From assembly GCA_003576905.1 (NCBI GenBank), contig QEVG01000037.1, forward strand, positions 1 to 46,719: DNA of 46,719 nucleotides. The letters run 5' to 3'. This document shows positions 1 through 46,719 of this stretch, piece after piece. The position numbers and the translations under genes were made by a program. Origin of the DNA: Planctomycetota bacterium (GTDB lineage: Bacteria > Planctomycetota > Phycisphaerae > UBA1845 > UTPLA1). The notes under the pieces were generated by a model. The model saw only the letters and a program-made list of their open reading frames with translations. It was not told the DNA's origin and did no database searches. Numbering within the stretch: position 1 is the stretch's first letter; each line of letters starts with the position of its first letter.

Positions 1-136
1 TTCTGGCGCGAGTGTTTAGAACCGCATCCTAGTTGTTGCGGATTGCTCGCAGGCCGGGGGCGATTACATCAACGCCGGTCGCGCCGGGAATCCGCGGCTG
101 GCCGGCGCTCGGGGCTCTTCTATGAAAGCTCCCTGG

Positions 137-377
137 AAGTCAAAGGGTGTCCGGCGTGGTATTCCCGTTCTTCTATTCGAGCATTGATGAATCTGTTTCG
201 AGTCACCTAGCCCCAGATGGTCGTTCGAGATGCGATGACTGCCCTGTCTGTAATCGAGCTTTTGCGTCAGCCCAAGAGCCCCTCGAGCCTGTCGTCACCA
301 CGGTCGGATATTCACGCCGATGGTCCTCTTTTTCTTTCCTCAATGCGCCTTTGTCTTTCGTCCATCCGGGCGTTGGC
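137..377 (-). ncRNA. Candidate bridge/seeker RNA region of the IS1111-like element
   Basis: This 240-nt stretch between the transposase stop codon and the distal inverted repeat has no convincing gene. IS110-family recombinases use a structured element-encoded RNA to pair target and donor DNA, and in the IS1111 subgroup it is encoded in this end. The assignment rests on position and element type only. I could not fold the RNA or identify guide loops. Confidence 0.3.
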
Positions 378-1394
378 TCATGCAGCAGCCAGCCCCGGCT
401 TGAGCTCGTGGTACAAGCGTCGAATCCAGCGATTGGCCACGGCGGCCGCGATCACGCCGCCGGGTTTCCCGTTTTGCCTCATTCTCTGTTTGAATGCCTT
501 CCAACCGGCATCCTGAATCGTCAAGCGGTGGGCCGCCTCGATCAGCGTGGCCCGCAGTAATTTGCTGCAACCCCGGATCAGCCCGGCATCCGCTTGCCGC
601 GAACCGCTCGATGCGTTGCATGGCGACAACCCGCAAAAACGCGCCAGTTGCTTGCCCGACCCAAACCGGCCGACATCACCCACCTGGGCCCGGAAGATCA
701 CCGCCGTGACTAATCCGATCCCGCGATGCGTCATCAGACGCTGCATGACCGGGTCTTCCTCGGCGATCCGCTCCATGCGGGATCCCGTTTCGGCCAGGGC
801 TTTGCTCAGCCGTTGCAACTCGTTAACGTGGCGTTCGAGCACCCAGCGGGCATGAATCGGAAGCGACACGTTTTCCACCAGCCATTTCCGACCCACCCCG
901 GACCACAGGGACTTGGGAGCGCGCACCCGATGCTCACGCAGCAACGCTCGAATTCGCAGCTTAACGTTTCGATTCAGGTCGACCAGTTGCTGCCGATAGT
1001 GCACCAAGTGACGCAGATCACGCAGGCTCGCCGGCGCCAGCCACACCCGCGGTAGATACCCCACCCGCACCAGGTCGGCCAGTAAAAACGCATCGGAAAA
1101 GTCGCTCTTGTCAGGATTCTGACGCATCCGCTGGGCGTATCCGGCGTGAGTCAACTGCACCGACCACCCTGTCGCCTGAATCAGCTCGTCCGCCAGCGCC
1201 GCCGTTCCACCGCAGGCCTCCAGTCCGATTCGAACGTCATCCCCGAATCGACGAATCGCGGCAATCAACGGCCTGACCTCGTTGTCCATCCTTCGATTAA
1301 ACAAACTCCGCCCCTCGGCATTGATTATGCAAACTTGGATGCTATCCTGATGAACGTCCAGACCCACAAATACGAGACCTTCTTTGTTCTTCAT
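378..1394 (-). CDS. IS110-family DEDD transposase/recombinase
   Basis: This 338-residue protein is a complete IS110-family recombinase, which moves its element by RNA-guided site-specific recombination. The N-terminal RuvC-like domain shows the DEDD acidic residues D13 (GLDVHQ), E59 (GLEACGG), D98 and D101 (KSDFSDA). The C-terminal Transposase_20 domain shows THRGIGLVTA and GLSPCNASSG, the latter carrying the serines of the Tnp active site. Length is normal for the family (about 320-400) and no frameshift is visible, so the copy may be active. The start ATG at 1394 is preceded by AAGGAG with 8-nt spacing, but that Shine-Dalgarno lies in one arm of a long hairpin (see 1402-1458), suggesting restrained translation. 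Confidence 0.93.
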   Translation of the reverse strand: MKNKEGLVFVGLDVHQDSIQVCIINAEGRSLFNRRMDNEVRPLIAAIRRFGDDVRIGLEACGGTAALADELIQATGWSVQLTHAGYAQRMRQNPDKSDFSDAFLLADLVRVGYLPRVWLAPASLRDLRHLVHYRQQLVDLNRNVKLRIRALLREHRVRAPKSLWSGVGRKWLVENVSLPIHARWVLERHVNELQRLSKALAETGSRMERIAEEDPVMQRLMTHRGIGLVTAVIFRAQVGDVGRFGSGKQLARFCGLSPCNASSGSRQADAGLIRGCSKLLRATLIEAAHRLTIQDAGWKAFKQRMRQNGKPGGVIAAAVANRWIRRLYHELKPGLAAA

Positions 1395-1401
1395 CTTCTA
1401 G

Positions 1402-1458
1402 GCTCCTTGGTTCCAGTTTCCTGATCGAAACCCGCGTTCTACACGCGGACCAAGGAGC
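1402..1458 (-). promoter_or_regulatory. Hairpin sequestering the transposase Shine-Dalgarno
   Basis: On the minus strand GCTCCTTGGT (1458-1449) pairs perfectly with ACCAAGGAGC (1411-1402), enclosing a second hairpin, CCGCGT (1448-1443) with ACGCGG (1437-1432) around a 5-nt loop. The 3' arm contains AAGGAG, the transposase ribosome-binding site. The 5' arm overlaps the inverted repeat of the element. Transcripts containing both arms should hide the ribosome-binding site. Confidence 0.5.
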
Positions 1459-1536
1459 TTTCATCCCATCTGTTGGGGCGGCGATGCTGTCACGCTGGGT
1501 GTCTGTGCGATTGCGCCGGCTGCCGTTCGCAGGCAC

Positions 1537-1612
1537 TTTCGCAGGCCGGGCATTGCCCGCCAGCTTCGTGTTGAAGGTGTCCGAAGATGGTGGGCAATGC
1601 CCACCCTACATC
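1537..1612. repeat. Dispersed 76-nt repeat, copy 1
   Basis: This copy matches 1771-1846 at 68 of 76 positions without gaps. Its right half holds the near-palindrome GGTGGGCAATGCCCACC followed by CTACATC. Two equally long copies 158 nt apart suggest a REP-like intergenic repeat family. Confidence 0.7.
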
Positions 1613-1770
1613 GTGACGAATGCCGACTCGGGTGGACGCGGGCCTGATGGCCTTGTTACGATAGGTTGATCAATGTGCTCTGCGGGCCGGGCTCGGGCTG
1701 TTGAGGCGGGCTGAGTCCTGGGCCTGGTTGAGCGTGGACCGGTGGCGGGAGCGACGGCAGTGGCCGACAG

Positions 1771-1846
1771 TTTCGCAGGGCGGGCAGTGCCTGTCAGCTT
1801 TGTGTTGACGGTGCCCGAAGTTGGTGGGCAATGCCCACCCTACATC
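1771..1846. repeat. Dispersed 76-nt repeat, copy 2
   Basis: This copy matches 1537-1612 at 68 of 76 positions and keeps the GGTGGGCAATGCCCACC core unchanged. The eight differences all lie in the left two-thirds, so the palindromic right part is the better conserved. Confidence 0.7.
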
Positions 1847-2265
1847 ACTTTATCCCCAAATCATCGCATACGAGCGCGCATCGCGAGGCTGGGTAAGCTG
1901 TTGAAGATGAGGACATCGAAGCCACGAAACGCTACCAAAGCTCTCGTGGCAAGAATGCACTGAACACATTGTAGGCGAGCTGAGGCAATCAGAAAAGAGG
2001 CGACATCGGGCTCATGTTTCGCGTGAGTCTAAATGCTCTGGTGCGCTCTCTAACTTCGATCCTTCGGCACAGAGCATGTGAGCGACTCGCGGGGCAAGTG
2101 GTCGCGGTCCCTTTCTGCTGGCGCGGGTGTGACGGTTCGAAATGCGGGTGGCCGGAGGAGTGCGGCGGCTGCGCGGGGGTGGAGGGCTGGTCCGAGGATG
2201 GGGCGGTTGGACGCCGATTCGGCGTGGTCGCGAGGGGGGACGCGTTTCGGGTGACGGCGGTACTT

Positions 2266-3012
2266 TCAGTCCGTTGCGGGGAGCAAAAGGTTTCGGCAGG
2301 CGTCGTGGATGAGGTCGTGGAGGTCGTCGGGTTCGGCGATGTCCTCGGTGCCGGGGTAGCGGTTGAACCAGAGCACGTCCCCGCTTTCTCCATCGGCCAG
2401 GAGGAGCAGGAGGACCGCCCGGTCGGCGTGGGCATACATGGGTGTCGTAGTGAGGACACCGCCGGTGATGGTGGCGGCCTTGACGGCTTTTCGTCCTTCG
2501 GTGGGCACATCTCCGGTGATAAAGAACCAGAGGATGGCGTCGGCGTTGTGTGCGGCGGCGGTGGGCACGCACAGGTCGCCCAGCGAGTAGTTGAAGACGC
2601 GGGCATCGCCCTGCACGTAGTGCTTTTCGAGGATATCGTGCTTGACGGCGTGGAGCTTTGCGAGGCTGGGTTCGGGCACGCCGTGCCCGGCAGGCGGCAG
2701 TATCGGGCCTTTCAGCGGGACCGGCTCGGCCCCGCGCGTGCGCAGCTCGGCGGCGAGGTAATCGAGCGAGCGGTCGAGGACCTGGGCGATGAGGTCGGGG
2801 CGGCGTTCGAGGGACTCGTCGGCGTGCATGGTCTTGACTTCAACCGAAGCGGGGATGATCGCGATGCGCTTGAGTTGCGCGCGGCGGCCTTCGTAGGCGA
2901 CGCCGTGTCGGTCGGTGCGTCCGCAGGCGGGTGCGGCGAGCGGCAGGAGGGCGAGCAGCACCCGGGCGCGGCCGCGAACGGAGCTTTGTGCATGTGACAG
3001 CGAGGGTGACAT
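2266..3012 (-). CDS. Putative secreted lipoprotein, function unknown
   Basis: This 248-residue protein has an arginine-rich N-terminus, a hydrophobic segment (VLLALLPLAAP) and a cysteine in APACG, so it is probably exported and perhaps lipidated, although the lipobox is imperfect. The body reads like a small alpha/beta domain (LKRIAIIPASVEV near the start, DAILWFFITGDV and RAVLLLLLADGESGDVLWF later). That pattern recalls CsgG/DUF799-type envelope lipoproteins, but I cannot assign the family firmly. The ATG at 3012 is preceded by GGGAGG at a good distance. It lies downstream of gmhA on the same strand across 263 nt of low-complexity DNA, so co-transcription is uncertain. Confidence 0.65.
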   Translation of the reverse strand: MSPSLSHAQSSVRGRARVLLALLPLAAPACGRTDRHGVAYEGRRAQLKRIAIIPASVEVKTMHADESLERRPDLIAQVLDRSLDYLAAELRTRGAEPVPLKGPILPPAGHGVPEPSLAKLHAVKHDILEKHYVQGDARVFNYSLGDLCVPTAAAHNADAILWFFITGDVPTEGRKAVKAATITGGVLTTTPMYAHADRAVLLLLLADGESGDVLWFNRYPGTEDIAEPDDLHDLIHDACRNLLLPATD

Positions 3013-3196
3013 CGAAGTCGGCCTCCCGATGGGTTGGCGGCGGGTGGCCGCGCGCGGGCGAATACGAGATCATAGCACGGAGATTCGGGGTGCGGTTCAT
3101 GGCGGCTGGGCGGGGGCGGCGGGCGCGATGGCTCGGGCAGGGCGGTGTGCGAGGGCATTCGGGGGATTTCGAGGCCGCCGCGCTGACCGTCGGGGC

Positions 3197-3262
3197 GGCG
3201 CGGGGGCGGTCGATCGAGCGCGGGCGCGGAGGCAGTCGGTTGGGCGCGGGGGCGGTCGATCG
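3197..3262. repeat. 20-nt direct repeat in low-complexity spacer
   Basis: GGCGCGGGGGCGGTCGATCG occurs identically at 3197-3216 and 3243-3262 in the GC-rich spacer between gmhA and the lipoprotein gene. The 15-mer CGCGGAGGCAGTCGG between them (3225-3239) recurs at 17448-17462 inside the GT-C glycosyltransferase gene. Confidence 0.55.
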
Positions 3263-3275
3263 GAAAGGGAGCGGG

Positions 3276-3863
3276 CTATTCGCCGGCAGCGGCGATCTTT
3301 TCGGCGTGGCGCTCGACGAGGTCGCAGAGGATGTGGTAGGCCAGCTCGTGCAACTGCTGGATGGCGTAGGCGCTTTCGGCGGGGGCCATGAAGCAGACAT
3401 CGGAGACGGCGGCGAGTGACTGTCCGTTAGCACCCGTGAAGCCCAGGACGCGCGCCCCGCGGGCGCGGGCGGCCCCGGCGGCTTTCAGGATGCTGGGGCT
3501 CTTTCCGCTGGTGCTGATGGCCCAGAGGACATCGCCGGGGCGCACGTGGGCCTCCACCTGGCGGGCGAACACGTGGTCGTAGCCGTAGTCGTTGGCGATG
3601 GCGGTGAGGTTGCTTGTGTTGACGGTGAGGGCGAGGCAGTTGAGGGCCTTTCGGTCGCGCAGGTAGCGGCCGGTGAGTTCGGCGGCGATGTGCTGGGCGT
3701 CGGCGGCGGAGCCCCCGTTGCCGCAGATGTAGACGGAGCGGCCGGCCATGAAGCAGTCGATGAGGAGTCTCGCAGCGGCTTCGATCTCGGCCTGGCGTGG
3801 CTCGTCGAGGCGGCGCAGGGCGGCGGCGGCTTCGTCGATGAGTTCGCGGATGCGGGTACGCAT
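3276..3863 (-). CDS. gmhA: Sedoheptulose-7-phosphate isomerase (GmhA-type SIS protein)
   Basis: This 195-residue protein is a single SIS domain of the GmhA type, which converts sedoheptulose 7-phosphate to D-glycero-D-manno-heptose 7-phosphate, the first step to ADP- or GDP-heptose for lipopolysaccharide core or S-layer sugars. Visible signatures are the sugar-phosphate loop CGNGGSAADAQHIAAEL (about residues 47-63), the second loop STSGKSPS, and the C-terminal Gln/His pair of the active site in IQQLHELAYH. Length equals that of characterised GmhA enzymes (about 190-200). It is divergent from the rmlA-like gene, with 164 nt between starts, which fits a surface-polysaccharide locus. No other heptose genes are in view. 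Confidence 0.88.
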   Translation of the reverse strand: MRTRIRELIDEAAAALRRLDEPRQAEIEAAARLLIDCFMAGRSVYICGNGGSAADAQHIAAELTGRYLRDRKALNCLALTVNTSNLTAIANDYGYDHVFARQVEAHVRPGDVLWAISTSGKSPSILKAAGAARARGARVLGFTGANGQSLAAVSDVCFMAPAESAYAIQQLHELAYHILCDLVERHAEKIAAAGE

Positions 3864-3936
3864 GGCGGGTAATTTATGCGAAGAGGGCGCGTAGCGGTAC
3901 CCTTGCTAGGCGCGGGCGGCGGGCGGGGTCCGGACC

Positions 3937-3965
3937 TTACGGGCGGGGCGGCGTTCGGATAGGAT
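3937..3965 (+). promoter_or_regulatory. Candidate sigma-70 promoter for the rmlA-rmlB pair
   Basis: TTACGG (3937-3942) and TAGGAT (3960-3965) are separated by 17 nt. A transcript starting near 3972 would have a leader of about 55 nt ending with AAGGAG before the ATG at 4028. This is a match by eye only. Confidence 0.3.
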
Positions 3966-4027
3966 TTTGCGAGAATAATCGGGCTGGACGGGCAGGCAAC
4001 CAGGACCCGCACAAGGAGACCGGACGG

Positions 4028-4747
4028 ATGAAGGGAATCGTACTGGCGGGGGGGACTGGCTCACGGCTGATGCCGCTGACGAAGGTGACGAACAAGCACC
4101 TTCTGCCGGTGGGGCGAAAGCCGATGATCTACTACCCTGTGGAGAAGCTGACGCGCGCGGGGATCGTGGAGATCCTGATCGTGACGGGGGTGGAGCACAT
4201 GGGGGACGTGGTGGGCCTGCTGGGTTCGGGGAAGGATTTCGGGGCGAAGTTCACGTACAAGGTGCAGGACGAGGCGGGTGGCATCGCGCAGGCACTGGGG
4301 CTTGCGGAGAACTTCTCCGGCGGCTCGCCGATGGCGGTGATCCTGGGGGACAACATGTTCCAGGACAGCCTGAGCGACGAGGTGGCGACGTTCGCTCAGC
4401 AGGGCCGGGGGGCGCGGGTTCTGCTGAAGGAGGTGCCCGACCCGCACCGGTTCGGGGTGGCGGAGATAGAGGGGGGAAAGATCGTGCGCATCGTGGAGAA
4501 GCCGAAGCAGCCGAAGAGCCGCTACGCGGTGACGGGGATTTATTTTTACGACGGGGGGGTGTTCGACATCATCCGGACGCTGAAGCCGTCTGGGCGCGGG
4601 GAGCTGGAGATTACGGACGTGAACAATGCGTACCTCGCTGCGGGGACGCTGAGCCACGGGTATCTCCGGGGGTGGTGGAGCGACGCGGGTACGTTTGAAT
4701 CTCTGGCGCATGTACAGGAGCTGTTGAAGGGGGGCGAGAGACTGTGA
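4028..4747 (+). CDS. rmlA: Glucose-1-phosphate thymidylyltransferase-like nucleotidyltransferase
   Basis: This 239-residue enzyme belongs to the RmlA/RfbA nucleotidyltransferases that make dTDP-glucose from dTTP and glucose 1-phosphate. It shows the nucleotide loop GGTGSRLMPLT with K23 of NKHLLPVGRKPM, the metal-binding GDN in VILGDNMF, the sugar-binding EKPKQPKS, and the C-terminal WWSDAGTFESL. It is about 50 residues shorter than classical RmlA (about 290), lacking the C-terminal extension, as many short RmlA-like proteins do. The start has AAGGAG nine bases upstream. Its last codons overlap the GTG of rmlB by four bases, and the next pathway enzyme supports dTDP-glucose as the product. The exact sugar is inferred. 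Confidence 0.85.
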   Translation: MKGIVLAGGTGSRLMPLTKVTNKHLLPVGRKPMIYYPVEKLTRAGIVEILIVTGVEHMGDVVGLLGSGKDFGAKFTYKVQDEAGGIAQALGLAENFSGGSPMAVILGDNMFQDSLSDEVATFAQQGRGARVLLKEVPDPHRFGVAEIEGGKIVRIVEKPKQPKSRYAVTGIYFYDGGVFDIIRTLKPSGRGELEITDVNNAYLAAGTLSHGYLRGWWSDAGTFESLAHVQELLKGGERL

Positions 4748-5781
4748 GCGAGACGACTGCATTTTCGCCACGGTGCGTGCTGGTGACCGGGGGGGCGGGG
4801 TTCATCGGTTCGAATTTCGTGCGGTACGTGCTGGCGCAGCATCGCGACGTCCGGGTGGTGAACCTGGATAATCTGACCTACGCGGGGAACCTGGAGAACC
4901 TTGCGGACGTGTCGGGGGACGCGCGGTATCGGTTTGTGCGAGCGGATATCTGCGACGCCGACGCGGTGCTGGAGACGTGCCGGGAGAACGGCGTGGACAG
5001 CGTGGTGCACTTCGCGGCGGAGAGCCACGTTGATCGATCGATTGTGGGTCCGACGGCGTTCGTGGATACGAATGTCGGGGGTACGCTGAACCTGCTGATG
5101 GCGGCGCGGAAGTGCGGCGATTTGCGGTTTCTTCAGGTGGGGACGGACGAGGTGTACGGATCGCTGGGGGCGACGGGGTATTTCACGGAGGAGACGCCGC
5201 TGGACCCGCACTCACCGTACAGCGCGAGCAAGGCGGCGGCGGACCACCTGGCGAGCGCGTTTTATCATACGTACGGGCTGCCGGTGGTGATCACGCGGTG
5301 TTCGAACAACTACGGGCCGTACCAGTTTCCGGAGAAGATGATCCCGCTGATGATCAACAACGCGCGGCAGGGCAAGCCGCTGCCGGTCTATGGAGACGGG
5401 TCGAACGTGCGGGACTGGCTGTACGTGGAGGATCACTGTCGTGCCTTATGGATGGCACTGACGCGGGGGAGGCCGGGCCGGGCATACAACATCGGGGGCA
5501 ACAGCGAACGGACGAACCTGGAGGTAGTGAAGGCGATCCTGCGGCACATGGGGCGGTCGGAGAGCCTCATTACCTTCGTAAAGGACCGGCCGGGGCATGA
5601 TTTCCGGTATGCGATCGACGCGGGGCGGATCCGCGACGAGCTGGGGTGGACGCCGACGGTGGATTTCGAGAGCGGGCTGGCGCGGACGATCGAGTGGTAC
5701 CTGGGGCACGCGACGTGGCTGGATCACATCACGTCGGGCGCGTATCAGAAGTATTACGAGGAGATGTACGCGGGGCGATAG
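4744..5781 (+). CDS. rmlB: dTDP-glucose 4,6-dehydratase
   Basis: This 345-residue short-chain dehydrogenase converts dTDP-glucose to dTDP-4-keto-6-deoxyglucose with bound NAD, the branch point to dTDP-rhamnose and other deoxysugars. The N-terminal Rossmann motif is TGGAGFIGSNFV. HFAAESHVDRSI, the TDEVYGS catalytic segment, and the YxxxK pair in PYSASKAAADHL all match RmlB closely. Length is typical (about 340-360). It starts with GTG at 4744 inside the rmlA-like stop region, so translation is coupled. RmlC and RmlD are not in the window, so the final sugar cannot be named. Confidence 0.93.
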   Translation: MSETTAFSPRCVLVTGGAGFIGSNFVRYVLAQHRDVRVVNLDNLTYAGNLENLADVSGDARYRFVRADICDADAVLETCRENGVDSVVHFAAESHVDRSIVGPTAFVDTNVGGTLNLLMAARKCGDLRFLQVGTDEVYGSLGATGYFTEETPLDPHSPYSASKAAADHLASAFYHTYGLPVVITRCSNNYGPYQFPEKMIPLMINNARQGKPLPVYGDGSNVRDWLYVEDHCRALWMALTRGRPGRAYNIGGNSERTNLEVVKAILRHMGRSESLITFVKDRPGHDFRYAIDAGRIRDELGWTPTVDFESGLARTIEWYLGHATWLDHITSGAYQKYYEEMYAGR

Positions 5782-5942
5782 GGGCTGCTCGTCACCGCCT
5801 CGGAAAATTCGGCGTTTAACAGGTCGGCTTACCAGCCTCCGCGTGTATTTTCGAGTGTTATGGAGATTGCAACCGCCCCCTGCCCGGGGCGGGCTTTGGC
5901 GGGGCGGGTCCTGTCATCCGCGGGGACGGGGCATTTCGGACC

Positions 5943-5973
5943 TTGGAGCTTTCGGAGGTTCTCTCCGTATAAT
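5943..5973 (+). promoter_or_regulatory. Candidate sigma-70 promoter upstream of the carbamoyltransferase
   Basis: A perfect TATAAT (5968-5973) follows TTGGAG (5943-5948) with a 19-nt spacer and lies 46 nt before the chosen start at 6019. The perfect -10 box stands out in this GC-rich background; the long spacer lowers confidence. Confidence 0.4.
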
Positions 5974-6018
5974 GGCCGCTTTTCAGGAGCACCCTGGGTA
6001 ACTGGAGCCACGAACAAC

Positions 6019-7053
6019 ATGATCACGCATCTCAAAGGCCGGGATTACATCGAGACGCAGGACTACACTTCGGCCGAAATCAACGACCTGATCAACTTGG
6101 CGAAGGATCTGAAGGGGAGGTTTCATCGGGGCGAGCCGACGATCCTGCTGCCGCACCAGACGATCTTCCTGCTCTTCTTCGACAACAGCACACGGACGCG
6201 CAATGCCTTCGAGGCCGGGGCGACGCAGCTCGGGGCGCATGCCCATTTCCTGGACAGCAAGGTGACGCAGATCGCTCACGGCGAGACGGCCAAGGACACC
6301 GGGCTGATCCTCGGCTCGATGGGCCATGCGATCGCGATCCGGCACGACCTGATCCTGGACGAGGGGAACAAGTACATGCGCGAGGTGGCGGCGGCGACGA
6401 AGGCGCCGGTCATCAACATGCAGTGCGACGTGGACCACCCGACACAGACGCTGGCGGATCTCATGACGATCCGCGAGATCTTCGGGGACGATCTGCGGGG
6501 CCGGAAGATCGCGGTGTCGTGGGCGTATTCGCCTTCGTACGCGAAGCCGCTTTCGGTGCCGCAGGGGCTGATCACGCTCATGACGCGGTTCGGGATGGAC
6601 GTGACGCTGGCGCATCCGCCGGAGTACCGGCTGATGGACCGCTGCATGAAGACGGCGCGGGAGAATGCCAAGGCGGCGGGGACGAAGTTCGAAGTCGTGG
6701 ACAACATGGACGCGGCCTTTGAGCGGGCCGACATCGTCTATCCCAAGAGCTGGGGGCCGTACGATCTCATGCTCCAGCGGCGCGACGCGAAGAGCGGCGA
6801 GGACATGAAGGCCATCGAGGAGCAGATGCTGTCGATGAATGCCCGGTATAAGAGCTGGATCTGCAACTCGGAGCGCATGCGCAAGGCGAAGAGCACGGCG
6901 ATCTACATGCACTGTCTGCCGGCGGATCGGGGGGCGGAGGTGACCGACGACGTGATCGACGGAAAGCAGTCGGTGGTGTTCCAGGAGGCGGAGAACCGGC
7001 TGCATACGGCGAAGGCGATCATGGCGGCGACGATGCGCGAGCGGCCCTTCTGA
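6019..7053 (+). CDS. ygeW: YgeW-type (knotted) carbamoyltransferase, substrate unknown
   Basis: This protein (344 residues from the ATG at 6019; GGAG lies 11 nt upstream) belongs to the aspartate/ornithine carbamoyltransferase superfamily. Carbamoyl-phosphate residues are visible in DNSTRTRNAFEAG, DHPTQTLADL and MHCLPADRG. The segments SWAYSPSYAKPLSVPQG, MTRFGMDVTLAHPPEY and DIVYPKSWGPY match the E. coli YgeW group rather than ordinary ornithine carbamoyltransferase, and the ornithine-binding SMG loop is absent. The reading frame extends 53 codons further upstream, but that part is compositionally odd and overlaps the candidate promoter. The carbamate kinase gene follows after 30 nt, as ygeW and yqeA share a cluster in E. 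coli. A catabolic role releasing carbamoyl phosphate from an unknown ureido compound is the likeliest inference. Confidence 0.85.
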   Translation: MITHLKGRDYIETQDYTSAEINDLINLAKDLKGRFHRGEPTILLPHQTIFLLFFDNSTRTRNAFEAGATQLGAHAHFLDSKVTQIAHGETAKDTGLILGSMGHAIAIRHDLILDEGNKYMREVAAATKAPVINMQCDVDHPTQTLADLMTIREIFGDDLRGRKIAVSWAYSPSYAKPLSVPQGLITLMTRFGMDVTLAHPPEYRLMDRCMKTARENAKAAGTKFEVVDNMDAAFERADIVYPKSWGPYDLMLQRRDAKSGEDMKAIEEQMLSMNARYKSWICNSERMRKAKSTAIYMHCLPADRGAEVTDDVIDGKQSVVFQEAENRLHTAKAIMAATMRERPF

Positions 7054-7083
7054 CGCGCGAGTAACGCGGCGAACAGCCAAACC

Positions 7084-8028
7084 ATGAAAACAGTCGTAGC
7101 TATCGGCGGAAACGCGCTCGTCTCGCCCCGCGGGACGGGCGACATACACGATCAATTCGCGCGCAGCCGGGAGGTGGTCAAGTCGCTTGCCGATCTCGTC
7201 GAGCGCGGCTGGCAGGTGACGGTGACGCACGGCAATGGTCCGCAGGTCGGGAACATCATGCGCCGGGTGGAGATATCCTCCGGCGAGGTGTATCCGATCG
7301 ACCTGGGGCTGGCGGTCGCGGACACGCAGGCGGGGATGGGCTACATGATCGCCCAGACCTGGATGAACGAGATGCATCGCCGCCGGCACGACCGGATCGT
7401 GGTGGCGGTCGTAAGCTGCGTGGTCGTCGATCACAATGACCCGGCCTTTGCGCGGCCGACGAAGCCGATCGGGCCGTTTCTGTCGCGGGAGGACGCGGAG
7501 CGGCATCGCGACCGGGACGGCTGGACGATTATCGAGGATTCGGGACGCGGCTGGCGTCGCGTCGTTCCGTCGCCGAAGCCGATCCGGATCATTGAGATGC
7601 CGGTGCTCAAGTCCCTAGTAGAGACCGGGCAGCTTGTGGTGGCGGGCGGCGGTGGAGGAATCCCGATCATCATCGATGAGAAAGGCGAGCAGCAGGGCGT
7701 TGAAGCGGTGATCGACAAGGACCTGACCAGCGCGATGATCGCGGCGGAGGTCGGCGCGGACGTGCTGTCCCTGGTGACGGCGGTCGAGCACGTGTACATC
7801 AACTTCGGTCGGTCCGATCAGGAGGCGCTGCGCCGCGTGGACGTCGAAACGCTGAAGGGACACATCGCGGACCGGCAGTTCCCCGAGGGGTCGATGCTTC
7901 CGAAGATCCGGGCGGCCATCGATTTTCTGGAGCGGCGCGGCAGCAAGAGCGCCCGGGCGGTGATCACGAGTCTCACGCAACTGCCCGCAGCCCTTGGCGG
8001 CCAGACGGGCACCACGATTACGCTGTAA
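7084..8028 (+). CDS. arcC: Carbamate kinase
   Basis: This 314-residue amino-acid-kinase-fold enzyme transfers phosphate between carbamoyl phosphate and ADP, normally making ATP, ammonia and CO2 at the end of carbamoyl catabolic routes. Signatures are AIGGNAL at the N-terminus, VTHGNGPQVGN (about residues 47-57), VVAGGGGGIPI (about 182-192), and the DKDLTSAMIAAEV segment typical of carbamate kinases. Length is that of characterised ArcC and YqeA proteins (about 310). It lies 30 nt after the YgeW-type gene in the same direction, with no arginine deiminase nearby, so the carbamoyl donor is probably that enzyme's product and not citrulline. Confidence 0.93.
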   Translation: MKTVVAIGGNALVSPRGTGDIHDQFARSREVVKSLADLVERGWQVTVTHGNGPQVGNIMRRVEISSGEVYPIDLGLAVADTQAGMGYMIAQTWMNEMHRRRHDRIVVAVVSCVVVDHNDPAFARPTKPIGPFLSREDAERHRDRDGWTIIEDSGRGWRRVVPSPKPIRIIEMPVLKSLVETGQLVVAGGGGGIPIIIDEKGEQQGVEAVIDKDLTSAMIAAEVGADVLSLVTAVEHVYINFGRSDQEALRRVDVETLKGHIADRQFPEGSMLPKIRAAIDFLERRGSKSARAVITSLTQLPAALGGQTGTTITL

Positions 8029-8050
8029 GTCGAGTGCGCACGGGGAGCGG

Positions 8051-8419
8051 CTAACGGGGGCGGGCCGTTTCTTCGCTGAGGATCCACTCGGTCATCACTC
8101 CCGCCTTGAGCGTCAAGCGCCGCGGTCCCCAGGTTTCACATCGAAAGCGTCCGACGCCGATAAAGTCGCCCTGTCGGGCGCATTCGACGACTGCCTGCAT
8201 CCCGGACTCGCAGCAGGTGATGAAGCGGCCGTCGAGGTAGACATAGATGGGCCGATCGGTGCGGTTTTCGAGCCGCAGCGAAGCGCACTGAACATCCACG
8301 GATGGGCGAATCGCGGCGCCGGAGGACAGGACAAGCGCCGCGAGGGCCCCCGCCCGTGCGATTCGAGATGCCCCGCGGCGGGCCGGGGCGATTCCTGAGC
8401 TGCGCGTCCTGAACGACAT
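8051..8419 (-). CDS. Small secreted cysteine-containing protein, unknown
   Basis: This 122-residue protein starts at an ATG with a strong ribosome-binding site (GAGGAGAA, 6 nt upstream), which supports a real gene. An arginine-rich N-terminus and a hydrophobic stretch (AGALAALVLSSGAA) form a signal peptide. The mature part is small, with five cysteines (QCA, TCCE, ECA, RCE) and a beta-rich look (RPIYVYLDGRFI, GDFIGVGRFRCETWG), so it may be a disulfide-stabilised periplasmic or surface domain. I do not recognise the family. It lies tail to tail with the carbamate kinase gene, 22 nt away, and downstream of the large DUF11 protein on the same strand. Confidence 0.6.
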   Translation of the reverse strand: MSFRTRSSGIAPARRGASRIARAGALAALVLSSGAAIRPSVDVQCASLRLENRTDRPIYVYLDGRFITCCESGMQAVVECARQGDFIGVGRFRCETWGPRRLTLKAGVMTEWILSEETARPR

Positions 8420-8517
8420 GATTGTTCTCCTCGACGGGGCTCAAGGCCCCATCGGCGGAGAACCGTTGTTTTCATGAACGCGCGGGCGGTCGCAGGGCGG
8501 CGGCACACACCTTGATA

Positions 8518-11500
8518 TCAGTATGGTCCGGTGGGGCCGATGTCGATTTCAGCCGGTCCACCGGACGCGCGGCTATTTCGCCGCCGCGCCCGGCCGATGG
8601 CAAGCGCGGGCGCAATAAGGGCCACGCCCGCTGACAGTACGCCTGGGCCGCACGCCTCGACGGGGAACGGGGCGGCCTGCGGCGCGGCGGATTGCGATGC
8701 TCCGGCAGCGCCTGTGCCGGCCGGGGCCGCGACGCGCTGGTGGGCCGAGAGACATCGCGGGAAGCGTGGGTGCGTCGGTATGTCCCACTCCGCCCGGAAG
8801 TGGAAGATATCGTTGCAGTCCACATCGCCGTCACCGTCCAAGTCGGCCTCCGGGTCGTAGCCCGGTTCGCCGGACGATGTGCCGAAGGCAGCCACGAGAA
8901 GGTTGTAGTCGTCCTCGTCGACGTCTCCATCTCCGTCGATGTCGCCGGGGACATCCGGGTCGGCGGCCGAATCGATCCACTGGACTCCCACCGAGAGATC
9001 GGCAGAGATCGGCACGAGGGCCGGGACGGGATCGAGGTCGATCGCGATGGTCGGATCGGCGAAGTCCGTCGCGACCGACGCGTAGAGGATTCCGTCGGGG
9101 CCCTCCGTCATTGAATACAGGTAGTTGAACGCGGGGCCGAGGGCCCGGACATTCGGGACGAGGACGGTCTCCGTGCCGAGAAGGCGATCGAGCCGCGCGA
9201 CGGCGAGGGGCTGAATGCCGAAGCTGGAGTTGGCGACAAGATAGTTGCCGTCGCGCCCGAGGGCGATGGTCGTCGGGATCGGGATATTTGCGGGGGCGAA
9301 GGCCTGGTATGCGGCCGGGTCCGTCGGGTCAATGCGAAGAATGCGGGCGCCGAGTCCTTCGATGAAGCCGACGGCGGCGATTCGACCGTCCGGGTCCACG
9401 ACGAGGCCTTCATGGCCGTCACCGAAGACCTGCGGCGAGAGTTCCGCGCCGTCGAAGACCATCGACCATGCCCGCGAATCGGGATGGAAGCGGACGATCT
9501 TGAGCTGGCGGTTTCCGACGCCCTGGTTCGATCCGGCGATCAGCATGGCACTATCGGCCGGATCGAAGGCGGCGCGGGTGAGGTATCCGAAGGGCTGAAT
9601 GCCGAAGGTCTCGGCGAGGTCGTCCGGGAAGATTTCGAAATCGAGCGTGTCGGGATTGATTCGGAACATGGGAAGGCCCATGACCCAGATGTCTCCGCCG
9701 GGCGTGCGCGTGGCGCTGTAGAGGATTTCGTGTCCGATGCACATCAGGATGTTGCTTGCCGCATCGAGGCCGGGGCGAAGCGTCCACAGCCGGGCCTCGA
9801 AGCCTGAATTGGCGAAGAGGCCGAGGAGATGCGGGTCGGCGGGAGGTTCGGGAACGGCGAGAAGCGTGAGACTGGCGAAGAGGTCGTTGCAGTCGCCGGT
9901 CCGGCCGCTGATTGGAAGGAGATTGCGACACTGTCCGGCGGCGGTCGCAACGCGAAAAGTGACTCGAACGCTGGTATTCCCGGCGATCGGACCGGTCCAG
10001 GTGATAGTGTGCGCCGTGCCATCGTAGCTCGCGCCGGGATCGGTCGGGGCGATAAACGGGGGATTCCCGGCGGGAGAAAAGTCAGCGGGCAGTGACACAC
10101 TTATCGACACATCGGGCTGCGCCTCGGGCAGTTGGTTGGTAAGGATGAACTGGACATCGAGGTCTGTGCCCGGGCGGAAGACCTGGGTTGCGATGGAGCC
10201 GATCGCCGTTGATTGCGGCGGGCCGATGGGCGGAAGCGCGAACATCTCGACATGGACAGGCCGGATGATGTCGAAGGGGCCCGGGGGCGTCGCCTCGACG
10301 AGGGAGATTCCGCAGGGGTTGCGGAGCTGTATCGGGCTGCCGTGATTGAGCCATGTGTTTGAGTTGAAGGAGGTCGTGCAGTCGCTGACGCGGGTCGTAA
10401 AGACGACCTGCACGGTCGCTCCCGAGCCCACGGGACCGGTCCAAGTGAGCTGGTTGCCGCTTATTGTGGCGACGCCCCCGCCGGCGTCGACGACGGCGTC
10501 GAATCCGGCGTTGGGACCGGCGTTGCATGAGAAGTTGACTGCAGTGCGGGCGGTGTTCGCCGTTTCCTCCAGGGTGATCGTATGGGTGACAAGATCGCCG
10601 CGCTGAAGAGGATCGCGCGCGGGCACGGACGACACCGAAAGGGCCATCGGGTCTGAGTCGGCGGGGGTTACAGGCGTGGTGACCGAAGGCGATCCGGCGA
10701 AGGGCGTGCCGTTGGCGACGATGCGGTAGTTGAAATTCTGGAGCGAGGTGACGCCGCAATTGGCGCGGACCTGGAGTTGAACGGAGCCAGCGCCGCCGGG
10801 CGCGAGCGTGCCGGGAATGTTCCAGGTGACGGTACGCGTGTTGGCGTTGAAGGATCCGCCGTTGGAAGACGAGACGTACGTGCTGCCATTTGGAATGACA
10901 TCGGTGATGACCATTCCGGTGGCGGCCAGGTCGCCGACGTTCGAGTAGGAGAGCGTGTATTCGAGAACGGTTCCCTCCTGGACGGCCGGCGCGGGCGCGG
11001 TCTTGGTGATGTCGAGGTCCAGAATGTCGCAGTCCTGACACGTGCTGAGCGATCCGAGCCACGACCCGCCGGGGAGGGCGGCGCATTCGGTCTCGGTAAG
11101 CCCGGCAAGGCAGAAGGAGGCGAAACAGCACGCGCCGGGCAGATTGCAGTCGGCACAGGTAGAGCCGGGCCCGCTCCAGTTTCCGCCCATCGCCTCACAC
11201 TGCGTGAGGGTTTCCTCGGTGCACCCGCCTTCGGACATGCAGCAGGCGCCGGTGTCGTCCGGCGGGGGTCCACCGCAGGGGGCGAAGGGAAACTCGTCGG
11301 CGCCCGAGGTGAGGGCGGGGTGCGTGACGCGAATAAAAAAGTCGCCGCCGTTTTCGATCATTTCGGCTGCTGCGGCGGGGGCGGGCAGATTGAAGAGGGC
11401 GCCGCCGACGTTGCTGGTCATCGCGGTCCCGAAGGCCGGGCCGGGACAGAGATTGACGAGGGTGTAGTCGGAGGAGGGAGGCGCGCTGCCGGTTGCTCCA

Positions 11501-12198
11501 TGCTGGACAAAGGCGACGTCGCCGTAGGGCGAGACGTGAATGCGATGAAAGGGAAAGCCGTTGTTGAAGCCCGGGAACGTGGTTCGATGCATGCCGCTGA
11601 CCAGATCGAACCAGTAGACCTGGTTTCGGCCGAAGCTGTTGGCGTCGCGGACGTAGGCGACGCGCTGGGGTGAGACGGCGGCAGGCGGGCAGACGAGGCC
11701 GACACCGCCGACGCCGGTCGGCGCGCAGAGGTAGGTATCGTAGAAGCCGAGGTCGCCGATTCCGCCGTCGATGCAGGCGTTGTCGATGATCGTGAGATTG
11801 GGCGGATTCGAGGTGTCGAAGAAATAGACGGGAGTGCCGCCGCCGGGGCACGATCCGCCGAAGGCCAGCAGAATGTCACGCGTGGGCGAGAGCTGGAGAT
11901 TCACGGGAAACGCCTGCGGGCCGAGGTTCGGGATGTTGTAAGTCGCGTCGGTGGCGCCGTCGCCGTCGCGGTCGATGAAGATGCTGGAGGCATTGCGACT
12001 GACACCGCCGGTGCCCTGGGTTGGATGTATCCACCAGCTGTTGAAGGGGGCGAACGGGCCGGTCAGCGTCTGGGCCGCGGCGGGTGCGGCGGCCAGGGCG
12101 AAGGCCAGCAGTCCCGGGAACATGCGGCCGGTCCCGGGGCGGCGGGCGCGGCCGTGCGGTCGGTGGCTTCGGAACAACTTCACGTGTGGGCTGAACAT
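8518..12198 (-). CDS. Giant secreted DUF11/dockerin-like surface protein with C-terminal sorting tail
   Basis: This 1226-residue protein has a long basic N-terminus and a signal peptide ending in AAPAAAQ. The first third resembles a beta-propeller-like or adhesin domain. Two cysteine-rich repeats follow (GACCMSEGGC and GACCFASFCLAG, each ending in CADC/CQDC). At least two DUF11-type Ig-like modules come next (LDITKTAPAPAVQEG onward), then a large WD/SMP-30-like propeller. A dockerin-like pair of EF-hand loops (DIDGDGDVDEDDYN and DLDGDGDVDCNDIF) precedes the C-terminus. The end has ACGPG, a hydrophobic stretch and RARRR, like the MYXO-CTERM/GC-trans-RRR class, although 19 residues follow the arginines. 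GGGAG precedes the ATG at 12198. A role in surface display or matrix binding is inferred; no enzyme is evident. Confidence 0.85.
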   Translation of the reverse strand: MFSPHVKLFRSHRPHGRARRPGTGRMFPGLLAFALAAAPAAAQTLTGPFAPFNSWWIHPTQGTGGVSRNASSIFIDRDGDGATDATYNIPNLGPQAFPVNLQLSPTRDILLAFGGSCPGGGTPVYFFDTSNPPNLTIIDNACIDGGIGDLGFYDTYLCAPTGVGGVGLVCPPAAVSPQRVAYVRDANSFGRNQVYWFDLVSGMHRTTFPGFNNGFPFHRIHVSPYGDVAFVQHGATGSAPPSSDYTLVNLCPGPAFGTAMTSNVGGALFNLPAPAAAAEMIENGGDFFIRVTHPALTSGADEFPFAPCGGPPPDDTGACCMSEGGCTEETLTQCEAMGGNWSGPGSTCADCNLPGACCFASFCLAGLTETECAALPGGSWLGSLSTCQDCDILDLDITKTAPAPAVQEGTVLEYTLSYSNVGDLAATGMVITDVIPNGSTYVSSSNGGSFNANTRTVTWNIPGTLAPGGAGSVQLQVRANCGVTSLQNFNYRIVANGTPFAGSPSVTTPVTPADSDPMALSVSSVPARDPLQRGDLVTHTITLEETANTARTAVNFSCNAGPNAGFDAVVDAGGGVATISGNQLTWTGPVGSGATVQVVFTTRVSDCTTSFNSNTWLNHGSPIQLRNPCGISLVEATPPGPFDIIRPVHVEMFALPPIGPPQSTAIGSIATQVFRPGTDLDVQFILTNQLPEAQPDVSISVSLPADFSPAGNPPFIAPTDPGASYDGTAHTITWTGPIAGNTSVRVTFRVATAAGQCRNLLPISGRTGDCNDLFASLTLLAVPEPPADPHLLGLFANSGFEARLWTLRPGLDAASNILMCIGHEILYSATRTPGGDIWVMGLPMFRINPDTLDFEIFPDDLAETFGIQPFGYLTRAAFDPADSAMLIAGSNQGVGNRQLKIVRFHPDSRAWSMVFDGAELSPQVFGDGHEGLVVDPDGRIAAVGFIEGLGARILRIDPTDPAAYQAFAPANIPIPTTIALGRDGNYLVANSSFGIQPLAVARLDRLLGTETVLVPNVRALGPAFNYLYSMTEGPDGILYASVATDFADPTIAIDLDPVPALVPISADLSVGVQWIDSAADPDVPGDIDGDGDVDEDDYNLLVAAFGTSSGEPGYDPEADLDGDGDVDCNDIFHFRAEWDIPTHPRFPRCLSAHQRVAAPAGTGAAGASQSAAPQAAPFPVEACGPGVLSAGVALIAPALAIGRARRRNSRASGGPAEIDIGPTGPY

Positions 12199-12509
12199 TT
12201 TGATCTCCCAATGGTGGGCGCAGGCCCAGGGTTATGCCCGAAGCGCGGACGAGTCCGGCCGGCGGGCGGCGAGGAGTGTCACGAAATTGCGCAGGCCTGC
12301 GGGGAGCCGAACCTGTTCTCGGCCCGTGGCGTACGGCACGGATCGGGGGTTTGCCCTTGGGGGCGCTCGTGGCCGCACGGTTACGAGCCGTATCAGGCTG
12401 GGCGGGCCGCGACCCGCTTTTGTGGGGCAGGTTGGGCAGGTAAGATGCAAGGGATCGGGCATCCTGCGACCTGTCACTCAGAAGACCATGCGGAATTCGG
12501 GCTTTTCGG
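12199..12509. other. Divergent intergenic region, surface protein / ECF sigma
   Basis: This 311-nt region separates two divergent starts and must hold promoters for both. I see no gene. A weak candidate for the sigma gene is TTGTGG (12420-12425) with TAAGAT (12441-12446), whose 15-nt spacer is short. ECF factors often drive their own promoters, but no repeated motif could be defined. Confidence 0.4.
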
Positions 12510-13145
12510 GTGACAGTTATGGTTGGCTTTTTCATGAACGGGGCACATTCCATGCCCTTGTCGGGCGCGCTCACGCACGTGCTTCGGGCGGCGGGGGAGG
12601 GGGATGTTCGCGCGCGGATGCGGCTTTTATCGCTGATCTATGGCGATCTGCATCGCATCGCGGCGTCACAGATGCGCGGTGAGCGTATCGACCACACCTT
12701 GCAGCCGACGGCGCTGGTTCACGAGGCGTATCTGCGTCTGTTCGGAGAGAACCCTGCGGGTTGGGAGAATCGGGCGCATTTCTTCGCGGCGGCGGCGGAA
12801 TCGATGCGGCGGATACTTGTGGATCATGCGCGGGCGCGGGCTGCGGACAAGCGCGGCGGCGGTCGGACCCGGTCTTGTCTTGAGCAGGTCCGCGAATCGG
12901 CGGTGATCGATGAGTCCGCGGACGATCCGCGCGTGTTTCTTGATATTGACGAGGCCCTTCGGGAGTTCGAGCGGATCGAGCCGGAAAAGGCGACCATCGT
13001 AAAGATGCGGTTTTACGGCGGCCTGGGGATGGAGGAGATCGCGGCGGCCCTGGGGATATCGGTTCGGACCGTCAAGCGGCACTGGCGGTATGCCCGGGCG
13101 TGGCTGTACCGGCGGATCGCGAGCGAGCCGGCGGGGGACGCGTGA
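12510..13145 (+). CDS. ECF RNA polymerase sigma factor (Sig-70_X6/TIGR02999-like)
   Basis: This protein of up to 211 residues is an ECF sigma factor of the group common in Planctomycetes and Acidobacteria. Region 2 includes DLHRIAASQMRGERIDHTLQPTALVHEAYLRLF and RAHFFAAAAESMRRILVDHARAR. Region 4 is the helix-turn-helix EKATIVKMRFYGGLGMEEIAAALGISVRTVKRHWRYARAWL. Family members typically lack an adjacent classical anti-sigma factor and are associated with Ser/Thr kinases, as here. The start is uncertain: GTG at 12510 gives the longest form, while ATG codons at 12519, 12534 and 12552 are possible and homology begins near 12552. The stop codon overlaps the kinase GTG. Confidence 0.9.
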   Translation: MTVMVGFFMNGAHSMPLSGALTHVLRAAGEGDVRARMRLLSLIYGDLHRIAASQMRGERIDHTLQPTALVHEAYLRLFGENPAGWENRAHFFAAAAESMRRILVDHARARAADKRGGGRTRSCLEQVRESAVIDESADDPRVFLDIDEALREFERIEPEKATIVKMRFYGGLGMEEIAAALGISVRTVKRHWRYARAWLYRRIASEPAGDA

Positions 13146-15274
13146 TCGCGCACACGGCCGTGTTGGCCCCGACGGGAGGCGCACTGCGCATGCAACCGGG
13201 TGGAGGAATCGGCGTGGATTCCGCGCGAAACCGTCTCGAAGAGGTCTTCTCGGACGCGCTGGAGCAGGCGCCGGAGCTGCGCGCTTCCTTTCTGGATCGG
13301 GCGTGCGGCGAAGACACGGCCCTTCGTGCCGAGGTGGAAGCTCTCCTATCCGCGGACAGCAGTGCCTCGGGTTTCATGGAATCTCCGGCGTGCGACTCGT
13401 CGTGGGTGGGGCTTCCGTCGGGCGAGACGGCGCGGCAGGAGATACCGCCCGGCACGCGAATCGGCTCGTACAGCGTGATTCGCTACATCGCGACCGGGGG
13501 CATGGGGAGCGTGTACGAGGCGATTCAGGATCAGCCGCGTCGGACGGTAGCGCTGAAGGTTCTGCGCGCGGGCCTGACGACGCCGAAGGACATTCGACGG
13601 TTTCAATTCGAGTCCGACCTGCTGGGGCGGTTGCAGCACCCCGGTATTGCACGCATTTACGAAGCGGGGATGCACGACGACGGCACGCGGAGCGTTCCGT
13701 ACTTCGCGATGGAATATCTGCCCGAAGCGTGCTCGATCGTGGAACATGCGCGGCGTCGCGGGCTGTCGATTGCGGAGCGCATGGAGCTGATGGCGCAGGT
13801 CTGCGACGCGGTGCATCACGGGCACCAGAAAGGCGTGATCCACCGCGATCTGAAGCCGGGCAATCTGCTGGTGTCCTGCGAGCCGGATCATGCGCCTGCG
13901 GTGAAGGTGATCGACTTCGGGGTCGCGGTGGCGATGGATGCCGACCGCCAGGCGACGCTGCGTGCGGAATACCGCGAGCTGGCGGGGACGCTGGAGTACA
14001 TGAGCCCGGAGCAGGTGGGGGGCGACGATGGGGAAATGGACACGCGTTCGGACGTGTACTCGCTCGGGGTGATTCTCTACGAGCTTCTGTCGGATGCGCG
14101 GCCGTTCGATCTTTCCGGGATGGCGCTGGCGGAGGCGTTGCGGACGATCCTGGAGTCGCGTCCCCCGGCGCTGGAGGAAATCCGCCCGGAGCTGCGCGGT
14201 GATCCGGCGACGATCGTTGCGAAGGCGATGGCGCCGGAAAAGGCGAATCGCTACCAGTCCGCGGCGGAGCTCGCGGCGGATCTGCGGCGGTATCCGCGCA
14301 ATGAGCCGATCGCCGCGCGGCCTTTCAGCCGGGTGTATTACGTCCGCAAGTTCATCGCGCGCAACCGGGCGCTGGTGCTCGGCGTCGTGCTGGCGAGCCT
14401 GGGGCTGGTCGCGGGTTCGAGCGTCGCGGTTTGGAAGGCGATCGAGGCGACGCGTCAGCGCAACCGGGCGCAGGCCGAGGCGCAGCGCGCCGAACAGATC
14501 AACGCATTTCTGCGATCGATCCTGAACGCCGCCGATCCGCGCACGTCGACGGTCGACGTATCTGTCCGCGCGGCGCTCGACCGGGCCGTCGCGCAGTTTG
14601 ACCGCGCGGAGGTGAGCGATCCGGCCACGTATGCCCGGATAGAGAGCATGATCGGCGGGATCTACGCCCGCATGGAGCGCAACGCCGAGGCGGCTCGGCA
14701 CCTGGCGCTGGCGGTGGACGCATATCGGGAGGCGTCCGGCGGCGCGGCCGATCTGACGCTGGCCAACGCGCTGGCGGACCTGGCGTGGGTGACGTTCGGC
14801 GACGACGAGCAGCCGTATCGGGCCGGGTATGAACTGTTCTCCGAGGCGCTGGAGATCACGCGGCGGATCCTGGGGGAGGAAGACGCCGCCGTGGCGAACC
14901 TGAAGGTCTATGTGGCGACCTCTTTGCGCGACATGGGTGAGTTTGAGCGGGCCGACGTTCTGTTCGACGAGGGAATGCGCGCGCTGCGGGCGGAGAAGGG
15001 CGAGGAGTGCGGGGACTACGCGTTCGCGTTGACGATGCTCGCGGGCTGCCGCTACCGGCAGAACCGGCACGCCGAGGCCGAGGACCTGTATCGGCGGGGG
15101 CTGGCGATTCAGCGGAGAGTTCTCGGTGAGGATCACGTACAGGTGGCCATCACGCTGAATTGTCTTGCGCGCCTTCTCGGCAGGCAGGGGCGAAGCGAGG
15201 AGGCGCGGCTTCTTCAGGAGCAGGCGGATGCGATTCGTGCCCGGCGGATCGGTCCGCGCGAGATCTGCGAGTAG
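13142..15274 (+). CDS. Membrane Ser/Thr protein kinase with C-terminal TPRs
   Basis: This protein of 710 residues (GTG at 13142 within GTGA, overlapping the sigma stop) is a Hanks-type kinase. A short N-terminal helix region (LEEVFSDALEQAPELRASFLDRACG) precedes the kinase domain, which shows the glycine loop ATGGMGSVYEA, VALKVL (lysine), HRDLKPGN (catalytic loop), VIDFGVAV (DFG) and GTLEYMSPEQ (APE region). One transmembrane helix (LVLGVVLASLGLVAGSSVAVW) follows, then an extracytoplasmic part with TPR-like helices (about residues 500-700). The longer reading frame from 13100 would overlap the sigma gene by 46 nt and is less likely. Coupling implies that the kinase controls the sigma factor, as shown for related ECF groups, but targets are unknown. 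Confidence 0.92.
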   Translation: MIAHTAVLAPTGGALRMQPGGGIGVDSARNRLEEVFSDALEQAPELRASFLDRACGEDTALRAEVEALLSADSSASGFMESPACDSSWVGLPSGETARQEIPPGTRIGSYSVIRYIATGGMGSVYEAIQDQPRRTVALKVLRAGLTTPKDIRRFQFESDLLGRLQHPGIARIYEAGMHDDGTRSVPYFAMEYLPEACSIVEHARRRGLSIAERMELMAQVCDAVHHGHQKGVIHRDLKPGNLLVSCEPDHAPAVKVIDFGVAVAMDADRQATLRAEYRELAGTLEYMSPEQVGGDDGEMDTRSDVYSLGVILYELLSDARPFDLSGMALAEALRTILESRPPALEEIRPELRGDPATIVAKAMAPEKANRYQSAAELAADLRRYPRNEPIAARPFSRVYYVRKFIARNRALVLGVVLASLGLVAGSSVAVWKAIEATRQRNRAQAEAQRAEQINAFLRSILNAADPRTSTVDVSVRAALDRAVAQFDRAEVSDPATYARIESMIGGIYARMERNAEAARHLALAVDAYREASGGAADLTLANALADLAWVTFGDDEQPYRAGYELFSEALEITRRILGEEDAAVANLKVYVATSLRDMGEFERADVLFDEGMRALRAEKGEECGDYAFALTMLAGCRYRQNRHAEAEDLYRRGLAIQRRVLGEDHVQVAITLNCLARLLGRQGRSEEARLLQEQADAIRARRIGPREICE

Positions 15275-15336
15275 AAGTCATCCGGTTTGGGGGCCGCGCC
15301 GCCCGCTTGTCCTGGGTTGGGGTCGAGAAGGTCGTA

Positions 15337-16305
15337 TCACTTGGCGCTCCGGTCGTCGCGGGGATCGTTTTCGATTTCCAGTTTTCGCAGGCGGTAGAGG
15401 ACGCGCTCGAGGAACAGGCGGTTGGAGCGAATCGTGTCGGCGAGCAGTCCCATCATGCACAACAGGACGCCGACATTGAGGAGCAGGCCGGCGACGACGA
15501 CCGACTGAATGTGTCCCTTGCCCTCGCCGAGGAGCATGTAGTAGAGGTAGCGCAGGCAGAGGATCGCGCCGCCGAGGATGGCAAGGCCGCCGGCCCCGAT
15601 GAACACGCGCAGGGGGCGGTACATCGTGTAGACGCGCAGCAGGGTGATCATCTGAAGGCCGATGTAGCGGCCCATGGAGCCGAAAAGGCGGCTGGCCCGG
15701 GTTGCGGGATTTACGCGGATGGGGACGTGCGCGACTTTCAGCTTCTGCTGCGAGGCGGCGACCAGGGTTTCGAGCGAATAGGTGAAATCGCTGGTGATGT
15801 TGAGCCGCAGGGCCGCGTCGCGTGTCAGCGCGCGGAAGCCGCTCGCGGCGTCGGGCAGGTCGAGCCCGGTGATTCGGCGCAGGGTCCAGCTGCCGAGGCG
15901 CTGGAGGCGTTTCTTGAGCGGGGAGAAGTCGTCAATCTGTTCGATGGGCCGGTCCCCGATGACCATGTCGGCCTCGTCGCAGAGAATGGGGGCGACAAGG
16001 TCGGCCACGCAGGCGCCGGCGTACTGGTTGTCACCGTCGGTGTTCACGATGACGTCCGCGCCGCGGGCGAGGCAGGCGGAGATGCCGGCCTCGAAGGCGC
16101 GGGCGAGTCCCTTTTTTCGGGGAATACGTATGACGTGATCGACGCCGTGGTCCCTGGCAACAGTCGCGGTATTGTCGATGCTGCCGTCATCGACGACGAG
16201 CCATTCGACGCAATCGAAGCCGGGCACGGAGCGCGGCAGATCGGCCAGCGTACCGGGGAGCGTCTCGGCCTCGTTGTGGCAGCAGATCTGGATGATGAGC
16301 TTCAT
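15337..16305 (-). CDS. Family 2 glycosyltransferase, polyprenyl-phosphate sugar synthase type
   Basis: This 322-residue protein is a GT-A-fold family 2 glycosyltransferase of the DPM1/GtrB type, which attaches a sugar from a nucleotide donor to polyprenyl phosphate. It opens with IIQICCHNEAETLPGTL, and shows VVDDGSIDNT, the NTDGDNQY metal site, and SGFRALTRDAALRL. The C-terminus has two or three transmembrane helices (PLRVFIGAGGLAILGGAILCL; SVVVAGLLLNVGVLLCMMGLL), as in membrane-anchored members. It starts 140 nt from, and divergent to, a GT-C membrane glycosyltransferase gene, which would be the expected consumer of a lipid-linked sugar. Donor and sugar are not predictable here. Confidence 0.88.
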   Translation of the reverse strand: MKLIIQICCHNEAETLPGTLADLPRSVPGFDCVEWLVVDDGSIDNTATVARDHGVDHVIRIPRKKGLARAFEAGISACLARGADVIVNTDGDNQYAGACVADLVAPILCDEADMVIGDRPIEQIDDFSPLKKRLQRLGSWTLRRITGLDLPDAASGFRALTRDAALRLNITSDFTYSLETLVAASQQKLKVAHVPIRVNPATRASRLFGSMGRYIGLQMITLLRVYTMYRPLRVFIGAGGLAILGGAILCLRYLYYMLLGEGKGHIQSVVVAGLLLNVGVLLCMMGLLADTIRSNRLFLERVLYRLRKLEIENDPRDDRSAK

Positions 16306-16445
16306 GGGCCGCCCTTGAAGAACCGACCGGCCGCGGCCGGCGCGAAGGACCGATCAGACCGGGCGCGGGTCGCGCGGTGAATCGCGGATTCCCGTCCAGC
16401 GTAGCATGATATGATGCCGCGTACCAAGCGGGAGCGTGACGCGGA

Positions 16446-18167
16446 ATGGCGCAGGCGGAGCGGAGGCTTGAATCGCAAACAGGGGGTGGGGATTTATCGC
16501 CCCTGCCGGCGCGATTCCTGTTGATCATTATCATCTCGGCGGGGGTTGTGAATGCCTGCGGACTCTGGCGGCCGCTTGTCGATCGTCATGATTGGGGCAC
16601 GGCCCACCAGGGGCAATTCGGACGGAACCATGTGCGCAACGGTTTGTCGGTGACGCAGACGCGCTGCATGTACAGCGTGTTTCAGCAGAAGATCGCGGAA
16701 GCGCGAAAGTTCTACCCGGACCATCCGCCGCTTTTGTCGCTGTGCCTGGGGCTGTCGATTGCCGTTTTTGGCGCGAACGAAGTCGGCGTGCGCATGGTGC
16801 CGGCGGCGTCGACGGTGGCGGCGGTTGCGCTGGCGGCGTCCATCGCGGCGGGGGTCCGGGGCCGCAGGTACGCGCTGTGGTGTGCGGCGGTGATGACGGC
16901 GCTGCCGATCGTGCTCTATTTCGGACGGACGGCGACACACGAGCAGCTGGTGCTGCCGCTGTGGCTGCTTGCGCTGCGCGGCTACCTGGGATGGACCTGG
17001 CCGGAGCGGTATGGTCGGCGACGGCGGCGCGACGCGACGCTGTTCGCGGCCGGGACGATGTTATCGATTCTGTCCGGGTGGGTGGCGCTGCTTCAGGCGG
17101 CGGTGGTCTGGCTGCACTACGCGCTGGGTGTTTGGCGAAAGCGGCGGGCGGGTTCGATGGCGGGGTGGCTGCTGGTGACAGCACCGGCGGCACTGGCGGC
17201 GGCGATCACATTCACGCACATCCTGTGGACGCTGGAGTGGAAGGCGGGACATCTCGTACAGCTCTTCTTTTATCGCTCGGGAATCAAGGAGGGCGAACAG
17301 GCGTTTACGCTATGGGCGTGGCTGGCAAGGCAGGCCGAATGGCTGAGACGGGACTTTACGGTCACGGGTCTCGTCATTGCGCTCGTCACGACGGGAGCAC
17401 TGGCCGCGACGAGATTTCGCCGTTCGCGGACGCCCGGGGGCGTCGGACGCGGAGGCAGTCGGCGGGGTGGCGATCGCGCGGCGCGCGGGCCGAGTCATTC
17501 CGGGGTTGAAATCGCGGCGGGCACGCCGGCGCGCGCGGCCGGCGCGCTCGAGCTGTGCTGGCTGATCGGCGCGGCCGGTCTGCTCTATGTGCTCGTGTTC
17601 CGCGGGGCGTCTTATGTGCACGAATACTGGTGGCTGCACGCCGCGCCGGGCATGGCGATGGTGATGGCGCTCGGTCTGGACGCGGCGATGGTCGCCGGCG
17701 CGCGGCGGAGCGCGGCCCTGGCGTCGGTGGCGGCCGTCGGGGTCGTCGCGATAAGCATGGAATCCGCCGTCGAGAAGCCTTTTTTTCATCATCGGCGGCG
17801 GATCGCTTCAATCGCGCTGGAGCCATGTAGATTCATTAATGAACACGCGCCGCCCGACGCGGTGGTGTATGGCAATCGCCAGTTCTGGGCGATTCGCGCA
17901 TACCACGAGGGGCCGCTGCGATTTCTGCACCCGCAGATTTCGTGGTATCTGGATCGAATGTACGTTCGCGCGACAGAGGAACAGGCGCTGGCTCGAGTCG
18001 CTCCGGTGTGCAGGTTCTACCTGTGGCTCAACGTGCGGCGTGAGGACCGTCCGCTCCTGGCCCGGCTCCGGCGAATGGGGACGGTGCTGGCCGAGTGGCC
18101 CCACGCGGCGGTGCTGGACCTGACGCGCGCGCCGCAAGCGGGCGGCGGTGGCGGGGCGGAACCGTAA
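16446..18167 (+). CDS. GT-C family membrane glycosyltransferase (PMT/ArnT-like)
   Basis: This 573-residue integral membrane protein has about ten hydrophobic helices and a first loop with DRHDWGTAHQGQFGRNHVRNG, where the acidic/histidine pattern resembles the catalytic loop of GT39/PMT-type enzymes that use polyprenyl-phosphate sugars. Other features are YFGRTATHEQLVLPLWLLAL and the C-terminal soluble end with RREDRPLLARLRRMG. Around residues 320-360 lies an arginine/glycine-rich stretch of about 45 residues that looks like inserted low-complexity DNA, including a 15-mer shared with the spacer at 3225-3239. The neighbouring divergent GT2 probably supplies its lipid-linked donor. Whether the acceptor is protein, lipid A or another glycan is unknown. 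Confidence 0.72.
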   Translation: MAQAERRLESQTGGGDLSPLPARFLLIIIISAGVVNACGLWRPLVDRHDWGTAHQGQFGRNHVRNGLSVTQTRCMYSVFQQKIAEARKFYPDHPPLLSLCLGLSIAVFGANEVGVRMVPAASTVAAVALAASIAAGVRGRRYALWCAAVMTALPIVLYFGRTATHEQLVLPLWLLALRGYLGWTWPERYGRRRRRDATLFAAGTMLSILSGWVALLQAAVVWLHYALGVWRKRRAGSMAGWLLVTAPAALAAAITFTHILWTLEWKAGHLVQLFFYRSGIKEGEQAFTLWAWLARQAEWLRRDFTVTGLVIALVTTGALAATRFRRSRTPGGVGRGGSRRGGDRAARGPSHSGVEIAAGTPARAAGALELCWLIGAAGLLYVLVFRGASYVHEYWWLHAAPGMAMVMALGLDAAMVAGARRSAALASVAAVGVVAISMESAVEKPFFHHRRRIASIALEPCRFINEHAPPDAVVYGNRQFWAIRAYHEGPLRFLHPQISWYLDRMYVRATEEQALARVAPVCRFYLWLNVRREDRPLLARLRRMGTVLAEWPHAAVLDLTRAPQAGGGGGAEP

Positions 18168-18177
18168 AGGGAGGCAC

Positions 18178-19827
18178 CTACGGCGTGATCGGCTCGAAGC
18201 CGACCTTGACGGCATCGGCGGCGCGGCGAAGGGTGAGATGGCCGAGGAAGCGGTCGTCGCGGCGATCGGGAAAGTCGCTGCGGAAGTGCACGCCGCGCGA
18301 CTCCTGTCGGGCGAGGGCGGCATGGCCGATCAGGCGGGCCACGGTGAGCATGTTCTGCGTTTCCCAGCCCATCCGGTCCCACAAGACCTTGTCCATGACG
18401 TAGCGGGTCCAGAAGTCGACGATCTCCAGTGTTTCGGCGAGACGGTCGGCGTTTCGGTCGATGCCGAGGTTGCGCCAGCACAGGGCGCGAAGGCTGTTGC
18501 GCACGTCGGCGAGGTCGAGTTCGGTGCGCGGGCTCTGTTCCTGTCGATGGCGGATGTCGCGGGGGGCGACGGCGCTGCGCTCACGGGCGGCCTGGTCGGC
18601 GGCGAGCGCGCCTGCGCGCTGTCCGAAGACCAGCCCTTCCAGCAGGGAGTTGCTGGCGAGGCGGTTGGCGCCGTGGACGCCGGTGGCCGCGGCCTCGCCG
18701 CAGGCAAGAAGGCCATCGACGGAGGATCGCCCGTTTTCATCGACGGCGACGCCGCCGATCATGTAGTGCGCGGCGGGGCGGACGGGAATAAGGTTTTGCT
18801 CGACGTCGATGTCAAAATTCTGACACAGGGCCGCGATGTTCGGAAAACGCTCCGCGAAGCGGCCCTTGGGAAAGTGGCGGACGTCGAGATAGACGCAGGT
18901 CGCCTGGGTGGAGACGATCTGCGTCAGGATCGCCCGGCTGACGACGTCGCGCGGGGCGAGTTCGGCGTCCGGATGAAACCGCGGCATGAAGCGGTTTCCC
19001 TCGCGGTCCACGAGGTAGGCGCCTTCGCCGCGGACGGCCTCGCTGACCAGGGCGCGCGCCGCGCCGGCAACGTACAGGGCCGTGGGGTGAAACTGGACGA
19101 ACTCCATGTCGCGGAGCGTCGCGCCGGCGCGGAAGGCGATGGCGTGGCCGTCGGCGGTTGCGGCGGGGCTGTTGGTCGTTTCGCGGAAGACGCAGCCCGC
19201 GCCCCCGGAGGCGAGGACGATCTGTCGCGCCCAGATGATCTGGTGCCCGTACTTCTGGTGGTGGGTCAGGGCGGCGATGCATCGGCCGTCGTCGACGACG
19301 AGATCGATGACGAAGCAGTGATCGAACACGCGGATGGTGGGCGTCTCGCGGGCCTTCCGTGCGAGCGTTCGGCTGACTTCGCGGCCGGTGGCGTCTCCGC
19401 GGGCGTGAACGATGCGCCGGGCGGAGTGTCCGCCCTCCATGCCGAGGGCGACCGCGCCGTTGTGGAGATCGAACACCGCGCCCCACGCGATGAGTTCCTG
19501 AAGTCGGGCCGGGCCCTCGCGGGCCATAAGCTCGATCCTGCCCGCATCGCCGAGGCCGCATGCCACATCGACGGTGTCGCGGATATGCGCTTCGACAGTG
19601 TCGTCGGGGTCGGTCACGACGGCGATTCCGCCCTGGGCATAGGCGGTGTTGCATTCGTCGAGGGTGTCCTTGGTGACAAGAATGACATGAGACCGCCGGG
19701 CGGCTTCAATGGCGGCACGAAGGCCGGCGACGCCCGCGCCGATGACCAGCACGTCGGTGAAGACCTGGCCGAGGCGCTGGCTTTCGAAGTTGAGAAGGTA
19801 TCGTCTTTTCGCGATCTGCTCGCTCAT
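18178..19827 (-). CDS. nadB: L-aspartate oxidase
   Basis: This 549-residue flavoprotein oxidises L-aspartate to iminoaspartate, the first step of de novo NAD synthesis. It shows the FAD motif VLVIGAGVAGLRAAIEAARR, TAYAQGGIAV, GGHSARRIVHARGDATG, MEFVQFHPTALY, SEAVRGEGAYLVD, PAAHYMIGGV and GEAAATGVHGANRLASNSLLEGLVFG, which together separate NadB from succinate dehydrogenase flavoproteins. Length is normal (about 530-550). It can use oxygen or fumarate as acceptor, so it works in anaerobes as well. NadA and NadC are not in the window. Its end is 10 nt from the end of the GT-C gene, tail to tail. Confidence 0.95.
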   Translation of the reverse strand: MSEQIAKRRYLLNFESQRLGQVFTDVLVIGAGVAGLRAAIEAARRSHVILVTKDTLDECNTAYAQGGIAVVTDPDDTVEAHIRDTVDVACGLGDAGRIELMAREGPARLQELIAWGAVFDLHNGAVALGMEGGHSARRIVHARGDATGREVSRTLARKARETPTIRVFDHCFVIDLVVDDGRCIAALTHHQKYGHQIIWARQIVLASGGAGCVFRETTNSPAATADGHAIAFRAGATLRDMEFVQFHPTALYVAGAARALVSEAVRGEGAYLVDREGNRFMPRFHPDAELAPRDVVSRAILTQIVSTQATCVYLDVRHFPKGRFAERFPNIAALCQNFDIDVEQNLIPVRPAAHYMIGGVAVDENGRSSVDGLLACGEAAATGVHGANRLASNSLLEGLVFGQRAGALAADQAARERSAVAPRDIRHRQEQSPRTELDLADVRNSLRALCWRNLGIDRNADRLAETLEIVDFWTRYVMDKVLWDRMGWETQNMLTVARLIGHAALARQESRGVHFRSDFPDRRDDRFLGHLTLRRAADAVKVGFEPITP

Positions 19828-19915
19828 CGCCGGGATATGTTAGTATGGCTCGGCGCGGAGCGACAGCGCGACGGAGACATGCGGCGCGGATTGCTCCCGG
19901 TACGGTGCCGAAGCC

Positions 19916-20470
19916 ATGGACGAACTGCCTTCCTTCGATTTGCCGGTCGAGCGGAGCGCGGCGCTGGTGCGCGGAGTCTGGCGGCTCATACCCGTGTCCC
20001 TGGGTGTGGGAATCCTGCTGAACTTCCGCAGCGACTGGCGGCTGTTGTGGCTGACGGACAAGGCGTCGTTTCTGGCGGTGGGGTTCTTGTTCCTGTTCGT
20101 TCTGGCGGTGACGCTTGCGGTGCTCTGGTCGGCGGGCAGGTGGCTTGTGCTGGCGTTCTGGCGGCGGGAGCTGGGCATCCGCGTGACGCCGGAGGAGATT
20201 TTGTTGTCCCTGGGTCCATTCGGCGAGCATCGGCATGCGTGGCGGGATGTTCGCGTCGAGATCGATTCTTCGATTGATCCCGAGATGCTGGAAATGATGC
20301 CGGACGACGCCTTTGTGCCTAGACTCCTCCACCGGTCGGCTGATGGGGATTTATCCGCCCTGATGCAGCGTTTTTCCCGCACGCCGTCGGAGACGCTCAC
20401 ACGCCTCCTGCGGCCCTACGTTCGAAGGGCATTGGGCACACGCAATCCAGGCGAAGCGGGGCCGAAATGA
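19916..20470 (+). CDS. Small membrane protein, unknown
   Basis: This 184-residue protein has two predicted transmembrane helices (VWRLIPVSLGVGILL, weakly; ASFLAVGFLFLFVLAVTLAVLWSAGRWLVLAF, strongly) and a C-terminal soluble part of about 100 residues with acidic and arginine-rich segments (TPEEILLSLGPFGEHRHAWRDVRVEIDSS; SETLTRLLRPYVRRALG). The central GPFGEHRHAWRDVRVEI reads like a small PH-like membrane-associated domain, but I cannot assign it. It diverges from nadB across 88 nt and ends 182 nt before the cytochrome maturation genes. Confidence 0.6.
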   Translation: MDELPSFDLPVERSAALVRGVWRLIPVSLGVGILLNFRSDWRLLWLTDKASFLAVGFLFLFVLAVTLAVLWSAGRWLVLAFWRRELGIRVTPEEILLSLGPFGEHRHAWRDVRVEIDSSIDPEMLEMMPDDAFVPRLLHRSADGDLSALMQRFSRTPSETLTRLLRPYVRRALGTRNPGEAGPK

Positions 20471-20652
20471 GCGTTTTTTGACGGGCGGTGTCGATTGCGG
20501 GGCGATTTCGACCACCGTGGCACGGCGGTTGCATTAGACTCGTTCGACAAAACGTTCGGGCAATCGGGACCTGCCGGATTGCATCCATGGTGTGTTGAGA
20601 ACGGGCGCGCATCCTGTGCACGCCCGATTCGACGTGACTTCGAGAAGGTGAC

Positions 20653-22977
20653 ATGAACCCAACTCTTGCCGCCCTGCGACGGTTCCCGGTGATCCGGCTG
20701 CTGTCGAGCATTCGCTTCGGCGTCGGTTTGATGGTGCTGATTCTCGTGTATGCGTGCCTGGCGTCTGCGCTGCCGCAGGTGCGCGGGGCGCTCGAGATGA
20801 CCGAGATGCAGATCTTCCGGCACTGGACGTTCAGCGGAATGATCGTGCTGTTCGGGCTGTCCGTGATGGTGGCGACGCTGACGCGCATCAAGATGAGCTG
20901 GATCAACGCCGGGGTGCTGACGGTGCACACCGGGCTGATGATGCTGGTCGTCGGGTCAATCGTCTACTTCGCGACGAAGATCGAGGGGGATACGCTGCTG
21001 ATCTCGCCGAAGGTGCAACTGGTCAGTGTATCGGGGGGCTCGCAGCGGGTCATCGCGGAGGTACTGGCTGAAAAGGGGCAGTCGTGGACGAACCAGATGC
21101 CCGCGTTCGGGGGCCGCGTGGAGCTCTCGGTGCTGGACGTATCCTACGGCGAGGACGGGCTGATCCGTTCCGCGCGCGTTGCAGCCGCCATCGCGGGAGA
21201 GACGCGCGAGCTTGCGGTCGATCGCGGCAGCGACGCGGAGCTTGCGCCGGGGCGGTTGCTGGTTCGACTCGATCCGTCGCGCACGGTGGAGACATTCTAC
21301 GACAATGAGACGGCAGCGCTTTATGTGCGGAGGGGCGGCGGCGCGGAGACCGCGATGATTCCGATCGAAGGGCTGCCTTATTTTCGCGAGCGCTATCTAC
21401 CGGAACAGGGGGTAATCAAGGATGCGACGGGTAAGCCGGCAGCTTCCAAGCGAAGCCGTCCGGGCATTGACGTCGCGGGACGCACGGTATCCACGAAATT
21501 GCTGGAGGACTGGCGGCTGCCGATCGAGCTTGCCAGTGAGGCGATACCTTTTGACATTAAGGTGACGGGCTACCTGCCGTACATCGCGGGCATGATCTCG
21601 ACGCCGGTCGAGGGCGGCGGCGCGCTGAATCCCGTGGTGCAGGTCGGTCTGTCGGTGGGCACGACGTCGATCGATGAATCGCTGGTGGCGCTGGATCCGG
21701 CGCATTCGATGATGCCGCGCGGGATTCCGATCGAGTTCCGGTGGTTTGAGTCGGAGGCGGAGATGCAGGAGGCGCTTCGGCCGATGGCTTCGGCGCATGA
21801 GCTTCAGATCGAGGTGAAGGACCCGCCGCTGTCGAAGACGGTGGCGGTCGTCGCGGGGCAGACAATCAAGCTGGAGGGGACGAGCTACGAGCTGACCGTC
21901 AAGGACCTTCAGGCGAACTGGCCGATGATGACGCCGGGCTACGAGGGGGCGTCGTCGCCGATGGCCTCGGTGGACGTGAAAAGCGAGGGGAAGCGTTACA
22001 ATCGAACGGTGATTCAGCGCTTTGGGTCGCTGTCGCAGGACATCGACGAGCAGGGCGTTCGCCATCGGGAAGGGCCGTACGATCCGAACCTGGTGCTCCA
22101 GTATCGCACGAGCGAGGACGGCTGGGTGACGATCGCCGCCGGGCCCGGCATCGCGCCGCGGCTCGCGGTATTCGGTGCGGACGGATCGGTGGATGTAAAG
22201 CCTGTGACACTCGGCGAGCCGCGGGCGGTGACGATCATGTCCACGCCGCTTGACCTGACGGTTCGTTCGTTCGTTCAGAACTCGGAAATGGTGCTCACGC
22301 CGCTGGTCGAGCCGCTGGAGCGGCGGCGGCCCAACATCGCCGCCCGGTCGGCATCGGCGATTCGGCTCGTGCTGACGCCGCGCGGCGGAGAGGACCGCAC
22401 GCCGCGGACGCAGTGGGTCGCCTTCAGTCAGTATCCTTATACCGAGGCGCGGCCGATCCGGGTGCGGCTGCCGGGGATGACGGACGAATACGAGATCATC
22501 TACTCGCGGCTGGAGCGGTCGCTGAATGCGACGCTGATTCCGCGGAAGCTCAGCGTGAAGTTCTTCCCCGGCCGACAGAACGTCGAGTCGTGGCGGAGCG
22601 ATTTCCTGGTGCAGGCGGGACCCGGCGCGGCGCCGAGCCCGGCCGCGGTTTACACCAACCAGACATGCACGGCGGGCGGGTGGACGCTCTTTCAGAGCGG
22701 GGCGGCGGGGGACCACTGGAGCTACACGGTACTCGGCGTCGGGAATCGAAAGGGCATCTGGACGATGGTGCTCGGCTGCCTGCTGGTGACCCTGGGCAGC
22801 CTGTACGCGTTTTACGTGAAGCCGGTGCTCCTCAAGCGCCGGGCGGCGGCGGGCCGCGCTTCGGCGGGAACTTCGCGGGCACCGGTGGCGCGGGGTTCGA
22901 GCCCGGACGACGACGCGGACGGCGGGTATCAGGATCAGACTTCCCATGAAGACGAGCCGGCGGAGGTGCGGGCATGA
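20653..22977 (+). CDS. resB: Cytochrome c maturation protein ResB/Ccs1-like
   Basis: This 774-residue protein is the ResB/Ccs1 half of the System II apparatus, which holds apocytochrome and assists covalent heme attachment outside the membrane. It begins with transmembrane helices (VGLMVLILVYACLASALP; GMIVLFGLSVMVATLTRI; LTVHTGLMMLVVGSIVYFAT), followed by a large extracytoplasmic domain of over 500 residues and a last helix near the C-terminus (MVLGCLLVTLGSLYAFYVKPVLL), the ResB plan. It is longer than typical ResB (about 450-600) because of the extended soluble domain. AAGG lies 5 nt before the ATG. Its stop overlaps the CcsA start in ATGA, and eight multiheme cytochrome genes follow, which fits a dedicated maturation system. 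Confidence 0.85.
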   Translation: MNPTLAALRRFPVIRLLSSIRFGVGLMVLILVYACLASALPQVRGALEMTEMQIFRHWTFSGMIVLFGLSVMVATLTRIKMSWINAGVLTVHTGLMMLVVGSIVYFATKIEGDTLLISPKVQLVSVSGGSQRVIAEVLAEKGQSWTNQMPAFGGRVELSVLDVSYGEDGLIRSARVAAAIAGETRELAVDRGSDAELAPGRLLVRLDPSRTVETFYDNETAALYVRRGGGAETAMIPIEGLPYFRERYLPEQGVIKDATGKPAASKRSRPGIDVAGRTVSTKLLEDWRLPIELASEAIPFDIKVTGYLPYIAGMISTPVEGGGALNPVVQVGLSVGTTSIDESLVALDPAHSMMPRGIPIEFRWFESEAEMQEALRPMASAHELQIEVKDPPLSKTVAVVAGQTIKLEGTSYELTVKDLQANWPMMTPGYEGASSPMASVDVKSEGKRYNRTVIQRFGSLSQDIDEQGVRHREGPYDPNLVLQYRTSEDGWVTIAAGPGIAPRLAVFGADGSVDVKPVTLGEPRAVTIMSTPLDLTVRSFVQNSEMVLTPLVEPLERRRPNIAARSASAIRLVLTPRGGEDRTPRTQWVAFSQYPYTEARPIRVRLPGMTDEYEIIYSRLERSLNATLIPRKLSVKFFPGRQNVESWRSDFLVQAGPGAAPSPAAVYTNQTCTAGGWTLFQSGAAGDHWSYTVLGVGNRKGIWTMVLGCLLVTLGSLYAFYVKPVLLKRRAAAGRASAGTSRAPVARGSSPDDDADGGYQDQTSHEDEPAEVRA

Positions 22978-25154
22978 CGGCGATATGGTCGCGAGCGGCG
23001 AAGTTATGGATGGCGGTCGTGGTGTTCGCGGCGGCGCCGGCCGGGGCGGCGGATGAGCCGTTCGCGGCTTCGAAGAGCGCGGCGGCGCTCGACGCGCAGA
23101 TAGACTGGTCGCGGGCGCGGCTGATCGCGGTGCAGGACGACGGGCGGTACAAGACGCTCGACACCTTCGCGCGCGAGGCGTTCGGGGCGATGTACGGCAA
23201 GGAGCACCTGCCGGGTCTGTCGCCGGCGGCGTCGCTGATGGAGTGGCTGTTCAATCGCGACGCGTATCTGGACGCGCCGGTGATCCGGCTCAAGGACAAG
23301 GGGGTTCGGATACACCTTTCGGCGCACATGCCGGAGGCGGCGCGGCAGCGGATTCAGCAGACGGGCTACATGACGCCGCGCGAGCTGGCGGATCCGGTGG
23401 TGCAGCAGCGGATCGCGGAGCTGGAGCCGATGGCGCCGATGGTGACGGCGATGCGGCGGGTGCGCGGGGCCGAGGTCGTCTCAAAGTTCATGGACCAGAT
23501 GTTTCGCGTGGTTCCGCGGCCCCGCGGCAGCAGCGACGAACTGTGGCACACGATGCAGGAGCTTCAGGCGAATCTCCCGCCGGAACTGCTCGCCCGGGGC
23601 GGGTTGTTTCCGGGCATGGGCGGCGGCGCGGGGGATCCGATTGCGGGTATCAGCCCGGATCAGGCTGTCAAAGCTATGGCATTATGGGCCGGGCTGTGGA
23701 AGGGCTGGAGCGCCGGCGACGCGGAGAAGGTGCAGGGTGCGATCGACGGGCTGGCCGCGTTCCTGCCGAGTCTCGCGGGCGAGGGGGTTTATCCGGCCGA
23801 AGCGCAGCGTTCGGCGGAGGCGAGCTACTACGCCTGGGGCAAGTTCACCTGGGGCTACTGGATCTACATGCTGGGGCTGCTTTTGGCCGTACCGGCGGTG
23901 GTGACGCGGTGGCGGGCGCCCTGGCTGATATCGATGGGGCTTCTGGTCGCGGCGATGACGCTGCACGCCTGGGGGATCGGCCTGCGCTGGTTCATCCTGG
24001 GGCGGATACCCGTGGCGAACATGTTCGAGGCGATCGTGGGCTCCGCCTGGATCGGAATCGCAGTGGGCCTGCTGATCGAGTGGCGCTACCGGACGCGCTT
24101 CGCGCTGGTCGGAGCGCATGCGACGGGATTCCTGGCGCTGGTGCTGGCGGGGTATGTCGTGCCGGGCGGGGGGACGATCACGACGATCATGGGGATACTC
24201 GACGACGTGATGCTGCGGATTCACACGGTGCTGATCATCGCGTCGTACGCGCTGATTTTTCTCGCGTCGGTGATCGCGGTGATCTATCTTTTTGGATATT
24301 ACTATCACAAGTCAGCGGCACGGTCGGCGGAGTTCGGGGTGATCGGCGCGATCATGGGGATTGCCCTGTGGCTGGTGGTGGGCTTCGTGTTTCAGCCGTC
24401 GGCAGAGATGGCGGGGGATTTCGTCAAGAATCCGAAGGCGACGCTGGCATTCACGATCGCGGCGGTCGCGACAGTGCTGATGCTTACGCTGGTGGCGCGG
24501 CCGGGGGCATCGCCGAGGGCCATTGCGGGGCTGGCCGGCCTGCTGATCGCGTGCATCACGCTGGCCATCGGCAGCCGCGGCTTCGCCGAGGGCATGGCCT
24601 GGACAATGACCGGCGCGGGGACGCTCTGGGCCCTGGGCAACCTGACGGGCATCGCCCTGCGAAACCGCGCGGCGTGGATCGGCGGACCGGTTCCGGCATT
24701 GGCGGGAGCGGGGGCGAACGGGCGCCAGCGGGCCGGGGGCGCGGCGGCGGATCGTGCCATGATGGCGGCATCGGAGGCGGCGATGCACAAGCCGCTTCTC
24801 GCCGGGGCCCTTCCGGGCGATCGGGCGGGGGCGGCGGCGCTGCCCTTCTGGCTCCAGCAGGCTGACTGGTGCCATTTGATCATTCTTAACATGGTGTTCG
24901 TGATGCTCTTCGTCGGGACGATCCTCGGGGCGGTCTGGGCGGACTACTCCTGGGGCCGGCCGTGGGGCTGGGACCCGAAGGAAGTGTTCGCGCTCAACAC
25001 GTGGATCATCTACGCGATTCTCATTCACATGCGGTTCGTCACGAAGGACAAGGGGCTGTGGACGGCGTGGTTGAGCGTGGCCGGGTGCCTGATGATGGCG
25101 TTCAACTGGTGCTTCGTGAACTTCTACATCGTGGGGCTGCATAGCTACGCGTAG
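22974..25154 (+). CDS. ccsA: Cytochrome c maturation/heme-handling protein CcsA (ResC)-like
   Basis: This 726-residue polytopic protein is the heme-delivering half of System II. A signal sequence and a soluble domain of about 260 residues come first, then about ten transmembrane helices from residue 295 on. Conserved heme-ligand histidines lie in LHAWGIGLRWF (H331) and RIHTVLI (H417), with more near the C-terminus (H685, H723). The tryptophan-rich WWD-type motif is WADYSWGRPWGWDPKEVF at about 655-672. The long N-terminal domain and the soluble insert of about 80 residues around 570-650 make it larger than plant or Bacillus CcsA (about 320-400). It is coupled to resB by ATGA and faces the cytochrome genes tail to tail. 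Confidence 0.9.
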   Translation: MTAIWSRAAKLWMAVVVFAAAPAGAADEPFAASKSAAALDAQIDWSRARLIAVQDDGRYKTLDTFAREAFGAMYGKEHLPGLSPAASLMEWLFNRDAYLDAPVIRLKDKGVRIHLSAHMPEAARQRIQQTGYMTPRELADPVVQQRIAELEPMAPMVTAMRRVRGAEVVSKFMDQMFRVVPRPRGSSDELWHTMQELQANLPPELLARGGLFPGMGGGAGDPIAGISPDQAVKAMALWAGLWKGWSAGDAEKVQGAIDGLAAFLPSLAGEGVYPAEAQRSAEASYYAWGKFTWGYWIYMLGLLLAVPAVVTRWRAPWLISMGLLVAAMTLHAWGIGLRWFILGRIPVANMFEAIVGSAWIGIAVGLLIEWRYRTRFALVGAHATGFLALVLAGYVVPGGGTITTIMGILDDVMLRIHTVLIIASYALIFLASVIAVIYLFGYYYHKSAARSAEFGVIGAIMGIALWLVVGFVFQPSAEMAGDFVKNPKATLAFTIAAVATVLMLTLVARPGASPRAIAGLAGLLIACITLAIGSRGFAEGMAWTMTGAGTLWALGNLTGIALRNRAAWIGGPVPALAGAGANGRQRAGGAAADRAMMAASEAAMHKPLLAGALPGDRAGAAALPFWLQQADWCHLIILNMVFVMLFVGTILGAVWADYSWGRPWGWDPKEVFALNTWIIYAILIHMRFVTKDKGLWTAWLSVAGCLMMAFNWCFVNFYIVGLHSYA

Positions 25155-25238
25155 AGGGATCATGGGTTTGAGCGCTTGGAGCGGCTTTTGCGTGGTCGTG
25201 GAGTTGCCCGCTACTGCCTTACTCGAACAATCCATGGT

Positions 25239-26969
25239 CTATGGGGCATACGTGAAGTTCACGTGGTTGACGCCGTGGCAGGTTAGCGTGCAGCTCCCGC
25301 TGAAGTTGCCGGTGTCATTGTAGAACCTCTGGCCGCCCACGATGGTGAAGTCGAAATTGATGAGGTGGTCGTGCCGGGCGGGGCTGCCGGTCACTCCGTG
25401 GGGGGCGTGGCAGGCGCTGCACGGCGAGCGCGCGTCGACGATGTGCAGGCGATGGAAGCGGAAGCTCTCGTCGTTCAGGATCGAGTTTCGGTCGTGGCAC
25501 TGATAGCACAGGGCATAGGCCTGGGCCGTCTCGATGGTAAAGTCCGCCGTTTCATAGTTGGCGTTCAGCAGGAAGTCGAAGCGCGAGCCGTGCGGGCCGT
25601 TGGGGCCAAGGCCGCCAAGCTGGCGCGCGTCGGGGTTGTTGTGGCAGTCCTGACAACTGATGAGCGTGCGCGAGCGCTGTTCGGGCAGGAGGCTCGGCAC
25701 TTCGTTTCCGCCGCGGCTGGGGACGATCACCGGGTGGGCTGACGCGGCCGAAGCCTGCAACTCGCGGCGGATGTTTCCGATCGCGTCGCGCTGACGGATG
25801 ATCCGCCCCTCGACGGGAACGGGGTTGTCGGCATGGCACTTGAAGCACACTTCGTACTCAAAGCGGGCGCGGTCGACGAACGTGCCGGCGGCATTGATTC
25901 CTGACACGAACTCCATCGCCGGGGGGATGAGGTTTCCGCGATCGGCAAACTGGCGCGACGCGCCGAGGGGGTTCTCGCGGACGGCATGCGGGTTGTGGCA
26001 GTCGACGCAATCGACATGGGGTCGCATCGTCAAGGGGTCTTCGGCCGGGTCATGGCGGTCAAACAGGCGCTCGACGCGGTGGCCGCTGCGCTGGTTGGCG
26101 ACGCTGGAAAGGTCCCGCCCGGAAAGGCCGCCGTGGCAATCCATGCACAGGTCGTAGGATCGGCCGCGGAGCAGCCGCTCGGGGTGGTTCGCGTTGTGCG
26201 CGACGTGGCACGTGGTGCAGGCGGCGTCGGCCATTGAGCCGAAGGCGATCTGCTGGCCGTTGGTGACGGTCGGCGGGACATTCCGGGGTGAAAGGGCGTG
26301 CGCGCTGCGTGGCCAGCCGTCCATCTTGTGGCAGGTATTGCAGAGGGCGCCCTGGCGATCGGTGATGCGCAGGAAGTTGCCGAGCTCGTTGTTGTGCGGG
26401 TCGTGGCAGGCGATGCACTCCAGCTCGCCACGCTCGCCGAGCTTGATGCGATCGCTGACGAGGTCGGGCGAGCGCAGCTGCGGGTCGCGGTTGGAGAGCT
26501 GGCGGTCGTAACGGAAGCCGATCGGGTGGTCGTCGGAGAGATCGTTGGTGAGGTTGCTCGGGCCGGTGGGCATGAAGGGCTGATTCATCGCGATCGGGTC
26601 GGTCATCGGGCGGCTGAGGACAAGCCCCAGGGCGATGCTGCCGTCGTGGCACGAGAGACACATCTTGCTCGGCCCGCCGGGCTGATCGATGCGGGCGTCG
26701 GTCGTGCTGCTGGAATAGATGCGATAGTAGGTCGTGGGGTTGTAGCGGTTCCAGAGCGGGGCCTGCGGGTCGGCGTTGTGGGGGGCGTGGCAGAAGATGC
26801 AGACTTCACTTTCGTTGGCGGCGCGGACGGAGCCACGCCCGGACGTGGAAAGATTGTGCGGGCTTAGGACGACGCTTTCATCTCCGCGGGCCGCGCAGGC
26901 TGCGAGGAGCAGAACGGCGGCGGATGGGCCGGCGCAGCGGGTCAATCGGTACGTGTTCATTATGCCCAT
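25239..26969 (-). CDS. Dodecaheme c-type cytochrome lipoprotein (outer-membrane conduit candidate)
   Basis: This protein of up to 576 residues carries eleven CxxCH motifs and a twelfth, non-canonical CX3CH (SCTLTCHG) close to the C-terminus. Several sites are doubled CxxCHxxH types (CHAPHN, CHDPHN, CHNPH). A lipobox LLAAC at C25 predicts a lipoprotein, and no other transmembrane segment is seen. ATG at 26969 overlaps the stop of the NHL gene by one base; ATG at 26960 is also possible. It is the third gene of a coupled run: barrel, NHL lipoprotein, this cytochrome. By analogy with porin-cytochrome conduits it may sit in or against the barrel and carry electrons across the outer membrane. No catalytic domain is evident. 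Confidence 0.85.
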   Translation of the reverse strand: MGIMNTYRLTRCAGPSAAVLLLAACAARGDESVVLSPHNLSTSGRGSVRAANESEVCIFCHAPHNADPQAPLWNRYNPTTYYRIYSSSTTDARIDQPGGPSKMCLSCHDGSIALGLVLSRPMTDPIAMNQPFMPTGPSNLTNDLSDDHPIGFRYDRQLSNRDPQLRSPDLVSDRIKLGERGELECIACHDPHNNELGNFLRITDRQGALCNTCHKMDGWPRSAHALSPRNVPPTVTNGQQIAFGSMADAACTTCHVAHNANHPERLLRGRSYDLCMDCHGGLSGRDLSSVANQRSGHRVERLFDRHDPAEDPLTMRPHVDCVDCHNPHAVRENPLGASRQFADRGNLIPPAMEFVSGINAAGTFVDRARFEYEVCFKCHADNPVPVEGRIIRQRDAIGNIRRELQASAASAHPVIVPSRGGNEVPSLLPEQRSRTLISCQDCHNNPDARQLGGLGPNGPHGSRFDFLLNANYETADFTIETAQAYALCYQCHDRNSILNDESFRFHRLHIVDARSPCSACHAPHGVTGSPARHDHLINFDFTIVGGQRFYNDTGNFSGSCTLTCHGVNHVNFTYAP

Positions 26970-28030
26970 CAGGGTACATTCTCCGGGAGATATTGAAACA
27001 CCTGAACGCGGCGGTTGTAAGTATCCGCGATCCAGATTCGGTCCTGCACGTCGATGGTGATGCCGGAGGGCAGGTAGAACTCTCCGGGCTTTCGGCCTTC
27101 CTGGCCCCAGGCCATGAGCAGGCGGCCATCGGCGTCGAAGATCTGCACGTTTTCGAACTGGCTGTCGAGTACGTAGATGTGTCCTTCGCTGTCGACGGCG
27201 ACATCGCGGGGGAGGGCAAAATCTCCGGCGGCGTCGCCTTTTTTTCCAAAGGCCCGCTTGAATGCGCCGGATGCGTCGAAGATCTGGACCCGGAAATTCA
27301 TGGAGTCGGCGATGACGAGTCCGACGGCGTCGCTCCAGGTCATTCCCGCCGGGAAGTTGAATTCGCCGTCGCCGCTTCCGCGCTGACCGAACCGGCGCAG
27401 CTCGCGGCCGTCGAGGGAAAATACGATGCAGGCGTGCAGGGCGGCATCGAGAACATAGAGTTCGGAGGCCTCTTCGTTCCAGGCGAGGGCGGTTGGGCGT
27501 TTGAGCGATCCTTCGCCGATGGTTCGCGCGAGCGCGCCGCCGGTGTCGAACAGGAGGACGGCGGCGCGCTTGCTGTCGGAGACGATGAGTTTTTCGCCGA
27601 CGAGCAGGACATCGGAGGGCCAGTCGAGAGGCCTTGCGCCGGCGCGATCGATCGCGCGGAAGTCGCGGGACTGCATGTCGAGGATGTAGACGGCGTGATT
27701 CTGGCCATCGGCAACGAAGACCCGATCGCCGCGGGCGGCGACGGCGGTGGGCGTGGAGAATCCGATGGTCGGTTCGGGCCCGGCGATAAGGGCCCTCAGG
27801 CCGCCGAAGGGCCTGGGCTTTCCGAGGCTTGCCTCACCGGTGAGTTCGCCGACGTGGCGAATGCGGGCGGTGTCCGGGGGCTTGGGCCAGCGCAGCGGCG
27901 ACAGGCCGGCATCGAGAATCGGCCGGAGCGGCTGCTGGCAGGAGGCGGCAAGAGCGGCGCAGGCGAGCAGGGCGGCTCGTCCGAGGGACGTTAAGGCAGC
28001 GCGCCGGGCTGTGCGTATGCGAAGCTTCAT
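26969..28030 (-). CDS. Six-bladed NHL beta-propeller lipoprotein
   Basis: This 353-residue protein has a lipobox LAASC (C31) and then six NHL blades, of which the last three are clear (FPAGMTWSDAVGLVIADSMN; LPRDVAVDSEGHIYVLDSQ; LPSGITIDVQDRIWIADTYN). NHL propellers are scaffolds for protein, ligand or glycan contact, and NHL-repeat genes occur in several porin-cytochrome gene clusters. It overlaps the barrel gene by four bases and the dodecaheme gene by one, so its product is probably made in step with both. A structural role in the outer-membrane complex is inferred. No heme site is present, unlike its relative fused to an octaheme domain at 31193-33202. Confidence 0.88.
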   Translation of the reverse strand: MKLRIRTARRAALTSLGRAALLACAALAASCQQPLRPILDAGLSPLRWPKPPDTARIRHVGELTGEASLGKPRPFGGLRALIAGPEPTIGFSTPTAVAARGDRVFVADGQNHAVYILDMQSRDFRAIDRAGARPLDWPSDVLLVGEKLIVSDSKRAAVLLFDTGGALARTIGEGSLKRPTALAWNEEASELYVLDAALHACIVFSLDGRELRRFGQRGSGDGEFNFPAGMTWSDAVGLVIADSMNFRVQIFDASGAFKRAFGKKGDAAGDFALPRDVAVDSEGHIYVLDSQFENVQIFDADGRLLMAWGQEGRKPGEFYLPSGITIDVQDRIWIADTYNRRVQVFQYLPENVP

Positions 28031-30183
28031 CCGCGGGGCTTCCCGATAATGGGGATTTCCCGGCGCACCTTGAGCCAGAGCGCCATGGAGTGATCCGTGG
28101 AGGACGGCAGATCGAGCATATCGTACTCGGCCTCGACGAGGATGGTGAAGAGCCCGATCCGGTAGGCAATCGAGGTCGTCAGGTCGACGCCGTGCGTCTC
28201 GCCGAAGAGCGAGTCGTTCTGAAAGCGGTAGAGGGCCGAGGAGTTCGCTTCGAGATTGCGGCCAAAGATGTACCGGTGGGTCAGGCCCAGGTCGACAAGG
28301 GTCGTGTAGCGTTCCTCGATGTATTCCTCGTAATCCTCTCCGGTGAAGCGAAAGTACGACGCGGCGGCGCGTCCGCTGAGCTGGTGCTTTTCATTCTGAA
28401 GGACGATGACATCGCCGTTGGCATGCACGGCGTGGTAGGGGTCGATGGAGTCGTCGTTGTATTCGTATTCGGGTCCCGCGGACCAGCGGGGCTGTCGATA
28501 GGTGAAGCCGATGCGTTGGCGATTGATGTTTCGGTCGTTGTAATAGAAGAACTCCTGTGGATCGATTTTCTCGTCCTGCCAGCTCATCGCGTAGTAGGGC
28601 GTCAGGCCCATGTCGAAGTCCTGCTGCACGCGAAGGTCGATTCGGTCGCGCGTTACCTCGAAATTGTCGAAGACGCGGTAGGTGTAGCTGACGAGGACGG
28701 TCTGACGGTCGATGATGAGCCCGGTCGGGATGCGCTGGAGGGCGGTATACCCGTTGTTTCGAAAGACGCGGTAATCGAGTCCTTCGCGGTAGATGCGGAC
28801 GCCGTTGGGGTCTCGAACGATGATGCTGAGCCGGTTGACGTCGCGCTGCACGAGGTAGGACGGAAGCGGATCCCGGAAGGTGACGGCCTCGTCGAGAACG
28901 ACGCCGTTTTCCTTGCCCTGGTCGGCGCGGCTGTTCGAGTGGATGTAGGAGAGATTCGAGGAGAAGCGGCCGAGGCGGTTGGGCTTGCTCAGGGAGAAAT
29001 TGGTGAGACCGCCCCACTCGGTGAAGTCGGCGTTCTCGTTGGAGTCCTGATTAAAGGCATACAGTCCGGCGGTGCTGGTGAGCAGGTCCTTGAACTGGTG
29101 GGTGACGCCCCAGTCGCCGCGGTAGGTGTCGGTGTCGAGCTCGAAGTATTTTTCCTTGAGGTACTGCGCCTTGTAGGTCGTGAAGAGCGCGTCGGTGTGC
29201 TGGAGGCGAAGCTGCGGCGTGAAATCGAGAATGTCGCGGGCGATGTCGCCGGTTTCTTCCTCAAGACGGAAGTAGGTGTCGAGGCGGCTTCGCTTGTCCC
29301 GGCCGAACTGGATGGTGTCGGTCAGGGCGAAGTAGTTTCGCGTGGTGTCGAAGCGTTCGAGGGTGCCGCTGTACCGGTCGCTGCGGCGCTCGTACTCGTA
29401 TTCGAGATTCAGGTAGTGATCGTCGGTCGGCTGCCAGGTGGCCTCGTAGGCGAGGGTGTCTTCTCCCTGTTCCTCCTTGTCGTCGAGATACCACGATCCG
29501 CCGCTTTCCAGCTCATCATAGAGATGGTCGAAGGTAAGGCGCATCGGAAGCTTCGGGTCGTTGTAGAAGAGGCCCGCTCCGTATTTTTCGCGGTTTCGCT
29601 GCATGCTCGGCAGGAACGGCCGGGGCACGCGATCATCCAGCTTGGAGGCGTAACCGGTGGCTGAGACCTTGCCCGCCGGGAACGCCTGCATGCGGAGGTC
29701 GTATTCAAAGATCTCGCCGTCGGGCGATTCGGATTTGTCGAAGAAGAGTCCGGAACCGGTCTCGGTGTAGCGTTCCTGCGAGAGGCCGCCGCGGATCATC
29801 GCGTCGTAACGGAGGACATTGTCATCGATGATGCTTCCGCGGGTCTCCAGTCCCAGCGTTTCCTCGAATCGGTATTCCTTGTTGGTCTGGGAGAACCTGG
29901 GGCGATTGGCCCCAAGGCGATCGGTGCGAACCGTTCGGCGCTGGAGGGCCATATCGAAGCCGAGGTCGGCGGTCATTTCTTCGATGTCGATAATGCCGCG
30001 CCTGCGGGACGGCGCGGCGGCATCCAGCGAGAGCGGGTTGTCGGCATCGTCGACAGGGGATGAGTCGGGTGCGCTTTCGACGGGCTGGGTGGTCGCCGCG
30101 GAAGTCGGTTCCTGTGCAGGCGCCCTGTGCATGCCGATTGGGCCGACCAGGACGGCGAAGATAATGAGCGGCGTTATCCTCAT
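28027..30183 (-). CDS. Outer-membrane beta-barrel, porin of a putative porin-cytochrome conduit
   Basis: This 718-residue protein has a signal peptide ending in RAPAQ and a linker rich in Ser, Pro and Asp. After residue 90 it shows alternating aromatic strands with acidic loops throughout (for example LAYEATWQPTDDHYLNLEYE, YALTHR-like turns, GFTYRQPRWSAGPEYEYND), as in large barrels. Length is close to that of MtrB/PioB-type porins (about 700). A segment about two-thirds along (NGVRIYREGLDYRVFRNNG, then IIDRQTVLVSYTY) looks like a small soluble insert. The CxxC of MtrB is missing and the C-terminal residue is not aromatic. It starts the coupled trio with the NHL and dodecaheme genes. Similarity to MtrB is architectural, not proven. 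Confidence 0.75.
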   Translation of the reverse strand: MRITPLIIFAVLVGPIGMHRAPAQEPTSAATTQPVESAPDSSPVDDADNPLSLDAAAPSRRRGIIDIEEMTADLGFDMALQRRTVRTDRLGANRPRFSQTNKEYRFEETLGLETRGSIIDDNVLRYDAMIRGGLSQERYTETGSGLFFDKSESPDGEIFEYDLRMQAFPAGKVSATGYASKLDDRVPRPFLPSMQRNREKYGAGLFYNDPKLPMRLTFDHLYDELESGGSWYLDDKEEQGEDTLAYEATWQPTDDHYLNLEYEYERRSDRYSGTLERFDTTRNYFALTDTIQFGRDKRSRLDTYFRLEEETGDIARDILDFTPQLRLQHTDALFTTYKAQYLKEKYFELDTDTYRGDWGVTHQFKDLLTSTAGLYAFNQDSNENADFTEWGGLTNFSLSKPNRLGRFSSNLSYIHSNSRADQGKENGVVLDEAVTFRDPLPSYLVQRDVNRLSIIVRDPNGVRIYREGLDYRVFRNNGYTALQRIPTGLIIDRQTVLVSYTYRVFDNFEVTRDRIDLRVQQDFDMGLTPYYAMSWQDEKIDPQEFFYYNDRNINRQRIGFTYRQPRWSAGPEYEYNDDSIDPYHAVHANGDVIVLQNEKHQLSGRAAASYFRFTGEDYEEYIEERYTTLVDLGLTHRYIFGRNLEANSSALYRFQNDSLFGETHGVDLTTSIAYRIGLFTILVEAEYDMLDLPSSTDHSMALWLKVRREIPIIGKPRG

Positions 30184-30367
30184 GCGCGACCAGCGGGCCT
30201 CTAACAGATGGGCGGCGAATTCGATCCTGCAAAGTATGGCCTTACGGCGCAGCCTGTCCAGCGCTCGCAGGACGGAGCGGCGCCGCTTCGAGCCTCAGGT
30301 TGAGCGGATACACCCGACGCGCCCTCATTGCTGAAAACCAGGACCGCGCGGACAATGCACTCGACGC

Positions 30368-30396
30368 TTAACAGCGGCGCGGGGCCGTGGTATAGT
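30368..30396 (+). promoter_or_regulatory. Strong candidate sigma-70 promoter for the tetraheme gene
   Basis: TTAACA (30368-30373) and TATAGT (30391-30396) have an ideal 17-nt spacer in the divergent region between the barrel and tetraheme genes. The predicted start site near 30403 leaves almost no leader before ATG 30406 and about 18 nt before ATG 30421. Confidence 0.45.
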
Positions 30397-30405
30397 CGCG
30401 GCCTC

Positions 30406-31161
30406 ATGCATCCGACCAGAATGAATGATCCGCCCTTTGCAAGTTCGGGGCCGCGTCGTGCGGAACGCGGCCTGCGATTCTACCGTCGGGCTGCGGTTCG
30501 TGCCGCTCTGGCGGCGGTGCCGCTGGTCGTGACTGCGGCATTTCTCCCCTCTTGTGCGGAAAACACCGCATCGACAGGCGAATCGGGCGAGCCGTCCGAG
30601 ACGGCCGGCCCGAGCAAGTTGGCGGCGGTCGCGGAGATCCAGGATCTTCTGGCGCGGGGCATCGTGGGCAGCGCGCACGATTTCACGCAGGCCGGAGGCG
30701 ATCCGCTCGATCTGTGCACACCGTGCCATACGCCGCATATCGCCGCGGCCCGGGCGCCGCTGCTTGACAAGCGTCCGCAGACGCTGGTGGCCCTTCGGCC
30801 CTACCAGGCGCTGGGGGTGGTGCTGGATGACAGTTCGCTGCTGTGCCTGAGCTGTCACGATGGTGTCATCGCCAGCGACGTGTTCAGCTTTGCGCACGCC
30901 ACGACGACACCGGGCAGGCTGGGGACCTCCTGGATCGGCCCCGGGACGCTCCAGAGCCATCCGGTGGGCGTGGCGTATCCGCTGGCCGATCCGAAATATG
31001 TTCCCATCGCCGGCGTGAAGGGGGAATCTCGCATTCCGCTGCCCGGCGGCCGGGTACAGTGCATCTCCTGTCACGATCCTCACAACACGCATCGGCATCG
31101 CGGGATGCTGGTGAGCACGAACGAGGGCAGCCGGCTGTGTCTATCGTGCCATCGCATCTGA
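30406..31161 (+). CDS. Tetraheme c-type cytochrome lipoprotein
   Basis: This protein (251 residues from ATG 30406) has an arginine-rich N-terminus, a hydrophobic signal (ALAAVPLVVTAAFL) and a cysteine in LPSCAEN, so it is probably a lipoprotein. Four canonical heme sites follow: CTPCHTPH, CLSCHDGV, CISCHDPHN and CLSCH two residues from the end. The doubled-CxxCH style matches the dodecaheme cytochrome. It diverges from the barrel operon and lies 31 nt before the NHL-octaheme fusion gene. A role as an electron carrier near the outer membrane is inferred. The start is uncertain: the candidate promoter would make ATG 30406 leaderless or favour ATG 30421, and neither has a clear ribosome-binding site. 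Confidence 0.82.
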   Translation: MHPTRMNDPPFASSGPRRAERGLRFYRRAAVRAALAAVPLVVTAAFLPSCAENTASTGESGEPSETAGPSKLAAVAEIQDLLARGIVGSAHDFTQAGGDPLDLCTPCHTPHIAAARAPLLDKRPQTLVALRPYQALGVVLDDSSLLCLSCHDGVIASDVFSFAHATTTPGRLGTSWIGPGTLQSHPVGVAYPLADPKYVPIAGVKGESRIPLPGGRVQCISCHDPHNTHRHRGMLVSTNEGSRLCLSCHRI

Positions 31162-31192
31162 CCGCGTCGGACCAACCGAGACCAGGATTGGG

Positions 31193-33202
31193 ATGAATTC
31201 CCCCTGCAAAAGAGAAACACACATCGAGTGTGGCGCGAGGCCGCTCGCGGTTTCAGTCCGCGCCGCGGTTGTGGCCCTGTGCGCGCTGGTCATTGTCGCG
31301 GGCTGCGTGACGACGAGCGGAGGATTTCGCGCCGCGCGGCGGCAGGATGTTTACCCGCCCTCGCCGCAGACGCCGCGCGTGGTTTCGCTGGGGAATCTGC
31401 GCAGCGGGGCGGCGCCCAGCGCCGCCGAAGTTCAGGTGGCCATGTTTCTTTTCGGCGAGGAGCCGGATGCGCCGCTTGCGTTCATCCGCCCGCTGTCCGT
31501 GGGACTGGCGGCGTCGGGAGTGCTTGTCTGCGACGCGGCGCTGGGGGCCGTGCTGCGGTGGGACACAGAGGAGCGGGACCTCGGGCCGCTCGCGCTGGCC
31601 GAACGGCCTGCGCGGCCGGTCGCAGCCGCGCTCGCGCCCGGAGGCGACCTGCTGATTGCCGACGCGAAGGCGGCGGCGGTTCTTCGCTACGACGCGGGCG
31701 GCGGGGTCGTCCGGCGCTATGCGCTTCCGCCCGATTCGTTCCGCCCGGCGGGGTTTGCATGCGTGGGCGATACGCTGTGGGTGACGAATGCGGCGGCTCA
31801 CCGGATCGAAGTTTTCAACGCGGCGAGCGGCGCGCATGTGCGCAGCATCGGCCGGCGCGGGCGGAAGTCGGGTGAGTTCGGGTCGCCGCTGGGAATGGCT
31901 CTCACACCGGACGGCCTGGTCTGCGTGGTAGACATGCTCAATTGCCGCGTGCAGGTGTTCGACGGGTCGGGCACGCATGTGCGGAACATCGGCGGGCCGG
32001 GGGACCTGATTGGCACCTTCGGCCGGCCCAAGGATGTGGCCGTCGGTCCGGATGGCACGGTGTTTGTGACGGACGCGGCGAGCCAGCGCGTCCATGTGTT
32101 TGACGATCGGGGGCGGCCGCTCATGGCCTTTGGTGAGCCTTCCGATGGGATCGGCGCGTTATCCGTGCCGGGTGGAATCTGCATTTCGTCCACCTGCCCG
32201 GTCGATGCGGGTTCGATGCCTGTGGGTTTTCGACCCGCGTACTATGTCCTTGTGGCCGAGCAGCTGATGCGGCCGGGGGTGCGCGTGTATGCCTGGGGAG
32301 AAGGGGCGGAAGGCACGGCCGCGGGAGGCGAGAGGGCTGATGCGAAAGGATTCGCGGAGGGCGTCATCAATCCGCACTGGTCGGCGGCACAGTGCGGGAC
32401 TTGCCACGTCATGCAGGGCGGCAAGACCGTGCGCCTTGTGTCGGCGTCGGTAGACCAGGGATGTCTTTCGTGTCACGACGGGAAGAAGGCCCGGATGGAA
32501 GCGCACCCGGTAGGGCGGCTCGCGGTGGCGAAGGACATTGAAGTGCCGGGCGGCTGGCCGCTGGTGGAGGGACGGCTGGGTTGTCTGACGTGTCATGACA
32601 TTCGGCGGCATTGCGACGCACCGGAGCGGCGGCCGCCGGTCAACGCGGCGATGCTTCGCTCGTTTGAGCCTGAGGAGCCGCTTCATTTCTGTCGGCAGTG
32701 TCATAAGGCGGACGCGTCGTGGCGGATGAGCCCACATGAAAACGTCGATGGTTCGGGGCGGATCGTGGAGAATTCGTGCCGGTTCTGCCATGCGCAGACG
32801 CCACAGGTGGCATCGGCGCGAAGCGGGCAGGCGAAGCTGTATGCCGAGGGGTCACAGCTCTGCCTGACCTGTCATACGCGGCATTGGGACGTGTCACCGC
32901 GCGGACACGTGGATCGGCCGGTGACGCCGGAGATCCGCCGGGCCATGGTTGCGCGGGAACTGGCGGGCGGGCGATCCGGTGACGCGCCCTCGGTCGTTTT
33001 CAGCGCCGATCTGGACCGCGAGCCGGCGCTTCTTCCGCTGGCGCGGGGCGAAGTGACCTGCTACACCTGTCACAATCCGCACGAGCCGGGGCTGTTTCCG
33101 GCGGGCTCGCCGCAGGGGGCCGTCTCGACCCTGCCGGAAGACGCCCACGCCGCGCTGCGCGTCCGCAGCATGGACCTGTGCATCACGTGTCACGCGAAGT
33201 GA
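31193..33202 (+). CDS. NHL beta-propeller-octaheme cytochrome fusion lipoprotein
   Basis: This 669-residue protein joins two modules. After a signal with lipobox VAGC (C38) comes an NHL propeller (about residues 85-370; clearest blades SPLGMALTPDGLVCVVDMLN and RPKDVAVGPDGTVFVTDAAS). After a spacer of about 25 residues comes a domain with eight CxxCH motifs starting at C401, 424, 464, 500, 529, 557, 623 and 663. The last heme site lies three residues from the end. The propeller is of the same type as the separate NHL lipoprotein at 26969-28030, so this gene looks like a fused counterpart of the NHL plus cytochrome pair in the divergent operon. It probably attaches to a membrane surface and passes electrons while the propeller contacts a partner. 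I do not know a named family. Confidence 0.85.
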   Translation: MNSPCKRETHIECGARPLAVSVRAAVVALCALVIVAGCVTTSGGFRAARRQDVYPPSPQTPRVVSLGNLRSGAAPSAAEVQVAMFLFGEEPDAPLAFIRPLSVGLAASGVLVCDAALGAVLRWDTEERDLGPLALAERPARPVAAALAPGGDLLIADAKAAAVLRYDAGGGVVRRYALPPDSFRPAGFACVGDTLWVTNAAAHRIEVFNAASGAHVRSIGRRGRKSGEFGSPLGMALTPDGLVCVVDMLNCRVQVFDGSGTHVRNIGGPGDLIGTFGRPKDVAVGPDGTVFVTDAASQRVHVFDDRGRPLMAFGEPSDGIGALSVPGGICISSTCPVDAGSMPVGFRPAYYVLVAEQLMRPGVRVYAWGEGAEGTAAGGERADAKGFAEGVINPHWSAAQCGTCHVMQGGKTVRLVSASVDQGCLSCHDGKKARMEAHPVGRLAVAKDIEVPGGWPLVEGRLGCLTCHDIRRHCDAPERRPPVNAAMLRSFEPEEPLHFCRQCHKADASWRMSPHENVDGSGRIVENSCRFCHAQTPQVASARSGQAKLYAEGSQLCLTCHTRHWDVSPRGHVDRPVTPEIRRAMVARELAGGRSGDAPSVVFSADLDREPALLPLARGEVTCYTCHNPHEPGLFPAGSPQGAVSTLPEDAHAALRVRSMDLCITCHAK

Positions 33203-33244
33203 GCGCGTGCCGCGGGCGGCGCTCTTCGCGCACTCCCGAATCGG

Positions 33245-34555
33245 TCATTCGAATTCCTGGTGAACGCCGATGGCGATTTCGGCGGCGCGCTCGACGGAAA
33301 AGCTGAGCGTGGGGAGAGAGACGTCGTTGTGGCACCGGAGACAGACGAAGTCTACGGTGAGCGCGGCGCGGCCCTCGGCGTCCTTCACAACGCGCGTGCC
33401 GTCGGGCGTGAAGAAGCCGGTGTAGTCCAGCGGCTCGGTGGTGATGCGGAAGATGTGCGAGCGCGTGTCGCCCACGCGGGCCAGCGGACCGACCGCCGCG
33501 GTCGAGGCCGATGAACCGGACTTGACGGCATAGGGCATGTGGCAGCTTTCGCAGGTGAGGGTCTCGGTGTAGCCGTCGGTCGGCCTGACGAAGACCTTGC
33601 CCTCGTGCAGGGCCATGTTCTCCTCGGTGTGGCAGACCGTGCATTCATTGCGGATCGCGCCGGCCCGGTCGTACGACGTGCCGCGGTGGGGATCGTGGCA
33701 GAAGGTGCAGGCGAAGGCCGCATGTCCGCCGCTGGCGGCAAGTTCCTGCCATTGCGAGCGGGGGTTGATGAATCCGTCCACGCCGGTAATCTCGTCGGCC
33801 GGGCCGTCGAAGGGCGTGCTGTGGCATTGTTTGCAGGTCATTGCGCCGGGCGAATCCACAAAGATGTCCCGCGCGGACGGATTGGGAATGTGATTGGAGC
33901 CGGGCCCGTGGCACGCCTCGCATTGCACGCCGGCCTCGGCCCAGGTGCCGATGAAGCCGGGGCGGTTTTCCTGAAAGAGCGGGTTGGAGGGGTCCTGGGG
34001 GGCGGGGCCAGTCGTCTCATAGCGGAATCGATCGAAGTCGTACGGAAGCGGCGCCGCGGCGGTCGGTGCGAAGTCGGCGAAACCGGGCGTGGTGCCGTTC
34101 GGGGGGGTGTCGAGATTCCACTGCGTCGCCTTGCCGGTGAGCCCGGTCGTCAGAATAAAGCCGCCGTTGTCGATGAAGAGGGCGCGTTTGGCATATCCGC
34201 CAAGCAGGTAAGAGATGTCGGACCATGCGTAACCATCGGGGGGATTGGGTACGCCCGCCTGGTCGGCGGCGGCGGGGAAAGTCGGCGGTCCGCCCTGGAC
34301 GCGGTTGAGCGTAAAGGCGTGGGCATGCAGGGCGTACTGCTGGGCGATGTCGGCGTGGCAGGTCTTGCACGAGGTCGAGGTAAGAAAACTCGCCCCGCCG
34401 TTCGTTCTGTCGGTCGTGTTGTAATAGATCGGCAGCGTGGGCGTGTTGATGGTCACGACGTCGCACGCGCCGGAAGTCCATGCCGCGACAAGCGATGTCG
34501 CAATCACGACAGAGAGGACGCGGCGCGGGGCGACTCGAGGGGGGGCTTCATTCAC
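33245..34555 (-). CDS. Heptaheme c-type cytochrome
   Basis: This protein (436 residues from GTG 34555, with GGAG eight bases upstream) has a signal with SGAC that could be a lipobox, then seven CxxCH sites: CKTCH, CEACH, CKQCH, CTFCH, CTVCH, CESCH and CLRCH. The first part (CKTCHADIAQQYALHAHAFTLN) resembles the cytochrome c554-type start of perceived-electron-shuttle families, and CEACHGPGSNHI and CTFCHDPHRG recur in the two nonaheme neighbours. ATG at 34588 gives a longer form that lacks a visible ribosome-binding site. It is the last gene of a minus-strand run with both nonaheme cytochromes. A periplasmic carrier role is inferred. No catalytic motif is seen. Confidence 0.83.
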   Translation of the reverse strand: MNEAPPRVAPRRVLSVVIATSLVAAWTSGACDVVTINTPTLPIYYNTTDRTNGGASFLTSTSCKTCHADIAQQYALHAHAFTLNRVQGGPPTFPAAADQAGVPNPPDGYAWSDISYLLGGYAKRALFIDNGGFILTTGLTGKATQWNLDTPPNGTTPGFADFAPTAAAPLPYDFDRFRYETTGPAPQDPSNPLFQENRPGFIGTWAEAGVQCEACHGPGSNHIPNPSARDIFVDSPGAMTCKQCHSTPFDGPADEITGVDGFINPRSQWQELAASGGHAAFACTFCHDPHRGTSYDRAGAIRNECTVCHTEENMALHEGKVFVRPTDGYTETLTCESCHMPYAVKSGSSASTAAVGPLARVGDTRSHIFRITTEPLDYTGFFTPDGTRVVKDAEGRAALTVDFVCLRCHNDVSLPTLSFSVERAAEIAIGVHQEFE

Positions 34556-34596
34556 GCGGCATACTCCGTCGTTTCGCGAGGGGATCATCGCGTGCG

Positions 34597-35970
34597 TTAC
34601 CTGCCGATGCTCGTCAGAAGCCCCTGCGCGGTCAGGAGCATGTTGCGGGTGTAGCCTGGGTTGTGCACGCCGTAGCTGCCGTCGTACAGGGCGTAGTAAT
34701 ACAGGAATCGCACCTTCTTGAGCGTGTCGCGCTCGTCGGCGGTGCCGGCAATCGGCTGACCGTCGGCAGGTCCGCCGCAGCAACTGTATTCCCACGTGGC
34801 CGGATCGCCCAGGCGCGTCTTAACGTCGTCGAGCAATGCCTGGACGGAGGACCGGAGCGTGGCGGCGAGGGCCTGGGCGTTTTCGGCGGCGGGGTGACAG
34901 CCGGAAGCCACGCAGCCGGCGAAGTTGACTTCAAACGTGTGCCCGCTGATGGCGGGGGCGATTTCGCTCATGAAGTCCTGCCGGTACATGTGGCAGGAGG
35001 AACACTGCTCGCGCACGAGGGCATGCGGCGAGTTGACACTGAGTGTGAGCGGTTGGGTTCCGTCGGGCACGGGCATCTCGCCGACGTACACGTTGGACTG
35101 GACGCTGTGGTGCGGCGGGCGGGACGTGTCCTGCCAGGTGTTGCCGCGGCTGTGATGGCACTGGCCGCAGATGTTGAAGCGGGTGGGGTCGGTCGTGGCC
35201 GCAAGGGTGTTGGTCGCGGTCGGGTAGGCGACTTCGGGATATCGAAGCTGGTAATCGCGGCCGGAGTCGGCGAAGGGTGCGTTGCCGGTCCGTCCGTGCG
35301 GATCGTGGCAGGTCGCGCAGGCCACGGCGTTCATCTCCTCGCGGGACTTCCCGCTGAGGAGGTCGGCCGGGACGGACTGTCCTTCCTGAATGGCGAGGAA
35401 GCGGTAGTCGCCGGAGTGGCACGTCCCGCAACTGCTGAGCTGGTTGCCCTGTGCGAACGACGACGCCAGCGATTCGGTCACGAGGGCGTGGCCGGACTGC
35501 TGCCATTGTTCGAACGTGGGGTGATTGGCGCCGGTGTGGCAACGGCCGCAGACGGACGAAGCGATGTTCACGGGCGGCCGGAGGTTGATGTCGGCGACGT
35601 TCTCCACGTGATCGCGTCCCGGACCGTGGCAGCTTTCGCAGCCGACGCCGGCGAGGGCATCCGTGGTGGCCCGATTGACGAAGCCGCCTGATTCGCCGAA
35701 GCCGACGGTATGACAGCCGAGGCACTCGGCGTTTTCGCCCTGCCCCATTTCTTCCAGCGTGGCGAGTGCGCCGGAATGCAGCGTGGCAAGCCAGCTCGTA
35801 TGCGTATTCGCGTGGCACTGACTGCATCGCTCGGAGCCGATGTACTTGCCGGTGAGGCCTGAGTTTCCGGGCGGCTGGGGGCCGGGCGGCGGGCACAGGA
35901 GACCGAGGCCGGCGGGTGAAAGGAAACAAACCGCAAGGATGAGACAGCGAATGCTGGATGAACGTGTCAT
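34597..35970 (-). CDS. Nonaheme c-type cytochrome, c554-like, with terminal CX4CH
   Basis: This protein (457 residues from ATG 35970; GGAGAG just upstream) has a hydrophobic leader ending in LLCPPPG with a proline-rich linker. Eight CxxCH sites follow: CSQCH, CLGCH, CESCH, CGRCH, CGTCH, CATCH, CGQCH and CSSCH. The ninth is CX4CH (GCVASGCHP). The N-terminal GKYIGSERCSQCHANTHTSWLATLHS is cytochrome_C554-like. It is closely similar along its full length to the protein at 36238-37719, with all heme sites in register, and so arose by tandem duplication. ATG at 35991 is the alternative start. The heptaheme gene follows. The job is probably periplasmic electron transfer. Confidence 0.87.
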   Translation of the reverse strand: MTRSSSIRCLILAVCFLSPAGLGLLCPPPGPQPPGNSGLTGKYIGSERCSQCHANTHTSWLATLHSGALATLEEMGQGENAECLGCHTVGFGESGGFVNRATTDALAGVGCESCHGPGRDHVENVADINLRPPVNIASSVCGRCHTGANHPTFEQWQQSGHALVTESLASSFAQGNQLSSCGTCHSGDYRFLAIQEGQSVPADLLSGKSREEMNAVACATCHDPHGRTGNAPFADSGRDYQLRYPEVAYPTATNTLAATTDPTRFNICGQCHHSRGNTWQDTSRPPHHSVQSNVYVGEMPVPDGTQPLTLSVNSPHALVREQCSSCHMYRQDFMSEIAPAISGHTFEVNFAGCVASGCHPAAENAQALAATLRSSVQALLDDVKTRLGDPATWEYSCCGGPADGQPIAGTADERDTLKKVRFLYYYALYDGSYGVHNPGYTRNMLLTAQGLLTSIGR

Positions 35971-36161
35971 AGGCTCTCCGGCGTACTTCATGCTCCGTGG
36001 CGCGCGAGCCCGTCCACTGCTGGTATTTTAGGCTCGACCGGCCGTGCGGAACAGGTCCGGCCTTCGAGGATGAATCCACAATCCGGCAAGCGCTCGCGGC
36101 AATCCCGGAAAGCAAACAGCGGCGTGTTACCCTGAAGGGTCGCGCGCCGCTGTCGTTCGGA

Positions 36162-36224
36162 TGTTCCCTGCGAGCCGGGAACAGGTGGGGCGACCCGCGC
36201 GGTGAAGGGGTGACCGCGCGGGTC
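36162..36224 (-). terminator. Tandem hairpins after the first nonaheme gene
   Basis: A perfect 12-bp stem, GACCCGCGCGGT (36192-36203) with ACCGCGCGGGTC (36213-36224), has a 9-nt loop and lies 13 nt past the stop codon. A second 7-bp stem, TGTTCCC (36162-36168) with GGGAACA (36177-36183), follows. No T-run is present, so these may be attenuating or mRNA-stabilising hairpins. Confidence 0.45.
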
Positions 36225-36237
36225 GGAGGATCAGTAA

Positions 36238-37719
36238 CTACTGGACATCCGGCGCTTCATTCGCGTATTGCTCGGCAAGAATCAGAGCTTCGCGCATGTA
36301 GTCCGGGTTGTGGACACCGCCGCCGCCGCCATCCTTGAAGTAGTAGAGAATGTAGCGGGCCTTCTTGATTCCGTCGGGAATCTTGCCCTGACCGCCGGCG
36401 TTGTTGGCCGGGCCGCCTTCACTGGTGAATTCCCAGCATGGGCCGGTCGGAGCGGGGTTGAGCCCGGTGCACCATGTGACCTGCGCCGGGCGTGCGGCCC
36501 AGGCGTCCAGCGCCACTTCAACGAGATGGCTGCGGAAGTCAAACTCGACGGTGATGCCGGTGAGCTTGGCCTGTGCGTTTTCCTCGGAGCCGTGGCAGGG
36601 GACGCATCCGCCCATGTGCACCTCGAAGCTGTGGCCGGAGACGGCGGGGGCGATGCCCTCGACGAACGGCCGGCGATACACGTGGCAGGTGGAGCACTGC
36701 TCGGCCGTGTTCAGGTGGACGGAAGGTCGGCTTGGAACGATGGGCTCCAGGTTGCTCGCCGGCAAGGGCATTTCGCCGAAGAACACGTTGACCTGATCAC
36801 TCGGATGCGGCTCGCGCGAGGAGTCCGTCCAGACGCGGTCGCGCGTGTGGTGACACTGACCACAGAGGTTGAATCGCGATGGATCCTGTGCCATAGTCAA
36901 GTCCGTCGTCGGTGTCGTGTACTTGACGAGCGGATGGCGGAGCTGGTAGTCGCGCCCGTCGTCTGCGGTAGGGACATTGCCGGTGCGGGCGTGCGGATTG
37001 TGGCAGATGACGCAGGTGATGCCTGCCATCTGATCGCCCGTCAGGCCCGCCAGGGCGTTGTCGGGCACCGTCTCGCCCTTGATGATGGCGCGGTAGTAGT
37101 AGTCGCCGGAGTGGCACTTGCCACAGGAGTTTAGAGACGTTCCGTTGGCGAACCTCGGAACAAGTTCGGCGTTTACGGCGGCATGCTTGGACGTCTGCCA
37201 GTCCTCAAAGTTGGGATGATGCTCGCCGGTGTGGCATTTGCCGCAGACGTCAGCGGAGATGTTGAGCTTCGGTCGGAGTGCCTCGTCGTTGACGTTGGAA
37301 GCGTGGTCCCCCCCGGCTCCGTGGCAGTTTTCGCACTGAACGCCGGCGAGGGAGTTGGTCGTGGCGCGATCGACGAATCCGCCTGTGTCGCCGAAGCCGA
37401 CGGTGTGGCACCCGAGGCAGGCCGAATTGGTTCCCTGGCCGATTTCCTCGAGGGTTTCGAGGGCCTTGGAATGCAGGGTTCCCAGCCAGTCCGTGTGCAC
37501 ACCACTGTGGCACTGGCTGCAGCGAGCGGCACCGACGTACTTGCCGGTGAGGCCGCTGTCGCCTGTGGGTGGAGTGCCTCCGTTATCGCCGCCGTCGTCG
37601 GGCGGCGGGGTCGTTGAGGGACAGAGCATGCCAGCCATGGCCAGCGTACCTACGAGGAGTGCCATCGCCATCAAGCTGAAGGGGCGATGTCGGTAGAAGT
37701 GCGTCGCGTGCGGAGCCAT
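36238..37719 (-). CDS. Nonaheme c-type cytochrome, c554-like (paralogue)
   Basis: This protein (493 residues from ATG 37719, with AGGAG 8-9 nt upstream) has a signal (FSLMAMALLVGTLAMAGMLC) and a Pro/Asp/Gly-rich linker. Nine canonical sites follow: CSQCH, CLGCH, CENCH, CGKCH, CGKCH, CVICH, CGQCH, CSTCH and CVPCH. The segments GLTGKYVGAARCSQCH, CLGCHTVGFGDTGGFVDRATT and GRDYQLRHP are shared almost unchanged with the next gene. Its ninth site is normal CxxCH, while the paralogue has CX4CH there. A longer upstream frame (57 more codons) has no support. The -1 residue before the candidate lipid cysteine is Leu in both paralogues, unusual for a lipobox. A periplasmic electron-carrier role is inferred. 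Confidence 0.9.
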   Translation of the reverse strand: MAPHATHFYRHRPFSLMAMALLVGTLAMAGMLCPSTTPPPDDGGDNGGTPPTGDSGLTGKYVGAARCSQCHSGVHTDWLGTLHSKALETLEEIGQGTNSACLGCHTVGFGDTGGFVDRATTNSLAGVQCENCHGAGGDHASNVNDEALRPKLNISADVCGKCHTGEHHPNFEDWQTSKHAAVNAELVPRFANGTSLNSCGKCHSGDYYYRAIIKGETVPDNALAGLTGDQMAGITCVICHNPHARTGNVPTADDGRDYQLRHPLVKYTTPTTDLTMAQDPSRFNLCGQCHHTRDRVWTDSSREPHPSDQVNVFFGEMPLPASNLEPIVPSRPSVHLNTAEQCSTCHVYRRPFVEGIAPAVSGHSFEVHMGGCVPCHGSEENAQAKLTGITVEFDFRSHLVEVALDAWAARPAQVTWCTGLNPAPTGPCWEFTSEGGPANNAGGQGKIPDGIKKARYILYYFKDGGGGGVHNPDYMREALILAEQYANEAPDVQ

Positions 37720-37796
37720 CGTTCGTTCTCCTTGGAGCCCTGCTTTTAAGAAACCAAGTCCTCGCAGACCGACGGCAAGGGACTGTCTCGCGTCTT

Positions 37797-37819
37797 CATC
37801 GACGACCCATGCGTCGATG
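37797..37819. promoter_or_regulatory. 8-bp palindrome upstream of the nonaheme gene
   Basis: CATCGACG (37797-37804) and CGTCGATG (37812-37819) form a perfect inverted repeat with a 7-nt spacer, 78 nt upstream of the ATG at 37719. It could be a regulator operator or an mRNA hairpin. No second copy was found by eye. Confidence 0.3.
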
Positions 37820-38238
37820 CCGTTGTCGAATCGGGATGTCCTCTCACCGGCCGTTACCGGCCTGCAATCTGTTCTCTCGGACCTGTGCAATCGCCATGCC
37901 AGCGAACCACACTCTGCGGAAATCGCCCCGAGGCCCGTAGTGCGGAATTATCCCAGGGTGATCCGCGATTCCAAGCGGGAAACGCCCTTTTTTACGTGGC
38001 TGCATCCTGGCTCGGCGAAAAGTTTCGCCACGGAGGTGGAAAATTCCCCCAGTTCAACATCGGAGTGCAGCAACTTGCCGCCCGCCGACTTCTCTTTTGA
38101 ATTCGTTCATCCGGCATCGCAATATGCACGGATTTCGAGCCTGCCCGACACGTACGCCCTTGGCGCAAGTGCCATCGTCGGGGTCTCACCCGTTGGAAAA
38201 CCGGGGTTGAAATCATTGAAAGTACGGCACGGGATGTG

Positions 38239-38266
38239 TTGGTAATCCCGCGTCGAGAGTTATGAT
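38239..38266 (+). promoter_or_regulatory. Candidate sigma-70 promoter for the b/c-cytochrome operon
   Basis: TTGGTA (38239-38244) and TATGAT (38261-38266) have a 16-nt spacer. A start site near 38273 gives a leader of about 40 nt before the GTG at 38314. Confidence 0.4.
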
Positions 38267-38313
38267 GCCGGGCGTCAGGCGTCTGGGTCCGGTGCTGACG
38301 AGGGGCTGAATAG

Positions 38314-40245
38314 GTGACTGTTCCGGTCGACGCGATGATGGACCCGGCGAAACGCACACGGCGTGACGGGCGGGGAGAAACTGCCCGGCGAAACCGGGCG
38401 TGGATGGTTCTTCTGTTCGGCGGCGCATTTTTGCTGCCGGCAGCGGCTGCGCGGGCCGACGACCCGGAGAACTGCCTGATCTGTCATCAGTACCGCGGGC
38501 TTTCGCGCTTCGACGAAGCCAGCGGCCGGGCACACGTGTTTTTCGTCGATCCGCAGTATGCGCTGGCGCACCGCGGGCCGCACGGACGTCTGGCATGCAC
38601 GGCGTGTCACATCCGCGAAGAGGTGGAAGTCGTCCCGCATCACGCGGTGACGCCGGTTGATTGCACGCGGCAGTGCCACCTTCCAAGCACCACGGGGATC
38701 GAACGCCGGTTCAGCCATGACAACGTCATGGAGATGCTGGCCCGCAGCGCGCACAAGCCGGAGGAACTTTCCAAGCTGACCTTCAGCCGGGGACCGCTGC
38801 TGGCGGACAATCAGTCGATTTGTCTCTACTGCCACGATGAGCCGCTGTTTCGCGACCCGGCGCTGGCGATTCCGAAGTTCACGGAGCTTGCGGACCGCGT
38901 TTATGACCGGTGCGACGTCTGCCATGCCGAAAAGGTGGCGACGGACATCGAGTATTACGTGCGGCACATCGCGTCCCGCTTTCAGCCGGCGCGGACGCCC
39001 CTGGAGCTGGCCCAGGTCTGCGCGGTGTGCCACAGCGATCCGAAAGTGATGGCAGAGCGCGAGCTGCCGAATTCGGTGGCGAGCTTTGTGCGAAGCTTTC
39101 ATGGCAAGGCCGCGCTTCTTGGCGATTTCTCCACTGCCGACTGCCTCAACTGCCACGTCACGGCGGGCGAAAACGCGCACCTGATGCTTGCTCCGGATGA
39201 TCCAAAGTCCTCGGTGCACGTCGCCAACGTGGCGGAATCGTGCCGAAGCCTGGTGTGTCATCCCGGCGCGGATCCCAAGATCGCCGAGACGGCGGTGCAT
39301 CTCGACCTGCCGACGGCACAGGGCACGATTGAATACGCTCTTGCGGCGATCTTCATTGTCCTCACGATTCTGACGTTCGGGCCGTCGTGCATGCTCGTTC
39401 TGCTCGATCTGCTCCAGGTGATCGTCGGCCGTGAGGTGCACGGGGAGGAGCGGCTCCATGCGCTGGTCAAGAGAATCATGGAGGACCCGCGCGGAAAGCA
39501 TCAGCTTGTACGATTCTCGGTGAACCATCGCGTTCAGCACTGGGTTCTTTCGGCGCTGTTCATTCTCCTGGTGTTGACAGGCTTTCCGATGAAGTTCGCC
39601 GACGACTGGTGGGCCGCGCCGCTGGTCCGGATGTTCGGCGGACTGGGATGGGCACGGGTCATTCATCACTGGTCGGGCATCCTGCTCGTCCTCGGCTTTT
39701 TCGGGCACCTGGTGGACGTCTTCTTCGGATTTGTCAGCCGGGCGCGCGAGCTTGGCGGACCGCACGGCCGGGCGGACTATGTCAAGGCGTGGGTGTCGCT
39801 GCCCATGTGGATATCGCCGACGGACATCAAGAAGTCCATCCAGCTGATCCTGTACCTGATGTTCCTGCGCAAGGAGAAGCCCGCGTTCGGCAGATTCAGC
39901 CCCGCCGAGAAGTTTGAGTACCTCGGCGTATTCTGGGGGACGATGCTACTCGGCATCACCGGGCTGCTTCTTTGGGGTGAGCAGATCAGCTCGCATTTCC
40001 TGTCCGGGCGGGCGTTCAACCTGGCGACCATCGCCCACACCTACGAGGCGTTCCTGGCGGTGATTCACGTGGGTATCCTGCATATCTATAACGTGATCTT
40101 CGCGCCCAAGGTGTTCCCGCTTTCGACCGCGACGATGAACGGCTATACGCCGATCGCCAAGCTGGTCGAGGAGCACGGGGAGATGATCGACGAAGTCGCG
40201 CGCGACCTGGGAATCCGGGACGAAGGAGAGCCTTACCATGAGTAG
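38314..40245 (+). CDS. Octaheme c/b-type inner-membrane cytochrome, CbcL-like architecture
   Basis: This 643-residue protein has a signal peptide (cleaved near ARA|DD, residue 48) and an exported domain with eight heme sites: C54, C95, C117 (CX3CH, CTRQCH), C170, C200, C236, C277 and C310 (CX4CH, CRSLVCH). Five transmembrane helices follow at about 340-372, 403-428, 446-474, 534-556 and 572-597. Histidines H405, H409, H451, H452, H465, H575, H585 and H590 lie in or near the helices and could bind two b hemes, as in formate dehydrogenase gamma or cytochrome b561-type subunits. Fusion of multiheme c and di-heme b parts is the plan of Geobacter CbcL, an inner-membrane quinol oxidoreductase. The GTG start is plausible; ATG 38335 is the alternative. 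Confidence 0.85.
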   Translation: MTVPVDAMMDPAKRTRRDGRGETARRNRAWMVLLFGGAFLLPAAAARADDPENCLICHQYRGLSRFDEASGRAHVFFVDPQYALAHRGPHGRLACTACHIREEVEVVPHHAVTPVDCTRQCHLPSTTGIERRFSHDNVMEMLARSAHKPEELSKLTFSRGPLLADNQSICLYCHDEPLFRDPALAIPKFTELADRVYDRCDVCHAEKVATDIEYYVRHIASRFQPARTPLELAQVCAVCHSDPKVMAERELPNSVASFVRSFHGKAALLGDFSTADCLNCHVTAGENAHLMLAPDDPKSSVHVANVAESCRSLVCHPGADPKIAETAVHLDLPTAQGTIEYALAAIFIVLTILTFGPSCMLVLLDLLQVIVGREVHGEERLHALVKRIMEDPRGKHQLVRFSVNHRVQHWVLSALFILLVLTGFPMKFADDWWAAPLVRMFGGLGWARVIHHWSGILLVLGFFGHLVDVFFGFVSRARELGGPHGRADYVKAWVSLPMWISPTDIKKSIQLILYLMFLRKEKPAFGRFSPAEKFEYLGVFWGTMLLGITGLLLWGEQISSHFLSGRAFNLATIAHTYEAFLAVIHVGILHIYNVIFAPKVFPLSTATMNGYTPIAKLVEEHGEMIDEVARDLGIRDEGEPYHE

Positions 40246-41374
40246 CGAGGCTCAGCGCAAGATCTTCCGGAGAATCTGGGCGGTCGTCCGGCTCGCCGGA
40301 CGCTTTCTGCGCAATGCGGTGCCGCGCATCTACGCGACTGCCATCATGTTCGTGATTGTCTGGCTGACCTTCCTGGCGGTGCGGTATCTGGTCACGTCGC
40401 TGGCAATTGCATCGGGACCGCCACCGCAGATCGTGGCGCTGCCCACGCGGCTGGACCGCGCCGCGCTTCGAGAGGGCCGCTCGGCATTCGCCGCGCTGGA
40501 CGCTGCCGAGCACCCGCGTTCGCCGCTGGCGCACTATCACCGTTTGGGCGGCTGGGTTCAGCCGGACACGTTCAACGACTGCACACGCAGCGGGTGCCAC
40601 AATCCACTGCCGCACGCGAAGCGGAAAGAAGTACGCGCCTTTCTGAACATGCACGCCACAAGCATTCATTGCGGCGTGTGTCACATGGAAGGAGACCGAG
40701 TGCCCCGTCCGCTGGTGTGGTACGGCCTGGACGCAGGTAAGCCGGGCGATCCGCCTTCGCTGCTTCAGGCCTACGCCATGCTCACCGCGCCGGACGCGGC
40801 GTCGATGTGGAAGCGCGACGGCGACGCGGCGCAAAAGAAGTTAGTCCATCTCCTGAACTCCGCCGCAAGGGAGTCGGGTGATGTTCCGGCCCTTGCCCGG
40901 CTCGCGGAACACTTTGAGGCTTATCGCGTGGGCAGCAAGGCCTTTGACCAGATGCTCACGGACGGCCCCGCCGCGCTTGCGCGGCATTTTCGCGGGGAAT
41001 ACGGCGCGAAACTCGCGCTCCGGGACGAGAGAACGGGCCGACCGCTCCTGGGGCACCCGAACACCGGCCCGGCCGTCGCGGAGTGGTTTGCCCGCAAGGA
41101 TACGGCGGTGGGAGAGGAAGCGACGAAACTTCTCGAAGCGGTTCATCCCATGCGCCGGGCGTCCGCGCTGACCTGCACCGACTGCCACCGCACCCAGGGG
41201 TCCTTGATTGATTTTCCGAAGTTGGGTTATCCGGAGGCGCGAATACGCTCCCTGATCGATCCGGTCGTGTTTTCCATGATCGAGCATATCAACGCCGGGC
41301 GGCCGTTTAATCTGCCCGCCGTGCTGGGCGGCGCGCCGCTTCCGCCGCCCGACGTCGAGAAGAAGGCGCCCTGA
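40238..41374 (+). CDS. Membrane-anchored triheme cytochrome
   Basis: This 378-residue protein has a basic cytoplasmic end, one transmembrane anchor (IYATAIMFVIVWLTFLAVRYLV, about 31-52) and an exported domain with three heme sites: CX4CH (CTRSGCHNP), CGVCH and CTDCH. The third lies about 190 residues after the second, and the helical part between them has no recognised motif. The gene overlaps the b/c-cytochrome gene by eight bases, so the two are probably co-translated subunits of one membrane complex. A NapC-like role, taking electrons from the b/c subunit to periplasmic carriers, is a reasonable guess, but the number and spacing of hemes differ from NapC. Confidence 0.8.
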   Translation: MSSEAQRKIFRRIWAVVRLAGRFLRNAVPRIYATAIMFVIVWLTFLAVRYLVTSLAIASGPPPQIVALPTRLDRAALREGRSAFAALDAAEHPRSPLAHYHRLGGWVQPDTFNDCTRSGCHNPLPHAKRKEVRAFLNMHATSIHCGVCHMEGDRVPRPLVWYGLDAGKPGDPPSLLQAYAMLTAPDAASMWKRDGDAAQKKLVHLLNSAARESGDVPALARLAEHFEAYRVGSKAFDQMLTDGPAALARHFRGEYGAKLALRDERTGRPLLGHPNTGPAVAEWFARKDTAVGEEATKLLEAVHPMRRASALTCTDCHRTQGSLIDFPKLGYPEARIRSLIDPVVFSMIEHINAGRPFNLPAVLGGAPLPPPDVEKKAP

Positions 41375-41448
41375 CAGGGCGGCGGGCCGGTGACAGGGGT
41401 CCGCGAGCCGTTCCCGCGGCGGCCCGCCCGCTGATACCATGCCCCACC

Positions 41449-44400
41449 ATGATGAAGACTTCGTCCCCGGCCGCACGCGCGGCCATTGAATCGCTGCGCC
41501 GGCGTATCTCGGGCGAGGTGCGGGACGATCGGCTTGCGCGGGCGATGTACGCCACGGACGCGAGCATCTACGAGATTGTTCCGGACGGCGTGGTGTTTCC
41601 TCGCAGGGTCGAGGACGTGCAGGAGGCGGTGCGCGTCTGCGCGGCGCACGGGGTGCCGCTGACGGCGCGCGGCGCGGGCACGGGGCTGGCGGGCGGGGCG
41701 GTTAATCGCGGCCTGCAACTGGATTGCTCGAGGTATCTGAATCGGATCCTGCACGTGGATCCCGGCGCACGGCTTGCGGTCGTGGAGCCGGGCGTCGTGG
41801 AGGACGAATTGAATGCCGCGTTGCGTCCGTTCGGGCTGCATTTCGCGCCGGATGTGGCCACGAGCAGCCGCGCGACGATCGGGGGGATGATCGCGAACAA
41901 CTCGTGCGGGGCGCATTCCGTCCGGTATGGGCGGACCGTGGATCATGTTCGGGCGCTTTCGGTAGTCCTTTCGGACGGAAGCCTTCAGACTTGGGGAATG
42001 GAGGCGGATGAAGCCGGCGGCGTCGGCGCGATCGGTGCAAGCGGCCGGCGCGGCGTCGCGGGCATGCCCTTTGATCGTCACCAGAGTCCGTTCGGGGCCG
42101 CGTGCGAGAAAGCGGTCGCGGACGTCGCGGCTCGGTACGCCGACGAGATCGCCCGCCGCTTTCCGAAAGTCCTGCGCCGCAACGGCGGCTACGCGCTGGA
42201 CCGCGTGAGGCGGCGCGACGGCCGGGCCAACGTGGAGACGATTATCTGCGGAAGCGAGGGGACGCTTGCCATTGTGGTCGGGGCGGTATTGAACCTGGAG
42301 CCGCTTCCGAGGTTCAAGGGGATCGTCGCGGCGCATTTCGGCGAATTGCTGGATGCGCTCGCCGCGACCCCCGCGGCCCTGGAGCACGCGCCCGCGGCGG
42401 TGGAGCTGATCGACAAGCTGATCCTCGACGCGGCGCGTCGAAACCCGGTCATGCGGCGGCGAAAGTGGTTGATCGAGGGTGACCCGCGCGGCGTCCTGAT
42501 CATCGAGCTGTACGACGATGATGCCGAGGCATTGGCACGCAGACTTCGGGCGCTGGCCGGCGACCTGTCGTCGCGGGGTATGGGTTACGCGCACGCCGTG
42601 CTGACCGATCCGGTCCTTCAGGAGGATCTCTGGTACATCCGAAAGAGCGGGCTCGGGCTGCTGATGTCCACGCCCGGCGACCGGCAGACCTACGACTTTG
42701 TCGAGGACACGGCGGTCGATCCCGCGCGGTTGCGGGATTACATCGCGCGGTTCATGCGGGTGCTGGAGGAGGAAGGGGTCGCGGAGGCCAGCTATTACGC
42801 GCACGCGAGCGTCGGGTGCCTTCACGTGAAGCCGGTGCTGAATCTCAAGAGCGCCGGCGACATCGCGAAGATGCACCGGATCGCCGATCGCGTCAGTTCG
42901 CTGGCGCTGGAGTTCGGGGGGACGATGACCGGCGAGCACGGCGACGGTCTCCTGCGGTCCTGCTGGCTGGAGAAGATGTACGGGCTGCGGATCATGGAGG
43001 CATTTGGTCTCGTGAAATCGGCCTTCGATCCGCTGGGCGTTCTCAACCCCGGCAAGATCGTGGACCCGCTTCCGATGCTCGAGAACTTCCGGTACGGCCC
43101 GGCGTACCAGGCGGCCAGGCCGCTGACCGTGCTGGATTTCTCGGCGCACGGCGGCATGGCGGGAATGGCCGAAATGTGCAGCGGCGTCGGCCAGTGTCGT
43201 TCGCGCCTTGTCGGGACCATGTGTCCCTCGTACATGGCCACCGGCGACGAGGCGCATACGACGCGGGCGCGGGCGAATGCTCTTCGACTGGCACTTTCAA
43301 ACCGGGACATCGTCTCGGGGCTTTCGGATCCGGTCCTCGACGAGGTGATGGACCTGTGCCTGTCGTGCAAGGCGTGCAAGAGCGAATGCCCGACCGGGGT
43401 GGACATGGCGAAGCTCAAGGCCGAGTGGCTTCATCAGCGGAACCGGCGGGAGGGCGCGCCCCTGCGAAGCCGCCTGATCGCCCGGACGGCGGAATTGTGC
43501 CGTGCAGGACGCCCTTTTGCGCGGGTGGCGAACTGGCTGACCGGCCGGGCGTGGTTTCGAGAGGTCCTCGACGCGTGGCTGGGCATCGATCGGCGCGCGC
43601 CGCTGCCGACATTCGCGCGGCGCACGTTTCGGGAGTGGCTCGCGGGCGCATCGCTTCCTGTTCGAGAGGTCGCCGGGGCGCCGGTCGCGGAGGGAACTCG
43701 GCGCGTGCGTCCGCGGCACGAGGCGGGCGGCGCAAGCGGCGACACTTCGCGGTCGCCGGTCGCGTTGTTTGTCGATACGTGGACCAATTACTTCACGCCG
43801 GAGGCGGGCATTGCGGCGGTTCGCGTCCTGGATTCGATGGGGTACGACGTGATCGTACCGCCGGGGGTCTGCTGCGGCCGGCCGGCGATCAGCAAGGGCA
43901 TGCTCGACGTGGCCGCAAGTCAGGGACGGGGCGCGACCGAGGCGCTGGGACCCCTCGCGCGCGCGGGAATACCCGTCGTCGGAGTGGAGCCAAGCTGCGT
44001 TTCCGCGCTGATCGATGAGTTGCCGCAGCTCGTGCGAACCGACGCGGCGCGGGCCACGTCGGCTCGGGCGCGAATGATCGAAAGCTTCCTTGCCGCGGAA
44101 GTCGCGCGGCTTGAGCCGGTCTTGAAACGATCGACGGGCGCCGGACTCGGCGGCACGTCCATGCGGGGTGTGGGCGCCGTGCCGCCCCGGCTGCTGTATC
44201 ACGCACATTGTCATCAGAAGGCGTTGACGGGCACCGCGGATGCGGCGCGCGTTCTGGCTGCTTGCTTCGGCGCGTCGGCGGCGGAGATTCCGAGCGGATG
44301 CTGCGGCATGGCCGGATCGTTCGGGATGGAGCGGGCGCATTACGACGTGGCGGCGGCAGTGGGCGAAGATCGGCTGTTCGACGTCGTTCGACGCAGTGGC

Positions 44401-44511
44401 GAGGCGGAGATCGCGGTCTCGGGATTCAGCTGTCGACACCAGATTGAGCACCACACCGGCCGAAAGCCGCTGCATCTCGTGGAGTGGCTGGCTCGGGCCC
44501 TTGGTGACTGA
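41449..44511 (+). CDS. YdiJ-like FAD/Fe-S D-2-hydroxyacid dehydrogenase
   Basis: This 1020-residue protein matches the E. coli YdiJ plan (1018 residues): a GlcD/VAO-type FAD domain fused to a GlcF-like Fe-S and CCG domain. The FAD half shows TARGAGTGLAGGAVN, ATSSRATIGGMIANNSCGAHSVRYGRT, ICGSEGTLAIVVGAV and GTMTGEHGDGLLRSCWLE. The Fe-S half has MCSGVGQCRSRLVGTMCPSY and LCLSCKACKSECPTGVD, then CCG motifs VCCGRPA and GCCGMAGSFG. Family members oxidise D-2-hydroxyglutarate, D-lactate or related acids and send electrons to the respiratory chain. It lies 74 nt downstream of the membrane cytochrome pair in the same direction, so those cytochromes may be its acceptors. The substrate is unknown. Confidence 0.92.
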   Translation: MMKTSSPAARAAIESLRRRISGEVRDDRLARAMYATDASIYEIVPDGVVFPRRVEDVQEAVRVCAAHGVPLTARGAGTGLAGGAVNRGLQLDCSRYLNRILHVDPGARLAVVEPGVVEDELNAALRPFGLHFAPDVATSSRATIGGMIANNSCGAHSVRYGRTVDHVRALSVVLSDGSLQTWGMEADEAGGVGAIGASGRRGVAGMPFDRHQSPFGAACEKAVADVAARYADEIARRFPKVLRRNGGYALDRVRRRDGRANVETIICGSEGTLAIVVGAVLNLEPLPRFKGIVAAHFGELLDALAATPAALEHAPAAVELIDKLILDAARRNPVMRRRKWLIEGDPRGVLIIELYDDDAEALARRLRALAGDLSSRGMGYAHAVLTDPVLQEDLWYIRKSGLGLLMSTPGDRQTYDFVEDTAVDPARLRDYIARFMRVLEEEGVAEASYYAHASVGCLHVKPVLNLKSAGDIAKMHRIADRVSSLALEFGGTMTGEHGDGLLRSCWLEKMYGLRIMEAFGLVKSAFDPLGVLNPGKIVDPLPMLENFRYGPAYQAARPLTVLDFSAHGGMAGMAEMCSGVGQCRSRLVGTMCPSYMATGDEAHTTRARANALRLALSNRDIVSGLSDPVLDEVMDLCLSCKACKSECPTGVDMAKLKAEWLHQRNRREGAPLRSRLIARTAELCRAGRPFARVANWLTGRAWFREVLDAWLGIDRRAPLPTFARRTFREWLAGASLPVREVAGAPVAEGTRRVRPRHEAGGASGDTSRSPVALFVDTWTNYFTPEAGIAAVRVLDSMGYDVIVPPGVCCGRPAISKGMLDVAASQGRGATEALGPLARAGIPVVGVEPSCVSALIDELPQLVRTDAARATSARARMIESFLAAEVARLEPVLKRSTGAGLGGTSMRGVGAVPPRLLYHAHCHQKALTGTADAARVLAACFGASAAEIPSGCCGMAGSFGMERAHYDVAAAVGEDRLFDVVRRSGEAEIAVSGFSCRHQIEHHTGRKPLHLVEWLARALGD

Positions 44512-44547
44512 CGGGCGCGTTCATGCGGAGTGACGTGATTGGATGAT

Positions 44548-45846
44548 TCACGGCATGCCGCGAATCCAGGCGGCGATCAGGTTCATGCCCTCGAACAGGC
44601 GGCCGCAGGTCTGCATGGTGATTTCTTCGGGCAGTTCCCGGTCGAGGGGGATGGTTTCGCTCGCGGCAAGCGCCTTGGCGCCGTCGAAGTCGACAAAGGC
44701 AAGCCGGGCGGTCAGATCCGAACGCGACCGCCCGAAAGCCGAGCCGGGCAGGATCGCCACGCCGGTATCGGCCAGGAGTTGATCGCAGAGGGCGGAGCCG
44801 GTCTTGATGCCGCGCGCGGCAAGGGCCGCCGCATGGGGAGTGAAGTCGAGGAAGAGATAGAAGCCGCCGGCCGGGCTGACCACACGGATGCCTGCGTCGC
44901 GGAGGATGGCCAGGCTTCGGGTGGCGACGGCTTCGAGAATGCGCCGGGCATGCCAGAGATAGCGCTCGATCTCGACGCCACAGTGGAACGCCTGTATCGC
45001 GGCATGCTGAATCGGGGCGCTGACCGACGTATAGGTTTCGCTGCCTACGGCCGCCATGGCGTCGACGAGCCAGTCGAGTTCCGCCGGGAAGGTGAAGGTA
45101 CCCAGACGCCAGCCGCCCGCGCCGCACCACTTTGAAAGACCTGAACTGACGATCGTTCCCTCCGGGTAGAACCGGGCGATGGACAGGTGCTCACCGCGGA
45201 AATGAAGCTGACCGTAAATCTCGTCGGAGAGCACGATGACACGGTATTTTCTGGCGACTTCGGCAATGGCCTTCAGTTCGTCGGAAGTGTAGGTCGCGCC
45301 GGTCGGATTGCTGGGGTAGTTGAGGACGAGCAGCCGCGGGCGATGGTCGTCTTCGACGACGTCGAGGCTGTGATCGAACTGCTCGGCGGTCATCTTCCAG
45401 CCGGATTCGCAACTGGTGTGAATGAGGCTGATGCGCCGACCGAGGATTCGTGCCTGGGGCCAGTAGGACACCCAGCAGGGAGGCGTGAGCAGGATTTCGC
45501 CGTAGAAGACAAGCTGGAGCAGGAACATCAGTTCCTTGGAACCGGGGCCGACGAGCACGCCCTCGGGATGGGTCGCGATTCCATCCTTGCGCCGGTGATA
45601 CTCGGAGACGGCTTCGCGGAGGGCGAGCAGTCCTTTCACGGGAAGGTAGTCCTTTTCGGGCGCGGCGAGCCGCAGGGCCTCGACGATGCTCGTGGGCACC
45701 GGAAACGGGGACTGACCGAGGCCGAAGTCGAAGACGCTGCGCCCCTGCTGGCGCAGCTGTCGGCATTTGTCCTTGATGGCGAGCGTGGCGGACTGGCCGA
45801 GTCCGCGGACGTTGAGGTTCAGGCTGACCGGTTTTTCGGCATTCAT
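44548..45846 (-). CDS. Class I/II PLP aminotransferase, aspartate aminotransferase-like
   Basis: This 432-residue fold-type I aminotransferase shows the cofactor region VLVGPGSKELMFLLQ, the NYPSNPTGATYTSDEL segment with the pyridine-contacting residues, VLSDEIYGQLHF (aspartate), SGLSKWCGAGGWRLG (Schiff-base lysine) and a C-terminal arginine candidate in RLAFVDFDG. It belongs to the wider aspartate/tyrosine/histidinol-phosphate group, and the exact substrate cannot be told. No partner gene of a pathway is next to it. It lies tail to tail with the YdiJ-like gene, 36 nt apart. Confidence 0.9.
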   Translation of the reverse strand: MNAEKPVSLNLNVRGLGQSATLAIKDKCRQLRQQGRSVFDFGLGQSPFPVPTSIVEALRLAAPEKDYLPVKGLLALREAVSEYHRRKDGIATHPEGVLVGPGSKELMFLLQLVFYGEILLTPPCWVSYWPQARILGRRISLIHTSCESGWKMTAEQFDHSLDVVEDDHRPRLLVLNYPSNPTGATYTSDELKAIAEVARKYRVIVLSDEIYGQLHFRGEHLSIARFYPEGTIVSSGLSKWCGAGGWRLGTFTFPAELDWLVDAMAAVGSETYTSVSAPIQHAAIQAFHCGVEIERYLWHARRILEAVATRSLAILRDAGIRVVSPAGGFYLFLDFTPHAAALAARGIKTGSALCDQLLADTGVAILPGSAFGRSRSDLTARLAFVDFDGAKALAASETIPLDRELPEEITMQTCGRLFEGMNLIAAWIRGMP

Positions 45847-46225
45847 TGTTGAAACTCTCGGGCTGCATGATACCGGTCATGGCGGTTGAATGACAGCGCG
45901 GGCGTCCGCTGCGGCGGAACTTCGACTCTGTGAGCGACGGTGCAGCGGTGAGCGCGTCGACTCCGGGATCGTGCCAGATCGAGGGGTGGCGCACGTTTTG
46001 GAGCGTTTTTGCCTGATGAAGCTGAATAAGGCCGGATGAAGTCGAATGGGGGGCGGCGGCGAAATTTCGACTGCGCGGGCGAGGAGAGAAGACTGTGCTC
46101 TCGCAGTGGCGCAGAGAGAAGATGGCAGTTGGGTGCGGGTGAAGAAGTGGTTTAGGCGCGAGTCCGCGGGAGCTGGGTGCGTTGACTGTGCGGCCAGTTG
46201 GCGGCGCGACGTAATCGTCGATTCT

Positions 46226-46269
46226 GGTGTCTCTTGGTGTCTCTTGGTGGCTCCAGGTGACTCCAGGTG
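46226..46269. repeat. 10-bp tandem repeat
   Basis: Four and a half units of 10 bp are seen: GGTGTCTCTT twice, then GGTGGCTCCA, GGTGACTCCA and GGTG. The first two units are identical, the last two differ at one position. Confidence 0.75.
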
Positions 46270-46574
46270 TTGCGTACGGGGTGAGATTTCGGCGGCGCGA
46301 GGCGACGCGTACCGCGCCGCCTGTGGCGGCATGTTCACCTGACGGCTGCCGCGTCCGGATAAGCAAACCTGAATGGGGGCATGCACAAATTTGAATGCGC
46401 TCAGGTTTGGTGCGGGGCGGGGCGCGAACGGTGATTCTCGGATTTCGTGAGAAAGACATAGGGGCGTCCTCGGCGCGCGGAGCGAGCGGGGCGAGCGGCG
46501 CGGGGGAATCCGCGCGATCGTCAGCCCCTTCTCGCGGGTTATGACCTTCCTCCTTGCTCGCCGTGCGCGCCTTC

Positions 46575-46618
46575 TCGAAACGTCGAGAAGTCGAAACGTC
46601 GAAACGGCGAAATGGCGG
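46575..46618. repeat. Short degenerate repeat of TCGAAACG type
   Basis: TCGAAACG recurs with variants TCGAGAAG and GCGAAATG in 44 nt at roughly 8-9-nt period. The word GAAACGTCGAA occurs again at about 46680. Confidence 0.6.
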
Positions 46619-46627
46619 TTAAAGAAA

Positions 46628-46662
46628 GGCACGGAGGCTCGGAGGCACGAAGGCACGCAGGG
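46628..46662. repeat. Short degenerate repeat of GGCACGAA type
   Basis: GGCACGGA, GGCTCGGA, GGCACGAA and GGCACGCA follow each other at 8-9-nt period in 35 nt, a style common in gene-free DNA of such genomes. Confidence 0.6.
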
Positions 46663-46719
46663 TTGCGTGCGCGCGGGCGCGAAACGTCGAACATTCAAGA
46701 ATGGAACAGGGAACAGGGA

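Follow-up and report, generated by a model that had tools for sequence, protein, structure and literature searches.

The window, the whole 46,719-nt stretch of DNA analysed here, carries the following genes and features, designated A to L, that we consider below as parts of a putative electron transfer system.

A, 20653..22977, + strand: ResB-like System II cytochrome c biogenesis protein (probable), accessory; 4-nt overlap with B
B, 22974..25154, + strand: CcsA/ResC-type cytochrome c assembly protein (PF01578, E 2.2e-18)
C, 25239..26969, - strand: dodecaheme cytochrome, 11 CxxCH and one CX3CH (motif counts, AF2 model)
Octaheme domain of C, 25242..26324, - strand: eight heme sites from residue 251 onward
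OmcE-like tetraheme module of C, residues 18-215, 26325..26918, - strand (7TFS, E 8.6e-30)
D, 26969..28030, - strand: NHL beta-propeller, predicted lipoprotein (PF01436, E 5.3e-23; lipobox LAASC)
E, 28027..30183, - strand: large outer-membrane beta-barrel without a Pfam family (AF2 model, structural neighbours)
F, 30328..31161, + strand: OmcE-like tetraheme cytochrome, four CxxCH, predicted lipoprotein (9YUQ, E 1.6e-8; 7TFS, E 1e-7)
G, 31193..33202, + strand: NHL propeller fused to an octaheme domain, predicted lipoprotein (NHL repeats, eight CxxCH)
H, 33245..34588, - strand: heptaheme cytochrome, seven CxxCH, possible lipoprotein, probable barrel partner (ATG at 34588, neighbourhood)
I, 34597..35991, - strand: nonaheme cytochrome, eight CxxCH and one CX4CH, c554-like (PF13435, E 1.2e-17)
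J, 36238..37890, - strand: nonaheme cytochrome, nine CxxCH, diverged paralogue of I (55% identity); TTG start doubtful
K, 38314..40245, + strand: octaheme domain (six CxxCH, two odd-spaced sites) fused to a b561-type membrane domain (PF01292, E 1.6e-12)
L, 40238..41374, + strand: triheme cytochrome (two CxxCH, one odd-spaced site), N-terminal hydrophobic segment by eye; 8-nt overlap with K

A six-frame scan together with per-protein counts placed 55 CxxCH and five CX3CH/CX4CH sites in eight genes (C and F to L, as listed), exactly the total given in a preliminary description of this DNA, whose per-gene counts and gene boundaries also agree with the recount. Residue shuffling of the eight cytochromes (500 shuffles) left a mean of 0.26 CxxCH (maximum 3) and 0.53 CX3-4CH (maximum 4), and frames longer than 60 aa outside the eight genes contain single heme motifs only. 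The odd-spaced sites are probably real, because several of them are conserved in relatives. H most likely starts at the ATG at 34588, 8 nt past the stop of I.

Homology and the model agree that C joins an OmcE module to an octaheme domain. In the single-chain AF2 model (pLDDT 86.6, pTM 0.84) residues 37-215 adopt the fold of OmcE (7TFS; Z 13.1, rmsd 2.8, 173 aligned residues, 36% identity), and Foldseek likewise matches the module to OmcE (E 8.6e-10, TMt 0.69); the rows under 7TFS in the VIA-align comparison of the model are weak, the next having Z 3.8, which leaves room for other relatives. Eleven of the 12 heme motifs are invariant, and the fourth is kept in 62 of 63 rows, in an alignment (A3) of the window's C with 62 of the 71 listed C proteins, which leaves 18 of the 80 C loci without a row. 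The CX3CH site is present in 63/63 aligned rows and in 14 of the 18 unaligned loci; among the latter it is absent from L124 and L128, and L119 and L125 end at a contig edge. The 12 hemes are kept across 12 phylum-level groups, as grouped by record title. Four CxxCH sites and four distal histidines in the OmcE pattern were found in C and F of the window and in 66 other rows (68 rows, 66 distinct sequences), a set in which the first distal histidine is present by construction and the second at 90%, and which omits six second-set tetraheme rows that lack an H[DN] motif ahead of the first heme as well as rows with a core of 260 residues or more. In Pfam, C matches only generic heme domains, with PF22113 at residues 367-531. 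A candidate lipobox in C, LAAC, was rejected; its cysteine varies among homologues. No description of the 12-heme C family was found in the literature searched, and one may already be in print.

F is an OmcE-family protein with a predicted lipid anchor. Its four distal histidines (residues 117, 137, 211 and 252, counted from the TTG) complete the OmcE pattern, an internal ATG near residue 32 being a likelier start than the TTG. A lipobox-like cysteine lies 41 residues ahead of the core, and one at 38-42 residues is present in 9 of 19 rows of the planctomycete set, window included, and in none of the 47 analysed rows of the other tetraheme set (53 rows listed, six without an HD/HN motif). By prediction, then, F is not a plain secreted, non-lipidated OmcE-type subunit. 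A search of the genome (97% complete) with the C module gave no second OmcE-like gene elsewhere at E<=1e-3. Together with the predicted lipid anchor of F, this makes a long free filament in this bacterium doubtful. The preliminary description did not recognise this gene combination by name, which is not borne out: C and F are OmcE-family proteins, and this makes the combination recognisable.

The AF2 model of E (pLDDT 87.8, pTM 0.80) has about 28-30 long strands, counted by eye, and its structural neighbours are outer-membrane barrels, including MtrB (6R2Q_B, Z 14.2 over 451 residues). Since its Foldseek matches are generic outer-membrane barrels with low TM-scores, we assign to E a barrel fold only and no function. 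A match to E occurs in 44 of 61 genomes, own included, and the barrel alignment (A2) holds 54 of 55 listed barrels plus the window. This model and the NHL repeats in D and G bear out the outer-membrane barrel and two NHL lipoproteins described before, the lipoproteins by prediction. The NHL and eight-heme parts of G are separate frames in L042, L043, L117 and L160-L162. A large barrel, again by prediction, is thus encoded with multiheme cytochromes, as in porin-cytochrome systems.

H is probably a barrel partner, because it takes the position next to the barrel that a 5-heme lipoprotein holds in other phyla; in L065, L117 and L160-L162 the first recognised gene upstream of the barrel is an H homologue, and the own genome contains seven partial and no full-length matches to that 5-heme lipoprotein. 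Its earlier count of seven hemes stands, and its earlier periplasmic placement is amended to this position at the barrel. I has a match at E<=1e-40 in 34 of the 61 genomes, own included.

K joins a b561-type membrane domain to a multiheme c domain, as proteins of the CbcL/CbcBA kind do, and is a probable quinol:cytochrome c oxidoreductase; it has no solved relative at E<=0.01. The 6+2 sites of K and 2+1 sites of L recur in 16/16 K-L regions of relatives, and in 28 of 32 genomes, own included, L is found no more than 4 kb from K. Among the four pairs scored as non-adjacent, a second match places the two genes next to each other in G036 and G059, and the pair of G016 lies at contig ends. The flanking gene M (FAD/Fe-S dehydrogenase, 41449-44511) had no match in the 16 K-L regions and was therefore left out of the system.

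At the other end, B scores 138.7 bits against TIGR03144, under the cut-off of 187.6, and A matched no Pfam or NCBIfam model, its ResB-like label resting on position and on hydrophobic segments judged by eye. Of the System II pair proposed earlier, B stands on PF01578, and A, without a family match, is probable. The pair lies beside the core in the window but across relatives is adjacent only sometimes; an A homologue adjoins B and C in loci L028 and L031.

Conservation of the neighbourhood, suggested earlier as a check, was examined at the best 80 by score of at least 348 relatives of C, a non-random sample from many phyla. An NHL gene lies directly upstream of C at 71 of the 80 loci, a related barrel near C at 61 (42 of the 51 loci with at least 6 kb upstream) and an OmcE-like tetraheme gene at 50 (43 of the 51). 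The commonest order is OmcE-like / NHL / 5-heme / barrel / NHL / 12-heme. The barrel/NHL/12-heme core recurs across phyla. A recognised barrel is missing at 19 of the 80 loci: ten have less than 6 kb upstream of C, and nine have room (L057, L062, L116, L127, L128, L131, L133, L134 and L135), two of them Phycisphaerae. At L057, the nearest named relative of the window's C, none of the other genes lies within 10 kb of C. Carriers of C include, by record title, Planctomycetota, Verrucomicrobiota, Bacteroidota, Acidobacteriota and gammaproteobacterial symbionts of marine animals, and a phylum-wide scan with C (E<=1e-40) found it in at least 21 of 392 genomes, own included, a lower bound as three candidates were scored per genome. 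Desulforhopalus sp. IMCC35007 and Carboxylicivirga marina N1Y132 are carriers with record names that denote isolates. The planctomycetal host suspected earlier is supported, because the nearest named C homologues are Phycisphaerae MAGs; its class is probably Phycisphaerae.

Homologues of H, E, D, C, F, G and K form one co-directional run in L160, L161, L162, L065 and L117, with I recognised in four of these five runs and a separate L frame in four; a single K frame in L065 holds 8+3 sites, equal to those of K and L combined. The run reads, in L160, L161 and L162, I-H-E-D-C-F-NHL-8heme-K-L, and K and L lie within a single co-directional run in L117 also. H, I, K and L thus belong to the planctomycete set. 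The preliminary description would have held a single conduit to be weakened had the homologues always been split among unrelated loci, which these intact runs show not to be the case. The single locus, found in five relatives, is nevertheless not universal, since the two same-genus relatives have a divided set, with K and the barrel in separate loci. With the count limited to a single barrel, L and full-length K match per genome (nearly always also one I), and omitting weaker or b-domain-only K matches and second copies, 31 of the 61 genomes hold both barrel and K, 13 the barrel only, one K only and 16 neither; in 8 of the 31, own included, no more than 20 kb separates K from the barrel. The complete extracellular electron transfer set proposed at the outset is therefore well supported by comparative genomics, though not as a universal single locus.

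We favour, as moderately probable, the reading that the window equips a planctomycete with an extracellular electron conduit of the OmcE type. It draws, through sequence comparison and models, on the OmcE homology of C and F, the conserved hemes of C, the conserved OmcE axial-histidine set, the barrel fold and the conserved neighbourhood. As we infer the direction of flow, the order of transfer, the topology, the barrel-side seat of C and whether F polymerises, K with its b-type membrane domain and eight c hemes would oxidise quinol together with the anchored triheme L, and the two would feed the multiheme proteins I, J and H. From H, placed next to the barrel, electrons might then go through E to C, where they would run from the octaheme domain to the OmcE-type tetraheme module, which perhaps can pair with F; the NHL propellers D and G may organise or cap the assembly. 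A further step, which we regard as possible but on balance doubtful, is that C acts as an adaptor covalently joining filament to conduit, the OmcE module docking onto or seeding an OmcE-type filament and the octaheme domain plugging into the barrel complex, and that in this planctomycete lineage an OmcE-fold protein tethered by a lipid has taken over from the free filament subunit. If so, the wire in this lineage would be a short, membrane-held extension.

Let us consider, however, that the E-D-C core might mainly be a secretion or assembly station for OmcE-type subunits, a role already put forward for the OmcS companion genes, with C as a chaperone-like template or tip and electrons crossing elsewhere. 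The eight-gene block GSU2500-GSU2493 has been linked to OmcS maturation and secretion (PMC12977616), and tetraheme subunit genes lie in the same gene run in many phyla, as such a station would have it. Yet the eight extra hemes of C are all conserved, which fits electron transfer better than templating, the 5-heme protein or H beside the barrel resembles a conduit partner, and no PPIase family was found among 18 window proteins scanned, so that we think this explanation unlikely. Less probable still, in our estimate, is that the same chain runs inward, with Fe(II), minerals or partner cells as electron donors. Conduits of this kind can be bidirectional, and the genome has three COX1-family genes, because of which acceptors other than extracellular ones are probable. 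Against this, inner-membrane bc cytochromes such as CbcL are tied to outward flow in Geobacter (PMC12307469), which would apply to K by analogy.

It is also conceivable, at a very low probability in our judgement, that H, I and/or J are catalytic multiheme enzymes, nitrite or sulfite reductase-like, and that the cluster serves periplasmic respiration. I does score 35.3 bits against PF02335, above the cut-off of 24.1, and matches octaheme nitrite reductase weakly (E 0.00068). But no CxxCK motif, looked for in I as the sign of a catalytic NrfA, occurs in any of the eight cytochromes, the best solved relatives by sequence are OcwA (6I5B) and c554 for I and OcwA for H, and the barrel and the OmcE-fold proteins would have no evident role there.

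Under the favoured outward conduit, OmcE-type electron transfer is indicated far beyond Geobacter, including in Planctomycetota. The passage of electrons from cytochrome filaments into the cell has been described as poorly understood (PMC10553843), and C, whose gene has a barrel and a propeller gene as neighbours in many phyla, would be a direct candidate for the filament-to-cell link. With its 12 near-invariant heme sites, C may also serve as a marker that domain annotation has overlooked.

With the OmcE filament of Geobacter sulfurreducens (7TFS), both the C module and F share four CxxCH sites and four distal histidines, and C the fold; unlike OmcE, the C module is fused to an octaheme domain, and F has a predicted lipid anchor and a linker of about 40 residues. 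The osc block GSU2500-GSU2493, which holds a propeller and a channel and includes a PPIase, OscH, resembles the window in placing a beta-propeller (NHL repeats in D and G here) and a channel beside a filament-type cytochrome. Judged by this parts list, the window differs in having no hexaheme, PPIase match, or 16- or 26-heme protein, and in having a 12-heme protein with an OmcE module. MtrCAB has a large outer-membrane barrel and multiheme partners in common with the window, E aligning with MtrB as barrels generally do; PF11854, the MtrB family, has no match in E or in the genome at E<=1e-3, and the cut-off of the DmsE family TIGR03508 was reached by none of the ten window proteins scanned, a set without F and I. 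The inner-membrane bc cytochromes CbcL/CbcBA of Geobacter would be like K in joining multiheme c and b-type membrane domains, K differing in that it comes with the triheme L. OetABI of the sulfate-reducing partners of ANME likewise combines a barrel with periplasmic and outer cytochromes and a tie to filament-type cytochromes; in the description consulted (PMC10553843), the 12-heme OmcE fusion and K/L are not among its parts. We picture the window's conduit as a variant of the known OmcE/OmcS-type systems.

The ~60 heme sites on which the preliminary description based a putative complete extracellular electron transfer locus were confirmed by an identical recount in the window, with 55 CxxCH and 5 CX3CH/CX4CH sites in eight multiheme cytochrome genes, while shuffled versions of the proteins carried a mean of 0.26 CxxCH. 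The odd-spaced sites are kept in relatives: the CX3CH of C, a dodecaheme cytochrome made of an OmcE-like module and an octaheme domain, is present in 63/63 aligned rows and in 14 of 18 loci outside the alignment, and the 6+2 pattern of K (octaheme with a b561-type membrane domain) and the 2+1 pattern of L (triheme) in all 16 K-L regions. The predicted barrel E, the predicted NHL lipoprotein D and C lie on the minus strand with 1-4 nt overlaps between genes, and are one operon. The OmcE-like tetraheme F and the NHL-octaheme fusion G are divergent from E; the nonahemes J and I and the heptaheme H are on the minus strand, with 8 nt between the I stop and the H start, and K-L is on the plus strand with an 8-nt overlap. 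ResB-like A and CcsA/ResC-type B, overlapping by 4 nt, are a probable cytochrome c maturation pair.

Scanning named genomes with the C alignment gave at least 348 relatives; the 80 that scored best belong to Planctomycetota, Verrucomicrobiota, Bacteroidota, Pseudomonadota, Acidobacteriota, Nitrospirota, Thermodesulfobacteriota (including one Geobacteraceae MAG) and others, the labels being possibly wrong for some MAGs. At E<=1e-40, C occurs in at least 21 of 392 genomes from the phylum, counting the own one. In a tree of 63 C proteins the window groups with two MAGs of Phycisphaerae or Phycisphaerales (support 100/100) and most phyla stay largely together, with 14 label changes against a possible minimum of 11; Pseudomonadota and Acidobacteriota are scattered.

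Among these 80 loci, and among the 51 that extend 6 kb or more upstream of C, we found an NHL protein directly upstream of C (71 and 48), a barrel matching the E profile no more than 10 kb away (61 and 42), an OmcE-like tetraheme protein nearby (50 and 43) and a 5-heme-profile protein nearby (60 and 44), most frequently in the order OmcE-like, NHL, 5-heme, barrel, NHL, 12-heme. The barrel went unrecognised in nine loci despite upstream room. Four loci of Acidobacteriota and Nitrospirota have C, NHL proteins and room upstream with no barrel by the profile of E, where a diverged barrel is perhaps present. The named relative closest to window C among the best 80 of at least 348 (67% identity) stands alone, with no other family recognised within 10 kb. 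In five loci of the window's lineage the first recognised gene upstream of the barrel encodes an H homologue, and a search of the window's genome gave no 5-heme protein of full length; H therefore probably substitutes for that protein. Four gammaproteobacterial loci have two small 3-heme proteins in the usual 5-heme place. Several phyla share a further neighbour of the C cluster, a protein of ~460-520 aa with 13+2 heme sites (L063, L075, L086, L098, L104, L124 and others). Two sources of the set are isolates by record name, Desulforhopalus sp. IMCC35007 and, with a different order, Carboxylicivirga marina N1Y132, which may open the system to tests in culture.

By sequence, C residues 18-215 match 7TFS (E 8.6e-30), which is OmcE by its entry title and in PMC12954529, and a second solved cytochrome, 9YUQ (E 7.2e-26). 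In structural comparison, 7TFS is the sole strong match of the AlphaFold2 model of C (pLDDT 86.6), at Z 13.1 and rmsd 2.8 across 173 residues against Z 3.8 for the next row; the remainder of C is the octaheme domain. F matches 9YUQ (E 1.6e-8) and 7TFS (E 1e-7). The C and F of the window and 66 related rows have in common four CxxCH and four distal His, positioned as in the OmcE alignment, a count in which the first distal His was a criterion for selecting rows and the second stands at 90%. The OmcE part of the gene set is thereby kin to OmcE, the Geobacter filament protein. F has a lipobox-like Cys 38-42 residues ahead of the OmcE core in the window and close relatives (9/19 planctomycete-set rows); in the other set, no such Cys stands at that distance in any of the 47 rows analysed, most of which have an ordinary signal peptide that ends a few residues ahead of the core. 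Because of this Cys, and because no further OmcE-like protein was found in the own genome at E<=1e-3, a tethered OmcE-fold protein may take the place of a long free filament in the window's lineage.

Both same-genus relatives have the set split, with C-D-E-F-G at one locus and H-I facing K-L at another. I-H-E-D-C-F-NHL-8heme-K-L form a single co-directional run in three related genomes (L160-L162), with additional genes ahead of H in L160 and, in L162, a further cytochrome frame of 12 sites that separates 8heme from K; L117 is similar. Of 61 genomes covering the genus, family and order and counting the own one, 44 have the barrel and 32 have both full-length K and L, at most 4 kb apart in 28 of these. 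Barrel and K co-occur strongly (both 31, barrel only 13, K only 1, neither 16; Fisher p 5e-6, uncorrected for kinship). Near C, K matches lie within 10 kb in 15 of the 80 loci and L matches in 7; three pseudomonadotal loci have split K homologues together with L. A 20-heme protein matching G adjoins K-L in both same-genus relatives, and contig C58 of the own genome has, near 29929-30852, a 1106-aa open frame with ~20 CxxCH and, by eye, an NHL-like start.

An outward electron conduit is the best-supported reading, its direction, topology and contacts being inferred. Electrons from quinol would enter K/L, pass to I/J/H, cross through barrel E and reach C and F; the NHL proteins would be structural partners. 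As the main alternative, E-D-C may serve export and assembly of an OmcE-type protein, and both may be true. E, which had no match in Pfam or NCBIfam, is predicted to have about 28-30 long strands by manual count, more than the 26 of MtrB; MtrB gives the longest alignment among the 50 structural rows shown (451 residues, Z 14.2), but since the rows of higher Z are ordinary transporters, the model argues for a barrel and nothing finer. The window also holds two flavoproteins assigned by Pfam:

41449-44511, same strand as L and ~75 nt after it, FAD-linked oxidase/4Fe-4S protein, like D-lactate or glycolate dehydrogenase
18178-19827, FAD-binding protein with a succinate dehydrogenase-type C-terminal domain

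The former could feed the quinone pool, and had no homologue in the K-L regions of 16 relatives; the latter is probably an ordinary L-aspartate oxidase. Three COX1-family genes in the own genome (C62:116050, C44:7834, C61:87622) suggest oxygen or nitric oxide reduction alongside extracellular transfer.

By description, the gene set resembles the OmcS companion cluster, whose gene block is cited in PMC12977616, and the OetABI conduit as given in PMC10553843; it is distinct from MtrCAB. New, as far as seen in the literature searched, are the OmcE-octaheme fusion, the predicted lipidation of an OmcE-like protein and the linkage with K/L.
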